From: a virus
Virus record (IMG/VR): IMGVR_UViG_3300000956_000023
Location: 1-29,205 of that record
Direction: 5' to 3' (one strand)
Length of the DNA: 29,205 nucleotides
In this document: positions 1 through 29,205 of the stretch, piece by piece
Numbering within the stretch: position 1 is the stretch's first letter
How the letters are laid out: each line of letters opens with the position of its first letter
The notes under the pieces: model-generated
Database searches by the model: none
What the model was told of the DNA's origin: nothing
What the model saw: only the letters and a program-made list of their open reading frames with translations
Translations under genes and position numbers: made by a program

Positions 1-1428
1 TCACGAAGTAGTCGCTCCCAACAAGAGGGAACTCCGCCGGATCCGCCCAATATCGCCACGCCATTCACCGAGGCATTCCGAGAACGTCCCGAGAATGCCT
101 CACTTCCCCGCGAATTCGGTTTCCCTCACGAGAAGGCAGTGGGCAGTTATGGCGATCAGGCGGCGGAATGGATCGACGCCCGAATGGCCAGTGATATCAA
201 TGCGGAGGGTCCGGGCCTTCGCTGGCACCAGTGGCTAATCCTGCAGCGGGCACTCGAGCATAATGAGGATGGCCAGCTCTGCTGGCCGCTGGTGTTGCTG
301 ACAATGCCTCGTCAGCAGGGGAAGACCGTGCTGCTGGCAGAGCTGGCCATGTGGCGAGCCGCCCATGGGCATCTGTGGAGCGAGCGCCAACGCGTGCTGC
401 ACGCGGCCCGGAGCGTGACCCTAGCCAACGCGGTGCAGGCTGCTGCGCGGCTCTGGGCGAAGGACCAGGACCTCACCGTGAAACGGCGCATGGGGGATTC
501 CACGATCGGTTGGCCGGACGGTTCGGCGTGGCAGGTGCTGGCCTTGTCGGCGGTGTACGGGCAGCGCGTGTCTCTGGCGTTGCTGGACGAGGCCTGGGAC
601 ATGGCGCCAGATGCGTTCTGGCAGGGCCTGTGGCCTGCCATGGGCGAGCGCGAGTCTCGGCAGGCGTGGATATTCTCGGCCGCTAATGCCGGCGATCGAG
701 GCCTGGTGCGTTCCATGCTTAAGACCCCTGGCGTATTGTCTATGGCATGGGGAGCTGAGCGCGATTCGGATTACCAGGACATTGAGAACTGGAAGCGCTC
801 CACACCCTTCATGACCCCGTCGCGGATGGAGGCCATGCTGCTGTCGCGGGACATTCCGGGTTTCGAGCTGGAGTGGCTGAACGTGTGGCCATTCCATATC
901 GAAGAAATGGCTGGCTGGCCGTCGGGCCTTCGGAAGTGCGTGCGCACTGCGGGGCTGCCCCCGGCGGAGGGCTGCATGGCCGCGATAGAGGTGTCCCAGG
1001 ACCGGCAGCGCTACGGGTTCGCCGTGGCGTGGCGTGAGGGCAGCTCGGTGGCCGCGATAACAGGCTCAGCGACCTCGCTGGAGGGTGCGATCGAGATGGT
1101 CGACCGTTGGTCTCCGGGCATGTGTTTCGTGGGCCTGAGCCTACGTGACAGCCCGTTGTGGCCTTGGGCGACTCACCCTGTCGGGATCAACGAGACGCGT
1201 GAGGCGACGCCTGTCTTCGAGCTGATGGTGCGGACGGGCCGCGTGCAGCACGACCACAACCCGACCCTGTTGACCGAGGCCCTGGGCGCCAGAGTCACCG
1301 AGCTCGAGACTGGCCTAGTGCTGTCTGCGAAGAAGTCCACTGGCCCTATCCCGGTGCTCAAGGCTCTGGCCTGGGCAGCTTGGGGCATCGAGTCGGGGAA
1401 ATTCGACATCGAATCGCAGATCTGGTGA
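1..1428 (+). CDS. terL: Terminase large subunit, 5' end beyond window
   Basis: This is the motor ATPase and nuclease that packages DNA into the prohead. The frame is open from base 1, and the residues before the first possible in-window start (GTG at 139) look like genuine protein, so I call the gene truncated at the window edge. Counting from 139, a Walker A-like PRQQGKT lies at residues 57-63 (nt 307-327) and a Walker B-like LALLDEAWD follows about 90 residues later. Both are typical of TerL ATPase domains of actinobacterial siphophages. The C-terminal half should be the RNase H-like nuclease, but I cannot assign its acidic residues with certainty. The stop overlaps the next gene (GTGA). 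If the true start is GTG 139 its ribosome site is poor: GAGAAGG ends only 2 nt before it. Confidence 0.93.
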   Translation, partial: SRSSRSQQEGTPPDPPNIATPFTEAFRERPENASLPREFGFPHEKAVGSYGDQAAEWIDARMASDINAEGPGLRWHQWLILQRALEHNEDGQLCWPLVLLTMPRQQGKTVLLAELAMWRAAHGHLWSERQRVLHAARSVTLANAVQAAARLWAKDQDLTVKRRMGDSTIGWPDGSAWQVLALSAVYGQRVSLALLDEAWDMAPDAFWQGLWPAMGERESRQAWIFSAANAGDRGLVRSMLKTPGVLSMAWGAERDSDYQDIENWKRSTPFMTPSRMEAMLLSRDIPGFELEWLNVWPFHIEEMAGWPSGLRKCVRTAGLPPAEGCMAAIEVSQDRQRYGFAVAWREGSSVAAITGSATSLEGAIEMVDRWSPGMCFVGLSLRDSPLWPWATHPVGINETREATPVFELMVRTGRVQHDHNPTLLTEALGARVTELETGLVLSAKKSTGPIPVLKALAWAAWGIESGKFDIESQIW

Positions 1429-1703
1429 CGAACATTCTGACGGTATGCGCGGTACTGCTCGGGTGCTTCGGCCTGCTCATGGCATTCCTCAGGTTCGACA
1501 AGAGCCTGCAGGAAGCCTATCAGCGCGACCGCCGGGAACAATGTCCTGCCTGCCGGGCGGGTCTGGTGATCCTTATGCGCACACCCGAAGATGAGCACGA
1601 GCGCCAGGAGCAGGTTTTCACCCTTTGCCCTGATCACATTCTGCAGTACGATCGCATCCAGAATCTCGAGCACTGGCACAGGCGGCACGGCGGATTGCTA
1701 TGA
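1425..1703 (+). CDS. Small membrane protein with Cys/His cluster
   Basis: A 92-residue protein starting at a GTG that overlaps the terminase stop (GTGA). Residues about 4-21 form one hydrophobic helix (ILTVCAVLLGCFGLLMAFL) near the N terminus. After it comes a charged region with CPAC and, about 28 residues later, CPDH, a spacing that could bind one zinc ion. The layout suggests a membrane-anchored protein with a small cytoplasmic zinc knuckle. It lies between terminase and portal, where actinophages often carry small unknown genes. An upstream ATG at 1380 is in frame but lies inside terL, so the coupled GTG is preferred. I do not recognise a family. Confidence 0.72.
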   Translation: MTNILTVCAVLLGCFGLLMAFLRFDKSLQEAYQRDRREQCPACRAGLVILMRTPEDEHERQEQVFTLCPDHILQYDRIQNLEHWHRRHGGLL

Positions 1704-1724
1704 GCACCGCTGGAGGGGCATACT
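1695..1724 (+). promoter_or_regulatory. Candidate promoter before portal gene
   Basis: TTGCTA (1695-1700) and CATACT (1719-1724) are separated by exactly 18 bp, the same spacer as the promoter family in the right half, and the -10 is identical to that at 25898-25903. A transcript would begin near 1731 and have a leader of about 65 nt before the portal ATG. The spacer lacks the GGCG..CGCC element of the other promoters, so this is weaker. The 93 nt between the genes contains no other coding signal. Confidence 0.42.
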
Positions 1725-1796
1725 AAGCACAGCGGCCAGACGCGCTGCATAACCCCCTGGACAGGCGTCCCCATTCTTGGCGGGAAGAGTCCCCGA

Positions 1797-3098
1797 ATGA
1801 ATTACGTCCAGCGCCGCGCCAGGTATGCGAGAACGAATCAGCCTATTGGCGACCTGCTGGTGAACAACCCTGGTGGATTCCCGTCTGGATTCCCGCCGAA
1901 CACCACTGTGAATGACGTGGTCTGGTGGTGGGGCGACGATTCGCCGTTGCTCGCTAGCAATGGCAGCGCAGCTCGCGCGAACATGGCAGCGGTCACCAGG
2001 GCCACGTCCTTGATATCGAACACTATCGGCGCGCTGCCGTTTCGGTCCCTCACGGGCGGCTCCAACATTACCACCTCTACGATCGAGGTACCCCCGCCAC
2101 GTTGGGCCATTGATCCGCAATTGCACCGTCCCGACGCGCGGTTTGGTGAGGCACCGCCAGAAGCGGCTTCCCTGCGACTGACTAAGTCATTGTTCTGGAC
2201 ACAGCTCATTCGGTCCGCACTGCTCAAGGGCATGGGATACCTGATCTTCGAGGAGTCGGCTCTGACCGAGCCTATCGCGGGAACGCTGCGCCTGTTGAAC
2301 CCTGACCTGGTGGCTCCGCGCGAGACCGAGGACGGCAGCGTGGTGCGGAGGATCGGCACTGAGCGCACCGGGTCTTACGTGGACACCGCGCGCGATGGGT
2401 CGCTGACGTTGGGTGGGCGTCGTTATAGGCTGGTGGAGCTCAACAATCCGCTGGACACGCCTGACGCCTATGGGATCACGCGCGGGGTCTTGGCCATGCA
2501 TGCGGCGGAGCTGGGCCTGGCACAGCAGGAGCTCACTTATGCCAGCGGAATGTTCAAGTCGGGCATTCCTAGCGGCTATCTGAAGACTAGCATCCCGAAT
2601 CAGAGCGAGGCGCAAGCGCAGCGGCTGAAGGGGCAGTGGCTGGCCGAGCACGGTGGGGATTCGCGGTCTATCGCGGTCCTGAATGCGACCACTGAGTTCG
2701 TCCCGATCGCATTGAACCCGGTCGACATGGCGCTCATTCAAAGCCGTCAGATGTCCCTGCTGGATATCGCGAATGCCTTCGGCGTCCCGGTGCACATGCT
2801 GGGCGGGAACGATGGCGGCTCGAATACCTATAGCAACGCCGAGTCGCGGAACAGCGACTTCCGACAATTCAGTCTGGCGCCGTGGGCCGTGGCATTCGAG
2901 GAAGTGTTGACCAGTCTCACGACTGCCGGATCATTCATTGTCGTCGACTTCCGAGGATTGCTGCGCCCGGATACGTCGACGCGCTACGCGGCTTACGGAC
3001 AGGCGATTAGTGCAGGCTGGATGACCGTGGACGAGGTGCGTAGGCTCGAGAATCTGCCAGGCCTGGTGGATGCGGAAAAAGGAGCGCCGGTAGCATGA
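1797..3098 (+). CDS. Portal protein, HK97 family
   Basis: A 433-residue portal, the dodecameric ring at the capsid vertex through which DNA enters and to which the connectors bind. Size and motifs fit HK97-type portals: an N-terminal region with VTRATSLISNTIGALPFR, a central GYLIFEE segment, a QSRQMSLLDIANAFGVPVHMLG helix-loop segment, and a C-terminal segment containing TVDEVRRLENLPGL that is highly typical of the family. It follows terL and a small gene and precedes protease and capsid, the standard order. The ATG at 1797 follows a moderate GGGAAGAG site. The stop overlaps the protease start (ATGA). Confidence 0.95.
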   Translation: MNYVQRRARYARTNQPIGDLLVNNPGGFPSGFPPNTTVNDVVWWWGDDSPLLASNGSAARANMAAVTRATSLISNTIGALPFRSLTGGSNITTSTIEVPPPRWAIDPQLHRPDARFGEAPPEAASLRLTKSLFWTQLIRSALLKGMGYLIFEESALTEPIAGTLRLLNPDLVAPRETEDGSVVRRIGTERTGSYVDTARDGSLTLGGRRYRLVELNNPLDTPDAYGITRGVLAMHAAELGLAQQELTYASGMFKSGIPSGYLKTSIPNQSEAQAQRLKGQWLAEHGGDSRSIAVLNATTEFVPIALNPVDMALIQSRQMSLLDIANAFGVPVHMLGGNDGGSNTYSNAESRNSDFRQFSLAPWAVAFEEVLTSLTTAGSFIVVDFRGLLRPDTSTRYAAYGQAISAGWMTVDEVRRLENLPGLVDAEKGAPVA

Positions 3099-3664
3099 AG
3101 GTGCAGGACATTCAGGGTGGAGCGGTGCAATACCGAGCTGCCGAGGTGCAGGAAGTCAGCATTGAGAAGCGCGAGATGTTCGTGCGCGCTGCACCTTACG
3201 GGGTCACCACCGACATCGGTGGGGGCATCGACGAGACCTTTGAGCCAGGGACCTTTGCCAGGGCTGTGAAGGCGCCTCAGCGTGTTTCGGCATTCTGGGA
3301 GCACGGTGGTCCGCTGATCGGGCGCGGCATTCAGGTGATTGATCAGGCAGACGGGGTCTGGATTCGCGCGAAGATAGGCCGCACCACCGCCGCGACGGAC
3401 GTCATTTCGCTGATCGAGGACGAGCTGCTCCGAGACGTGTCGGTGGAATTCCGACCGATCCCCGAGGCGATGAAGGTGCATCAGCGCGGGCAGCGTTTGG
3501 ATATTCGGCATATCCGTGCGCACCTGCTGGGTTTCGCCGTGGTGACGAATGGCGCCTATGGCGACAAGGCCTACGTGGATTCGGTGCGAGATGAACGCGT
3601 CGACCGCGACCGGGAGGCAGCTCGCTTGTGGCTGCAAAGCGTGCGTGGCAGGTGGACCGCGTGA
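3095..3664 (+). CDS. Prohead maturation protease, HK97 (S78-like)
   Basis: A 189-residue serine protease that cleaves the scaffold or delta domain during capsid maturation. The N-terminal block (EKREMFVRAAPYGV, then DETFEPGTFARAV) and the WEHGGPLIGRG segment are typical of caudoviral HK97 prohead proteases; the His in WEHG is a likely catalytic residue. DVSVEFRPI supplies the expected serine. The gene lies between portal and capsid, as usual. Start ATG 3095 overlaps the portal stop. The capsid protein has an N-terminal helical region that could act as the scaffold delta domain removed by this enzyme; that is inference from the family. Confidence 0.93.
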   Translation: MKVQDIQGGAVQYRAAEVQEVSIEKREMFVRAAPYGVTTDIGGGIDETFEPGTFARAVKAPQRVSAFWEHGGPLIGRGIQVIDQADGVWIRAKIGRTTAATDVISLIEDELLRDVSVEFRPIPEAMKVHQRGQRLDIRHIRAHLLGFAVVTNGAYGDKAYVDSVRDERVDRDREAARLWLQSVRGRWTA

Positions 3665-3767
3665 TAGAATGCCACCACTGGCTTTGAATGCGGCGTTTTC
3701 TTCGGACCCTCGCCGGCATTTCACCCCTAGTGCGCAATTGATCCCTACTAGCGCCTAGGAGCGCTCA
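3641..3767 (+). promoter_or_regulatory. Capsid-gene promoter and leader with RBS in a hairpin
   Basis: An extended -10 (TGATAGAAT, hexamer 3665-3670) overlaps the protease stop codon. GTGCGT lies 18 bp upstream as a weak -35. The roughly 97-nt leader ends in AGCGC (3750-3754) and GCGCT (3761-3765), which can pair with CTAGGA in the loop. The Shine-Dalgarno AGGAG (3757-3761) is thus largely displayed in that loop, 6 nt before the capsid ATG. A private promoter and an exposed ribosome site fit the need for high capsid expression. No ORF of convincing quality occupies this gap. Confidence 0.45.
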
Positions 3768-4991
3768 ATGTCTGTGCTCACCGATATTCGTGCGGAACGG
3801 GACGGGATTGTTTCCGAGCTCGATGCCCTCATGAACAACCCGGAGTTCGACCCGACCGACAAGACCATCGTCGAGAACCGCGCCAAGGTCGAAGCGATGG
3901 ATGCTCGCATTCAGAGTATCGTTGATTGGGAGTCGCGCAAGGCGAACTCCATGAAGCTCGATTCGATCGCGCTTCGCCATCGCGAGGACCAGAAGGAACA
4001 CGAGAAGCAGCAGCTGGAGCTGGTGCCGTCGCTCGGTGAGGCCTGGACGCGTTCGGCGGCCTATGAGGAGTACAAGCTCCTGCCGCGCGGTACCTCGGGC
4101 CGTGTGTCCATGCCGTTCGACAGCCTGGTGCAGACGCGCGCGCCCATCCTGACAGACACCTTCGCGGGCCTGATTCAGCCGACCCGGATCGCGCCTAGCG
4201 TTCCGCCGACCAGTCAGACCCCGCTGCTGGATCAAATCGCGCGCGTGACGGTCGCCAGTGGCTCGGTGGAGTGGGTCACCTACCCCGCTGCGTCGCCGCT
4301 CGGCACGGTGACGCCTGAGGGGCAGGCCAAGACCGAGGCTGCCATCACCCCGACCCTGGTGACCGTCACCCTGGACACGATCGCGAGCTGGGCCCAGTAC
4401 TCGCGCCAGTTCGGCGAGGACGCCCCCGGCCTGGTGCAGTTCCTGAACGCGGCCCTGGCTCGTGGCATCATCGACAAGCGCGAGGCGCTCGCGGCTGCCG
4501 AGCTGGTCGGCAACGTCAGCATCCCCACGGTCCCGAACGCCACAGGCACCCTGATGGAGGGCATCCGTCTCGGCGTCGCGACTGTTCAGGACGCAGGGTA
4601 CCGGCCTACTGCAGTGGTCCTGAACCCGATGGACTACGCGGCCCTGGACATCAACGTGTTCGAGGCGACCCTACGCGGCCCGACGGTCAACCCGAATTTC
4701 TGGGGCGTCGTGCCGGTGCCTGCAGGCGCGGTGGCGTCGGGCACTGCCTATGTCGGCGACTTCAACGTCGGCATGGTGGAGCTGGTGCGGGCAGAGGTCC
4801 AGGTGTTCACTACCGACAGCCACGCCAGCACCTTCATCAGCAACGTGCTGACGACTCTGGTGGAGGCTCGGACAAAGCCCGTGGTGCAGCGGCCCGAGGC
4901 GATCGCCAAGGTGACTGGTGTGGTCGGTGCACTGACTGGTGCAGGTTCCAGCGCGGGCAGCGCGGGCAGCAGCACCGCCAAGAAGGGCTGA
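3768..4991 (+). CDS. Major capsid protein, HK97 fold
   Basis: A 407-residue capsid subunit. Residues 1 to about 100 are charged and helical (rich in E, K, R), consistent with a delta or scaffold domain removed by the upstream protease. The rest matches the HK97 fold as used by actinophages: a basic and proline-containing N-arm, the VEWVTYPAA segment, the EGQAKTEAAITPTLVTVTLDTIASW strands and the AVVLNPMDYAAL A-domain helix region. The C terminus, GAGSSAGSAGSSTAKKG, is a flexible tail. AGGAG lies 6 nt before ATG. The capsid gene is followed within 8 nt by the first connector gene. Confidence 0.95.
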   Translation: MSVLTDIRAERDGIVSELDALMNNPEFDPTDKTIVENRAKVEAMDARIQSIVDWESRKANSMKLDSIALRHREDQKEHEKQQLELVPSLGEAWTRSAAYEEYKLLPRGTSGRVSMPFDSLVQTRAPILTDTFAGLIQPTRIAPSVPPTSQTPLLDQIARVTVASGSVEWVTYPAASPLGTVTPEGQAKTEAAITPTLVTVTLDTIASWAQYSRQFGEDAPGLVQFLNAALARGIIDKREALAAAELVGNVSIPTVPNATGTLMEGIRLGVATVQDAGYRPTAVVLNPMDYAALDINVFEATLRGPTVNPNFWGVVPVPAGAVASGTAYVGDFNVGMVELVRAEVQVFTTDSHASTFISNVLTTLVEARTKPVVQRPEAIAKVTGVVGALTGAGSSAGSAGSSTAKKG

Positions 4992-4998
4992 ACGGCCG

Positions 4999-5343
4999 GT
5001 GTCCGTCCTGGTGACTGTCGCTGACTTCCGACTCTGGTCGGGCGCAGCGACAGCGAGCGTCCCCGACGAGCTGGTGCAGTCTTGCCTGGATGAGGCAGAG
5101 GCTGGCCTGGTGGCTGATCTGGGCGTGCCAGTGACGGATATTGTTGCAGTCCCCGAGGCGGAGGCTCTGGGATTCGGTGAAGAAATGCGTCGGGCCTCGC
5201 GGCTGCTGGCCCGGCGCAATTCCCCCGAAGCCGTGAGTGGATTCGGTGATGCATTCATTACCATTCCGTCTCGAGACCCGGATAGCGCGCGGACCATTTT
5301 CAGCATGCGCGCTATCCTCGAGATTCCCGAAGGCATAGCCTGA
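4999..5343 (+). CDS. Head-tail connector (adaptor-like)
   Basis: A 114-residue protein directly after the capsid gene, where the adaptor that binds the portal is normally encoded. It is mostly helical: VADFRLWSGA, then DELVQSCLDEAEAGLVADLGV and a later RASRLLARRNS helix, resembling the small helical HK97 gp6-type adaptors. I choose GTG 4999 because AAGGG lies 11 nt upstream and the gap to the capsid stop is only 7 nt; an in-frame GTG at 5011 is also possible, and an earlier ATG at 4939 lies inside the capsid gene. The stop overlaps the next ATG (TGATG). Confidence 0.75.
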   Translation: MSVLVTVADFRLWSGAATASVPDELVQSCLDEAEAGLVADLGVPVTDIVAVPEAEALGFGEEMRRASRLLARRNSPEAVSGFGDAFITIPSRDPDSARTIFSMRAILEIPEGIA

Positions 5344-5720
5344 TGCCAGCAATCGCCGAAGCTCGCGAAGCACTCTCCGAGGCCGTAGACGGCATTGGCG
5401 GGATCACCTGCCTGCCCTACGGCCCGGATGTGCTGAACGCTCCGGTCTCGTGGATCGATGATGTCAACATTGACTTCACGGGGACGGTCGGCGCTGGAAC
5501 GTTTTGCCTGCCGGGCAGCGCTCAGGCCGCTGTTGCCATTGTTGGGCAGCGCCACGATCGGCCCGGTGTCGTGGCTTCGCTCGAGTCCTGGCTCGAACCC
5601 GCGTTGGCCGCGCTGAACGATCTCGAGGGTGTCCGGATCTTGTCCGTCACTGGCGGGCAGATCTCGGTCAATGGGCAGGACCTGCCGTCGCTCGTCATCA
5701 CCGTCCAGTTCTTCATCTAG
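5343..5720 (+). CDS. Head-tail joining or tail terminator protein
   Basis: A 125-residue protein between the adaptor and the major tail protein. Its start couples to the previous stop. It has an N-terminal helix (AEAREALSEAVDGI) followed by alternating short strands and a helix, ending in SLVITVQFFI. This mixed alpha/beta layout and the position fit a tail-terminator or head-closure protein, but the family is divergent and I cannot choose between the two roles. Confidence 0.7.
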   Translation: MPAIAEAREALSEAVDGIGGITCLPYGPDVLNAPVSWIDDVNIDFTGTVGAGTFCLPGSAQAAVAIVGQRHDRPGVVASLESWLEPALAALNDLEGVRILSVTGGQISVNGQDLPSLVITVQFFI

Positions 5721-5729
5721 GAGGGCCTC

Positions 5730-6281
5730 ATGGCTCAGACCGTCGCACCGTTCTTGCTCAAGAACCTCACGCTCACGCTGAAGAAGCTGACCGAGCCGGA
5801 CGGCACCCCCGCTGTTGGTGGAACGGCGACCGAGTACCGTTGTCAGCTGAACATCGCTTCGCTGACCCCGTCCGCTGGTGGCGCTGGCGAGCAGACGTTC
5901 GATACGTTCTGCGAGTCCTTCACCAACTCTAGTGCCAGTGGCGCGACTTGGGTCCTGAACCTGGGTGGCTTCCAGGCGTACGCCGATGTCGCCGACCTGT
6001 CGGTCATCCTGTTCAACGACGAGGGTGCCACCTATGAGTTCGTTCTGACGCCGACGGGCGGCACCATCTCGGCCACGAACCCGGGGTTCCAGGGTGTCGT
6101 CACCATGTTCCCGAGTATCGTGGGCGGCACCGCGAACACGTACGCCACCTTCACGGTGGATCTGTCGTGCACGGGCAAGCCGACGATGATCACGACCGCG
6201 CCCGTTCTGCGCGAGGGCGAAGAAGACACTCACGAGTCGGTCGCCGTCGAAGAAGACACTCACGAGTCGGTCTCCGCCTGA
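5730..6281 (+). CDS. Major tail protein
   Basis: A 183-residue protein predicted to polymerise into the tail tube. GAGGG (5720-5724, AGGAGGG overall) precedes the ATG by 5-6 nt. The sequence is rich in Thr, Gly and beta-strand stretches (LTLTLKKLTEPDGTPAVGG, then WVLNLGGFQAYADVADLSV), as expected for the tail-tube beta-barrel. The position before the chaperone and tape measure supports it. The C terminus carries a duplicated ten-residue acidic peptide, EEDTHESVAV then EEDTHESVSA, listed separately, which may be an exposed tail appendage. Confidence 0.88.
   Translation: MAQTVAPFLLKNLTLTLKKLTEPDGTPAVGGTATEYRCQLNIASLTPSAGGAGEQTFDTFCESFTNSSASGATWVLNLGGFQAYADVADLSVILFNDEGATYEFVLTPTGGTISATNPGFQGVVTMFPSIVGGTANTYATFTVDLSCTGKPTMITTAPVLREGEEDTHESVAVEEDTHESVSA
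6219..6278 (+). repeat. 30-bp tandem duplication at major-tail C terminus
   Basis: Two adjacent 30-bp units (6219-6248 and 6249-6278) encode EEDTHESVAV and EEDTHESVSA. The first 24 bp are identical at the base level, and only the last codons differ. Identity at third codon positions indicates a recent duplication rather than old protein-level repetition. The stop codon follows directly. Confidence 0.95.
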
Positions 6282-6284
6282 CTC

Positions 6285-6752
6285 GTGGACAGCATCGGAG
6301 ACATCGCCACAATGGCGTCGCGGCTCCCTGGCGAGCTGCAGAAGGCGCAGCGCCGGGGGGTTCAGCAGAGCGCGCTGGTCGTCACGCGTTCGATTCGGCA
6401 GCAGGTGCAGAATGCGACAGGCGGCGACTCGCGGTTGTCTGGTGTGGGTCGTCGTGGCGCTCGGGTCGGCGTTCGGTATGAAGTGAAGGGCACGACGAAC
6501 CCGACGGCGTTGATCAGGGCGACGGGTCCGATGCACCTGCTGGAACACAACACGGCGCCACACATGATTCAGCCGAAGCGGAAGAAGATACGTGCGCTGC
6601 GCTTGGCTAACGGTTCGTTCGCTGCGCACGTGCGGCACCCTGGCACGAGAGCCAAGGTGCCGTTCGAGAAGGGGTACCTGAAGGCGCGCGACGAGACGGG
6701 TAAGGTCTTCGACCAGCAGGTGCAGCAAGCCATTGTGCGGGTGTTGCGCTGA
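6285..6752 (+). CDS. HK97 gp10-like minor tail/neck protein
   Basis: A 155-residue basic protein between the major tail protein and the chaperone. It starts with a helix (IATMASRLPGELQKAQRRGVQQSALVVTRSIRQQV) and then contains TGPMHLLEHNTAPHMI and a conserved-looking HPGTRAKVPFEKGYLKARDE segment. This pattern (initial helix, a central HLLE.GT-like patch, then HPGT..KPF) is what the HK97 gp10 family shows. GTG 6285 is 3 nt after the previous stop but has no clear ribosome site. ATG 6312 has GGAG 11 nt upstream and is the alternative start. Confidence 0.72.
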   Translation: MDSIGDIATMASRLPGELQKAQRRGVQQSALVVTRSIRQQVQNATGGDSRLSGVGRRGARVGVRYEVKGTTNPTALIRATGPMHLLEHNTAPHMIQPKRKKIRALRLANGSFAAHVRHPGTRAKVPFEKGYLKARDETGKVFDQQVQQAIVRVLR

Positions 6753-7132
6753 TGCCCTGGCTGATCAAACATAATGGCGTCGTATTCGACTCTGATGACT
6801 TCACTATCGCCGATCTAGGTGAGATCGAGAAGGCAACTGACGTACCCTGGAGTATAGCTAATCCATTGCGCGAGATCAAGGTTGCCCGCGCATTTCTGGC
6901 TGTGGCGTTATTGCGCTCCGGGCGCACCGACAAAGAGGTTGAGAAGGCGCTCGCCCTGATCACCCTGAAAGCGCTGAAGCGGTCGTTCGAGCTGGTCCCA
7001 GAGGTCGACAAAGGAGAGTCGCCCGAGGTCGACGATTCTGACCCTTTGTCCGAGGGTTCGACTTTCCACAGTTCCTCGTCTACGGCGCCCGGCGCGGTTG
7101 GCCACCCACTGTCACCAGAGTCCAGCGTCTAG
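6752..7132 (+). CDS. Tail assembly chaperone, short form
   Basis: A 126-residue protein just before the tape measure gene, coupled by TGATG. The first 90 residues are helical and acidic (FTIADLGEIEKATDVPW, then LREIKVARAFLAVALLRSGRT), as in the G-type tail chaperones that bind the tape measure during tail assembly. The 3' part is Ser/Pro-rich and looks like readout of the wrong frame after residue 99. That agrees with the slippery heptamer at 7042-7048 and the well-formed -1 frame that follows. Confidence 0.85.
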   Translation: MPWLIKHNGVVFDSDDFTIADLGEIEKATDVPWSIANPLREIKVARAFLAVALLRSGRTDKEVEKALALITLKALKRSFELVPEVDKGESPEVDDSDPLSEGSTFHSSSSTAPGAVGHPLSPESSV

Positions 7133-7173
7133 GCGACGTCCTCGCCATTCTGCGAGCCGAGAGGAGTGAGTGA
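6752..7173 (+). CDS. Tail assembly chaperone, -1 frameshifted long form
   Basis: Reading 99 codons from 6752 through TTG (7046-7048), slipping back one base, then reading GTC from 7048 gives a 140-residue protein that stops at TGA 7171-7173. The stop overlaps the tape-measure ATG. The new tail reads FDFPQFLVYGARRGWPP and ends in VQRLGDVLAILRAERSE, which is richer in aromatic and hydrophobic residues than the in-frame Ser/Pro tail. This is the G/GT arrangement known from lambda and from many actinophages. The ratio of the two forms cannot be read from sequence. Confidence 0.82.
7042..7048 (+). promoter_or_regulatory. Programmed -1 frameshift site CCCTTTG
   Basis: The heptamer is positioned as C CCT TTG relative to the chaperone frame, i.e. 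the X XXY YYZ form in which both P-site and A-site tRNAs can re-pair after a -1 slip. The -1 frame is then open for 41 codons to the tape-measure start. A GC-rich stretch (GGCGCCCGGCGCGG, around 7085) downstream could stimulate pausing, but I did not fold it. Confidence 0.83.
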
Positions 7174-9197
7174 TGGGCCTGTTCACCGAGCGTATCGCGC
7201 TGATTATCAGCGCGGATGCTGGCGGAGCTGTCCGTCCCCTCGGCCAGCTTGAATCGTCGGCGAAGCAGGCCGAGACCTCGTTCGACAAGATGGCGAAGAG
7301 CATGGGCCTCTCGGCGTCCACGCTCAAGACCGGGCTGGTGGCTGGCGCGACCGCGCTGGTCGGCACTGGTCTGGTGTCGTTTCTGAAGGACTCGGTCGTG
7401 GGTCTGGCGGATGCGGCGAAGGCCGCTGGAGACTTGGCGGCAGCGACCGGGTCGAATGTGGAGACCGTGTCGCGGATGGAGGCCGCGCTTCAGGACGCCG
7501 GTGTGAGCGCCGAGCAGGCCGCGACCATGCTGACGAAATTCACCACGACGGCGGGGTCGACAAAGGGTGCTGCTTCGCTGAAGGCGTTGAATGTCGAGCT
7601 GGTGAAGGGCAAGAACGGGGCAACCGACTACGCTGCGACGATGGTCGAAGCGGTTGATGCGATCGGCCGTTTGGGTGATTCCTCGGAGCGGAACAGGCGC
7701 CTGGTGGAGCTGTTCGGTAAGGCCGGTGCGAAGGCCTTCCAGGATCTGCTCAACAGTGGCAAGACGTTCCGTCAGGCCATGGACGAGATCTCGAGCACAC
7801 GGATCATCACCGGGGAGACCCTGGCTGATGCGCAGGCGTTCGACGAGGCGTTGGACGCTGCGAAGGCTTCGGCACAGGGCCTGTCCCGGGCGGTCGGCCG
7901 GGAGCTGCTGCCGATGGTGACGACGTTGCTAGGCGCGTTCGCTCCACTGGTGGACACGCTCGGGAAGATTCCGCCTGAGTTCATCGAGGTGACCGCTGCC
8001 GCTGTGCTGCTCAGCAAGGCCCTCAAGACGACACTGGTCACCGGAGCGTTGTCGGCTGTCGCTAGCTCTGCACCGCTGGTCATCGGCGCTTTGACCAGTG
8101 TGCGCACTGCCCTCGCACTGACCGCCATCGCCGCTGTGGACCTGTCCGCCGCGTTGCTGGCGAACCCGATCGGACTGGTGGCGGCCGGTCTCGTGGCGGC
8201 CCTGGTCTCGGTGCGGATGTTCAACGACGGCCTGAAGGCGACCTCGGTTGAGATTCAGACGTTGATCGACCAGGGCAAGAGCTTCGAGGTTGCTTGGGGG
8301 ACTGCGCTCGGGGTGACGCAAGAGAACCTCGGGAAGCTGCGCGTGGACCCGATGCTCGGCCCTGTCATGGAGGCCCAGGAGCAGAACTTCAAGGACACTG
8401 CGGCCGCCGCTGGTGACCTCGCCGAGGCGTTCGACACGACGGCTGTGAAGACCTCCGAGTACGCCGCGAGCCTGGAGGCCGTGCATACGGCGACCACGCT
8501 GCTGAACGAGGACTTCATCAGCGCGGAGGACGCCGCAGACCGAGCCGCGAGGGCGATGGGCGATCTGAACCTCAAGCTGACCGACAACGGGAATCTGACT
8601 CGGGACAGCAAGGCAGCGATCCGTGAGGCGGTCGCCGCGCAAGCTGATTACATCGATAAGCTGGTCGAGTCCGGGGCATCCGCCGAGACGGTGAAGGCGA
8701 AGAACGACAAGTGGGCTGAGAGCCTGTATGCGTCCGCTGCAGCGGCAGGAGTCAGCAAGAGGGACGTTGACAAGTACCTGGCGAGTCTCGGGTTCATCCC
8801 CGATGAGGTGACGACAAAGGTCCTGGCGAATACGCTGTCGGCCGAGGACAACATCGAGACGATCAGGGACAAGATCAACGCGCTGCCTGACAGCGTGAAG
8901 ATCCCGGTCTATATCAAGGCGATCATCCAGAATCCGGGCGCATTCGCCAAGGTAGAGCGGCTGATGAATGAGAATCGTTCTGTCGCGCCAGCTCCGCCGA
9001 TTCCACAGCCTCGTGTCATTCAGTTCAACGTGCCGTCCGGGCCGACCGTCGGCGGGCGCGCGACCGTGCCTGTCACCATCGCCAATACGTACAACATCAC
9101 AGTCCCAGGCTCGGGGAGCCCTGCAGTCACCGCGCGCGAAATAGAGCGTTACATTCGTCGCGCGGGTGACCGGAGACAATTGAGCGTGACGGCATGA
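7173..9197 (+). CDS. Tape measure protein
   Basis: A 674-residue protein that sets tail length and is threaded through the tail tube. It is Ala- and Lys-rich and largely helical, with hydrophobic stretches at about residues 48-70 (TLKTGLVAGATALVGTGLV) and in the middle (NPIGLVAAGLVAALVSV), as usual for tape measures. At roughly 1.5 angstroms per residue the helix predicts a tail near 100 nm. ATG 7173 overlaps the frameshifted chaperone stop and follows GAGAGGAG, so it is preferred to the in-frame GTG at 7170. The gene stop overlaps the next ATG. Confidence 0.93.
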   Translation: MGLFTERIALIISADAGGAVRPLGQLESSAKQAETSFDKMAKSMGLSASTLKTGLVAGATALVGTGLVSFLKDSVVGLADAAKAAGDLAAATGSNVETVSRMEAALQDAGVSAEQAATMLTKFTTTAGSTKGAASLKALNVELVKGKNGATDYAATMVEAVDAIGRLGDSSERNRRLVELFGKAGAKAFQDLLNSGKTFRQAMDEISSTRIITGETLADAQAFDEALDAAKASAQGLSRAVGRELLPMVTTLLGAFAPLVDTLGKIPPEFIEVTAAAVLLSKALKTTLVTGALSAVASSAPLVIGALTSVRTALALTAIAAVDLSAALLANPIGLVAAGLVAALVSVRMFNDGLKATSVEIQTLIDQGKSFEVAWGTALGVTQENLGKLRVDPMLGPVMEAQEQNFKDTAAAAGDLAEAFDTTAVKTSEYAASLEAVHTATTLLNEDFISAEDAADRAARAMGDLNLKLTDNGNLTRDSKAAIREAVAAQADYIDKLVESGASAETVKAKNDKWAESLYASAAAAGVSKRDVDKYLASLGFIPDEVTTKVLANTLSAEDNIETIRDKINALPDSVKIPVYIKAIIQNPGAFAKVERLMNENRSVAPAPPIPQPRVIQFNVPSGPTVGGRATVPVTIANTYNITVPGSGSPAVTAREIERYIRRAGDRRQLSVTA

Positions 9198-10501
9198 CGC
9201 GCGTCGACGGTCATGTTGAGTTCGGCGGGTACACTATTCACCTCGAGGCCTCGGTGCATCCGGACCCGTATGGCTATGACGCAGCTGCCGCGAAGTACGG
9301 TTCCATTCCGTATGGCTCGGCGTCCGGCGCGCCGAATTGGCAGGTTATTGACTGTCAGGTTATCCGAGTCAGTGCGAACTATGGTGGACGGATCGATGAG
9401 ATCCCAGGGATGCGCGCAGAGCTCGGTCGGCTCACGGCCGAGCTGTATGATCCGCTGAGGATTCTCGATCCGACTGTGTCGCCGTTCGCACTGCTCACGA
9501 GGGTCGGTGTGCCGGTGCGCCTGACCGCGACCTCGCCGGGCGGAACCGTCACTGTGCTGTGGGCGGGCGTGGCGGACACGTGGACGCACAACCTGAAGGA
9601 CGGTACCGGACAGCTCACCGCCAGCGACAACCTCGCGCTGATCGCTGGCACCGACCTCGGCTCCTGGGTAAGGCCCGCAGAAACGGCCCTGGCGCGCCTA
9701 CAGGCCGCTGTGGCGATGATGCCGGTACCCATGACCCTCGTGTACTCCGGGACCGGCACAAGCCTGTCTGGGAGCTCTTACAGCGGTTCGCTGTGGAGCA
9801 TGGTGCAGGACGTTGGCGAGGTTGAGCAGTCCATCGTGTGGGTCGACCCGTTGGCGCGGTTGCGGCGCGCGGACATCACGGGCTTCGGCACAGCCGTGAA
9901 AGCCACCGACTGCGACGACGGGGTCACCCCGATCATCTACTACGAACTGACGAGCGTTACCGATGACGAGGTTATGAGGAATGTCGTCACGGTGGAGCGC
10001 TTGAATCTTACGGAAGCGGAAAAGCAGCGCCCACCCCTGACCTATTTGGACACCGAATCGGCGAATGAGAATGGGGCACACACGCTGAAGAAGCTTGACC
10101 TGGCGCTGCCTGATGACGCAGCGCTTGGCGTGTGGGCGAACAAGGTTCTCGCGCTGCGCGACGACTCGGTGTTCTCGATCAGCGGGCTGTCTGTCACCAT
10201 TACCGATGTGTTCCCGTGGACCCCGCGCACCGTGCCTGCTGTCATCGGCCTTGGAATCGCGAGTGTCCTTGATGTGCACCTTACCTCGCGCGGGAAGCCG
10301 GGAAATTGGGCGGTCGGTGTCGCGGGTATTGCCCATACGATTACACCCGACGAATGGGTGGTCGACCTCGAGGTGATTGACGGGGCAAAGATCGCACTCA
10401 ACAAAGGCTACGATGACCCGACCTCGATCTATGACACGACGAAGTATTCCGGGCCTATCGGGGTCCGTCCTGCCCTCGCCGACCTGGAGGTCGCATCATG
10501 A
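9194..10501 (+). CDS. Minor tail protein (distal tail/hub candidate)
   Basis: A 435-residue protein immediately after the tape measure, where actinophages encode the distal-tail and hub proteins. It is beta-rich in the first half (LTAELYDPLRILDP, VPVRLTATSPGGTVTVLWAGVADTW), with several GTG-, GSS- and TGFG-type turns in the middle. There is no recognisable enzymatic motif. The segment YGSIPYGSASGAPNWQVIDCQVI near the N terminus and the GVADTW block recall minor tail proteins that combine Dit-like and hub-like domains. ATGA overlap on both sides. Confidence 0.72.
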   Translation: MTRVDGHVEFGGYTIHLEASVHPDPYGYDAAAAKYGSIPYGSASGAPNWQVIDCQVIRVSANYGGRIDEIPGMRAELGRLTAELYDPLRILDPTVSPFALLTRVGVPVRLTATSPGGTVTVLWAGVADTWTHNLKDGTGQLTASDNLALIAGTDLGSWVRPAETALARLQAAVAMMPVPMTLVYSGTGTSLSGSSYSGSLWSMVQDVGEVEQSIVWVDPLARLRRADITGFGTAVKATDCDDGVTPIIYYELTSVTDDEVMRNVVTVERLNLTEAEKQRPPLTYLDTESANENGAHTLKKLDLALPDDAALGVWANKVLALRDDSVFSISGLSVTITDVFPWTPRTVPAVIGLGIASVLDVHLTSRGKPGNWAVGVAGIAHTITPDEWVVDLEVIDGAKIALNKGYDDPTSIYDTTKYSGPIGVRPALADLEVAS

Positions 10502-11274
10502 GCCTGACCGAAGCCGAGCTCGCCGAGATTGTCGCGCGCGTGACGGCCGAGCTCGGCGACCTGCCGACGCCGACCCCGCAGGTCATCGACAACACGCGCT
10601 TCCAAGTCGTGACCGGGCAGGTCATCCAGGCCGACCACGTCAACAGCCTGGCGAACCAGTCGATCCCGAAGTACGCCAACCAGAACGCTGCAACAAGCGA
10701 TTGGCCGTCCCCGCCGGTGGGCGCCATGGCCTACCTGCAGGACATCAACGCACTCATCGTCTATGACGCCCCTATCACGGGCGGGGCGAACGTGTGGCAC
10801 GTGATGGGCGGGCTGCGGATGGGTCACGCGCTGATGGGCGGCACCGCCACGAACGTGATGCAGGTCATCCCGTCCGGAGCGGAGCGGATCCTCACGCTGC
10901 GGTCGGTGGGCGGCGCGGCGAACAAGGCCGGGCGCGGAACCTGGAACACCGACGGCTCGGTAACGCTGCCGTTCTCCGGCACCTATCTGGTGAACGGCAC
11001 AATCACCTGGCCCTCAAGCCCTACGGGGGACCGGGCGCTCTACATCAAGCGCTTCGACGGAACCTCATGGACGTTCACTGGCGTGGCTGGTGGAGCGGTT
11101 GAGAGCAACACGCCGGGCACGTCCTACCTGCGGATGAGCGTCTCGGCGATGGTCGCCGCGTCCGCCTCGGAGAAGGTCGCGCTGTCCTGCTACCAGGCGT
11201 CCGGCGCGAATATGACCATGCTCGGAGGCGTGGAGTCCACGCGTCTGGCCGTGCACATGCTCGGAGCGGAGTGA
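10498..11274 (+). CDS. Minor tail protein with C1q/TNF-like domain
   Basis: A 258-residue protein. Residues 1-25 are an acidic amphipathic helix (SLTEAELAEIVARVTAELGDL). Residues 30-100 contain a HVNSLANQSIPKYANQ-type attachment segment seen in phage tail proteins. The C-terminal part (about 145-258: GTYLVNGTITWPSS, DRALYIKRFDG and a final LAVHMLGAE strand) has the strand spacing of C1q/TNF-like jelly rolls, which commonly act as trimeric surface-binding heads. The fold assignment is by eye. Confidence 0.65.
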   Translation: MSLTEAELAEIVARVTAELGDLPTPTPQVIDNTRFQVVTGQVIQADHVNSLANQSIPKYANQNAATSDWPSPPVGAMAYLQDINALIVYDAPITGGANVWHVMGGLRMGHALMGGTATNVMQVIPSGAERILTLRSVGGAANKAGRGTWNTDGSVTLPFSGTYLVNGTITWPSSPTGDRALYIKRFDGTSWTFTGVAGGAVESNTPGTSYLRMSVSAMVAASASEKVALSCYQASGANMTMLGGVESTRLAVHMLGAE

Positions 11275-11278
11275 CCTC

Positions 11279-12433
11279 GTGACCGTGCAGCCGCTCAACT
11301 CCTTCACCGACGACACGGGGGTGTCGTGGCTGCGGTTGAGCAACGGGCACAAGATCCAGCTCCCGGCCTCGGCTGCCGGGGTCACCGACCATGGTGCGCT
11401 GACGGGTCTGGGCGACGACGACCACCCGCAGTACGTCAAGGACACCGGCGACACGATGACCGGGAACTTGACCGTGCAAGCGCGTGTGAATGTAGCGAAC
11501 GGGCTAGTGCTGAACGGCGGCACGGACCAGAACATCCTGCACTTCAACGGCGGGGTGACTGCGGGTGACATTGCAGGCATCTCATGGTCCGATGCCAACC
11601 GTTTGATCTTTATCACCAACGGGCAATTGCGGGTCGCTGTCAGCACCACAGGCGCGGCAGCCCCCCTGGAGGTTGCTTCGCCTACCGTCGCAACCCACGC
11701 GGCGACCAAGAACTACGTCGACCTACGCGAGGCAGCCACACAGGTCGCAACGGTTGATACCGACTGGAACGACACCATCGCGCCGGGACCGTTCAAGCAG
11801 CTGATGCTCGGCAGCTGGCCCAACGGGCCCGGGACGGGGAACTACTACTACCTGACCAACTACACCTACGGCGCGAACCTGACGCAGTACGCCATCCCGT
11901 ACTCGCAGACCATCACGCAGCCGGTGCGGATCCGCAGCTATTACTCGTCGAGCGGGTGGACCCGATGGTCGGTCGTGGGCGACCCGGCGATGGCGCCGAC
12001 CCGGCCGGGCACGCTGCGGCTGTTCAACCGAGGGACCGACTCCATCGCGAACAACACAACTACCAAGCTGACCGGCGGCTGGACAACGCTCGCCGGGGAC
12101 ACCGGGAATGGCGGTCCGCTTTCGTATAGCAGCGGGATTGTGACGTTTGGTGAGACCGGGTATTATGACGTGACCGTCTACACCCAATGGGCGGCTGGGA
12201 CTGCGGGGAACATCCGGCGGACCGAGCTGTTGCAGAACGACATCGCGGTTCTTCGCGACGATCGTTCGCCGCCGACCCCTACCGCGTTCTCGGCCAGCAC
12301 GCTGACTGGCTCGGGAATGTACATGGCGGCAGGCTGGACGATGCAGGTCGCGGTCTTCCAGAACAGTGGCGCGACGATGAATCTCAACAATGGCCGCTGG
12401 CAGATCCGCAAGGTCTCGGGAGCACCTGAATAG
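11279..12433 (+). CDS. Tail fibre with knob and jelly-roll domains
   Basis: A 384-residue fibre, the likely receptor-binding protein. Near residues 36-60 it has GALTGLGDDDHPQY followed by TGDTMTGNL, a hallmark of phage fibres. A central region (about 155-235: DTDWNDTIAPGPFKQLMLG, later TQYAIPYSQTITQPVRIRSYY and WTRWSVV) looks like a pyocin-knob-type module. The last 130 residues (TKLTGGWTTL, then GYYDVTVYTQWAAGT and IRKVSG) form a second jelly-roll head resembling that of the preceding gene. Start GTG 11279 lies 5 nt after the previous stop. Shared heads on neighbouring fibres suggest duplication or domain exchange. Confidence 0.75.
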   Translation: MTVQPLNSFTDDTGVSWLRLSNGHKIQLPASAAGVTDHGALTGLGDDDHPQYVKDTGDTMTGNLTVQARVNVANGLVLNGGTDQNILHFNGGVTAGDIAGISWSDANRLIFITNGQLRVAVSTTGAAAPLEVASPTVATHAATKNYVDLREAATQVATVDTDWNDTIAPGPFKQLMLGSWPNGPGTGNYYYLTNYTYGANLTQYAIPYSQTITQPVRIRSYYSSSGWTRWSVVGDPAMAPTRPGTLRLFNRGTDSIANNTTTKLTGGWTTLAGDTGNGGPLSYSSGIVTFGETGYYDVTVYTQWAAGTAGNIRRTELLQNDIAVLRDDRSPPTPTAFSASTLTGSGMYMAAGWTMQVAVFQNSGATMNLNNGRWQIRKVSGAPE

Positions 12434-12441
12434 GAGTGCGT

Positions 12442-12747
12442 ATGGCAGAGGACACGCTGCACACGATTCACGTGGTTGCCAGCGACCCTGACTTCCAGAC
12501 TCGGCTGAATGCTGGAGCCGCGAAGGAGAATGCCCCCGGCGAACCCGCGAATTGGGTATGGACGAACAGGTACGAAATTGCAGCAGCACCCGGATGGGCG
12601 GCCGCTGTGGATTACTGGCTGCTCAGCAACCCGGACGGCGGGAATGGCTGGGCGCTTGACGTGTCCGTTATCAGTGATCTGCAGATCGTCAGCCAGATTC
12701 AACAACTGCTCGCACCACCCGTGCCGGAGCAGGAGCCAGGGCCGTGA
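12442..12747 (+). CDS. Small tail-module protein, unknown function
   Basis: A 101-residue protein after the fibre. ATG 12442 is chosen because AGGAG (12432-12436) lies 5 nt upstream; the in-frame GTG 12436 would overlap that site. The sequence carries LNAGAAKENAPGEPANWVWTNR, then AAAPGWAAAVDYWL and NGWALDVSVISDLQIVSQIQQLL. I have seen this pattern in hypothetical proteins at the tail/lysis junction of actinophages, but no role is known to me. It has no signal peptide or membrane helix. Confidence 0.75.
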   Translation: MAEDTLHTIHVVASDPDFQTRLNAGAAKENAPGEPANWVWTNRYEIAAAPGWAAAVDYWLLSNPDGGNGWALDVSVISDLQIVSQIQQLLAPPVPEQEPGP

Positions 12748-12884
12748 GTGAGGCGTGGCTGTGGTGGCTGGCTGGGATTCTCGCATTTCTCGTGTTCGTC
12801 CTGATCGTGTGTCTATTGATGCTGCGATGGGGACGCAAGAGTGTCGACAGACTCAATGACGACCATAGGAGAATGCCCCCGTGA
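12744..12884 (+). CDS. 46-aa single-span membrane protein, holin candidate
   Basis: GTG 12744 overlaps the previous stop (GTGA). The 46-residue product has a short acidic start (VSEAWLWW), one strongly hydrophobic helix (LAGILAFLVFVLIVCLLML, about residues 9-27) and a basic tail (RWGRKSVDRLNDDHRR), so the C terminus is predicted inside. Position just upstream of the endolysin and single-span topology are compatible with a type III-like holin or an antiholin. Three more small proteins follow, so the actual holin cannot be named from sequence. Confidence 0.68.
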   Translation: MSEAWLWWLAGILAFLVFVLIVCLLMLRWGRKSVDRLNDDHRRMPP

Positions 12885-13021
12885 TGCGGCGAAGGGAGAT
12901 CCAGAAGTCCGTGCCTGTGGTGCGGATGTGCGCACACTGCGGGGCCTGGCCAGCTCCCTGGCGGGTGGCCGGACTGCGCCTGTGCGGCGAATGCCGGCCG
13001 AATGCACAGGCGTCCCTGTGA
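12884..13021 (+). CDS. 45-aa zinc-ribbon-like protein
   Basis: ATG 12884 overlaps the previous stop (TGATG), and its own stop overlaps the next GTG. The product is basic and has MCAHCG at residues 15-20 and LCGEC at about 33-37: two CxxC pairs 14 residues apart, a zinc-ribbon spacing. Function unknown. The tight coupling on both sides argues that it is a real gene in spite of its size. A longer overlapping frame starting at 12841 also covers this region, but only its part from 13018 on is used. Confidence 0.62.
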   Translation: MRRREIQKSVPVVRMCAHCGAWPAPWRVAGLRLCGECRPNAQASL

Positions 13022-13326
13022 GCGATCCCAGGCGCCGCTGGTGGCGCAGGCTAGGCCGGTCGGATGCACGGTCCCACAGGCACGTTACGGTCACGCGCAC
13101 GGTCACCAGGGAGCAGACACGTCCCGCTGCCGCGCCAGCTGCCCCCGTTGTCATCGAACAGGAGGAACCCGAGATGTTCGAGGGCGAGCTAGTGTCACCC
13201 GGCTTCCTGTGGGCACCGGCCTTCACGGGCGGGTTCGCACTCGGCGTCGCTGCGTCCCTGGTGGCAGGCTTGATTGTGCTGGCGATTGAGCGCACGATCA
13301 ATGATAGGAAGGATGGTAAGCGGTGA
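13018..13326 (+). CDS. Membrane protein of the lysis region, possible dual start
   Basis: From GTG 13018 (GTGA overlap) the product is 102 residues: a very basic, Arg-rich start, an Ala/Pro linker, then FEGELVSPGFLW and a hydrophobic helix (GGFALGVAASLVAGLIVLAI) with a basic C terminus. An internal ATG at 13174 has the best Shine-Dalgarno of the region (AGGAGG, 13160-13165, 8 nt upstream) and would give a 50-residue protein consisting of little more than the membrane span. Production of both forms would resemble dual-start holin/antiholin pairs, but it could equally be a spanin-like or unrelated membrane protein. Confidence 0.68.
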   Translation: MSDPRRRWWRRLGRSDARSHRHVTVTRTVTREQTRPAAAPAAPVVIEQEEPEMFEGELVSPGFLWAPAFTGGFALGVAASLVAGLIVLAIERTINDRKDGKR

Positions 13327-13406
13327 GTCAAGCGGACTGGACGCTCTTGGTCGGGGTATTGATTGTGATCCTATTGGTGCTGATCCTGCTCGGGGTTCGT
13401 AGGTAA
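13323..13406 (+). CDS. 27-aa membrane microprotein
   Basis: GTG 13323 overlaps the previous stop (GTGA) and the frame ends at TAA 13404. The product is VSQADWTLLVG followed by a run of Val, Ile and Leu and a final GVRR: one transmembrane helix with a two-arginine cytoplasmic end. It continues the overlap pattern of the preceding three small genes. It could be a holin-accessory peptide. The short length makes chance occurrence possible. Confidence 0.5.
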   Translation: MSQADWTLLVGVLIVILLVLILLGVRR

Positions 13407-13427
13407 GAATGACAGATACGGGACCGG

Positions 13428-13502
13428 CAGGCGTTAGCTCAGTGGTAGAAAGCACGCGTCATGGTGCCGCGCGGTCGGGGCGTTCGATTCCCCCACGCCT
13501 GC
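13428..13502 (+). tRNA. Degenerate tRNA, probably tRNA-Pro(UGG)
   Basis: A cloverleaf can be drawn. The acceptor stem 13428-13434 (CAGGCGT) pairs perfectly with 13495-13501, and pairing extends two more bases outward. The D arm is GCTC-AGTGGTAGA-AAGC and the T arm has the loop TTCGATT. The anticodon stem is CGCG/CGCG around a loop in which positions 34-36 read TGG (Pro-UGG). C1-G72 is also typical of bacterial tRNA-Pro. Defects: C13-A22, T31-C39 and one T-stem mismatch, and A instead of the nearly universal U at position 33. No CCA is encoded. It may be a decaying tRNA. Confidence 0.55.
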
Positions 13503-13529
13503 CGGGACCCAAGCAGAATAGGAGGAACC

Positions 13530-13616
13530 ATGGCATGCAGTGAATGCGAGAAGGCACGTCGCGAGCGTGAGGCAGCTGCACAGCAGGCGCGCGAGGCAGC
13601 GGCCAAGGAATCCTGA
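13530..13616 (+). CDS. 28-aa Cys-pair peptide
   Basis: ATG 13530 has an excellent ribosome site (AGGAGGA, ending 4 nt upstream). The product starts MACSECEKARRERE and continues as an Ala/Glu/Arg amphipathic helix to the stop, which overlaps the endolysin ATG (TGATG). The CxxC pair could bind metal with a partner or form a disulfide. The strong site also makes this a likely translational lead-in for the endolysin, which has no site of its own. Function unknown. Confidence 0.62.
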   Translation: MACSECEKARREREAAAQQAREAAAKES

Positions 13617-14455
13617 TGGCGTGTACCGACTGGCGCGGTGTTGAGGAGCGCATCGAGTGGATGCTGGACCATCCGCCGGGTTCGTCTGGCTGGTGCGCTC
13701 GTGAGACCTGGCAGGCTCTGGGCGGCGACAAGAATCCGCCCTGTCCCCCGGCCTGGGGATGCTCTGATGCCAACGAGGTGTACGACAAGATCAAGCAGAG
13801 CGGTCGCTACTGGACGAGCACGCCCATCCCGCGTGGCGCCGTGATCGCATGGAAGTACGGCAGCAATGGGCACGCGGCCCTGTCTTATGGCAATGGCAAG
13901 ATCTGCACCACGGACCCGAACGGGAACCCTGGCGGAGTCGGAATCGAATCGCTGAGCTACCCCGAGAAGTGGGGAGCCAGTGCCAGTGCGAGAATCTGGA
14001 CTGACCAGTACAATGGCGTCAGATTCGATATCGATGAGGAAGGCGACGAAGTGTCGGATGTGCTGGATTACGATTACCTCGAGAAGCCGAGTGGCACATT
14101 CACTGCCACGCGCGATTACAAGACCTTGGACCAGTCGAGCTGGACGCCGCCGCGTGATGGATGGGAAAACACCCTGGTCTATCTGAACATCAAGCCGACC
14201 TTCCGCAGCGGGAAGACCCACGGCGCCATTCGCATTCGCCTCATGCGCGAGAATGGTGACGCTCACGGGTACGACACGATCTCGATCGACGCCGATGACC
14301 TTGACGACGAGGATGGCAACATCCTCAGGCAGTACTTCACCTGGGAGCTCGGCGAAAAGGGAGCAGGGACGAAGATCCAATTGCGCTGTGTCGGCGGCCT
14401 GGAGTCGGCCCTAATCGGAACGCGCTATACATCTAAGGCGGTCGTGGCCGGATAG
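13616..14455 (+). CDS. Endolysin, CHAP-like cysteine peptidase
   Basis: A 279-residue protein with an N-terminal CHAP-like (NlpC/P60 superfamily) domain. Cys27 lies in GWCARETWQAL, and His86 in GAVIAWKYGSNGHAALSYG with Asp100 (ICTTDP) as a plausible third residue. The spacing and the PRGAVIAW strand before the His match that family, which cleaves amide bonds in peptidoglycan. Residues about 150-279 form an acidic, beta-rich domain of unknown type, presumably the cell-wall binding part. There is no signal peptide, so export should depend on a holin. Start ATG is coupled to the 28-residue peptide. Confidence 0.78.
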   Translation: MACTDWRGVEERIEWMLDHPPGSSGWCARETWQALGGDKNPPCPPAWGCSDANEVYDKIKQSGRYWTSTPIPRGAVIAWKYGSNGHAALSYGNGKICTTDPNGNPGGVGIESLSYPEKWGASASARIWTDQYNGVRFDIDEEGDEVSDVLDYDYLEKPSGTFTATRDYKTLDQSSWTPPRDGWENTLVYLNIKPTFRSGKTHGAIRIRLMRENGDAHGYDTISIDADDLDDEDGNILRQYFTWELGEKGAGTKIQLRCVGGLESALIGTRYTSKAVVAG

Positions 14456-14492
14456 CGGTAGGATGGGGCTACCTACAGCCGAGAGGACCACC
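14436..14492 (+). promoter_or_regulatory. Promoter P14459 with start-associated sequence
   Basis: TAGGAT (14459-14464), preceded by CGG, matches the -10 at 25255-25260 base for base (CGGTAGGAT). The -35 region is poor. About 16 nt after the -10, the start-associated sequence GAGAGGACCACC (14481-14492) abuts the ATG of the methyltransferase gene. The promoter begins right after the endolysin stop. Confidence 0.5.
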
Positions 14493-15212
14493 ATGTTATT
14501 CAACACATATCACCTGGCCGATATTAAGGACCAGGCGCATTTCTACCTGCGTGAAGATATGTCGGATCGCAAAGCCGTCGACGAGGTATTCATTCGCAAG
14601 AGTTACGGGCGCTTCCACTTCACGCCCGCGCCAGGGCAGCACTGGCTGGACTTGGGCGCGAACGTTGGCGCCTTCAGCGTCTGGGCGGCCAAGCATGGTG
14701 CCAGGGTCGACGCCTGGGAGCCTGAGCCTGAATGCTTCCGGCAGCTCCAGGTCAACGTTGCCCTGAACGGCCTGGACGAGCTGGTGACCATGCACCAAGC
14801 GGCCGCGTGGCCTGACGACAGCTACGCCGAGTCCGGCCGGACCCTGTCGGTGAATGGCGCCAACGGGAACGTCTGGCGATCGTCGTTGCTGAAGAATTGG
14901 CGTGGCGGCACAGATGTGGTCGTGCCGGTGGAATCCATTGAGGAACACTGGACCCCGGACGTATGCGTGAAAATGGATGTCGAGGGCAGCGAATTGAATC
15001 TGCTCGGTGGGCTCGGCAGCAAGCGCGTGCAGATGCTGGTGTTCGAGTATAGCTTCGATATCCTGCCTGACATGGCGCAATTCAAGGAGCTCATGGAAAT
15101 GCTGCGGGCGACTTATGAGCACGTGCACGGCGGTCCCGGTGCGGCGAGGTTGGCGGAGGAACGCTGGATCGCGCGCGGTCCCGCAAATGGCGTGAATGTG
15201 TTCTGCTGGTGA
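14493..15212 (+). CDS. FkbM-family SAM-dependent methyltransferase
   Basis: A 239-residue class I methyltransferase. WLDLGANVGAFSVWAA (about residues 50-65) is motif I for SAM binding, followed by the acidic VDAWEPEPECF (motif II), HQAAAWPDD, and VCVKMDVEGSE, which is the signature of the FkbM family. FkbM enzymes methylate oxygen on sugars or small molecules. In a phage the acceptor could be a cell-surface glycan or a modified nucleotide; nothing here decides it. ATG 14493 is set by the start-associated sequence ending at 14492, although the frame extends upstream to 14463. Own promoter and position after the lysis genes give it the look of a cargo gene. Confidence 0.82.
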   Translation: MLFNTYHLADIKDQAHFYLREDMSDRKAVDEVFIRKSYGRFHFTPAPGQHWLDLGANVGAFSVWAAKHGARVDAWEPEPECFRQLQVNVALNGLDELVTMHQAAAWPDDSYAESGRTLSVNGANGNVWRSSLLKNWRGGTDVVVPVESIEEHWTPDVCVKMDVEGSELNLLGGLGSKRVQMLVFEYSFDILPDMAQFKELMEMLRATYEHVHGGPGAARLAEERWIARGPANGVNVFCW

Positions 15213-15230
15213 CGACGAGAGGAATGACCA

Positions 15231-15503
15231 ATGACAGTTCATATCGACGACAGGCCTCACCCTGGTCCGCCGCGACGGCGTCTGACCGAGGACGATCGCG
15301 AGCTGGCCGAGGACGTGGCAGCAGCGGCGGAAGAGGTGGAGGCTGCCACTCAGGCGTTGGACGTGGCCTACCGGCACCGTTGGCGCGCGGTGAGCGCTGC
15401 GTTCGATGCCGGCATACACCCATTGGACGTGGTGCGGCTCGCGCGCGTGGAGCGCCGAACCGTGCGCGACTGGCATGCCAAATGGGCCGCTGACCAGGCA
15501 TGA
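15231..15503 (+). CDS. Small helix-turn-helix-like protein
   Basis: A 90-residue protein with a start-associated-like site (GAGAGGAATGACCA, 15217-15230) directly before the ATG. Residues about 20-45 are a long acidic helix (DDRELAEDVAAAAEEVEAAT). Residues 52-87 (WRAVSAAFDAGIHPLDVVRLARVERRTVRDWHAKW) have the spacing of a helix-turn-helix, with RRTVRDW as recognition helix. It may be a transcription regulator acting on the neighbouring promoter P15549, which overlaps the intergenic region just downstream; that is inference. Confidence 0.7.
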   Translation: MTVHIDDRPHPGPPRRRLTEDDRELAEDVAAAAEEVEAATQALDVAYRHRWRAVSAAFDAGIHPLDVVRLARVERRTVRDWHAKWAADQA

Positions 15504-15524
15504 CGCTGCTAAGGCTACCCCGAT

Positions 15525-15554
15525 TTGGCGTCTCGGCGCCTGGTGTGTTAAGAT
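15525..15554 (+). promoter_or_regulatory. Promoter P15549, class A of the phage promoter family
   Basis: TTGGCG (15525-15530), an 18-bp spacer and TAAGAT (15549-15554), with TGT just before the -10 as an extended -10. CCCCGA lies before the -35. The -35 and spacer contain GGCGTCTCGGCGCC (15527-15540), one mismatch from the copies at 24657 and 25876. A leader of about 45 nt with a weak GGGGT/ACCCC hairpin ends in the start-associated sequence GAGAGGACCACCGAG (15590-15604). Confidence 0.8.
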
Positions 15555-15604
15555 CACTCTCAGCGGGGTTCAGCCAGGACCCCCAGGCCGAGAGGACCAC
15601 CGAG

Positions 15605-16228
15605 ATGAGCACCAAGACTCCATTCAGCGTGATGACCCGCAAGTACGGCGAGCTCGTGACCGTCGGCATCAAGAGCCGTCGCGACCTGGCGATCAAGTTC
15701 GCGATCGCTCAGGACGCCGACGAGGTGTGGAGCCCGAAGGGTGAGGTTATCTGGGCGAACCCGGCGCTGGTCATGGCGACGGTTCGCCAGCAGGAGGAGC
15801 AGGCAACGATCGAGGACGAGGTTGCGCAGGAGCAGGAAGTCAGCAAGGATGAGACCATGACTGCAACCCTCACCGAGACCGAGACCGAGACCACCGCCAC
15901 GACCGAGCCGACCGAGCCCAAGGTCAAGAAGGCTCGCACCTACGCGCCGCGCGCCACCGTCCAGAACCCGAACGCGGTTACCGGCCGCTTCGACCTGGCG
16001 ACCTACAGCAAGTCCGATGGGGCCACCACCTACGCGCAGCGCAGCGACGCGGTCCTCCGCGCACTGCTCGGGATCAAGTGGCGCGAGCTCTGGGCGCTCG
16101 GTTTCACCCAGAAGAACAGTTCGAGCGTGTTGATCGACATCGAGGCCGGGCGGATCGATGCGGCGGAGTTCCGCGCCGAGATGCTCGAGAAGCTCGAGAT
16201 TCTCGCCGAGGACGACGAGCAGGAGTGA
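15605..16228 (+). CDS. Unknown acidic protein with Thr/Glu linker
   Basis: A 207-residue protein. The frame is open from 15500 (inside the previous gene's end), but promoter P15549 and the start-associated sequence place the start at ATG 15605. The first 60 residues (TRKYGELVTVGIKSRRDLAIKF, later GEVIWANPALVMATVRQQEE) look folded. A linker of Thr and Glu (TETETETTATTEPTEP) follows, then a second folded part (RSDAVLRALLGIKWRELWALGF, ending EFRAEMLEKLEILAED). The two-domain layout with an acidic linker suggests a DNA-associated or regulatory protein; I do not recognise a family. A strong terminator follows. Confidence 0.78.
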   Translation: MSTKTPFSVMTRKYGELVTVGIKSRRDLAIKFAIAQDADEVWSPKGEVIWANPALVMATVRQQEEQATIEDEVAQEQEVSKDETMTATLTETETETTATTEPTEPKVKKARTYAPRATVQNPNAVTGRFDLATYSKSDGATTYAQRSDAVLRALLGIKWRELWALGFTQKNSSSVLIDIEAGRIDAAEFRAEMLEKLEILAEDDEQE

Positions 16229-16280
16229 GCCTAGCACAACCCTAGGCAAGCCCCCTGGCAGACCGCCAGGGGGCTTTCTC
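16229..16280 (+). terminator. Tandem-hairpin Rho-independent terminator
   Basis: The main hairpin pairs 16250-16259 (GCCCCCTGGC) with 16265-16274 around AGACC and is followed by TTTCTC. Just upstream, GCCTAG (16229-16234) pairs with CTAGGC (16242-16247). It closes the transcription unit of the preceding gene, and promoter P16313 begins about 10 nt later. Confidence 0.85.
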
Positions 16281-16288
16281 GTGCATCC

Positions 16289-16318
16289 CGTGCGTCCCTC
16301 CGCCAGGTCGGGTATGGT
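16289..16318 (+). promoter_or_regulatory. Promoter P16313 of the nucleotide cassette
   Basis: CGTGCG (16289-16294), 18 bp, TATGGT (16313-16318). The spacer region shares TGCGTCCCTCCGCC (16291-16304) with GGCGTTCCTCCGCC at 24343-24356, which marks both as members of one family. The leader is about 60 nt and ends in the start-associated sequence GAGAGGACCACCACC (16370-16384). Confidence 0.65.
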
Positions 16319-16384
16319 CTGCTGCACGGCGCTTTCAGGCGTCGCGACGAATTGCTGACATGCCGACTCGAGAGGACCACCACC

Positions 16385-16804
16385 TTGACCAGACCCTCCT
16401 GGCCAGTACATGCCATGAACCTGGCGGCAGCTGCCGCAGAACGTAGTGAAGACCCCTACTGCCAGGTCGGCGCCACCGTCCTGGATCGGGACGGGGTCGT
16501 TTTGGGCGTTGGCTACAATGGCACGCCCAGTGGCGTGACGGGCGTTGACTGGACCGACCGCGACGCCCGGCGCCCGTACATGATCCACGCCGAAGCGAAC
16601 GCGCTGAGGCACACCACGCCTCCGCTCGCGCACGGTGGCTTGCTGGCGGTCACACACTACCCGTGCGCTGCCTGCTGCACCCTGGCACGGTCCTATGGCA
16701 TCCACACGGTGTTCTGGGCGAGTCCGCCCGACTGGCAGCGCTACCCGAAGCTGGACGAGGCATTCCTGATCCGGCTAGGTGTCGTGTTGTGGCAGGTGCC
16801 GTGA
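16385..16804 (+). CDS. dCMP deaminase
   Basis: A 139-residue zinc deaminase converting dCMP to dUMP. His68-Ala69-Glu70 (MIHAEANAL) and Cys94-x-x-Cys97 (YPCAACC) are the zinc and catalytic motif of the cytidine/deoxycytidylate deaminase superfamily. GVGYNGTPSGV (about 40-50) is the substrate loop typical of dCMP deaminases. The start is a TTG at 16385 placed exactly after the start-associated sequence; ATG 16415 is the alternative. It heads a coupled chain of five nucleotide-metabolism genes. If the downstream enzyme acts on dCMP, this one would compete with it for substrate. Confidence 0.9.
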   Translation: MTRPSWPVHAMNLAAAAAERSEDPYCQVGATVLDRDGVVLGVGYNGTPSGVTGVDWTDRDARRPYMIHAEANALRHTTPPLAHGGLLAVTHYPCAACCTLARSYGIHTVFWASPPDWQRYPKLDEAFLIRLGVVLWQVP

Positions 16805-16986
16805 TGGCCTACGTCCCTCGCCGACTCCGCAAGCGCGCGGCCACCTCTCAGTGGCTGCTGAAGGTGCCACCGCCGTTGACCGCCGAACAGGCCGAACAGA
16901 TCAAACGTCAGTGGCTGGCCAATTTCGGCCGGGGCAGTACTGCCATGGTCGTGCCGAATACGATGCCGGTAATGAGGGTCAAGTGA
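16804..16986 (+). CDS. Small basic protein, unknown
   Basis: A 60-residue protein with ATG 16804 overlapping the deaminase stop (TGATG) and its own stop overlapping the next GTG. It begins MAYVPRRLRKRAATSQWLLKV, then LTAEQAEQIKRQWLANFG (a helix) and a short hydrophobic end. It is very basic and may bind nucleic acid or one of the neighbouring enzymes. No family recognised. Confidence 0.68.
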   Translation: MAYVPRRLRKRAATSQWLLKVPPPLTAEQAEQIKRQWLANFGRGSTAMVVPNTMPVMRVK

Positions 16987-17369
16987 GAATCGAAGAATGG
17001 CCAGCGCCCACCATGGCCACCTGGCTAGCGAGGACGCGCGAGCTGCAGCGCGATTACTTCGGCGGCGACCCCGCCGAATTGCCCCCGGACGAGAAGGTCG
17101 CATTCGTGCGCAACATGGTCCTGGGCCTGATGGTCGAAGCGACCGAGGTGCTCGGTGTGGTCAAGAACTGGAAGTGGTGGCGCACGAGCGCGGTCGCATT
17201 CGACCGGGCGGAATACCTTGAGGAGCTGGTGGATGTGGTCCATTTCGCGGGTGCCTTGGCCGTGATGGCCGGCATTACCGATCAAGAATGGCAGGAGGCA
17301 TATGCACGAAAGACCGAGGTTGTGAAGCTGCGTGCCAGGGCCAAGGCCGAGGCAGGTGCAGCGCAGTGA
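16983..17369 (+). CDS. MazG/dUTPase-like nucleotide pyrophosphohydrolase
   Basis: A 128-residue all-alpha NTP pyrophosphohydrolase. FVRNMVLGLMVEATEVL is followed by KNWKWWR, then YLEELVDVVHFAGALAVMAGI: the E-x2-E ... E-x2-D pattern that binds Mg2+ in dimeric dUTPases, dCTPases and MazG. It removes a dNTP, producing dNMP for the next enzymes. Whether it prefers dUTP or dCTP cannot be read. In a cytosine-modifying phage the expected activity would be dCTP removal, as by T4 gp56. Start GTG 16983 overlaps the previous stop. Confidence 0.82.
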   Translation: MRIEEWPAPTMATWLARTRELQRDYFGGDPAELPPDEKVAFVRNMVLGLMVEATEVLGVVKNWKWWRTSAVAFDRAEYLEELVDVVHFAGALAVMAGITDQEWQEAYARKTEVVKLRARAKAEAGAAQ

Positions 17370-17872
17370 TCGTCATGTTTGAGGGCACGGACGGGGTCGG
17401 CAAGACGCGCACGGCCAAGTGGACTGCGCGGCTTTTACGGGCGCCGTTGGTGCACTACGGGCCTCCGCCCGAGGACCCAGACCCGTTGGAGATCTACGTG
17501 TCGCCAGTGTTCGAGCTCTTAGGTGAGTACGACCATGTGGTGCTGGACAGGAGTCCGTTTGGTGCCACGATCTGGGCGCAGCTCGGGTGCCATCCACCTA
17601 CCATGAACGAGGACTTCCATGGCTCGCTGTGCCGTTTCTTCGCCGTCTGGGACGGCTGGATGAACGTGCTGGTGCGGCCCGAGGCCGCGATCATGGCCGA
17701 GCTCGCCAGGCGCCGGGAGTCATCGCCCGTGACCCTCGAGGATTCGCTACGCGCCCAGGACCTGTACATTGACCTGGTGCTGGATCGCTCGATCCTGTTC
17801 GTGCCCGTGGCGCTCTTCACCAGCAGCTATTACCATCGATTGATCGGAGAGGTGCCACCACAATGGAAATGA
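17366..17872 (+). CDS. Deoxynucleoside monophosphate kinase (thymidylate kinase-like)
   Basis: A 168-residue P-loop kinase with GTDGVGKT at residues 7-14 from GTG 17366, which overlaps the previous stop. HVVLDRSPFGATIWAQL supplies the D-R-S motif of thymidylate-kinase-like NMP kinases. It would phosphorylate the dNMP made by the next gene product to the diphosphate. The 3' end overlaps the next gene by 10 nt, and the start-associated sequence of that gene lies inside this coding region. The length (usually just over 200 for TMK) indicates a compact phage form. Confidence 0.82.
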   Translation: MIVMFEGTDGVGKTRTAKWTARLLRAPLVHYGPPPEDPDPLEIYVSPVFELLGEYDHVVLDRSPFGATIWAQLGCHPPTMNEDFHGSLCRFFAVWDGWMNVLVRPEAAIMAELARRRESSPVTLEDSLRAQDLYIDLVLDRSILFVPVALFTSSYYHRLIGEVPPQWK

Positions 17873-18690
17873 ACCTGCTGACCCCGGCGGAGGCCGTCTA
17901 CTGGGGAACGCGCATTACGATGCAGCACGGGCGCGTGCGAACGTCTCGCGGGATGGAGCATCTGGAGATCCAGAATGCCACCTTCCACATTCGCTTCCCG
18001 CACCTGAATCCCCTGGATGCGCCAGGACGGAATGCGAAGCCTGCCATTGGTGCCCTCGAGGCGGTGCAGCTCGTGGGGCAGCTGTCGCATCCAGAGTCGG
18101 TGACGCGCCGAGTGGCAGCGTTCAAGCCGTACCTGGATGACGGCATCTTCTGGGGAGCCTACGGCACTCGGGTGGTCAGCCAGCTATCGCGCGCTGAGCG
18201 TCTGCTCCGCCAGGACCCTGGCACGCGTCAGGCCGTGGTGAGCATCTACGATGGGCAGCGCGACCTGCTGGCACAGGCCCGAGACGTGCCGTGCACCCTC
18301 ACCCTGCAGTTCCTGTGGGAGGCGCCTATGGTCTTGGGCCTACGGGCGTCCATGCGCAGCAACGACGCGTTTTTGGGCCTTCCCTACGACCTGTTCCAGT
18401 TCACTGCCCTGCAGTGCGCCATGGCTGACGCGCTAGGCGCCCGAGCTGGAGCCTACGTCCACACGGTCGGGTCGCTCCACCTCTACCTACGGGACCGCGA
18501 GGCGGCAGAGCGTATCACGTTCCCTGGTGAGCCGTTGACTCACGAGACTGAGTACGTGCGTAAGTGGAATGGCGACACCATCGGCGTCATAAGCGAGCGT
18601 GCCCGCGATCTGCTGTTCGGATATGCGCTGGCTGAGCCAACAGAGTTCGAGCAATATCTGCAACATTCACTCGAGAGGATCACCACATGA
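17863..18690 (+). CDS. Thymidylate-synthase-fold enzyme, candidate dCMP hydroxymethylase
   Basis: A 275-residue enzyme of the thymidylate synthase fold. Aligned by eye with E. coli ThyA, the nucleophile is Cys144 (DVPCTLTLQF; ThyA Cys146). RSNDAFLGLPYD matches the phosphate and pyrimidine-binding segment, and GSLHLY supplies His206 and Tyr208 (ThyA His207, Tyr209). The residue equal to Asn177 of ThyA, which reads the O4/N3 side of dUMP, is Asp176 here. Asp at this position is the hallmark of dCMP hydroxymethylases (T4 gp42, Asp179) and switches thymidylate synthase toward dCMP in mutants. I infer dCMP as substrate. A variant thymidylate synthase is the alternative. A degenerate start-associated sequence (17846-17862) precedes the ATG. 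Confidence 0.78.
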   Translation: MEMNLLTPAEAVYWGTRITMQHGRVRTSRGMEHLEIQNATFHIRFPHLNPLDAPGRNAKPAIGALEAVQLVGQLSHPESVTRRVAAFKPYLDDGIFWGAYGTRVVSQLSRAERLLRQDPGTRQAVVSIYDGQRDLLAQARDVPCTLTLQFLWEAPMVLGLRASMRSNDAFLGLPYDLFQFTALQCAMADALGARAGAYVHTVGSLHLYLRDREAAERITFPGEPLTHETEYVRKWNGDTIGVISERARDLLFGYALAEPTEFEQYLQHSLERITT

Positions 18691-19034
18691 TGAAAGCATT
18701 CGAGTACCGGCCGCTAATCTGTCGCGGCATCGATGAATGTGGAAACGGGCGGACCATCTCGGTATTCTCGAGAAGGAAGACCCTGAATCCATGCCTCGCC
18801 ATTATCACGTGCCATCGGAAGCACACCGTTCCGGCGTACATTCTTCACCGATATCCGACCATCACACACGTCCTGGCGACAAGCTCGGACGGCCAATCCC
18901 TGCTGCTGGATGCGACTCGGCGCGGTGAGATCCATTTGGGGACGAATATCAACGCTGATGCGCCGAATCGATTCGACGGCAACTACTACTGGCTGCCAGA
19001 GGCATACGACAAGCCGTTTGGGGTGAAGCTATGA
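18687..19034 (+). CDS. Unknown 115-aa protein
   Basis: Starts at ATG 18687 directly after a start-associated sequence (GAGAGGATCACCAC, 18673-18686) that lies inside the end of the preceding gene; a second in-frame ATG follows at 18690. The protein has mixed strands (CLAIITCHRKHTVPAYILH, ITHVLATSSDGQSLLLDA) and ends GNYYWLPEAYDKPFGVKL. No enzymatic motif is visible. It sits between the nucleotide genes and the nuclease and may belong to either. Confidence 0.75.
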   Translation: MMKAFEYRPLICRGIDECGNGRTISVFSRRKTLNPCLAIITCHRKHTVPAYILHRYPTITHVLATSSDGQSLLLDATRRGEIHLGTNINADAPNRFDGNYYWLPEAYDKPFGVKL

Positions 19035-19816
19035 GCGACCGCTACCTGACCGCCACCAGGCCTTCCACCGTGGCCAACGCGTTGGACGACAAGTCCGGCC
19101 TGATGCCTTACGTGGCGTCCAGCACCCTTCGCACGATCGCGGCGCACCCAGACCTGATGACGAGGCTGTCCCTGGTCCGTGGCGAAGGCTGGAAGGACTA
19201 CCGCCCGTTGTACGACGAGGCCGAGGCGCGTGGTGGCAAGCGCGAGGCCAGCGATGGCACGAACATCCACATGGTCGTCGAGGCCCTGCATCACGGCATG
19301 AACGTGAACGCCGTGCCGGAGCCTGCCCGCAGCGACGGTCAGGCCGTGTTTGACGCCATCGCCGCGCTAGGCTATCGCATCGTTGAGGCCGAGCTGTTCG
19401 TGGTCACCCAGGGCCTTCCTGAGCTCTGCGCAGGCACCCTGGACCTGCTGCTGGCCGACCAGCACGGGCGCCTGTTGATCGGGGACACCAAGAGCGTCAA
19501 CGCCATCGAGGACGGGCGCTACGCCGGGATTCGTTGGGCGATCCAGACCGCGATCTACAATCACGGAAAGCCCTACGCCGGGCCGCTGCCGCCCGACCGA
19601 GACCGTTGGGGACGCCCGAAGGTGTACCCCGACCGGGTCACCGACTGGCCGGGCCGCCTGGACAGCTCGCGCGCGCTGATCCTGCAGGTCGAACGCGGAA
19701 AACGGAACGTGGTGCCGAGCATGGTGGACACGCGCCAGGGATGGGACTTGGCCAGGGCCGCATGCGAGGTTCGGAAGATCCGCAAGACACAGGCGTCGTT
19801 GGTGACGAACGCATGA
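19031..19816 (+). CDS. RecB/Cas4-like PD-(D/E)xK nuclease
   Basis: A 261-residue nuclease. ELFVVTQGLPELCAGTLDLLL carries the catalytic Asp in GTLD, followed after a short loop by LLIGDTKS, the D-x-K half of the PD-(D/E)xK motif, and IRWAIQTAIYNHG, a helix equal to the QxxxY motif of RecB-family nucleases. Such phage proteins usually act as 5'-3' exonucleases in recombination or in degrading host DNA. The neighbour at 20336 looks like a single-strand binding protein, which fits an annealing-type recombination pair. ATGA coupling on both sides. Confidence 0.83.
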   Translation: MSDRYLTATRPSTVANALDDKSGLMPYVASSTLRTIAAHPDLMTRLSLVRGEGWKDYRPLYDEAEARGGKREASDGTNIHMVVEALHHGMNVNAVPEPARSDGQAVFDAIAALGYRIVEAELFVVTQGLPELCAGTLDLLLADQHGRLLIGDTKSVNAIEDGRYAGIRWAIQTAIYNHGKPYAGPLPPDRDRWGRPKVYPDRVTDWPGRLDSSRALILQVERGKRNVVPSMVDTRQGWDLARAACEVRKIRKTQASLVTNA

Positions 19817-20019
19817 GCAGCGACGGCGTGACCTGGCTGTTCGTGTCGCCGGAGGGCAAGGCGCACGCAGTGTATGCCGCGAACCTGTCACCTACAATGC
19901 TCCGGGGACGGCGGATGCTCGCGGCCTGTGGGCAATACAGCGATAACTGGATAGCGGGTGATATCACTCTGACGAATCAGTGTCGCACGTGCGTCAAGAT
20001 ACTGAATGCCAGGGCATGA
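19813..20019 (+). CDS. Small zinc-binding protein
   Basis: A 68-residue protein, ATG 19813 overlapping the nuclease stop. After a short strand region (GVTWLFVSPEGKAHAVY) it has Cys in LAACGQ and a CRTC pair near the C terminus, with a possible His earlier: the arrangement of small actinophage proteins with a degenerate H...C...CxxC zinc site. Unknown function. Confidence 0.72.
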   Translation: MSSDGVTWLFVSPEGKAHAVYAANLSPTMLRGRRMLAACGQYSDNWIAGDITLTNQCRTCVKILNARA

Positions 20020-20339
20020 GCACGCGTGCACTGAAGGCCCATCGCGAAGCGGCCCTGGCGGTGCTGTCCGCCATCGGCCCGAATGAGAGCCTCGAAGAGC
20101 TGGCCGCACGTGTGGCGAGCGCGGTTGTCGAGGCAGAGGACAAGACCACCTGGATTGTGATCGTGGATGCCGGGCCGAGGAATGTGCCCATCGTCTACGG
20201 CCCATATTCATCAGCAAACGTGGCGCGGCGCTCGATTGAATCCGGGCTGATGCTGAATGGACCCAGGGGACGGATGTTAGTGGCCATGAGGCCGGTACCC
20301 AGGAAGGGTGCCACCACCAATAGGAAGGTAGAGAAATGA
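20016..20339 (+). CDS. Unknown 107-aa protein
   Basis: ATG 20016 overlaps the previous stop and the end overlaps the next start. Residues 1-45 are helical (KAHREAALAVLSAIGP, then EELAARVASAVVEAED). The second half has WIVIVDAG and VPIVYGPYSSANVARRSIESG, a small alpha/beta unit. No family recognised. The coupled position between nuclease and ssDNA-binding candidate suggests a recombination or replication accessory role. Confidence 0.72.
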   Translation: MSTRALKAHREAALAVLSAIGPNESLEELAARVASAVVEAEDKTTWIVIVDAGPRNVPIVYGPYSSANVARRSIESGLMLNGPRGRMLVAMRPVPRKGATTNRKVEK

Positions 20340-20836
20340 GTTCAGGGAACGACATTCTGGGTCAGACCGGGCGCCCGTGGGCAAAGTGGCCTACGATCGG
20401 CACTGAGGTTCGCGGTCGGGTGCTGGAAGAGCCGTCGTTGCGCCAGAGCCGCGACTACGAATCTGGCGACATGATGACCTGGCCGAACGGTGACCCGAAG
20501 ATGGAGATTGTGGTGGCACTGGCCACCGAGCTCCGCGACAGCGAGATTGACAACGACAACGGCGAGCGTGCCCTGGTGCTACCCGTCGGGTCGAACAGGT
20601 TCCGCGCGGTGCAGAAGGCCATGCGGGATGGTGGCAGCAAGGGTCTGTACCCTGGCGACACCATCGCGGTCAAGTACGTGGCCGATGGCCCTCGGGACCC
20701 CGCGCGGCCGCGCCTGAACCCGCCGAAGGAGTTCGTGGCGGAGTACACGAGGGCCAACGGCAGCGCCACCCAGAAGGCCCTGGACGCGCTGGCAGGTCTC
20801 GGCGGTCGGGTGGTCGAGGACAAGCCGGGATTCTAG
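20336..20836 (+). CDS. Probable ssDNA-binding (OB-fold) protein
   Basis: A 166-residue protein beginning GNDILGQTGRPWAKW. GTEVRGRVLEEPSLRQSRDYESG followed by TWPNGDPKMEIVVALATEL is a pattern of five short strands as in OB folds, and is common to actinophage proteins annotated as ssDNA-binding. A helix follows (NRFRAVQKAMRDG), then GDTIAVKYVADGPRD. The acidic tip expected of bacterial SSB is not evident; the end is VVEDKPGF. It is the last gene before the hairpin at 20853 and lies just upstream of the primase-helicase. Confidence 0.68.
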   Translation: MSSGNDILGQTGRPWAKWPTIGTEVRGRVLEEPSLRQSRDYESGDMMTWPNGDPKMEIVVALATELRDSEIDNDNGERALVLPVGSNRFRAVQKAMRDGGSKGLYPGDTIAVKYVADGPRDPARPRLNPPKEFVAEYTRANGSATQKALDALAGLGGRVVEDKPGF

Positions 20837-20852
20837 GAATCCACACAGGAGC

Positions 20853-20901
20853 GGCCCTGGCAGGGGAGAGGACCACCACAGTCTTTGACCCTGCCAGGGC
20901 C
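20853..20901 (+). terminator. 13-bp hairpin with a start-associated sequence in its loop
   Basis: 20853-20865 (GGCCCTGGCAGGG) pairs perfectly with 20889-20901. The 23-nt loop contains GAGAGGACCACCACA (20866-20880), the start-associated sequence found before many genes, followed by GTCTTTGA with no start codon at the expected place. No good T-run follows, so a pure terminator role is doubtful. The remaining part of the 148-nt gap up to 20984 has a repeated AGAGCCGT (near 20945 and 20973) and no convincing gene. Confidence 0.8.
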
Positions 20902-20984
20902 AGCTGTTTGCCATTCTGCCACAGGCTCGCTTGTTACGCCAGGCTAGAGCCGTCATGCCTTCCCCTCGAGAATAGAGCCGTGCG

Positions 20985-23201
20985 GTGATAGATGATGCCC
21001 AGAATGTAATGCCTCTCCATCCGATGACATTAGCGCTGAGCTGGCTGCAGCGTGGCGTCCCGGCCTTTCCTGTTGAGATATTCATGCAAGATGGCAGGCT
21101 GCAGAAGCGTCCAGCTACGGCACATAGCCACCATGATGCTTCGCTGGACCCGGACGTGGTGCGGGACATGTTCGTGCAGGCCCAGATGCGCCACGGCGGT
21201 GTGCTGGCCGTGGGCTTGCTTCCGGGCGCGGGCAATCTGATCGTGCTGGACCCGGATGTCAAGACGGACGACCGGGACGGGGTCAGGTTCGCGGACTCGC
21301 TAGGCATCCCGTTTGGCTGGCTGGTGTTCACACCTAGCGGAGGCCAGCACAGGTATTTCTGCAAGCCCGATCCCCTGGCGCGCTATTCGAACAAGGTACC
21401 TCCTGCCTGGAACGGCTTCATCGACATCCGCGTGGATCACGGTTGGGTGGTCGCGCCCGGCACGGTGACGCCGTGGGGCAGCTGGCGCGCCGAGGCTCCA
21501 TGGCCCGACCAGGGACCGCCCAGAGCGCCACAGGCCGTCCTGGAGGCCCTGACCTATGGTGCGGGCCAGTCTGGTGCCACAGGGACGCCTGGCGGGCGTC
21601 TGACGCCGGACAGAGAGGCCCTGCTGCCCGAGCACACGCTGGCAGTGCTCCACTGGCTGGAGACCAATCACGGCGCCCACAACCCATTGCTCATGATGCG
21701 CGCGGGCGACGTGAACTACGTGGCGGTGACGCGTCCTGGCAAGCGTGTCGGGATCTCAGCAACGATCGGGTTCGCGGACACGGGCGCGCTGCACCTGTAT
21801 TCCAGCTCGTGGGTCATTGAGGGCGTGGAACAGGCCGTCACGTGCTACCCGTTGGGCCGCGACACGGACACGCTCGGTGCCAGGGCAGCGGTCGCCGCTG
21901 CCACGCCCGTGCCCGCTGGTCCATTCTTTGTCCGTGGCTCGTTCCAGGTGCAGACCATGGCAGCGGCTGTCATGAGCGACATCCCCTTGGCACTGGACCG
22001 CACCGACGGCGGGCTATGGTATTATCGGGACGGGGTCTGGCGCCCGATGCTGGCAGGCGATGACGTGGTGTTGGCTGGAGTCACTGGCAGGCTCGGTGAG
22101 CGATTCCGCACGAGCCATTACAATAACGTCCGGGAATACATTCGCGGTCAGGCACCCACCATCCGCCCTAGCGACCCGAATCCACGCTACGTGAATACTC
22201 CGGGCGGGATGCTGGAGTGGCGCACGGGGGAGCTCTGCGGGCATGCACCAGAGTTCCAGTCAGTGAATCAGATCACAGCTCGTTGGGAGCCTGGTGCGCG
22301 CTGTCCTGCCTTCGACGCCTGGATCGCTGAGGTGCTGCCGGGCGACCTGGTGGGCCAGTGGCTGGACGAGCTGCTCGGTTATTTGGTGCTGTCCGGGAAT
22401 CCGTTCCAGAAAGCCATCCTCCTGCTCGGACGCGGGCGTAACGGTAAGGGCACATTCATCCGCGTGGTGCAGGCGCTGCTAGGCGACGAGAACTATTCAA
22501 ACGTGACGCTGCAGGGCCTGGTCGGCAACCGCTTCGGCGCGGCGGACATGTACGGGAAGTTGGCGAATATCTGTGGCGATCTGGATTCGTCGCGGCTCGA
22601 GTCCACCGCCATGTTCAAGATGGTAACGGGCGGCGACACCATTTCGGCAGAGCGGAAGTTCGGCCATGCATTCTCGTTCACGCCTTACGCTGTGCCGTTC
22701 TTCAGCGCGAATGCAGTGTTCGGTACGCCCGACACTTCGGATGGCTACATGAGCCGTTGGGTGATCGTGCCGTTCCCGAACAGCTTCGAGGGTGGCGCCG
22801 ACCGCGCGCTGACTGAGCGGCTCACGACCGAGGCCGAGCTAGCCGGCATTTTGGCCAGGGCAATTCGCGGACTGCGCACCCTGATGCTGCGCAATGACTT
22901 CCAGATGGCAGATTCAGTACGCGCAGCTCGCGAGCAATTCGAGCGCGAGTCCGACCCTATCCGCGCGTTCATCGCGGACTGCACAGGCCCGGGCGGGTAC
23001 GCCACCCGGCACGACTTGTGGACGACATATACGGTGTGGGCAGCGGAAAGTGGCCACGCCGCATTGGCTCGTACAAAGTTCTACGCTCGTCTCGAAGAAA
23101 CGGGCCTGGCGCCCACGGCGCTGCAGGGCGTTCGGGCATTCAAAGGCCGCCACATGACCCAGGAAGCGCATTATGGGTCGTTGGTGCCAAAGGTGCAGTA
23201 G
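20985..23201 (+). CDS. PrimPol-SF3 helicase (D5/P4-like replication protein)
   Basis: A 738-residue two-part replication initiator. The N-terminal primase-polymerase domain (about 1-190) shows LIVLDPDVK with Asp89 and Asp91, and SGGQHRYF with His122, the metal and phosphate-binding motifs of the archaeo-eukaryotic PrimPol family. A D5-type linker follows. The C-terminal SF3 helicase has Walker A GRGRNGKGT at 482-490, then NICGDLDSS, and PFFSANAVFGTPDTSDGYMSRW with sensor and arginine-finger regions. No separate DNA polymerase is seen in the window. Start: GTG 20985; ATG 21009 is possible, and neither has a strong ribosome site. The stop lies inside the large inverted repeat. Confidence 0.9.
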   Translation: MIDDAQNVMPLHPMTLALSWLQRGVPAFPVEIFMQDGRLQKRPATAHSHHDASLDPDVVRDMFVQAQMRHGGVLAVGLLPGAGNLIVLDPDVKTDDRDGVRFADSLGIPFGWLVFTPSGGQHRYFCKPDPLARYSNKVPPAWNGFIDIRVDHGWVVAPGTVTPWGSWRAEAPWPDQGPPRAPQAVLEALTYGAGQSGATGTPGGRLTPDREALLPEHTLAVLHWLETNHGAHNPLLMMRAGDVNYVAVTRPGKRVGISATIGFADTGALHLYSSSWVIEGVEQAVTCYPLGRDTDTLGARAAVAAATPVPAGPFFVRGSFQVQTMAAAVMSDIPLALDRTDGGLWYYRDGVWRPMLAGDDVVLAGVTGRLGERFRTSHYNNVREYIRGQAPTIRPSDPNPRYVNTPGGMLEWRTGELCGHAPEFQSVNQITARWEPGARCPAFDAWIAEVLPGDLVGQWLDELLGYLVLSGNPFQKAILLLGRGRNGKGTFIRVVQALLGDENYSNVTLQGLVGNRFGAADMYGKLANICGDLDSSRLESTAMFKMVTGGDTISAERKFGHAFSFTPYAVPFFSANAVFGTPDTSDGYMSRWVIVPFPNSFEGGADRALTERLTTEAELAGILARAIRGLRTLMLRNDFQMADSVRAAREQFERESDPIRAFIADCTGPGGYATRHDLWTTYTVWAAESGHAALARTKFYARLEETGLAPTALQGVRAFKGRHMTQEAHYGSLVPKVQ

Positions 23202-23328
23202 GTGCAGCTAGGTGCAGCACCTGGCAATCTAAGCTACCTCCAGGTGGAACGTGAACAACGCCCTAACCCTGACGGGTTTGTAAAAAGAATGGCTCCAGGT
23301 GCTGCACCTAGCTGCACCTACTGCACCT
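23191..23328. repeat. Perfect 34-bp inverted repeat of iterons, origin candidate
   Basis: Left arm 23191-23224 and right arm 23295-23328 are perfect reverse complements over 34 bp, separated by 70 nt. Each arm contains three iterons of AGGTGCAG (spaced about 10 bp) ending in ACCTGG, so iterons face each other. The inner 70 nt include CCTCCAGGTGG, forming a further CACCTGG/CCAGGTG pair, and an A/T-rich stretch TTTGTAAAAAGAAT. The left arm holds the last codons and stop of the primase-helicase gene. Location and iterons fit the origin bound by this initiator. The other reading is a very stable terminator. Confidence 0.9.
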
Positions 23329-23458
23329 GGCGTCCCTACGCCGGGCACGGCAGAGGACAATGGTGCTGGCCGTCCAGGCGGAGACCTCCGACCCCCCGTG
23401 CGTGTGGTCCGTCTGGGCGGCCATTTGCGACTCGCCCGGGATGCGACTCGCCGTGCAC

Positions 23459-23488
23459 ATGGCGCCGGGACGCCGCGTGTGTTATCAT
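23459..23488 (+). promoter_or_regulatory. Leaderless promoter P23483, class B
   Basis: ATGGCG (23459-23464), 18 bp and TATCAT (23483-23488) preceded by TGT. The spacer region carries GGCGCCGGGACGCC (23461-23474), the exact reverse complement of the element at 24657 and 25876. Two GACTCGCC boxes lie upstream (23429-23436 and 23445-23452). The -10 ends 6 nt before ATG 23495, so transcription should start at or next to the A of ATG. The 167 nt before it (from 23329) hold no gene; a small GGCGT/ACGCC palindrome is at 23329-23342. Confidence 0.78.
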
Positions 23489-23494
23489 GAAGCT

Positions 23495-23737
23495 ATGACC
23501 ACCACACAGCGCTTCATCGGCCGTTGCAAGACCTGCAAGACCGTCCAGGCCGTTGAGGCTGAGGACCCTAACCTGTGGCGCTACGGGCGCACCTGCTGTG
23601 GCCGGACCCCGCAGCTCCTGGCGATCGAAGGCACCAAGTCCGAGAAGAAGTGCGGTGCGCTCTGCCGGAACGCCATGGGTCCGCGCTGCGACTGCTCGTG
23701 CGAGGGCGAGAATCACGGGCGGTCGCATTTCGGGTGA
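23495..23737 (+). CDS. Cys-rich zinc-binding protein, leaderless mRNA
   Basis: An 80-residue protein. ATG 23495 is fixed by the promoter. It contains CKTCK near the start, CCG in the middle and a C-terminal block KKCGALCRNAMGPRCDCSCEG followed by NHGRSH. The last block, with a C...C..A.G..C.C.C.G..HG pattern, recurs in actinophage and actinobacterial small proteins. Nine or ten Cys in 80 residues indicate two or three structural zinc sites. Function is unknown. No Shine-Dalgarno is present, consistent with leaderless translation, which actinobacteria carry out well. Confidence 0.8.
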   Translation: MTTTQRFIGRCKTCKTVQAVEAEDPNLWRYGRTCCGRTPQLLAIEGTKSEKKCGALCRNAMGPRCDCSCEGENHGRSHFG

Positions 23738-23745
23738 CCCCCGAT

Positions 23746-23775
23746 GCGGCGCGCGGACGCCGCATGTGTTATACT
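23746..23775 (+). promoter_or_regulatory. Promoter P23770, class A
   Basis: GCGGCG (23746-23751), 18 bp, TGT and TATACT (23770-23775), preceded by CCCCGA. A perfect 8-bp inverted repeat, ATGCGGCG (23744-23751) and CGCCGCAT (23758-23765), covers the -35 and spacer. The leader is about 30 nt and ends in the start-associated sequence GAGAGGACACCAC followed by ATC (23797-23812). Confidence 0.78.
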
Positions 23776-23812
23776 ACGAACTGTCAGCATTCAACCGAGA
23801 GGACACCACATC

Positions 23813-24256
23813 ATGACCACCATCCGCTTCGAGACCACCACTTGTGACCGCTGCGGCGGTACCGGGTACATGCCATACGCGGCCTACGGTGGCGTGTGCT
23901 TCAAGTGCAACAAGGCAGGCAAGGTGCTCACCCGCAAGGGCCTGGCAGCTCGCAAGGCGTTCTACGCGGCGCGTGTGGCGGCCTGCCAGTCGGTGCCGGT
24001 CGGCGAGCTCCAGGTGGGGCAGAAGATCAGCCAGGATGGCGAGACATGGCGCACGGTTGTGGCGCCGGTCGACCTGGAGGAGACCTCGGGTTACGAGACC
24101 GATGCCAACGGTGAGCGGTTCCCGTTCGTCCGGGTGGAGACCCAGAAGACCAGCATGCTGGTCCGGGCGGACGCCACGGTGCTGGTGTGGTCGCCCGAGG
24201 CCCAGAAAGCGGCCTTCGCCAGGGTCGCCAAGATGTCGGGCGCGATCATCAGCTAG
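23813..24256 (+). CDS. Zinc-finger protein with CxxCxGxG-like motif
   Basis: A 147-residue protein. The N terminus has CDRCGGTGY and, after about 14 residues, CFKCNKAGKVL: two CxxC-x-G-x-G modules as in the DnaJ-type zinc finger. A Lys/Arg-rich helix follows (LTRKGLAARKAFYAARV), then a beta-rich domain (GELQVGQKISQDGETWRTV, SMLVRADATVLVW). Such proteins are frequent in actinophage early regions and are of unknown role; nucleic-acid binding is likely. Start ATG 23813 is defined by the adjacent start-associated sequence, and a terminator follows. Confidence 0.8.
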   Translation: MTTIRFETTTCDRCGGTGYMPYAAYGGVCFKCNKAGKVLTRKGLAARKAFYAARVAACQSVPVGELQVGQKISQDGETWRTVVAPVDLEETSGYETDANGERFPFVRVETQKTSMLVRADATVLVWSPEAQKAAFARVAKMSGAIIS

Positions 24257-24274
24257 GCGGGCAGGGCAGAGCTG

Positions 24275-24304
24275 GAGGGGCATCCGAGAGGGTGCCCCTC
24301 TTTT
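24275..24304 (+). terminator. Rho-independent terminator
   Basis: GAGGGGCA (24275-24282) pairs with TGCCCCTC (24293-24300) and TTTT follows directly (24301-24304). It separates the zinc-finger gene from promoter P24365. Confidence 0.85.
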
Positions 24305-24340
24305 CGCGACTCGCCCGGGAATCAAGACTCGCCGTTGAAC

Positions 24341-24370
24341 GTGGCGTTCCTCCGCCGCATCGGGTATGAT
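24341..24370 (+). promoter_or_regulatory. Promoter P24365, class B
   Basis: GTGGCG (24341-24346), 18 bp, TATGAT (24365-24370). Two GACTCGCC boxes lie upstream (24308-24315 and 24326-24333), the first within a 15-bp stretch identical to 23427-23441. The spacer has GGCGTTCCTCCGCC (24343-24356). The leader, about 40 nt, contains GGTC/GACC and ends in GAGAGGACCACCACA (24402-24416). Confidence 0.78.
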
Positions 24371-24416
24371 GAGGTCAAGACGTTAAGACCGACTCCCACC
24401 CGAGAGGACCACCACA

Positions 24417-24611
24417 ATGAACCGCATCTTCACCGCCACCGCTCTGCTCCTGGTCTCGTTCCTGGCTGTGTTCGCTGGCCAGCACGTCGCGGTTGTCGAC
24501 GCGCACGGGCATCACGTTGATTCGCGCCACGTCGCGGTCGACGCCGAGCTGAGCGGCCGCATCTGCCGCCGTGGCGTCGCGGCCCTGGCGGTGGACGAGC
24601 ACCGCGCCTGA
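24417..24611 (+). CDS. Small secreted or membrane protein
   Basis: A 64-residue protein with a clear N-terminal export signal: MNR, a hydrophobic core (IFTATALLLVSFLAVFAG) and a small-residue turn. The mature part is His- and Asp-rich (VDAHGHHVDSRHVAVDAE), ending in a possible disulfide-free RICRRG region. If exported, the His cluster may bind metal ions. A role in superinfection exclusion or envelope binding is possible, but unsupported beyond topology. Confidence 0.75.
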   Translation: MNRIFTATALLLVSFLAVFAGQHVAVVDAHGHHVDSRHVAVDAELSGRICRRGVAALAVDEHRA

Positions 24612-24624
24612 GCAACCCACCTAG

Positions 24625-24654
24625 ATCGGGGGCATCCACCAGGGTGCCCCCGAT
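24625..24654 (+). terminator. Terminator-like hairpin abutting a promoter
   Basis: ATCGGGGGCA (24625-24634) pairs perfectly over 10 bp with TGCCCCCGAT (24645-24654) around a 10-nt loop. No T-run follows: the next base is the first of the -35 at 24655. It resembles the hairpin at 24275 in its CATCC/GGTGC loop borders and likely stops upstream transcription. Confidence 0.75.
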
Positions 24655-24684
24655 GTGGCGTCCCGGCGCCCGGTGTGTTACAAT
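24655..24684 (+). promoter_or_regulatory. Leaderless promoter P24679, class A
   Basis: GTGGCG (24655-24660), 18 bp, TGT and TACAAT (24679-24684), preceded by CCCCGA. The spacer element is GGCGTCCCGGCGCC (24657-24670), identical to that at 25876-25889. The -10 ends 6 nt before ATG 24691, the same distance as at 23488/23495, so the mRNA should be leaderless. Confidence 0.82.
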
Positions 24685-24690
24685 GGGATC

Positions 24691-24882
24691 ATGAACAAGA
24701 AGAGCACCGCCACCAAGATGTACACCTACTGCAGCGGCACCTTCGAGGTGCTCGGCCACACGGACGACCTGGCCGTGGCCGAGCGCGAGGCCAAGGCCGC
24801 TGGTGGCTACGTGAAGGACCGCGTTGGCCGCGTTGTCTACCGTACCGTGGCGTTCACGCGCAACGGCGTTGGGCGCAACTGA
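24691..24882 (+). CDS. 63-aa basic protein, leaderless mRNA
   Basis: A 63-residue protein beginning NKKSTATKMYTYCSG, then FEVLGHTDDLAVAEREAKAAGGYVKDRVGRVVYRTV. The central helix (DDLAVAEREAKAAGG) flanked by strands resembles small alpha/beta phage proteins of unknown function. No ribosome site is present. The start is fixed by the promoter that ends 6 nt upstream. It shares a transcript with the gene at 24918, which has its own start-associated sequence. Confidence 0.75.
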   Translation: MNKKSTATKMYTYCSGTFEVLGHTDDLAVAEREAKAAGGYVKDRVGRVVYRTVAFTRNGVGRN

Positions 24883-24917
24883 TGAGCACCCACCCACCCA
24901 CACGAGAGGACACTACG

Positions 24918-25205
24918 ATGAACACCACCACCACCCTCCAGCTCCTGACCGCACTGCGCCACGAGCGCCTCACTGCCGCGCGCACTGGCCACAACATGGG
25001 GATCGGGCAGCTCGGCCTGGTCGAGTTCGACTACTACACCAAGGCCCTGGCGATCCTGGCGCGGCTGGACCGCGACGCCACGTTCACCTTCACGGATGAC
25101 GAGCTTGCGTCATTCCCGTCCTACGCGGACGAGGACGACGAGATGCTGGACTGGCCAGACGAGGCCGTGGCGGGGTTCTTTGCCATGGACCTAGGCCTGG
25201 TCTAG
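24918..25205 (+). CDS. Acidic 95-aa protein, unknown
   Basis: ATG 24918 directly follows GAGAGGACACTACG (24904-24917). The sequence has a helical first half (LQLLTALRHERLTAARTG, FDYYTKALAILARL) and a very acidic second half (YADEDDEMLDWPDEAVAG), ending FFAMDLGLV. The strong negative charge could make it a DNA mimic, an idea only. It follows the leaderless gene without a promoter of its own. Confidence 0.75.
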   Translation: MNTTTTLQLLTALRHERLTAARTGHNMGIGQLGLVEFDYYTKALAILARLDRDATFTFTDDELASFPSYADEDDEMLDWPDEAVAGFFAMDLGLV

Positions 25206-25218
25206 GCCCGACTCGCCG

Positions 25219-25260
25219 GGCGTCCCAGATGCGGCCCTGGGACGCCTGGTACGGTAGGAT
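25219..25260 (+). promoter_or_regulatory. Promoter P25255 with 10-bp inverted repeat
   Basis: GCGGCC (25231-25236), 18 bp, TAGGAT (25255-25260). A perfect 10-bp inverted repeat, GGCGTCCCAG (25219-25228) and CTGGGACGCC (25237-25246), flanks the -35, which is exactly in the 8-nt loop region; the arms contain the GGCGTCCC / GGGACGCC half-sites found in other promoters. One GACTCGCC box is at 25210-25217. It could serve as upstream terminator, operator, or both. The leader ends in GAGAGGACACCAC (25283-25295). Confidence 0.72.
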
Positions 25261-25295
25261 AGGGCTGCACGCCACCCACGACGAGAGGACACCAC

Positions 25296-25520
25296 ATGTT
25301 GCTCAAGAAGGCTCATGAGCTCGCGATCGGCGATCGCATCCGTTACCTTGGCGAACCCTACCTGGTGGTCGGGCTAGCGCGCCAGCAAGCTGTGCGGGGA
25401 TCGGAGCACCGCTGGCACGGCGCCTTGGTGCACCTGACGCTCAGGGACGAGCATGGGTGCAGGGTGCTGTTGCCTGTGGCGCCCGACCTCGGGTTCTCGC
25501 TGGTGCCCCAGGAGGACTGA
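25296..25520 (+). CDS. Small beta-rich protein, unknown
   Basis: A 74-residue protein. LAIGDRIRYLGEPYLVVGL, ALVHLTLRDEHGCRVLL and FSLVPQED give a five-strand SH3-like or small-barrel pattern, as in many phage early proteins. The start directly follows the start-associated sequence. The stop overlaps the next ATG (TGATG), and a second ribosome site (GGAGGA) lies at the 3' end for that gene. Confidence 0.75.
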   Translation: MLLKKAHELAIGDRIRYLGEPYLVVGLARQQAVRGSEHRWHGALVHLTLRDEHGCRVLLPVAPDLGFSLVPQED

Positions 25521-25708
25521 TGGACGCGTTGTTCACTCAGCTCCAGGGCATCCGCCGTGCGGTGCAGGAGGAACGACAAGAACGTCCTGGATGTTCCGCT
25601 CAGCGGCCCGATGGGCCGCACGTGTGGGTGGTCGCCAGGAACCGCGCGGTGCAGCAGTGCCGTGTGTGCCGAAGGCTTCGCATGCGACCTGGCTACGAAG
25701 CAGAATGA
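25520..25708 (+). CDS. 62-aa protein with CxxC
   Basis: Coupled to the preceding gene by TGATG, with AGGAGGA 4 nt upstream. It starts DALFTQLQGIRRAVQEERQE, an amphipathic helix, and carries WVVARNRAVQQCRVCRRLRMR, where CRVC and basic residues may bind nucleic acid. Its TGA overlaps the start-associated sequence (25707-25721) of the next gene. Unknown function. Confidence 0.68.
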   Translation: MDALFTQLQGIRRAVQEERQERPGCSAQRPDGPHVWVVARNRAVQQCRVCRRLRMRPGYEAE

Positions 25709-25721
25709 GAGGATCACCACC

Positions 25722-25844
25722 ATGTTCGACAAGTTGACAGGCCTGGTGCTGGACGTGCTGGGCGCGTTGGGATTGCTGTTCGCTGCGATGATGATCGGGC
25801 GCGCGCTGTTCGTGTGGGCGCTGGAGGTGGTAGCAGCATCATGA
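25722..25844 (+). CDS. 40-aa membrane microprotein
   Basis: ATG 25722 follows GAGAGGATCACCACC. The product MFDKLTGLVLDVLGALGLLF continues into AAMMIGRALFVWALEVV, a helix long enough for one membrane span with an acidic residue at position 11. Unknown function; a phage membrane effector or exclusion protein is possible. The next ATG (25841) is in an ATGA overlap but opens a frame through a promoter and is not annotated. Confidence 0.65.
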   Translation: MFDKLTGLVLDVLGALGLLFAAMMIGRALFVWALEVVAAS

Positions 25845-25873
25845 GTCGAGACCGGGCGCCAGGGCACCCCGAT

Positions 25874-25928
25874 TTGGCGTCCCGGCGCCCGGTCTGTCAT
25901 ACTGATCTTACGGCTCCCGCCGGGAGCC
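25874..25928 (+). promoter_or_regulatory. Promoter P25898, class A, with leader hairpin
   Basis: TTGGCG (25874-25879), 18 bp, TGT and CATACT (25898-25903), preceded by CCCCGA. The element GGCGTCCCGGCGCC is at 25876-25889. Near the predicted transcript start a 7-bp hairpin forms between GGCTCCC (25912-25918) and GGGAGCC (25922-25928) with a 3-nt loop. The start-associated sequence GAGAGGACCACCACC (25935-25949) then abuts ATG 25950. A 5'-terminal hairpin would protect the mRNA. Confidence 0.82.
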
Positions 25929-25949
25929 ACGACCGAGAGGACCACCACC

Positions 25950-26678
25950 ATGTCACCGAAGATGAGCGTCATCCAGGCCCTGCTGGCGAAGGCTGAGGGC
26001 ACCGACAACCCGGCAGAGGCCGAGGCCTTCACCCAGAAGGCCGAAGAGCTGATGCTGAAGCACGGCATCGATGTGGCCATGTTGGCCGCGAAGCCGGGGC
26101 AGAAGGCCGAGTCCATCGTCCGGCGCGAGTACGAATTCACTGGCGCCTACCGGCAGGTCCGCATGGTCGGGACCTTCGCCGTTGCCAGGGCCTTCGCCGA
26201 TGGGGCGATCGTCGGGTTCAAGCGCGAGCGTGGCAACACGGTCACCCTTACCCTGGTCGGGTTCGAGAGTGCGTTGAACGACCTCGAGCTCCTGCTGTCC
26301 AGTTTGCACGTGCAGAGCATCACGGCCTTGACCGCGTGGTGGGCAACTAAGCCGACCTGGCGCTTTTACGAGCGCACCGAGAAGCACGAGATGTTCATGG
26401 CTCGTCGGTCGTTCGTGCAGGCGTTCTACTCGGGTGCGGCGAGCCGCATTCGGGAGGGCTTCAGCAAGGCCGTTGCGACGGCGGGCACTGGCACCGACCT
26501 GGTGTTGGTGGATCGGAAGCGCCAGGTCCGCGATTGGGTGAACGAGAACGTCGGGCCGTTGGGGAAGGCCCGTGGGCGCGGGATGAACGGCGGGGTCGGC
26601 AGTGGGGCAGGGTTCGCTGCAGGGCGAAGCGCCATGACCCAGAAGGTCGGCGCCGGGCGTGGGGCGATCGGAGCCTAG
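25950..26678 (+). CDS. DUF2786-domain protein
   Basis: A 242-residue protein. Residues 6-45 (VIQALLAKAEGTDNPAEAEAF, then AEELMLKHGID) match the DUF2786 domain, a short helical module of actinobacterial and phage proteins with unknown role. The middle (REYEFTGAYRQVRMVGTFAVARAFADG, then VGFESALNDLELLLSSL) resembles the extended phage members of this family. The C-terminal 70 residues are Gly/Arg-rich (GKARGRGMNGGVGSGAG), suggesting nucleic-acid binding. Start set by the start-associated sequence. The stop is inside a CCTAGG palindrome, followed by a terminator. Confidence 0.85.
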   Translation: MSPKMSVIQALLAKAEGTDNPAEAEAFTQKAEELMLKHGIDVAMLAAKPGQKAESIVRREYEFTGAYRQVRMVGTFAVARAFADGAIVGFKRERGNTVTLTLVGFESALNDLELLLSSLHVQSITALTAWWATKPTWRFYERTEKHEMFMARRSFVQAFYSGAASRIREGFSKAVATAGTGTDLVLVDRKRQVRDWVNENVGPLGKARGRGMNGGVGSGAGFAAGRSAMTQKVGAGRGAIGA

Positions 26679-26724
26679 GCGCCTAGGGCCACGCGGGGCA
26701 GGGGGAACGGTACCCCTGCCCCGC
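26674..26724 (+). terminator. 12-bp terminator hairpin with CCTAGG palindrome
   Basis: CCTAGGCGCCTAGG (26674-26687) is a perfect 14-bp palindrome containing the stop codon of the preceding gene. Then 26693-26704 (GCGGGGCAGGGG) pairs over 12 bp with 26713-26724, loop GAACGGTA. No T-run follows apart from TTT at 26732. It separates the promoter-rich region from the next operon. Confidence 0.78.
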
Positions 26725-26763
26725 ATCCGCGTTTCAGGGAACAATTCGAATCAGGGAGGAATC

Positions 26764-27021
26764 ATGGAAGAGCTGGAGCTGGTGTCGTTCTCGGCGACGA
26801 TCGGGCTGGATGGCGAATTGTGCATGACCATGGCGAACATGTCCGGGTCTGCTGTTGATGTGCACGGGATTACCTGGCGGGAGGCGCTCGAATTCGCACT
26901 CACGATATTGCAGGCGTCCATGGCGGCAGCGCAGATGTCGGGCGTGGACATCGAGGAATATCGAATGGCGCTGCAGCAGGCAGAGCGCGAGCTGCACGAA
27001 TACGAATTGGACGAGTCATGA
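26764..27021 (+). CDS. Unknown 85-aa protein
   Basis: ATG 26764 has GGGAGGA 4 nt upstream. The protein begins EELELVSFSATIGLDGELCM, a beta hairpin, then ITWREALEFALTILQASMAAAQ and MALQQAERELHEYELDES, two helices. It opens a chain of coupled genes that runs to 28220. No promoter of the phage family precedes it, so it may be transcribed by read-through or by an unrecognised promoter. Confidence 0.72.
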   Translation: MEELELVSFSATIGLDGELCMTMANMSGSAVDVHGITWREALEFALTILQASMAAAQMSGVDIEEYRMALQQAERELHEYELDES

Positions 27022-27251
27022 TTATCATTCTCGAGGAGACGGAAAGCGTCTTCGACTTTGACCTGCTGCCAGCTACGGGCCGTGACCATAGTGGCTCGGT
27101 CATGATATGGGCCAGTCCTGAGGCCTATGCGCAGGAGCAGGTGTTGAAACGGCTGCGCGAGCAGGTGCTGGCGCTGTCGGCAGTGTCCGGCGTCATCGGC
27201 TACGTGCGGCTGGCTGATGTCGAGGCGCTGCTGGACGGATGCGAACAGTGA
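27018..27251 (+). CDS. LREQV-LLDG family protein, copy 1
   Basis: A 77-residue protein (ATGA overlap). The N terminus is acidic and beta-rich (IIILEETESVFDFDLLP). The C-terminal half, LKRLREQVLALSAVSG and VRLADVEALLDGCEQ, is shared with the next two genes. These two helices, LREQV..L and LxxLLDGxE, suggest a common small coiled domain. The stop overlaps the next gene. Confidence 0.72.
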   Translation: MIIILEETESVFDFDLLPATGRDHSGSVMIWASPEAYAQEQVLKRLREQVLALSAVSGVIGYVRLADVEALLDGCEQ

Positions 27252-27460
27252 CCCCGGTGCCCGAGCGGTATGCCCGGATAGGATTGAAGGCCACGAGCAG
27301 GCGGTTCGGAGACATGGACGAAGTGCTAGCGATCCTTGGCCCCGTTCTGGCTGACCTGCGCGAGCAGGTGCAGGCGCTGCCGTCGGTGATGGACGGTCGG
27401 GTCGAGTTGGTTGTCCTGGCTCACGTGCTCGCGCTGCTGGACGGGGGCGAGACGTCGTGA
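27248..27460 (+). CDS. LREQV-LLDG family protein, copy 2
   Basis: GTG 27248 overlaps the previous stop; an in-frame ATG at 27239 gives three more residues. PVPERYARIGLKATSRRFGDM precedes ADLREQVQALPSVMDG and LAHVLALLDGGETS. The motif LREQVQAL is encoded by a base sequence (CTGCGCGAGCAGGTGCAGGC) also found in copy 3, so these genes derive from recent duplication of the C-terminal module with different N termini. Confidence 0.7.
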   Translation: MTPVPERYARIGLKATSRRFGDMDEVLAILGPVLADLREQVQALPSVMDGRVELVVLAHVLALLDGGETS

Positions 27461-27735
27461 CGTTCGACGAGTGGTGGACCGCATACTGGAAGAACCGCAC
27501 CGACACCGCCGGGCATGACATCGCCCGCAGCACTGCCGCCGACGCCTGGCACGCTGGCGCCGGGCCGGAGGCAGACCGCCGGGTCGACCGACTGATCCTG
27601 AGACAAGCCCGACGGTGGGCCGACCTGCGCGAGCAGGTGCAGGCCATGCATGATGAGGCGGCTCGACAGAATGAGGAGTATGAGCGCGCTGCGTTCGGGC
27701 GGGTGCTGACGTTACTGGACGGGGGCGAGCAGTGA
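27457..27735 (+). CDS. LREQV-LLDG family protein, copy 3
   Basis: A 92-residue protein from GTG 27457 (GTGA). TFDEWWTAYWKNRTDTAGHD and ARSTAADAWHAGAGPEADRR resemble the N-terminal module common in phage proteins beginning FDEWW. ADLREQVQAMHDEAARQNEEYE and GRVLTLLDGGEQ form the shared C-terminal unit. A new N terminus is again linked to the same C-terminal module, so shuffling seems likely. Confidence 0.74.
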   Translation: MTFDEWWTAYWKNRTDTAGHDIARSTAADAWHAGAGPEADRRVDRLILRQARRWADLREQVQAMHDEAARQNEEYERAAFGRVLTLLDGGEQ

Positions 27736-28220
27736 ACACCCTGGTCACGTTCGACCTGGATTCGACCTTGGCGGACACACGTTGGCGCCGAGGCATGATT
27801 CAGCCGGATGGCGGCACCGACTGGCGGGCATACGCCCTAGCATGCCCCCAGGATACCCTGGTAACGTCCGTGGCGTCCCTCTGGGGCGCTCTGCGGCCGC
27901 ACCATAGCATCTGGGTCGTCTCCGGCCGCCACGTGGCTGCACGGGACGCCTCGGTACGTTGGCTGTTGCGCCATCAGCTGCAACCCTCGGGCGTGGTCCT
28001 GATGGACCCCGGTGACGGGCGAGTCACGGATACGGACCACTGCGCATGGAAGGTCGGCGCGATCCAGAGCTTGGCTCGATCGTTGGGGAAGCGACACGTG
28101 TTGCACGTGGACGACTACCCGCCCGTCGGGCGAGCTTGCCAGGCAGCTGGTCTCGAGTGCCTGATCGTGACTCCGCCGCAGATCCTGGAGAAGTTCGAGG
28201 GTGAGGGCGGATATGTTTGA
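27732..28220 (+). CDS. HAD-family phosphatase
   Basis: A 162-residue HAD-superfamily enzyme. FDLDSTLAD (residues 7-15) holds the nucleophile Asp8 and Asp10. VVSGRH supplies motif II, and LHVDDYPPVG the acidic motif IV; a Lys in HCAWKVGA may be motif III. The short, cap-poor form and the STLAD start resemble the 3'-phosphatase domain of phage polynucleotide kinases, so a nucleic-acid end or nucleotide phosphatase is likely. The start is GTG 27732, coupled to the previous gene. Confidence 0.8.
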   Translation: MNTLVTFDLDSTLADTRWRRGMIQPDGGTDWRAYALACPQDTLVTSVASLWGALRPHHSIWVVSGRHVAARDASVRWLLRHQLQPSGVVLMDPGDGRVTDTDHCAWKVGAIQSLARSLGKRHVLHVDDYPPVGRACQAAGLECLIVTPPQILEKFEGEGGYV

Positions 28221-28374
28221 TCCCTATCGGATTGCGCTGGTGATTATCACTCGTCATGAGGGTGAGAGGTTGACCTACATCATTCAGGATCCGTATCATT
28301 CGGGCGTGGTGCAGGTGTCTTTGGAGATTCTCGAGGAGCTGCTCGCCAGGGCAGGAATAGAGAAGGAGCAATAG
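28213..28374 (+). CDS. 53-aa protein, unknown
   Basis: ATG 28213 overlaps the phosphatase end by 8 nt, with GAGGGCGG directly upstream. The product FDPYRIALVIITRHEGERL, then TYIIQDPYHSGVVQVS and LEILEELLARAG, is a strand-rich first part and a C-terminal helix. AAGGAG near its 3' end may serve the RusA gene. No family recognised. Confidence 0.65.
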   Translation: MFDPYRIALVIITRHEGERLTYIIQDPYHSGVVQVSLEILEELLARAGIEKEQ

Positions 28375-28382
28375 AATGGCGC

Positions 28383-28802
28383 ATGGCCATCACCATTCAG
28401 ATCCAGGGGACTCCGCGCCCACAGGGCAGCAAGCGCCTGGTCCAGGGCAGAATGATCGAGTCGTCTGCCGGGCTGCCTGCTTGGCGTGAATCCATTCGGG
28501 CCGAGACCCAGAGGGTGATGAATGGCAGTGCCGTGGTGAGCGGTCCTGTGCGGGCAGAGCTGGTGTTCCTCATGCCGAGACCCAAGTCCCATCAGGGAGT
28601 GAAGGGGATTCGGAAGGGAGCACCAGCTCTGCCCACCATCGTGCCTGACATCGATAAGCTATCGCGGGCAGCGCTGGATGGGATTGTGAATGGCGGTGCC
28701 ATTCGGGACGATAGCCAGGTCACCACATTGGTGGCGAAGAAAGTCTATGCGGATGATGGCGTCGCAGGATTGTTCATTCGATTGAGTGAGGATAGCGCAT
28801 GA
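28383..28802 (+). CDS. RusA-like Holliday junction resolvase
   Basis: A 139-residue resolvase. GTPRPQGSKR near the N terminus, FLMPRPKSH in the middle, and VPDIDKLSRAALD with the acidic IRDDSQVTTLVAKK later are the conserved blocks of RusA; the Asp residues in PDIDK and DDSQV bind the catalytic metal. It cuts four-way junctions created in replication or recombination, before packaging. ATG 28383 is 8 nt after the preceding gene. An ATG at 28376 is out of frame. Confidence 0.88.
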   Translation: MAITIQIQGTPRPQGSKRLVQGRMIESSAGLPAWRESIRAETQRVMNGSAVVSGPVRAELVFLMPRPKSHQGVKGIRKGAPALPTIVPDIDKLSRAALDGIVNGGAIRDDSQVTTLVAKKVYADDGVAGLFIRLSEDSA

Positions 28803-29205
28803 CCAGCATTGCTGAGATGCGGAATGAGCAGGCTTATGAATGGAGCAAGCTGCGGACCAAGCGCATTACCATAGCCATGAACAATGACGAGGGCTGTGTG
28901 CTATGCGGTCGTGCTATTGATTACGAACTCAGCAGGTTGTCTAAGTGGGGCGCCACGGTGGAGCACCTGGACCCGGTCGGCCTCGGTGGGGCAGTGCTGC
29001 CAGAGATGCACAGGCTGGCCGTGGCCCATCGTTACTGCCAGAGTCAGCAAGGTGGTCGGATCAGCAACCTGAGGCGAGGCAGAGGGCCTGGCTCGAGAGG
29101 CGGCGACCCCGAGACTTATGTGCCGAGTGTCAGGAGGCGAACAGAGCGCGCGCCGAGCGTCGTGCCTGGTCAGGGGCCGGTTTCTTTTTCATCCACCGAC
29201 AGCAC
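28799..29205 (+). CDS. HNH endonuclease, 3' end beyond window
   Basis: ATG 28799 overlaps the RusA stop. CVLCGRAID gives a first Cys pair, and ATVEHLDPVGLGGAVLPEMHRLAVAHRYCQ has the HNH/DxxxP layout (acid/His, Pro, Gly, later His and Cys) of phage HNH nucleases encoded next to terminases. These HNH proteins cooperate with TerL at cos or headful sites. The frame is open to the last base. After RISNLRRGRGPG the sequence becomes basic and Ser/Pro-rich and is of low certainty as native protein. Confidence 0.82.
   Translation, partial: MTSIAEMRNEQAYEWSKLRTKRITIAMNNDEGCVLCGRAIDYELSRLSKWGATVEHLDPVGLGGAVLPEMHRLAVAHRYCQSQQGGRISNLRRGRGPGSRGGDPETYVPSVRRRTERAPSVVPGQGPVSFSSTDS

What the first reader, a model, noticed from the sequence alone, without database searches (positions are those of the whole stretch)
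14436..25949. Dispersed promoter plus start-associated sequence system
Promoters at 15525, 16289, 23459, 23746, 24341, 24655, 25231 and 25874 all have TTGGCG-like -35, exactly 18 bp spacing and a TANNNT-type -10. At least twelve genes have GAGAGGAYCACCAC, or a close variant, directly before the start (14481, 15217, 15590, 16370, 17846, 18673, 23797, 24402, 24904, 25283, 25707, 25935). The conservation goes well beyond a Shine-Dalgarno (AGAGGA), since the downstream CACCAC part is also kept. In concept it recalls the start-associated sequences of cluster K mycobacteriophages, but the sequence is different. The CACCAC part may bind a phage protein or the ribosome.
Basis: partly seen in the sequence, partly recalled or inferred. 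Interest (0 to 1): 0.86.

Follow-up and report, generated by a model that had tools for sequence, protein, structure and literature searches.

The report
Phage promoter and start-motif gene switchboard
An uncultured virus of (probably) actinobacteria repeats one promoter eight times and one ribosome-binding motif a dozen times across its non-structural genes, a control layout known from only a few phage groups and still unexplained.

Summary
A promoter repeat occurs eight times on one strand (seven strong, one weak). GAGAGG stands at the ribosome-binding site of 12 genes; the downstream CACCA/CCACC half is kept in 10. At start-like sites with GAGAGGA it follows in 9 of 12 here, 1 of 38 in other actinophage loci. 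A relative (L026) with the same gene block uses GGAACCACCAC and also has a start-less copy in a hairpin loop in that gap. The layout is that of SAS/ESAS in cluster K and EF phages with other letters and operator: a new variant of a known kind. Most likely: dyad-controlled sigma-A-type promoters plus an extended Shine-Dalgarno site. Against: a consensus promoter/terminator scan lists none of these sites, and expression data are lacking. What reads CCACCAC is open; the hairpin copies make it testable.

The parts
15525..15554 (+). promoter 1, TTGGCG-18-TAAGAT, dyad 15527-15540; upstream of gene 15605 with start motif
16289..16318 (+). promoter 2 (weak member), CGTGCG-18-TATGGT; gene with TTG start 16385
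   Evidence: 18 other positions score as high when it is left out
23459..23488 (+). promoter 3, ATGGCG-18-TATCAT, dyad 23461-23474; no start motif; ATG at 23495, 6 nt after the -10 box (leaderless by prediction)
23746..23775 (+). promoter 4, GCGGCG-18-TATACT, dyad 23748-23761
24341..24370 (+). promoter 5, GTGGCG-18-TATGAT, dyad 24343-24356
24655..24684 (+). promoter 6, GTGGCG-18-TACAAT, dyad 24657-24670; no start motif; ATG at 24691, 6 nt after the -10 box (leaderless by prediction)
25231..25260 (+). promoter 7, GCGGCC-18-TAGGAT (imperfect dyad)
25874..25903 (+). promoter 8, TTGGCG-18-CATACT, dyad 25876-25889; leader hairpin 25912-25928
14481..14492 (+). start motif GAGAGGACCACC, ATG 14493 (FkbM methyltransferase); no family promoter
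15217..15230 (+). start motif, SD half only (GAGAGGAATGACCA), ATG 15231 (small predicted HTH protein)
15590..15604 (+). start motif GAGAGGACCACCGAG, ATG 15605
16370..16384 (+). start motif GAGAGGACCACCACC, TTG 16385 (dCMP deaminase)
17847..17862 (+). start motif GAGAGGTGCCACCACA, ATG 17863 (ThyX); lies inside the preceding ORF
18673..18686 (+). start motif GAGAGGATCACCAC, ATG 18687; lies inside the end of ThyX
20853..20901 (+). hairpin of 13 perfect pairs (20853-20865 / 20889-20901); its 23-nt loop begins with an exact start-motif copy (20866-20879); no start codon 4-11 nt after GAGAGGA (a TTG at 12 nt opens a frame of about 20 codons)
23797..23812 (+). start motif GAGAGGACACCACATC, ATG 23813
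24402..24416 (+). start motif GAGAGGACCACCACA, ATG 24417
24904..24917 (+). start motif variant GAGAGGACACTACG, ATG 24918; no own promoter
25283..25295 (+). start motif GAGAGGACACCAC, ATG 25296
25707..25721 (+). start motif GAGAGGATCACCACC, ATG 25722; overlaps the preceding stop codon; no own promoter
25935..25949 (+). start motif GAGAGGACCACCACC, ATG 25950 (DUF2786 protein)
16248..16276 (+). hairpin (12 pairs) followed by TCTC, just upstream of promoter 2; terminator-like, but not listed by the consensus scan
24275..24300 (+). hairpin (8 pairs) followed by TTTT, upstream of promoter 5; terminator-like, not listed
24625..24654 (+). hairpin (10 pairs) abutting promoter 6, no T tail; terminator-like, not listed

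Best explanation
This is a two-layer regulon for the non-structural genes of an uncultured actinophage. Layer 1 (promoter family shown; regulation inferred): a repeated sigma-A-type promoter with a GGCG-N6-CGCC dyad across the -35 box and spacer. Host RNA polymerase would start there and a phage DNA-binding dimer on the dyad would set timing; three promoters have a terminator-like hairpin just upstream, and two would make leaderless mRNAs. Layer 2 (sequence shown; action inferred): an extended ribosome-binding site. GAGAGGA pairs with the tail of 16S rRNA. CCACCAC has almost no pairing there and acts as a second, separately recognised element that raises or gates initiation of this gene set. 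The copy shown in a hairpin loop between the SSB-like gene and primase would be a structured binding or decoy site for whatever reads the motif. The last step is the weakest.
For: A matrix of the eight promoters separates them from the rest of both strands and from shuffles. The dyad arms GGCG/CGCC stay while the six bases between them diverge; spacing 6 gives 10 exact dyads in the window, 6 of them in the 8 promoters, against 1-7 for the other spacings from 0 to 13. CACCA/CCACC follows GAGAGGA at 9 of 12 start-like sites here against 1 of 38 in other actinophage loci (p 8e-7), and follows AGGA at 9 of 22 inside 14.4-26 kb against 0 of 23 outside. CACCAC is kept although its distance to GAGAGGA and to the start codon varies by a base or more. 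Pairing with a recalled 16S tail: GAGAGGA -8.8 kcal/mol, CCACCAC -2.0. A relative with 34-61% identity at ten shared non-structural genes keeps CCACCAC with another SD (GGAACCACCAC), before starts on one strand plus one start-less loop copy in the same gap. The loop site is rare: 15 of 2524 GAGGA cores in other loci sit in a hairpin of 10 or more pairs, 0 in a perfect one of 13 or more.
Against: No expression data; no motif-binding protein identified. The consensus scan lists none of the eight promoters (2 promoter-like sites found, 2.9 expected) and none of the three terminator-like hairpins (4 found, 7.1 expected). Only one relative carries the motif, and in the parts held its promoters are not of this family (best matrix score 3.9). 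Two of 12 copies lack the CACCAC half. GAGAGGA alone is not confined to the region: 7159, before the tape-measure-like gene, has it without CACCAC. The loop copies lie at different distances from the SSB stop (+16 and +159). In the fold of the window's loop copy the SD half pairs inside the stem and only CACCACA stays open, while the relative's loop folds differently. The dyad could be a by-product of one ancestral promoter being copied.
Confidence: 0.55

Rival explanations
1. Just a strong, phage-typical ribosome-binding site: GAGAGGA pairs with 16S rRNA and CCACCAC is merely a favourable unstructured, G-free spacer; no dedicated factor.
For: GAGAGGA pairs along its whole length with the (recalled) 16S tail. 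Single copies of CGAGAGGAYCACCACMATG occur in 9 other viral contigs; two of these, L007 and L012, show distant portal similarity to the window.
Against: Any A/C string would serve as spacer, yet other actinophage start-like sites have CACCA/CCACC in only 1 of 38 (GAGAGGA), 25 of 936 (GAGGA) and 88 of 2404 (AGGA) cases. The relative keeps the same seven letters with a different SD. The start-less hairpin copies cannot be ordinary ribosome-binding sites.
Confidence: 0.3
2. Copying, not selection: one promoter-leader-start cassette was duplicated by recombination and the repeats are its traces.
For: Promoters 1, 4 and 8 share CCCCGAT with promoter 6 and are 71-87% identical to it over 38 nt.
Against: Six of 12 motifs have no promoter, two lie inside the preceding gene, two of 8 promoters have no motif; the leaders between promoter and motif differ; the relative places the motif on partly different genes.
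Confidence: 0.08
3. The motif is a DNA site for a repressor, like the stoperators of L5-type phages.
For: Dispersed, oriented, non-palindromic short sites also describe stoperators (recalled).
Against: Twelve of 13 copies sit at a ribosome-binding site, with GAGAGG complementary to 16S rRNA; orientation always follows the gene (GAGAGGA: 13 on +, 0 on -).
Confidence: 0.07

Closest known systems
SAS/ESAS of cluster K mycobacteriophages (PMC3203893, passages; ESAS as promoter in PMC11373665, passages)
   Same: 13-nt motif a few nt before starts, one orientation, non-structural genes, conserved beyond anti-SD pairing; upstream SigA-like promoter with 17-18 bp spacing and an inverted repeat; a leaderless gene is predicted there too; one Anaya copy is noted as not start-linked. 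My de novo finder recovers their motif in Anaya and Pixie. The window's SSB-like protein matches cluster K phages such as Angelica and Anaya at 41%.
   Different: Motif GAGAGGACCACCAC instead of GGGATAGGAGCCC; dyad GGCG-N6-CGCC inside the promoter instead of a 15-17 bp imperfect repeat; two promoters without motif and apparently leaderless; start-less copy in a hairpin loop.
SAS/ESAS of Microbacterium cluster EF, AnnaSerena (PMC7302621, passages)
   Same: 10 copies of GGGAAAGGACCCC at ribosome-binding sites with a conserved upstream element; GA-N-AGGA core followed by a C-rich end, as here.
   Different: Different letters outside GANAGGA; upstream element centred on GTAGAG, not a GGCG/CGCC dyad.
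Intergenic inverted repeats of cluster EG and O phages (PMC7302621, passages; the cluster O paper PMC4351075 seen as a listing only)
   Same: Repeated inverted repeats upstream of starts (14-22 bp in EG).
   Different: Here the dyad lies across the -35 box and spacer of a promoter and the start motif is separate.

Membership tests
Cluster K SAS | consensus GGGATAGGAGCCC | tested here: not met
   best start-linked 13-mer in the window is ACCCGAGAGGACC (8 starts, 8 on the strand, 0 on the other); Anaya and Pixie give GGGATAGGAGCCC (15 and 18 starts)
Cluster K SAS | copies just upstream of start codons, one orientation, confined to non-structural genes | tested here: met
   12 of 13 motif copies in 14.4-26 kb precede a start (two more GAGAGG strings there, 21613 and 24286, are not copies); GAGAGGA 13 on + / 0 on -; CACCA/CCACC at 0 of 23 AGGA start-like sites outside the region
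Cluster K SAS | conservation beyond what can pair with 16S rRNA | tested here: met
Cluster K ESAS | SigA-like promoter with inverted repeat directly upstream of the SAS | tested here: inconclusive
   6 of 12 motifs have a family promoter, with a different and shorter dyad; consensus scan negative
Cluster K phage | nucleotide similarity to cluster K genomes | tested here: not met
   no megablast match of 14000-26000 in 50,697 phage records; no more distant DNA search ran (searches failed)
Cluster EF SAS | consensus GGGAAAGGACCCC with ESAS centred on GTAGAG | tested here: not met
   motif letters differ; GTAGAG was not searched for
Ordinary Shine-Dalgarno | conservation limited to anti-SD complement and spacing | tested here: not met
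   9 of 12 against 1 of 38
Sigma-A promoter | transcription start about 7 nt after the -10 box | not testable with these tools
   needs 5'-end mapping
L5-type stoperators | repressor-bound 13-bp asymmetric DNA sites | not tested
   known to me from recall and a mention in PMC3203893; no binding data

The most novel reading that the evidence does not exclude
CCACCAC is the binding site of a phage-encoded RNA-binding translational regulator that acts on the whole start-motif gene set, in the manner of a multi-target phage translational regulator, and the hairpin-loop copy between the SSB-like and primase genes, seen in both phages, is its high-affinity sensor or decoy, so that replication genes and regulator level are tied together.
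Probability: 0.2. Interest if true: 0.85.

Novelty: new variant of a known kind. Interest (0 to 1): 0.5.

Why it matters
Start-associated sequences were described in 2011 and a 2024 paper still calls their role unknown (passages). Another lineage with different letters but the same layout, a relative that changes the Shine-Dalgarno half and keeps the CCACCAC half, and start-less copies displayed in hairpin loops separate the ribosome-pairing part from the extra part. That gives a simple RNA bait and clean mutants for asking what reads these motifs.

Tried and rejected
A ninth promoter at 14436 (AAGGCG-18-TAGGAT) looked plausible by eye and failed the left-out matrix test. Resemblance of GGAUCACC in the motif to the 16S 3' end (recalled) was dropped, because the variable base is C or A in most copies. 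The loop copy as an ordinary start site was dropped: no start codon 4-11 nt after the SD half in either phage (for the window; my reading for L026). A plain transcription terminator does not explain the motif in the loop; but a hairpin after the SSB-like gene is common in this family (28 of 42 loci against 47 of 808 other genes), generally without the motif in its loop, so the window's hairpin itself may be that general element. A first de novo motif search with unrestricted starts gave a coding repeat as best hit in the window and was replaced by one that requires a Shine-Dalgarno core; there too some loci reach high counts through coding repeats (L020 reverse strand, 11 at starts of 42 in all). 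Relatives: primase, promoter-pattern and exonuclease searches of viral contigs gave none, none and only the L026 record; capsid searches gave structural fragments of 4-15 kb in which I saw single look-alikes at most; genome contigs gave none for the capsid and seven distant SSB-like loci. The exact 15-mer CGAGAGGACCACCAC occurs once each in 27 viral contigs, 7 of them before a start; none listed two copies. The small HTH protein (15231) and its positional counterpart in L026 do not align by BLASTP; the structure match of the former to HTH domains is weak (best E 0.46). Rfam: no match.
Full report
What the window is. The window is the whole of a 29,205-base virus record, 63.8% G+C, with no megablast match of 14000-26000 among 50,697 phage records. 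Its left part holds terminase, portal and capsid genes, a tape-measure-like gene and a lysin-like gene (my reading of the translations), and a tRNA-Thr. Its right part holds an FkbM methyltransferase, dCMP deaminase, a dUTPase, ThyX, an exonuclease, an SSB-like gene and a primase. The name SSB comes from the annotation of a Rhodococcus phage relative. The terminase finds only nine Gordonia phage records and the SSB-like protein 277 records, all from phages of actinobacteria, 256 of them named Mycobacterium, so the host is probably an actinobacterium.

The promoters. All eight can be written with an 18-bp spacer. Four (1, 4, 6, 8) are one 38-nt repeat that includes CCCCGAT upstream, 71-87% identical to its reference copy. 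A matrix built from the eight scores them 25-47; the next + strand position scores 13.7, the best - strand position 8.2, 15 shuffles at most 13.0, and the best position in the other loci fetched 19.1. Left out one at a time, seven of nine candidates outrank all non-member positions; 16289 is weak, and my own ninth candidate, 14436, failed. A consensus sigma-70 scan lists none of the eight (2 sites found, 2.9 expected), so the family rests on its repetition and position, not on likeness to TTGACA/TATAAT.

What the promoters hide. Six of eight contain an exact GGCG-N6-CGCC dyad across the -35 box and spacer, and two an imperfect one. Exact dyads of this spacing number 10 in the window, against 1 to 7 for the other spacings from 0 to 13. 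The arms are conserved while the bases between them change. I infer an operator for a dimeric phage regulator. Hairpins lie just upstream of promoters 16289, 24341 and 24655, one followed by TTTT and one by TCTC; the terminator scan does not list them (4 sites found, 7.1 expected). If they work, several genes are single units of terminator, promoter, leader and start.

Leaderless units. Promoters 23459 and 24655 have no start motif. Their -10 boxes end six bases before ATG (23495 and 24691), which predicts mRNAs that begin at or next to the start codon (read). Leaderless genes are ordinary in actinobacteria (recalled).

The start motif. GAGAGG stands at all 12 listed places. Ten of 12 keep the CACCA/CCACC half; 15217 and 24904 do not. 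The CACCAC unit is kept although its distance to GAGAGGA and to the start varies. Six of 12 copies follow a family promoter (15590, 16370, 23797, 24402, 25283, 25935). The other six do not, and two of these lie inside the preceding reading frame (17847, 18673), so the motif is not part of the promoter and most likely acts in the mRNA. GAGAGGA itself also stands before the tape-measure-like gene (7159), without CACCAC.

Is the second half more than chance? I compared start-like sites (SD core, then a start codon 4-11 nt on that opens at least 35 codons; not curated genes). After GAGAGGA, CACCA/CCACC follows at 9 of 12 in the window and 1 of 38 in the other loci (Fisher p 8e-7); with GAGGA, 9 of 22 against 25 of 936; with AGGA, 9 of 45 against 88 of 2404. 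Inside 14.4-26 kb it is 9 of 22 AGGA sites, outside 0 of 23 (p 6e-4). These baselines use both strands of the other loci, leave out loci fetched by the motif itself and the relative, but include groups of near-identical cluster K phages, so the loci are not independent. An earlier count of ATG genes with strict CCACC in the spacer gave 46 of 1643 in other loci (those fetched by the motif included), 5 of 31 in the window, and 5 of 16 and 5 of 8 in two overlapping parts of the relative. A de novo finder without prior motif gives GGGATAGGAGCCC in Anaya and Pixie (the positive control) and ACCCGAGAGGACC, 8 of 8 occurrences at starts, in the window. Most of the other SSB-bearing loci outside cluster K show nothing comparable there.

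A relative with its own version. Of the 80 loci listed by an SSB alignment search, L026 shares the gene block in order: 60% identity at dCMP deaminase, 61% at dUTPase, 34% at a P-loop kinase-like gene (my reading; no Pfam hit), 56% at ThyX, 58% at the exonuclease, 53% at the gene before SSB, 46% at the SSB-like protein and 42% at the primase N-terminal part. In its 32-kb record GAGGANCCACCA (one mismatch allowed) occurs 8 times, all on one strand; the reversed control pattern gives 1. Seven of the eight precede an ATG and one does not; I read two more variants before starts. Its form is GGAACCACCAC: the Shine-Dalgarno half differs, the CCACCAC half is the same. ThyX carries the motif in both phages, the kinase-like gene only in L026, dCMP deaminase only in the window. 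The first gene of the set (15605 here, 5144 in L026; 33% identity) has a promoter-like TTGCGT-18-TATGAT plus motif in L026 too (my reading), but the parts of L026's record that I hold have no member of the window's promoter family (best score 3.9).

The copy that is not at a start. In the window the exact copy at 20866 has no start codon at 4-11 nt (a TTG at 12 nt opens about 20 codons) and lies in the 23-nt loop of a perfect 13-bp hairpin (20853-20901) between the SSB-like gene and primase. In L026 the start-less copy lies in the 21-nt loop of a hairpin with 10 pairs and one mismatch, in the same gap; in both the motif begins at the first loop base, and the stem sequences are unrelated. Of 2524 GAGGA cores in other loci, 15 sit in a hairpin of 10 or more pairs and none in a perfect one of 13 or more; in the window 1 of 62 does and in L026 1 of 50, and both are this copy. 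Cautions: the distances from the SSB stop differ (16 and 159 nt); only two genomes are known; hairpins directly after this SSB-like gene are common (28 of 42 loci, picked from the 80 by dropping many near-identical cluster K ones and counting the window, against 47 of 808 other genes), generally without the motif in the loop. Cluster K is not free of start-less copies: the authors note one in Anaya, and I find one of 16 Anaya copies, with two mismatches, without a start, about 90 nt before its SSB-like gene; it was not among the hairpin-loop sites, which looked only at AGGA and GGAG cores.

How it most likely works. Shown: the repeats, their orientation, positions, dyads and the relative. Inferred: host RNA polymerase uses the promoters; a phage regulator, perhaps the small HTH protein 15231 (predicted long helix plus two short helices, single-sequence model, mean pLDDT 85, weak HTH matches), acts on the dyad; GAGAGGA pairs with 16S rRNA; CCACCAC is read by the ribosome or a phage protein; the hairpin shows the same signal as a binding or decoy site.

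What is known. Cluster K phages have SAS and ESAS; the authors argue that SAS are more than a ribosome-binding site and leave their function open (PMC3203893, passages). In Adephagia the ESAS are SigA-like promoters with 17-18 bp spacing and an inverted repeat, and one gene is predicted to be leaderless (PMC11373665, passages). Cluster EF phages have GGGAAAGGACCCC with an upstream element (PMC7302621, passages). A 2025 survey of 188 cluster K genomes still calls for experiments (PMC12699233, passages). The searches (open-licence papers; by words, not by the motif's letters) showed me no report of this motif or of a start motif in a hairpin loop. Hence: same kind of system, different letters and operator, plus the hairpin copies: a new variant of a known kind.

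Noticed in passing
window 20853-20901; L027-L105 downstream of the SSB-like gene: The SSB-like gene of many actinophages is followed within 40 nt of its stop by a strong hairpin (28 of 42 loci against 47 of 808 other genes), with varied stems and mostly C-rich loops. Possibly a terminator or mRNA 3' protector; one paper search by words showed no report of it.
   Followed up: partly
window 23191-23224 and 23295-23328: Perfect 34-bp inverted repeat made of AGGTGCAG-like units, 70 nt apart, overlapping the primase stop codon; a candidate replication origin or large hairpin.
   Followed up: no
window 23329-23342: A further GGCG-N6-CGCC dyad directly after that inverted repeat, without a matching -10 box (matrix score 13.7).
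   Followed up: no
L115 (reverse strand), G001:28000-32341: The relative's end region has genes separated by strong GC-rich hairpins and two kinds of repeated leaders before the motif, each nearly the same in two genes (my reading).
   Followed up: partly
window 27146-27729: Three consecutive small genes share repeated stretches (CTGCGCGAGCAGGTGCAGGC-like and CTGCTGGACGGGGGCGA-like), as from tandem gene duplication.
   Followed up: no
L019 16750-16762 (Anaya): A start-less SAS-like copy with two mismatches about 90 nt before the SSB-like gene; whether it has a role like the window's loop copy is open.
   Followed up: no

Follow-up and report, generated by a model that had tools for sequence, protein, structure and literature searches.

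A putative dCMP 5-hydroxymethylase and its partner enzymes in a compact phage operon

The window, that is, the whole 29,205-base IMG/VR record analyzed here (a linear fragment with both ends cut, from a small uncultured phage), contains an operon whose products would make 5-hydroxymethyl-dCTP and remove dCTP, giving phage DNA in which 5-hydroxymethylcytosine replaces part or all of the cytosine. We put the probability of this reading at roughly 0.8, and the cassette probably serves to hide the phage DNA from bacterial defences, a strategy shared with phage T4, whose genes for it are arranged differently and in part unrelated. The sequence itself shows the genes and their linkage, the motifs, the fold and the residue classes described below. 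The original prediction of a cytosine-modification cassette around an enzyme of thymidylate synthase (TS) fold with an Asn-to-Asp replacement is supported by the co-variation of active-site residues, the fold, the residue classes of the relatives and the conserved gene linkage, which together argue for such a cassette. The features of the operon are as follows.

16385–16804, plus strand: dCMP deaminase, 139 residues from TTG 16385 after GAGAGG; reading frame open from 16352
16804–16986, plus strand: 60-residue ORF between deaminase and pyrophosphohydrolase, with stop/start overlap at both ends
16983–17369, plus strand: all-alpha dUTPase_2/MazG-fold NTP pyrophosphohydrolase, predicted dCTPase/dUTPase (PF08761, E = 2e-12)
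17366–17872, plus strand: P-loop nucleoside monophosphate kinase, predicted hydroxymethyl-dCMP (hm-dCMP) kinase from motifs, profile, fold and linkage
17863–18690, plus strand: TS-fold enzyme, 275 residues, predicted dCMP 5-hydroxymethylase (PF00303, 5e-17; MilA match)
18283–18285, plus strand: codon of Asp141, equivalent to T4 Asp145, hydroxymethylation signature (role: PMC6400193)
18292–18294, plus strand: codon of catalytic Cys144, invariant in 143 relatives
18388–18390, plus strand: codon of Asp176, the cytosine selector, equivalent to EcTS Asn177 and T4 Asp179 (role: PMC8670742, PMC5175136)
18687–19034, plus strand: 115-residue ORF continuing the same operon; its ATG overlaps the hydroxymethylase stop; not conserved in the cassette

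The first part of the record runs from a truncated large terminase gene through portal and prohead protease genes to capsid and tail genes. The nucleotide-enzyme operon lies after the tail genes, together with an exonuclease-like gene, a Prim-Pol/D5 primase–helicase, a RusA resolvase and an HNH gene. The terminase shows a distant likeness to Gordonia phage terminases, and no near DNA relative of the window was found among named phages. Within the operon, the genes for the deaminase, the 60-residue ORF, the pyrophosphohydrolase, the kinase and the hydroxymethylase overlap their neighbours by a few bases each or abut them, the pattern expected of a translationally coupled operon. The 60-residue ORF has no Pfam or PHROG match and no relative in related loci, and the 115-residue ORF has no Pfam or PHROG family match.

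To place the enzyme encoded at 17863–18690, we compared it with known families and structures. Its PF00303 match scores 62.2 bits against a curated cut-off of 24.3, which places it in the thymidylate synthase superfamily. The best PDB sequence match is MilA (2e-20), the Streptomyces CMP 5-hydroxymethylase (PDB 5b6d, 5jnh). The AF2 model has a mean pLDDT of 92.8, with MilA as the top Foldseek match (1.3e-18) and a Foldseek probability of 1.00 for both MilA and TS. In a quick tree, the enzyme groups with that of one viral locus, L038 (SH-aLRT 99), inside a clade of 43 rows (99), and T4 gp42 and RB69p048 fall outside this clade on very long branches, with unsure placement. No characterized member, enzyme assay or base analysis was found in the literature for the 43-row clade. 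Our prediction is a dCMP 5-hydroxymethylase that belongs to a clade of its own and not to the gp42 family; the clade is called separate because Gly98 stands at the position of T4 Ser94 and because its position in the tree is apart from that of gp42.

Residues of the enzyme are numbered from the ATG at 17863. Cys144, the RSND..LG segment, Asp176, His206 and Tyr208 all lie where the original prediction had put them, the segment reading R165-S166-N167-D168 followed by FLG, and the full active-site set comprises Glu66, Tyr100, Arg122, Asp141, Cys144, Ser166, Asp168, Asp176, His206 and Tyr208. Asp176 does occupy the position that selects between dUMP and dCMP, since it aligns with Asn177 of E. coli ThyA, Asp179 of T4 gp42 and the Asp of MilA. 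The same Asp is present in 141 of the 143 relatives collected, a count that is partly selected because one of the two scan patterns used for relatives contained this Asp (the second did not); the remaining two are enzymes of the dUMP type whose residue set differs. Free of that selection, it also occurs in bacterial contigs found by patterns without that Asp and in phage records obtained independently (those of DSL-LC01, Gordonia, Pelagibacter and spring-water phages). In the dereplicated viral sequences, Asp141 and Asp176 are both invariant (38/38), and Asp176 is not a chance replacement. A single-sequence scan found no relatives in viral contigs, and alignment queries were needed.

Asp141 lies three residues before Cys144 and is kept in 143/143 relatives. 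In T4 dCMP hydroxymethylase, the hydroxyl comes from a water molecule activated by Asp145, and the D145N variant is inactive; an acid at −3 from the catalytic Cys has been proposed as a signature of hydroxymethylases as opposed to thymidylate synthases (PMC6400193). Asp141, the residue favouring hydroxymethylation over methylation and our strongest piece of evidence on the activity, was absent from the original prediction. Besides Asp at the EcTS Asn177 position and Asp141 at −3, where gp42-type enzymes have Asp or Glu, the equivalents of the T4 catalytic Cys, Glu60, Tyr96 and phosphate-binding Arg residues are present as Cys144, Glu66, Tyr100, Arg122 and Arg165. However, the gp42 signature is incomplete. 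T4 Ser94 is highly conserved in dCMP hydroxymethylases, S94A having about 25% activity and S94N none (PMC6400193), and its equivalent (Ser/Thr two before the conserved Tyr) is Gly98 in the window enzyme, as it is Gly in 141/143 relatives. Regarding the sugar, the Lys133 and Ala176 of MilA/BcmA-type enzymes, associated with ribose preference, are replaced by Arg122 and Ser166. Swapping K133/A176 of MilA to Arg and Ser changes its preference from CMP to dCMP (PMC5175136); with Arg122 and Ser166, the window enzyme is likely to take a deoxyribose substrate.

To analyze how these residues vary, we assigned each enzyme of an aligned set to a class by the residues at −3 from Cys, +1 from Cys and position 177, and the classes separate cleanly. 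D/T/D is found in the window enzyme, T4 gp42, MilA and most phage relatives, and L/H/N in the canonical thymidylate synthases of the comparison. The Montesquieu and LuckyBarnes enzymes, which lie beside 5-hydroxymethyluracil (5-hmU)-type genes, are D/N/N and presumably dUMP hydroxymethylases. The DLP4 enzyme is N/P/D, and RB69p048 is E/T/D but has Phe at the substrate Tyr and RSQN at the RSND positions. We also counted linkage in 38 dereplicated viral loci, one of them the window. Within 1.5 kb of the enzyme, 35/38 have a kinase gene; within 5 kb, 35/38 have a dCMP deaminase, 9/38 a dUTPase_2 gene and 0/38 a dihydrofolate reductase (DHFR) gene. Many of the loci are short, and absence is uninformative there. 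Canonical TS loci carry DHFR in 9/15 and a kinase in 0/15. The order deaminase, dUTPase_2, kinase, hydroxymethylase is conserved in the window subclade (L012–L020, L022, L038 and L069).

The choice between a hydroxymethyl and a methyl product had been left open in the original prediction. A dCMP 5-methylase would yield DNA with 5-methylcytosine, the base found in phage Xp12 (PMC9206674, PMC7653180). N177D changes in thymidylate synthase suffice for dCMP methylation (cited in PMC8670742), and DLP4, the Xp12 relative used as the comparison for that phage, shares the neighbour types (deaminase, pyrophosphohydrolase) and the Asp at 177. However, in DLP4 the −3 residue is Asn and the +1 residue Pro, and a DHFR, needed for reductive methylation, adjoins the enzyme, whereas the window enzyme has Asp at −3 and Thr at +1, and DHFR is found neither in the window nor, within 5 kb, in the related viral loci. 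Asp at −3 and the lack of DHFR therefore favour hydroxymethylation, and a methylase is quite unlikely. The same residues bear on an ordinary dTTP pathway, in which deaminase and dUTPase would supply dUMP, the enzyme would make dTMP and the kinase dTDP. Such a pathway is composed of exactly these four activities, and the kinase is thymidylate-kinase-like, but canonical enzymes are L/H/N (Leu143, His147 and Asn177) and often have DHFR beside them, whereas the window enzyme carries Asp141, Thr145 and Asp176 and its clade is likewise D/T/D without DHFR, which makes this pathway very improbable.

A role as 5-hydroxy-dCMP synthase, the activity of RB69-type phages, is barely probable for the enzyme; RB69 is a Mosigvirus, and the phages of this group have DNA based on 5-hydroxycytosine (PMC13390438). 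The fold and the Asp at 177 are common to both; the RB69 enzyme likewise carries an acid at −3, and its cluster includes a gene annotated as thymidylate kinase. However, RB69p048, the one sequence that defines this type, has RSQN and H-V-F where the window enzyme has RSND and H-L-Y (Tyr208), and the window enzyme keeps the RSND Asp, a pterin contact in thymidylate synthase (PMC6400193). In addition, the clade profile matches MilA at 3e-40 and 9iqu only at 1e-20. The structures compared for this activity, PDB 9iqu and 9iqc, are titled dCMP hydroxylase AfhB and riboflavin-dependent monooxygenase. The RB69 kinase p045 shows weak kinship to the window kinase, with 34.8 bits against the family profile and an hhalign match of only 22 columns at the P-loop.

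Hydroxymethylation of dCMP, the reading that we prefer, can then be compared with the partner enzymes. The deaminase matches PF00383 (E = 9e-16) and PHROG 174, dCMP deaminase, and in the PDB the dCMP deaminase 2w4l (3e-16) and 1vq2 (2e-5); it carries the HAE and PCxxC zinc motifs and belongs with the dCMP deaminases. Its presence had been called unexpected, but a deaminase is normal in such systems. For example, the annotation of T4 cd names HM-dCTP and dCTP as its activators and dUMP synthesis as its function; DLP4 has a dCMP deaminase adjoining the enzyme in the same operon; and in MetaGPA, deaminase and PRA-PH domains co-occur with Asp177 enzymes in contigs of modified-cytosine phages (PMC8670742). 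Its role is likely the balancing of dCMP against dUMP. It could instead act after the enzyme, dCMP being converted to hm-dCMP and then to hm-dUMP, which the kinase would phosphorylate to hm-dUDP, so that hydroxymethyluracil replaces thymine. The deaminase accompanying 35/38 viral enzymes and the thymidylate-kinase resemblance of the kinase would suit this route, but phages equipped for hydroxymethyluracil (Montesquieu, LuckyBarnes) appear to use a direct D/N/N dUMP enzyme with 5-hmU-specific genes, and a deaminase is also found in T4, a 5-hydroxymethylcytosine phage; we consider the route very unlikely.

The pyrophosphohydrolase is predicted to be a dCTPase/dUTPase of the dUTPase_2/gp56 family, with the conserved acidic helices in addition to its PF08761 match. 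T4 gp56 matches the same family (2e-5, over the cut-off), and ELVDVVHF and WKWW of the window protein align with ELVDIFHF and WKKW of gp56. The upstream kinase is real as well, with the motifs GTDGVGKT and DRSPFG, an AF2 pLDDT of 89 and Foldseek matches to deoxynucleoside kinases, YorR and thymidylate kinases (TMK); in the profile search, the best match is YorR of SPbeta (8e-20), followed by thymidylate kinases. Its assignment to the role of T4 gp1 is by inference only, its relatives being YorR, thymidylate kinases and deoxynucleoside kinases, with no T4 dNMP kinase named among the profile or Foldseek matches listed. Since gp1 is annotated for dTMP, dGMP and HMdCMP, and not for dCMP, a thymidylate-kinase-like enzyme taking 5-substituted pyrimidines may be a reasonable stand-in, by analogy.

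Some related cassettes carry additional parts. The DSL-LC01-type kinase has an extra C-terminal domain resembling uracil-DNA glycosylases by eye, an identity for which a PDB profile search gave no significant match. One phage lineage has three further conserved genes inside the cassette, one of them PLP-enzyme-like. For a 350-residue gene in L021/L023/L042-type cassettes, profile comparison supported neither membership of the 5-hmU DNA kinase helical family nor kinship with the annotated thymine pyrophosphorylase of Montesquieu.

In the proposed pathway, the dUTPase_2/gp56-type enzyme would convert dCTP (and dUTP) to monophosphates. The TS-fold enzyme would then hydroxymethylate dCMP at C5 from methylene-tetrahydrofolate, with Cys144 as the nucleophile, Asp176 selecting cytosine and Asp141 activating water. 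The small kinase would phosphorylate hm-dCMP, ideally sparing dCMP, and the step to hm-dCTP would fall to the nucleoside diphosphate kinase of the host. By turning surplus dCMP into dUMP, which the host would use to make thymidylate, the deaminase would keep C and T in balance. Finally, hm-dCTP would be incorporated by a polymerase, probably that of the host, because our scan of window proteins turned up no DNA polymerase of family A or B. Every substrate in this scheme, the product and the share of DNA modified are what we infer.

Among the same scanned proteins, no glucosyltransferase, glycosyltransferase, carbamoyltransferase or other known hypermodification enzyme was recognized. The DNA may therefore end up with plain 5-hydroxymethylcytosine or with a form of it that bears an unrecognized addition. 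Upstream, an FkbM-type methyltransferase (14463–15212) was examined as a candidate partner in hypermodification and rejected, the related loci having no counterpart. The kinase might alternatively act on 5-hydroxymethylcytosine in DNA, like known 5-hmU DNA kinases, which would make the cassette the core of an undescribed route of cytosine hypermodification; we regard this as unlikely. Counted against synthesis of hm-dCTP by the cassette are Gly98, a clade in which no characterized member was found, the distance of gp42 on a long branch, the fragmentary record, the lack of a recognized hypermodification enzyme and a kinase substrate that is unreadable from sequence.

If hm-dCTP synthesis is correct, there is a widespread, uncharacterized clade of phage enzymes making 5-hydroxymethylcytosine precursors, whose cassettes are mostly annotated as thymidylate synthase and thymidylate kinase in actinophages and are unannotated in environmental phages. 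With the residue rule (−3, +1 and 177, plus DHFR presence), such annotations could then be divided into methyl, hydroxymethyl and uracil types. The finding would also predict phage DNAs that resist cytosine-sensitive restriction enzymes, and modification-dependent restriction systems that attack them, and it would pose the question of how a host polymerase is made to use a modified nucleotide by a small phage with no recognized polymerase of its own.

Finally, we compared the cassette with known systems. The chemistry and pathway logic are already known from the hm-dCTP pathway of T4 (gp42, gp56, gp1 and cd); what is new is the compact four-gene operon, a kinase with no T4 dNMP kinase among its listed matches, and the uncharacterized clade and its breadth. 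Both systems have the same four inferred activities, dCMP deaminase included, with PF08761 common to gp56 and the window protein and Asp at 177 and −3 in both hydroxymethylases. Unlike T4, the window has a hydroxymethylase of a separate clade without Ser94, a kinase whose listed matches show no kinship to gp1 and a single tight operon, in a record of about 30 kb without a recognized DNA polymerase or glucosyltransferase. MilA is the closest solved structure in sequence and fold and is also D/T/D, but it prefers CMP via Lys133/Ala176, where the window enzyme is of the deoxyribose type (Arg122/Ser166), and it serves antibiotic synthesis. The MetaGPA contigs (PMC8670742) similarly combine Asp177 enzymes with dCMP deaminase and PRA-PH/MazG-like domains; however, the system described in detail there has a carbamoyltransferase, which is not recognized in the window, and the main text of that paper says nothing of a thymidylate kinase. 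In the DLP4/AXL1/Xp12 group, deaminase, Asp177 enzyme and pyrophosphohydrolase also lie side by side, but Asn at −3 and DHFR in the operon are consistent with methylation and not hydroxymethylation. Lastly, the loci of DSL-LC01 and of the Gordonia phages Phendrix, GMA2 and Mareelih, whose enzymes are 28–34% identical to the window enzyme over the alignment, have the kinase, the D/T/D enzyme and the deaminase close together. These phages are larger than that of the window and mostly have an annotated DNA polymerase nearby, and the annotations of their cassette genes go no further than thymidylate synthase and kinase, or hypothetical protein.

In one lineage of loci holding relatives of the thymidylate-synthase-fold enzyme, three conserved genes lie in the interval between the dUTPase_2 and kinase genes of the cassette:

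L021:1602-4544, three-gene insert
L023:422-4540, three-gene insert
L042:1572-4561, three-gene insert

One gene of this insert encodes a 337-aa protein that corresponds to PHROG 13881, another encodes a 350-aa protein for which no match was found, and the remaining one encodes a PLP-enzyme-like protein. It is possible that the three are hypermodification genes. In the relatives resembling the cassette of phage DSL-LC01, the kinase itself carries a C-terminal domain, as in the following and similar genes:

L002:4952-5947, kinase with C-terminal domain
L091:3940-4953, kinase with C-terminal domain
L075:3489-4376, kinase with C-terminal domain

This domain spans ~150 aa and contains the motifs LVGD.RN..LPF.P..GNSG and HPQYVRRF. 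By eye it is similar to uracil-DNA glycosylase, and a profile search of the PDB returned no match.

Enzymes with the D/T/D residues (at -3 and +1 from the catalytic Cys and at EcTS position 177) also occur in many bacterial genome contigs among L144-L207, for example in Comamonas, Rubrivivax, Sorangium and Paractinoplanes. Kinase and deaminase neighbours are mostly absent there, and in some of the bacterial-contig enzymes the -3 residue is Ser. The D/T/D enzymes of these contigs may be similar to MilA, the CMP 5-hydroxymethylase, or otherwise be non-phage genes. The phage records H110-H113 and H115-H120 are Microbacterium foliorum phages of ~40 kb, with genes that are annotated as thymidylate synthase and show 27-30% identity to T4 gp42.

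Within the window, a GAGAGG-ACCACC-like stretch recurs shortly before the start codons at 15606, 16385, 17863 and 18687; this phage probably uses it as its ribosome-binding site. Three further window genes were identified:

13428-13503, tRNA-Thr (GGT), directly upstream of the ORF at 13616
14463-15212, FkbM-type methyltransferase ORF upstream of the operon (PF05050, E=3e-12)
27732-28220, HAD-type phosphatase (PHROG 415, E=6e-18)

No counterpart of the methyltransferase was found in the related loci, and the phosphatase resembles the phosphatase half of polynucleotide kinase.

Follow-up and report, generated by a model that had tools for sequence, protein, structure and literature searches.

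The perfect hairpin at 20853-20901 of this phage is probably, at a likelihood of about 70%, a GC-rich, U-poor terminator, itself probably partial, or an mRNA 3'-end hairpin, and the start-associated sequence (SAS) inside it a captured stray start. The window, by which we mean the whole 29,205-base virus record that was analysed (63.8% G+C), carries structural, nucleotide-metabolism and replication genes. Among actinobacteriophages the position of the hairpin is conserved and its sequence is not, and we consider it most likely that the hairpin is a largely ordinary member of a terminator type that recurs at this position. A striking oddity would then come down to a hairpin of the terminator type that holds a stray ribosome-binding sequence.

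An earlier note on this DNA had described a perfect 13-bp stem around a 23-nt interval, and exactly such an inverted repeat is present (Table 1). It exceeds every other perfect inverted repeat in the window in length (loops of 3-40 nt), and 10 dinucleotide shuffles of the window contained none of at least 13 bp. The RNA is predicted to fold into a stable GC-rich stem-loop (-45.7 kcal/mol, z -6.7). The note had also seen the motif as presented in the loop; the motif does lie in the interval, but the interval is not an open 23-nt loop. In the sense RNA, the stem continues beyond a GA/GA internal loop as an inner helix of the SAS core GAGGAC with GUCUUU, which leaves only CACCACA unpaired as a 7-nt loop, and the partition-function values are concordant with this fold. 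Reverse-complemented, the 5' half of the hairpin agrees with the 3' half at 17 of 21 nt. Template switching is a known one-step route to perfect hairpins (PMC8794818) and would be one possible origin of this one.

Table 1. Features in and around the hairpin (window coordinates)
Feature	Position	Strand	Remarks
Promoter-like element heading the operon that ends at the hairpin	16289..16318	+	24.0 bits, leave-one-out 9.6
phrog_1911 gene, last of the apparent operon	20336..20836	+	phrog_1911, E 8e-36
Left arm of the 13-bp stem	20853..20865	+	
Orphan SAS copy (SD core and C/A-rich spacer)	20866..20880	+	
Paired SAS core	20868-20873	+	RNA fold
Apical loop	20874-20880	+	RNA fold
GTCTTTGA, with GTC at the start-codon place	20881..20888	+	Partner of the SAS core (GTCTTT); second side of the internal loop (GA)
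Right arm of the 13-bp stem	20889..20901	+	
Non-coding spacer before the primase gene	20902..20984	+	Without SAS, without promoter-like element
Prim-Pol/D5-type primase-helicase	20985..23201	+	Pfam PF09250, PF08706, PF19263

The surroundings of the hairpin appear to be those of an operon end. It begins 16 nt past the stop codon at 20836, within the roughly 50 nt that apply to U-less terminators, and it closes a run of overlapping or abutting ORFs (16385-20836) that include a dCMP deaminase, a dUTPase-like protein, a thymidylate synthase and an exonuclease. The run is itself preceded by a hairpin at 16248 and by the promoter-like element at 16289. PHROGs assigns no function to phrog_1911, the family of the last gene in the run. 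The structural model of its product (mean pLDDT 88.2) has SSB-type OB folds as its best PDB matches, all of them weak (best E 0.011, none below 0.001), and weakly suggests a predicted OB-fold, SSB-like protein. Directly 3' of the stem, the U-tract of a canonical intrinsic terminator is absent and AGCTGTTTGCC is found instead; a terminator scan of the window did not include this hairpin among its predictions, and no Rfam match at gathering score was obtained anywhere in the window. ARAGORN places a tRNA-Thr (GGT) gene at 13428-13503, likewise without an Rfam match at that score. With a cut-off of z -2.4 or lower, hairpins follow 7 of the 44 gene ends that we assigned (16228, 20836, 24256, 24611, 25205, 25844 and 26678). 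The inverted repeats at 25219-25246 and 25849-25895 lie just past stop codons and overlap promoter-like elements. These two repeats may be operators rather than terminators, or both, and if they are operators the number of gene-end terminators falls below seven.

No close relatives, whether sought by DNA or through single proteins, turned up in phage records, viral contigs or genome contigs; conservation of stem versus loop was examined in distant kin, through a protein alignment search with the upstream gene. Homologues of phrog_1911 occur in phages of Mycobacterium (cluster K and others), Gordonia, Rhodococcus and Arthrobacter. Among viral contigs the search returned 80 loci, 78 of them with enough sequence past the stop, which fall into 31 downstream types. 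A strong hairpin, defined as at least 12 pairs with z <= -3, starts no more than 30 nt past the homologue's stop in 18 of the 31 types. Under the same thresholds, random positions taken from these loci and the window gave such a hairpin in 7 of 384 cases. The other 13 types miss these thresholds, narrowly in L052, L081 and L105 and clearly in, for example, L111, L120 and L128; in the Gordonia phages Jojo24, Reyja and Tarzan there is no gap at all behind the homologue. The stem sequences differ from type to type while the position is kept, so that the check proposed in the earlier note, a conserved loop, turned out negative. Downstream of the homologue there is a primase relative in 15/31 types and NrdH in 8/31. 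Within the hairpins of the relatives, our set of ribosome-site patterns found no motif in any of the 31 types, and it did find one in the window. Where the ribosome site of the next gene can be assigned in relatives, it lies 3' of the hairpin; the hairpins of Angelica, Milly and Chris, for instance, are followed by the cluster K SAS and the start of nrdH. Among these loci, the SAS inside the hairpin is private to this phage, and it is probably what remains of a gene start since lost or displaced.

Mycobacteriophage Adephagia offers a view of transcription at this position. Its gp65 is a phrog_1911 homologue, its gp66 is NrdH, and a 19-pair hairpin fills the gap between the two. According to the accessible part of PMC11373665, early lytic transcripts are more abundant across genes 44-65 and reduced or almost undetectable across genes 66-83, at gene resolution; that part of the paper does not name the gp65-gp66 hairpin, and its main text uses 'terminator' once, for genes 90-91. 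The drop could also reflect differential decay. The hairpin would then act in RNA processing or 3' stabilisation within one long operon, and would set the ratio of upstream to primase transcripts without terminating. The distance between hairpin and next start in the relatives (about 21-59 nt), often too short for a separate promoter, agrees with such a role, which by sequence is indistinguishable from partial termination. Long GC-rich stems just past stop codons are, however, what the available description of mycobacterial terminators contains, namely GC-rich stem-loops that lack poly-U and lie at most 50 bp from the stop (PMC12288462), and we regard a purely processing or stabilising hairpin as possible but unlikely.

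The sequence captured in the hairpin belongs to a set. The exact 15-mer GAGAGGACCACCACA at the orphan site has a second exact copy at 24402, there followed by ATG, and with up to three mismatches the window holds 9 matches against 1.1 expected, one of which (23492) is coding sequence overlapping a start. The form GAGAGGA[C/T]CACC occurs eight times, always on the + strand and always from 14481 on, and is a near-invariant motif at ribosome sites of the non-structural half, which is the behaviour of a SAS. Seven of the eight copies abut a start codon; the copy at 20866 alone runs into GTC, and on this point the earlier note was right. On base composition, the chance of GAGAGGACCACCACA falling in the 23-nt interval is about 1e-8. 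With 7 pairs possible between its core and the anti-SD, the SAS reads as an SD followed by a C/A-rich spacer, and the anti-SD duplex of the orphan copy is as strong as those at functional sites. All 15 of 15 positions match, the unpaired bases included. This exceeds what a long-dead relic should keep; the motif may have been captured only recently, or it may be of use.

Traces of a gene that might once have used this site were sought. The window showed nothing convincingly similar to Adephagia NrdH (best E 0.57), and NrdH was not found in it. An open frame of 35 codons (20881-20985) adjoins the SAS on its 3' side, and its stop overlaps GTG 20985; this is likely chance. In the relatives L052 and L075, a Prim-Pol-like gene appears, in our reading, directly 3' of the hairpin, and the relic could therefore be the primase's own site. 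Fifteen other contigs carry the same SAS followed by ATG. They were considered as kin sharing the multi-copy system, which was ruled out because each of the 15 has a single GAGAGGA[C/T]CACC copy; one of them, L009, shares structural genes only. Elsewhere in the window, the tip of a terminator-like hairpin with a T-rich tail (24272-24300) carries CCGAGAGG, with which the SAS context begins; as a GAGA tetraloop on a CC/GG step it may have arisen by chance.

An exact motif copy without a gene, in a stable fold, could also suggest a discrete RNA decoy that titrates whatever recognises the SAS, an option raised in the earlier note. With the SAS explained as an SD, the target of such a decoy would be ribosomes, which a single RNA would hardly titrate. 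Its SD core, moreover, is paired in the finished hairpin rather than exposed, the hairpins of the 31 relative types lack the motif, there is no Rfam match, and no promoter-like element lies near it (best -9.5 bits, against 24.0-35.8 bits for the copies described below). We give the decoy almost no weight.

A more elaborate scheme would have a 30S subunit or ribosome bind the nascent SAS and block the hairpin, perhaps by starting a 20-codon ORF from the TTG at 20885, so that polymerase reads into the primase gene. If true, the hairpin would be a switch coupling the supply of free ribosomes to phage replication. The exactness of the SAS down to its unpaired bases, the strength of its anti-SD duplex and the absence of a SAS or promoter-like element belonging to the primase gene itself all speak for this scheme. 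Against it, the motif is in none of the relatives' hairpins, and folding predictions already pair part of the SD core while the 3' arm has yet to be made. The TTG is at a long spacing and otherwise unsupported, and a nearby TTG comes cheaply by chance. Overall, we think such gating improbable.

The promoter-like element is a 30-bp sequence on the + strand with eight copies (15525, 16289, 23459, 23746, 24341, 24655, 25231 and 25874). The copies were chosen by eye ahead of scoring and score 24.0-35.8 bits (9.6-30.4 in leave-one-out); a ninth candidate, at 14435, failed leave-one-out (-7.3). Their consensus is roughly [G/T]TGGCG-18 nt-TANNAT, they precede SAS genes, and the exact element was not found in other viral contigs. 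The copies at 23459 and 24655 end six bases ahead of ATG (23495 and 24691), a spacing that would give leaderless mRNAs. Neither the orphan SAS nor the primase gene has such an element nearby, and the orphan is accordingly not of the ESAS type. The primase starts at GTG 20985 or at a later ATG; the SD of GTG 20985 is modest, its anti-SD energy being -6.9 kcal/mol where SAS starts have about -9.6.

Just ahead of the primase gene lie the only two copies in the window of TAGAGCCGT, a direct repeat at 20945 and 20973. Palindromes and this repeat in front of a primase could point to an element acting as DNA, either an operator or part of a replication origin. The two G-U pairs of the inner helix, however, are possible in + strand RNA only (the minus strand, folded as DNA, retains a smaller inner helix), and the stems of the relatives are unrelated in sequence, unlike protein sites. 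Nor does the hairpin region show a GC-skew switch. An element of this sort is thus very improbable.

We therefore return to a terminator-type hairpin with a captured start. In the mechanism that we propose, the hairpin would close a nucleotide-metabolism operon ending in the SSB-like phrog_1911 gene and would limit read-through into the primase module. It would have formed over a stray SAS that once served a gene start here. The gene could have been a small one, since lost from between the modules, or the primase itself with an earlier start. Folding would hide the SD core, and for this reason the site would not start translation. Of the three options in the earlier note, the best fit is the terminator with a captured motif, given a hairpin that is stop-proximal and recurrent. 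A decayed gene start survives as the likely source of the captured motif, with no trace of the lost gene found, and the two options are mutually compatible. The hairpin thus offers a testable candidate for how these phages balance the amount of SSB-like protein against that of the primase. Moreover, many actinobacteriophages turn out to have a terminator-like hairpin behind their phrog_1911 gene, at the place where, in the published Adephagia data available, transcripts drop.

Several known systems resemble parts of this arrangement. The U-less ('I-shaped') intrinsic terminators of mycobacteria, as far as described in the accessible part of PMC12288462, share with it a GC-rich stem-loop near a stop codon and the lack of poly-U; the need for a U-tract in mycobacteria is disputed, to judge from titles cited there. 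In contrast to those terminators, the stem described here carries an SD/SAS, and it is a putative terminator. The hairpin after gp65 in cluster K phages (Adephagia, Angelica) is alike in its preceding gene, its distance from the stop, its stem size and the presence of a SAS in the gap. In cluster K, however, that SAS lies 3' of the hairpin and starts nrdH, whereas here it lies inside, and NrdH was not found. The SAS/ESAS systems of cluster K and of Microbacterium cluster EF, in the portions of PMC3203893 and PMC7302621 available, likewise consist of a near-invariant ribosome-site motif at a subset of non-structural genes, and one odd SAS copy without a start, Anaya site 7, is reported there. 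The promoter-like elements of this phage resemble the SigA-like promoters, with an inverted repeat, that PMC11373665, in its accessible part, describes within ESAS elements. The motifs themselves differ: this phage has GAGAGGA[C/T]CACCAC where those systems have GGGATAGGAGCCC and GGGAAAGGACCCC, and GAGAGGACCACCACA does not match the cluster K consensus. Among titles and abstract openings of the open-access papers searched, we found no description of a SAS within a terminator hairpin. An orphan copy inside a terminator-like hairpin sets this phage apart from the cluster K and EF systems, as far as these are described in the accessible sources.

Follow-up and report, generated by a model that had tools for sequence, protein, structure and literature searches.

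A candidate replication origin built of inverted iterons beside a PrimPol-D5 helicase gene in an uncultured tailed phage, and its relation to the proposed initiator's wing

The inverted repeat and the gene beside it

The window analysed here is the whole stretch of 29,205 nucleotides, positions 1 to 29,205 of the IMG/VR virus record IMGVR_UViG_3300000956_000023, given as one strand from 5' to 3'. Within these 29.2 kb we found virion genes (terminase, portal, protease, capsid, major tail and tape-measure), together with nucleotide-metabolism genes and a RusA resolvase. Against the phage collection, bases 1-25000 had no match at the DNA level. The features of the locus under study are as follows:

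20985-23201, + strand: gene for a PrimPol / D5-type SF3 helicase of 738 aa, the proposed initiator (from domains and fold)
22905-23198, + strand: C-terminal winged helix (Pox_D5-like, PF03288), the proposed iteron reader
23115-23141, + strand: residues 711-719 (TALQGVRAF), aligned with the covarying wing of cluster-K-type proteins; putative reading role here
23191-23224, + strand: left arm of the 34-bp perfect inverted repeat (from sequence)
23191-23198, + strand: iteron L1, AGGTGCAG, encoding V-Q before the stop codon
23200-23207, + strand: iteron L2, AGGTGCAG, whose AG completes the stop codon TAG
23210-23217, + strand: iteron L3, AGGTGCAG
23215-23222, - strand: reversed near-copy AGGTGCTG, overlapping L3
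23225-23294, no strand: 70-bp spacer, the proposed melting region (from AT content and low stability)
23265-23278, no strand: small hairpin AACCC-TGAC-GGGTT within the spacer, read from the sequence and paired in the computed fold
23280-23289, + strand: A-rich stretch GTAAAAAGAA
23295-23328, - strand: right arm of the inverted repeat
23302-23309, - strand: iteron R3, AGGTGCAG
23312-23319, - strand: iteron R2, AGGTGCAG
23321-23328, - strand: iteron R1, AGGTGCAG

The two arms, 34 nt each and 100% complementary, lie 70 nt apart (23191-23224 and 23295-23328). Each consists of three AGGTGCAG iterons that are mirrored by the other arm, with starts at 23191, 23200 and 23210 on the + strand and at 23302, 23312 and 23321 on the - strand, and thus with spacings of 9/10 and 10/9. 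A previous sequence-only reading had described identical 34-bp arms with three iterons apiece around a 70-nt spacer holding an A-rich segment, and all of these elements were confirmed in the sequence. The gene and the repeat overlap: L1 encodes V-Q, the two residues that end the PrimPol, and L2 overlaps its stop codon.

Overall, such an arrangement is rare. Dinucleotide shuffles lead one to expect 1.17 copies of AGGTGCAG; the window has 16, six of them inside the arms. As an inverted repeat the element scored 34; the runner-up within the window scored 15, and the best scores in 20 mononucleotide shuffles of the window were 11-14. Any 2+2 inverted array appeared in two of 200 dinucleotide shuffles and a 3+3 array in none. 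When the 29,205 bases were scanned strictly for 7-mers of whatever sequence in inverted arrays, a single array was returned, at 23191-23328, and the arm motif has no second occurrence in the record. The spacer is 51% AT compared with a window mean of 36% (99.2 percentile), and its duplex is less stable than 99.3% of the 70-mers of the window. Three further copies of AGGTGCAG at 3099-3196, 45 bp apart and within a gene, were not distinguished from chance.

The gene immediately upstream had been taken for a P4/D5-like PrimPol-SF3 protein, and the domains bear this out: it carries Prim-Pol (PF09250, 4.7e-14), D5_N and DUF5906, and it matches the P4-family primase_Cterm model TIGR01613 at 1.4e-56. 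When the C-terminus was scanned alone, PF03288 was detected at 5.7e-5 (23.9 bits, cut-off 21.4). The top structural match of the PrimPol model is the SaPI5 primase-helicase 7om0 (Z 23.6, rmsd 4.0, 373 residues, aligned over 306-713), a match used over residues about 306-725, that is, the helicase and the C-terminus; the full-length AlphaFold model is poor (pLDDT 52) and its N-terminal 309 residues are unreliable. By sequence, the SaPI5 primase-helicase 7ola was matched with a phmmer value of 1.9e-14. Close relatives of the PrimPol were found in neither viral contigs, which gave one 29%-identical locus only, nor genome contigs, and capsid relatives of the phage (56-78%) occur solely on contigs shorter than 7 kb. 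For these two reasons the iterons of the window itself could not be footprinted.

GC skew, which had been suggested as a check for the start of replication, shows no switch at the site (23.2 kb); this null result is weak, because the genes around 23.2 kb all point one way. Genes 3' of the repeat are co-directional, and promoter-like repeats begin about 130-150 bp downstream.

The position of the repeat raises the question of a transcription terminator, an alternative that the sequence-only reading had kept, or of a hairpin that stabilises the PrimPol mRNA at its 3' end. The element does sit at the gene end and folds strongly as RNA (z-score -10.0), but no T-tract follows either arm and a terminator scan found no site within the repeat. 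In addition, the loop would measure 70 nt, the left arm begins inside coding sequence, an Rfam search gave no match, and the 9/10-bp spacing of the iterons would be left unexplained. We consider this explanation highly improbable.

Recurrence of the layout beside related primases

Named phage records provided 25 loci with related primases, all of which we scanned for strict inverted arrays. An array was present in seven loci and absent from the other 18. All seven arrays lie less than 1 kb from the primase, while the scanned bases comprise 48,667 bp near the primase (27%) and 132,537 bp far from it. The seven arrays carry seven iteron sequences, all other than AGGTGCAG:

Streptomyces phage Mischief19: TGCATGC, 5' of the primase gene
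Streptomyces phage phiSAJS1: TCCCGCG, 5' of the primase gene; one lineage with Mischief19
Javan633 (phage record): GTTACGT
Enkosi: TCTGTGC
Satellite Javan600 (L153): TTGTTCC
Lactobacillus P185: GTGATGG, the first iteron also overlapping the end of the primase gene
Bordetella BPP-1: TTGCCTC

In LincolnB, GTAACAGA repeats begin at the region of the primase stop codon. The spacers between the iteron sets were AT-rich for their locus in all ten loci measured (percentiles 0.86-1.00). For background, the strict scan was run on 1.04 Mb in 119 viral contigs that had been selected on other grounds, and it gave five arrays of three kinds. One of these kinds adjoins a DUF927+Toprim gene at a distance of about 200 bp, a combination that the available text of PMC7581432 assigns to the SaPIbov1-Rep helicase type.

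Of 11 Streptomyces-type relatives in IMG/VR, nine carry a large inverted repeat 5' of the primase, scoring 28-40; the two exceptions have about 1 kb of upstream sequence (L140) and no upstream sequence (L142). Two distant loci, L144 and L145, showed no large inverted repeat. Long arms bear on a reading in which the stem-loop itself is the signal, in the style of pRN1 and BIP-1: the initiator would assemble on an extruded hairpin, and the iterons would be a by-product of the palindrome. The perfect 34-bp stem of the window, with a DNA folding z-score of -10.4, argues for it, as do arms of up to 110 nt (100 matches) and of 33/33 in the Streptomyces phages, and pRN1 is described, in the available text of PMC4234260, as requiring a 100-nt stem-loop just 3' of its PrimPol gene. 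However, one-sided breaks in the Streptomyces phage arms outnumber compensated pairs (13 vs 6 of 54; 10 vs 3 of 36). Arm pairing thus seems to be only partly kept in these phages, and selection for a hairpin lacks clear support. It follows that perfect arms need not imply constant repair or selection, as had been supposed for the window. A 70-nt loop, moreover, would be expected to make extrusion from the duplex slow. Many cluster-K-type arrays without a symmetric 2+2 arrangement still keep their iterons, and the iteron letters track the protein wing there, beyond mere pairing (next section). A stem-loop signal is therefore unlikely in our view.

The iteron of the window was also searched for directly. 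The AGGTGCAGTAGGTGCAG pattern matched at least 119 viral stretches; the matches among those listed are read as mostly Gly-Ala-Val coding repeats, and in a tblastn of the PrimPol against their loci the window's own pieces alone were significant. The three-iteron AGGTGCAG pattern matched 92 viral stretches. The newly fetched ones held no PrimPol relative (tblastn, E 0.01), and none of their contigs held an inverted AGGTGCAG array, two having a single reverse copy nearby. By both pattern searches and tblastn, then, AGGTGCAG was not found beside the same gene elsewhere. These searches also touch on whether the element is a MITE, a small transposon whose inverted terminal repeats would be the 34-bp arms. 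Perfect terminal repeats enclosing a short interior would suit such an element, but the flanks show no visible target duplication, the arm motif is single-copy in the record, and the newly fetched contigs with three spaced copies gave no further inverted array; we assign this reading almost no probability. It fails for want of a target duplication and further copies, just as the terminator fails for want of a T-tract.

Iterons and the wing in cluster-K-type mycobacteriophages

Relatives of the Enkosi primase supplied 34 cluster-K-type loci, of which 33 were used for covariation (L284 was dropped, its protein being out of frame). In all 34, a repeat cluster is present in the scanned region 3' of the gene. 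The repeat letters vary from phage to phage and the positions are much alike. The strict symmetric scan was passed by 18 of the 34, and the others keep iterons without a symmetric 2+2. In its available text, the cluster K paper describes 13-bp start-associated repeats, which are other than these iteron arrays.

A mechanical reading assigned each phage to an iteron class by the NGNAC[AG] that is most frequent in the 327 bases 3' of the gene. The 33 phages fell into the classes AGCAC (10), GGCAC (10), AGTAC (7), AGAAC (4) and TGGAC (2). Sites of a phage's own class made up 235 of 276 NGNAC[AG]G sites, the whole array changing in concert. A tree built from the residues ahead of the wing shows 15 changes of class. 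We then quantified how much each protein column tells about the class, using 26 phages and the four main classes, assigned by hand. The six most informative columns among 372 variable ones were 837-841 and 843. The top column reached 1.07 bits; as maxima from shuffled data averaged 0.91 and ran as high as 1.23, single columns are not decisive.

Taken together, the wing residues gave a simple rule. At residue 839, N goes with A and H goes with G at iteron base 1. For base 3, S840 goes with T, V837 combined with G840 goes with A, and A, S or P at 837 combined with G840 goes with C. The rule was correct for both bases in 29 of 29 phages with an N or H wing, 26 of which had served to build it, and the other three fit too; none of 20,000 permutations equalled it (best 46/58). 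Four phages lie outside the rule, two with R and two with Q at 839.

Because the wing and the array are neighbours on the DNA, block exchange could mimic such coupling, and we needed to compare the wing with what surrounds it. In 28 phages, wing likeness was 0.818 within classes and 0.496 between them. By contrast, the tail between wing and array gave 0.732 within and 0.723 between classes, and the remaining protein sequence 0.857 within and 0.854 between. Leave-one-out nearest-neighbour prediction of the class was right for 29.4 of 33 phages from the wing, 16.5 from the rest before the wing and 14.8 from the tail, with a majority guess at 10; when neighbours were limited to backgrounds less than 90% identical, the wing still gave 25.8 of 33. 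The pair L258 and L263 illustrates this: the two are 99.2% identical before the wing and 33% in the wing, and their arrays are AGAAC and GGCAC. Since the iteron follows the wing rather than the tail or the remaining protein sequence, the nine-residue wing of the C-terminal winged helix appears to read the iterons, suggesting that it is by this wing that primases of the family recognise their own origins. Our search of the literature on these phages and origins found no report of wing-iteron covariation.

The C-terminal part of the L251 protein was modelled as a fragment starting at residue 696 (mean pLDDT 72.5, and about 88 for the wing blocks). In this model a beta-hairpin spans residues 836-844 and has 839/840 at its turn. 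By fold, the model best matches RFX domains (8zjr, Z 8.1; 1dp7, Z 8.0), together with the origin-binding domain of P4 (1ka8, Z 8.0, rmsd 2.7, 75 residues), all with a Z of about 8, which is the edge of the aligner's meaningful range.

The wing of the window protein carries Q at the place of 839, and the two relatives with Q there have TGGAC iterons. With TGCA in AGG-TGCA-G taken as the frame, base 1 would be a fitting T; a match that small is likely a chance one, and we draw no claim from it.

The proposed origin and its relation to known systems

We conclude that the repeat at 23191-23328 is very probably the replication origin of a tailed phage, read by the wing of the adjacent PrimPol-D5 protein. 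The C-terminal winged helix would bind AGGTGCAG, mainly by its wing (residues about 711-719). Two converging arrays of three iterons, set about one helical turn apart within each array, would load two helicase hexamers that flank 70 bp of weak duplex. This spacer would melt, and the AEP domain would then prime synthesis there. For the window we infer binding, the two hexamers, melting and priming, and likewise the dependence of the iteron on wing residues, which is seen in the relatives. A PrimPol-read origin as in P4 had been the leading sequence-only explanation, and it gains support from the recurrence of the layout, the SaPI5-like initiator, the P4-like C-terminal domain in relatives and the wing-iteron covariation of the cluster-K-type phages. 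From the analogy with P4 ori and crr, the iteron origin stands, but the closest described plan is that of PICI/SaPI and not P4 ori plus crr.

Like a PICI/SaPI origin, the repeat lies just 3' of a D5-family initiator with a SaPI5-like fold and places two iteron sets (here 3+3 inverted AGGTGCAG) around an AT-rich centre; the satellite Javan600 (L153) has the same plan with TGTTCC iterons. Judged from the sequence, the window repeat shares every PICI origin-plan feature examined, namely position, iteron sets and initiator type. It differs in that its arms are perfect over 34 bp and its first iteron is coding sequence. Unlike a satellite, moreover, the window holds portal, capsid, tail and terminase genes of its own, and is therefore not a PICI as an element. 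The available text of PMC6092414 reports the plan of iterons flanking an AT-rich region as confined to satellites, and that of PMC7581432 has SaPI Rep binding iterons 3' of its gene as two hexamers.

The protein resembles P4 alpha in being a P4-family primase-helicase (TIGR01613) with a C-terminal Pox_D5 winged helix, and the C-terminal domain of its relatives matches the P4 origin-binding domain 1ka8. On the other hand, its N-terminus is an AEP Prim-Pol (PF09250) and not Toprim, the P4 primase being of the bacterial (Toprim) type in the available text of PMC4234260, and the window has no clear second iteron locus of the kind that P4 has in ori and crr. With pRN1 and BIP-1 it has in common AEP, SF3 and winged-helix domains and an inverted repeat just 3' of the gene, as described in the same part of PMC4234260; pRN1 is reported there without iterons, whereas the stem of the window consists of them. 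That text also calls BPP-1 nearly identical to BIP-1, and in BPP-1 we found 2+2 inverted CGAGGCAA iterons. The window element joins the iteron plan of PICI/SaPI and the stem-loop plan of pRN1, with a stem made of iterons. SCCmec Cch2, also a D5-type helicase, uses its C-terminal domain to bind short repeats 3' of its own gene; it differs in using three direct repeats, and deleting the inverted repeats there left binding unaffected (PMC7581432, available text).

The iterons might instead form an operator or copy-control site, like P4 crr, and regulate early genes or replication with initiation elsewhere. The co-directional genes and promoter-like repeats downstream would suit this, and known initiators also autoregulate. 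However, the array is the only one of its kind in the 29-kb record, and its AT-rich spacer fits the PICI origin plan as given in the available text of PMC6092414. We rate a purely regulatory site as quite unlikely; a regulatory second function would be compatible with the origin.

Beyond the window, D5-type initiators probably use a wing-tip origin code with switching specificity groups, of which the window would be a further allele, and the PICI plan would be general in phages. In the cluster-K-type phages, a few wing residues change with the whole array, repeatedly and across near-identical backgrounds. We regard this coupling as the most valuable result of the study, one that comes from the relatives and not from the window. 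The window, the cultured phages Enkosi, P185 and BPP-1, and the phage record Javan633 indicate a PICI-type plan outside satellites, extending by sequence to tailed phages a plan that the available text of PMC6092414 confines to satellites. If the code holds, phage origins would resemble plasmid incompatibility groups, and the covariation suggests that origins may be predictable from protein sequence. The locus offers a candidate pair of origin and initiator for an uncultured tailed phage, open to testing. Dozens of mycobacteriophages, with putative reading residues switched along with the repeats, amount to a natural experiment. Through it, specificity becomes directly testable in an initiator family whose kin include the SaPI, P4 and poxvirus D5 proteins. 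Where satellites and phages compete for one initiator, a switch of codes might be anticipated.

In the P185-type family, the strict symmetric scan was passed by 7 of 14 loci (L285 and L292 of the 16 were omitted as truncated). The mechanical consensus failed for L290, L291 and L295, and L300 was not read through. By eye, the family gives a similar picture, with differing wings and differing iterons.

Inverted and clustered repeats in the retrieved viral contigs

The viral contigs that served as background for the inverted-array scan contained the following arrays:

L046, 10195-10290: inverted GTAACAT array
L121, 1249-1343: inverted GTAACAT array
L109, 7241-7466: AGGTGTAGTA/AGGTGCAGTA repeat array
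L112, 3790-4014: AGGTGTAGTA/AGGTGCAGTA repeat array

In L046, a DUF927+Toprim_3 gene lies ~200 bp downstream of the GTAACAT array, which is likely an origin that was picked up blind. The AGGTGTAGTA/AGGTGCAGTA array of L109 lies near a terminase gene, and this proximity suggests a packaging site or an origin. In four further contigs (L006, L068, L095 and L113), clusters of GGTGCA-type repeats around GTAGGTGCA repeats occupy the gap 5' of a small gene. These clusters are candidate origins; in L095, the phage in which it was seen, a PrimPol plus AAA_25 protein is encoded ~2.6 kb from the repeats.

Inverted repeats beside phage primase genes

Some 470 bp past the primase, the Bordetella phage BPP-1 locus (L160) carries intergenic inverted CGAGGCAA iterons, arranged 2+2 in 9-bp steps around an AT-rich centre (record about 26607-26710). 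A stem-loop has been proposed for the near-identical BIP-1 (PMC4234260), and the accessible part of that paper does not describe CGAGGCAA-like inverted iterons. In three Streptomyces phages (L134, L135 and L124), an alternating G+C stretch of the GTGCGCGCG type is retained mid-loop between long inverted arms, upstream of the primase.

Further features of the window

Upstream of small early genes, a recurring unit has TGTTATCAT, TGTTATACT or TGTCATACT placed 3' of a stem rich in G+C:

23461-23488: stem and motif
23748-23775: stem and motif
25876-25903: stem and motif

The unit resembles an extended -10 promoter, present in several copies, with a hairpin ahead of it. Within the head protease gene, AGGTGCAG occurs three times (3099-3196; spacing exactly 45 bp; two on the plus strand, one on the minus), which could reflect either chance or a second site resembling crr, the second cis locus of satellite phage P4. 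One tRNA gene was also noted:

13428-13503: tRNA-Thr (GGT), directly ahead of the ORF at 13616

Follow-up and report, generated by a model that had tools for sequence, protein, structure and literature searches.

The closest described counterpart of the arrangement reported here is found in the cluster K phages, in which a repeated promoter is overlapped by an inverted repeat (the ESAS, 17-bp imperfect inverted repeats around a SigA-like promoter) and a short conserved tag (the start-associated sequence or SAS, the 13-bp GGGATAGGAGCCC) is present just before many start codons in the half of the genome that holds the non-structural genes. Some genes there lack the tag: TM4 gene 79 is reported to have an ESAS without an SAS (PMC3203893), and ESAS repeats are reported to run as far as the first start-codon base in K4, K5 and K7 phages (Yasnaya_Polyana and single K5 and K7 cases; PMC12699233).

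In M. tuberculosis, 26% of the genes for which a primary start site is known are reported to be leaderless (PMC3898074), and leaderless mRNAs make up about a quarter of mycobacterial transcripts (PMC3898074, PMC4633059); in mycobacteria a start codon at the 5' end is reported to work only as ATG or GTG, and leaderless translation to be as robust as leadered translation (PMC4633059). Leaderless transcripts have also been predicted for the cluster O promoters PL1, PR2 and PL2 and for Adephagia gene 90 (PMC4351075, PMC11373665), where a SigA-like promoter places +1 on the first codon. Our literature search found nothing closer than these cluster K, cluster O and Adephagia statements; among the papers covered, PMC11373665 alone mentions start-associated sequences, mycobacteriophages and leaderless transcripts together, and PMC12699233 has no word that begins with "leader".

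Here we analyze a 29,205-base fragment of an uncultured virus (the window, by which we mean this whole stretch of DNA). Like cluster K, it has a repeated promoter overlapped by an inverted repeat, a tag before many starts, and some genes without the tag. Its two untagged genes resemble the leaderless genes of M. tuberculosis and M. smegmatis in having an ATG at the predicted +1 and no Shine-Dalgarno sequence; those are host genes with mapped transcription starts, whereas the window pair is called from sequence. The published text available for cluster O and Adephagia does not describe their promoters as copies of one that also drives tagged genes, unlike the situation in the window. We argue, with a probability that we put at about 0.77, that the two genes are leaderless and that in the window leader and tag together form an optional module attached to a shared and probably co-regulated promoter.

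The Window and Its Relatives

The window is of actinophage type. A capsid-like protein and a D5-type primase/helicase are recognizable in it, followed by small genes, and the relatives of the primase/helicase are primases of actinophages and other phages. The phage collection contained no close relative (megablast gave 0 matches and distant blastn seven weak local ones), and the window primase had 0 relatives among the viral_contigs. The exact promoter patterns had 0 matches elsewhere, the start-tag pattern matched two contigs (one copy each, both without the dyad promoter), and the capsid identified three short related contigs (56–78% identity), none of which has the dyad promoter; no relative with the window's promoter family was found by these primase, promoter-pattern, start-tag and capsid searches. 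An Rfam search gave 0 matches.

A Repeated Promoter Family

The right-hand part of the window appears to be a row of small transcription units under one repeated promoter, the features of which are collected in Table 1. The dyad GGCG-N6-CGCC, allowing at most one mismatch and starting 22 nt before a −10 hexamer, occurs eight times on the + strand and 0 times on the − strand, while 100 dinucleotide shuffles gave a mean of 0.56 and a maximum of 3 such arrangements; exact dyads with a −10 number six, compared to 0.03 in the shuffles. The offset is rigid: the window has ten exact dyads, of which six are followed by a −10 at offset 22, with no more than one at any other offset.

Table 1. Positions of promoter, tag and gene features in the window.
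Feature	Position	Strand	Remarks
Dyad, promoter of 15605 (leadered)	15527..15540	+	−10 TAAGAT 15549–15554
Dyad (1 mismatch), promoter of TTG-started gene 16385 (leadered)	16291..16304	+	−10 TATGGT 16313–16318
P1 dyad GGCG-N6-CGCC (leaderless)	23461..23474	+	exact; first base 22 nt before first −10 base
P1 extended −10, TGT + TATCAT	23480..23488	+	sequence
Gene 1, 80 aa, Cys-rich CDCSCEGENHG family (phrog_6842)	23495..23737	+	predicted leaderless, ATG at +1
Dyad, promoter of 23813 (leadered)	23748..23761	+	−10 TATACT 23770–23775
CxxCGGxG protein gene with start-associated sequence CCGAGAGGACACCAC	23813..24256	+	
Dyad, promoter of 24417 (leadered)	24343..24356	+	−10 TATGAT 24365–24370
Start-associated sequence GAGAGGACCACCAC before gene 24417–24611	24402..24415	+	
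P2 dyad GGCGTCCCGGCGCC (leaderless)	24657..24670	+	
P2 extended −10, TGT + TACAAT	24676..24684	+	sequence
Gene 2, 63 aa, no homologue found	24691..24882	+	predicted leaderless, ATG at +1
Dyad (1 mismatch), promoter of 25296 (leadered)	25233..25246	+	−10 TAGGAT 25255–25260
Dyad, promoter of 25950 (leadered)	25876..25889	+	−10 CATACT 25898–25903
Start-associated sequence GAGAGGACCACCAC before gene 25950–26678 (DUF2786)	25935..25948	+	

By eye, TGn precedes the −10 in five of the eight family promoters, both leaderless ones included, so they look like extended −10 promoters with the dyad in place of a −35 element. The −35 region of the family fits TTGACA poorly, and a standard sigma-70 scan did not list the family promoters and found no promoter excess (2 compared to 2.6 in shuffles); it missed them because the dyad stands in for the −35. 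Since the dyad spans the −35 region and the spacer, we infer that a regulator binds there. A phage regulator would be well positioned at such a site, which suggests that the dyad is its operator.

Could the dyads instead be terminator hairpins, with −10-like strings near them by chance and no promoter at all? The dyads could fold, the one at 23460 was flagged as terminator-like, and there are larger palindromes at 25849–25895 and 25216–25249, but terminators would not explain why the −10 keeps a constant 22-nt offset and is found with the dyad on a single strand, nor why the dyads are consistently positioned ahead of tagged starts. We consider this reading very improbable.

Predicted Leadered and Leaderless Genes

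The preliminary description held that the same promoter family yields both kinds of gene, two with a −10 that ends exactly 6 nt before the ATG and the rest with leaders that end in a start-associated sequence, and our measurements agree with this division. The distances from the −10 to the start codon at the other six promoters are 50, 66, 37, 46, 35 and 46 nt (in the order of Table 1); with transcription assumed to begin 7 nt after the −10, the predicted leaders are 44, 60, 31, 40, 29 and 40 nt long. The tag GAGAGGAC(C)ACC is directly before the start codon at all six of these promoters. An untranslated copy of the tag is also present in the loop of a hairpin at 20853–20901.

The window tag GAGAGGAC(C)ACC occupies the position that the 13-bp SAS has in cluster K, and a 14-bp dyad with a poor −35 is found where cluster K has its 17-bp repeats around a SigA-like promoter. 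The motifs (GGCG-N6-CGCC and GAGAGGACCACC in the window, the 17-bp repeats and GGGATAGGAGCCC in cluster K) are unrelated and, judged by these motifs, the window system is analogous to that of cluster K and not the same.

At the two remaining promoters the −10 ends exactly 6 nt 5' of an ATG (TATCAT at 23483–23488 with ATG at 23495, and TACAAT at 24679–24684 with ATG at 24691). The order of elements is the same in both: the dyad, GCGTGTGT, TATCAT, six bases and ATG in 23461–23497, and the dyad, CGGTGTGT, TACAAT, six bases and ATG in 24657–24693. As had been claimed, neither has a Shine-Dalgarno sequence; in the 21 nt upstream the longest matches to the anti-Shine-Dalgarno complement are GTG (3 nt) before 23495 and GGTG (4 nt) before 24691, and both end 15 nt 5' of the ATG, within the promoter. 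Of the window's 307 ATG open reading frames with 60 or more codons (202 on the + strand and 105 on the −), genes 23495 and 24691 are the only two with a −10 (TANNNT within two mismatches of TATAAT) at a gap of 6–7 nt. Random ATG placement puts an ATG reading frame at a gap of 6–8 nt from two of the eight promoters with P = 0.012, and both at a gap of exactly 6 with P = 0.0014; the position statistic alone is modest, because P rises to 0.084 once GTG and TTG are permitted at a gap of 6–8. Both genes have the features of actinobacterial leaderless genes, namely a −10 located 6–7 nt before the start, no Shine-Dalgarno sequence and an ATG start.

The two genes might be leadered after all, made from upstream transcription or read-through and translated from an in-frame codon at 23360 or 24655, or from the ATG by 70S scanning. 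Their reading frames do stay open upstream, from 23360 and 24655, and the in-frame extension of gene 1 (23360–23494) looks coding-like with a GC3 of 0.82 versus 0.85 in the gene itself, so composition does not settle the start of gene 1. Against this, translation from the upstream codons would put the promoter and dyad inside coding sequence, the homologues of gene 1 in Arthrobacter phages start at the equivalent Met, no Shine-Dalgarno sequence precedes either ATG, and the two promoters match those that have clear leaders. We regard a leadered origin as unlikely, gene 1 as probably leaderless and gene 2 as probably so with slightly less assurance.

The 34-nt core of the leaderless promoter at 24657 differs at 5 positions from the leadered cores at 15527 and 25876; its differences from the other leaderless core number 12. 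The cores are thus not split by mode, and leader status has changed without a matching change in the promoter.

Homologues of Gene 1

Gene 1 matches the phrog_6842 profile (E = 1.1e-8) and shares the C-terminal motif CxCxCxGxxxHG of that family, the Cys residues of which are invariant in all nine aligned proteins; in Pfam, neither gene 1 nor gene 2 scored above the cutoff of any family, and nor did eight homologues of gene 1. Gene 2 had no homologue in phages (E up to 1) or in viral_contigs, so its case stands on the window alone. For gene 1 we collected 51 homologous loci (10 from named phages, for which 70 matching records were listed, 38 from viral_contigs and three from genome contigs), which include duplicates and were collapsed by eye to 25 upstream contexts. 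A context was scored as leaderless if a −10 ends 5–8 nt before an in-frame start and a −35 lies 16–19 nt from it.

Nine of the 25 contexts are leaderless by this test, all at an ATG with a gap of 6–7 nt, and 16 are not. The nine are those of Anjalivirus, the XFactor/Shauna1 type, Nebkiss, Caron and contig loci L024 (which passed the lax score and failed the strict one), L030, L037, L038 and L048. That of L030 is a full-consensus TTGACA-N16-TATAAT-N6-ATG. The XFactor-type promoter and gene move as a unit, since the same promoter is present in L026 and L027 where the sequence further upstream is different. L028 was scored by script only, and Imvubu and the Streptomyces locus L052, whose sole lax match is at an upstream TTG, were placed among the 16; an identical lax rule throughout gives 11/25 instead of 9/25.

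As controls we used the annotated genes of Swim, Caron, XFactor and part of Nebkiss (312 in all, after exclusion of two frameshift-joined genes, two cut by a sequence end and four of the gene 1 family). Among these, 18 of 312 pass the same test, as do 13 of the 101 that have an upstream gap of at least 30 nt. The gene 1 family differs from all controls with Fisher P values of 3e-5 (lax) and 2e-5 (strict), and from the gapped controls with 0.015 (lax) and 0.009 (strict), values that carry no tree correction; the enrichment over gapped controls is real but modest.

Because −10-N6/7-ATG recurs at gene 1 homologues in unrelated actinophages, leaderless transcription is likely. The earlier proposal that the identical spacing reflects selected leaderless transcription is thus well supported by sequence in its leaderless part, given the spacing, the missing Shine-Dalgarno sequences, the uniqueness of the two sites and the recurrence, while the case for "selected" comes mainly from the gene 1 homologues; that selection maintains the 6-nt spacing is likely but unproved.

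Predicted Two-Mode Use of One Promoter in Other Phages

The Mycobacterium phage Fionnbharth has an extended start-associated (ESAS) promoter, TTGACA-N16-TAGA[CG]T, 7 nt before the ATG of genes 81, 90 and 92, and the same promoter 37–40 nt before the ATG of genes 82, 86 and 91, where it is followed by the start-associated sequence or a variant of it. The annotated GTG starts of genes 81 and 90 overlap the −10, and the ATG 9 nt further on is the better start in each; these two genes thus appear to be annotated with a start called inside the −10. A literature search for promoter or RNAseq work on Fionnbharth found no Fionnbharth paper among the matches listed. The Microbacterium phage Caron (L056) has a repeated TTGCGC-type promoter 6–7 nt before the ATG of genes 74, 75, 77 and 60, and 36 nt before that of gene 54, there with GATAGGAGCTC. 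As read from its sequence in this analysis, Caron is like the window in having a single repeated promoter with leaderless and leadered genes, and unlike it in the promoter and tag sequences themselves. The predicted two-mode use of one promoter is therefore found in three unrelated phages (the window, Fionnbharth and Caron), two of which are cultured.

The same gene families occur in both modes. Caron gene 74 is a homologue of gene 1, and members of this family are leaderless in both the window and Caron, whereas those of TClif and Kratio are tagged with the start-associated sequence of cluster K. (Kratio gene 65, in which the ESAS abuts the ATG, was not counted as leaderless because no TANNNT was found there.) The leaderless Fionnbharth gp92 resembles the tagged CxxCGGxG protein of window gene 23813 over 37 residues of a zinc-finger-like part with 43% identity (E = 1.6e-4, against a set of just 21 proteins), and phrog_4046 is matched by both. 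Similarly, phrog_6361 matches both Fionnbharth gp81, a leaderless SprT-like gene, and Caron gp54, which is annotated as SprT-like and has a leader.

These switches bear on why the two window genes lack a leader. The preliminary description suggested that they could thereby escape a control acting through the start-associated sequence. On such a reading, a trans-acting factor would act on the tag and the two small genes, having lost it, would be made when the tagged genes are off. At most family promoters the tag is conserved beyond Shine-Dalgarno pairing, and the hairpin with a tag copy in its loop is what a titrating or controlled element might have. We know of no such factor. For the analogous sequence of cluster K the role is stated to be unknown (PMC11373665, PMC3203893), and members of one family can be tagged in one phage but leaderless in the next; the tag is thus not a fixed property of gene families, which argues against a gene-specific need to escape. 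The gene-specific form of the proposal is weakened and as a whole we find it unlikely, although the tag may have a role in timing.

It is also possible, though we doubt it, that the genes are leaderless to no effect: a compact insertion or deletion would have removed the leader at no cost, since actinobacteria translate leaderless mRNAs equally well. The robustness of leaderless translation reported for mycobacteria (PMC4633059), the switching of mode between phages and the promoter cores common to both modes fit this, but a neutral change does not readily account for a gap kept at 6–7 nt across unrelated phages or for the enrichment of the gene 1 family over controls.

Discussion

The reading that we prefer, an optional leader and tag on one shared promoter, would work as follows: in six units the promoter would be followed by a leader of 29–60 nt whose last part, next to the start codon, is a start-associated, Shine-Dalgarno-like tag, while genes 23495 and 24691, with neither leader nor tag, would have their ATG on the predicted transcription start and so give leaderless mRNAs, translated by the 5'-AUG route that is common in Actinobacteria. 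Promoter timing would be common to both classes and translation initiation would differ. The motifs, their spacings, the uniqueness of the two sites and the recurrence in other phages are direct readings of the DNA; from them we infer the exact transcription start and the leaderless translation.

More tentatively, and with more against it than for it in our estimation, unrelated actinophages may have converged on a scheme in which a regulated promoter family fires leaderless and tagged mRNAs together, and the gene-by-gene presence of leader and tag adds a second, translational layer of timing. If so, tagged genes might, for example, be subject to a phage factor or to the state of the ribosome and leaderless genes not.

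Leaderless genes as such are nothing unusual in Actinobacteria, and the point of interest is that a promoter is used in modular fashion, with and without leader and tag. What start-associated sequences do has been an open question since 2011, and the same promoter before tagged and leaderless genes provides natural paired controls in which the promoter is constant and the mode of initiation varies. Because Fionnbharth and Caron are cultured, a direct test is possible.

Predicted leaderless starts in Fionnbharth and Caron

The annotated GTG starts of genes 81 and 90 of Mycobacterium phage Fionnbharth (L060 positions 23474 and 26411) overlap the −10 of an ESAS promoter (ESAS, extended start-associated sequence, is the cluster K promoter repeat), and the ATG that lies 9 nt 3' of each annotated GTG would fit a leaderless start. 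Genes 60, 74, 75 and 77 of Microbacterium phage Caron (L056 positions 38034, 45067, 45392 and 45894) have a common promoter type that ends 6-7 nt before the ATG, and from their sequences these four genes are apparently leaderless as well.

Homologues of gene 1

The CTTGACNCGTAANNCGGTTACGNNTAAAGT promoter and the homologue of gene 1, the small Cys-rich gene of the window, form a retained cassette in phages at L005, L011, L026, L027 and L028, and the sequence upstream of it differs between phages. In XFactor and Shauna1 this cassette lies immediately 5' of a gene annotated as a transcriptional repressor. Five other loci (L033, L039, L047, L052 and L054) encode longer proteins that carry a C-terminal domain joined to the Cys motif of gene 1; phrog_4265 and phrog_18425 match this C-terminal part in L033, L052 and L054.

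Structured elements in the window

Structured elements and tRNA gene of the window
Feature	Position	Size	Location or content
tRNA-Thr (GGT) gene	13428-13503		
Perfect hairpin	20853-20901	13 bp	Encloses a copy of the start-associated sequence
Perfect inverted repeat	23191-23328	34 bp, 70-nt loop	Primase gene end, directly upstream of gene 1

The start-associated sequence in the hairpin is an exact copy (20866-20879) with no ATG downstream of it, and it is partly base-paired on folding (z = −5.3). A 20-codon open reading frame begins at TTG 20885 within the hairpin region, and this element, which lies ahead of the primase gene, is possibly a controlled leader reading frame or a decoy. The arms of the inverted repeat contain TAGGTGCAGC direct repeats and its fold has z = −10.7; it is a candidate replication origin or strong terminator.

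Palindromes at 24625-24654, 25216-25249 and 25849-25895 are immediately upstream of promoters or overlap them. They may terminate transcription of the unit before them, which would make each unit monocistronic.
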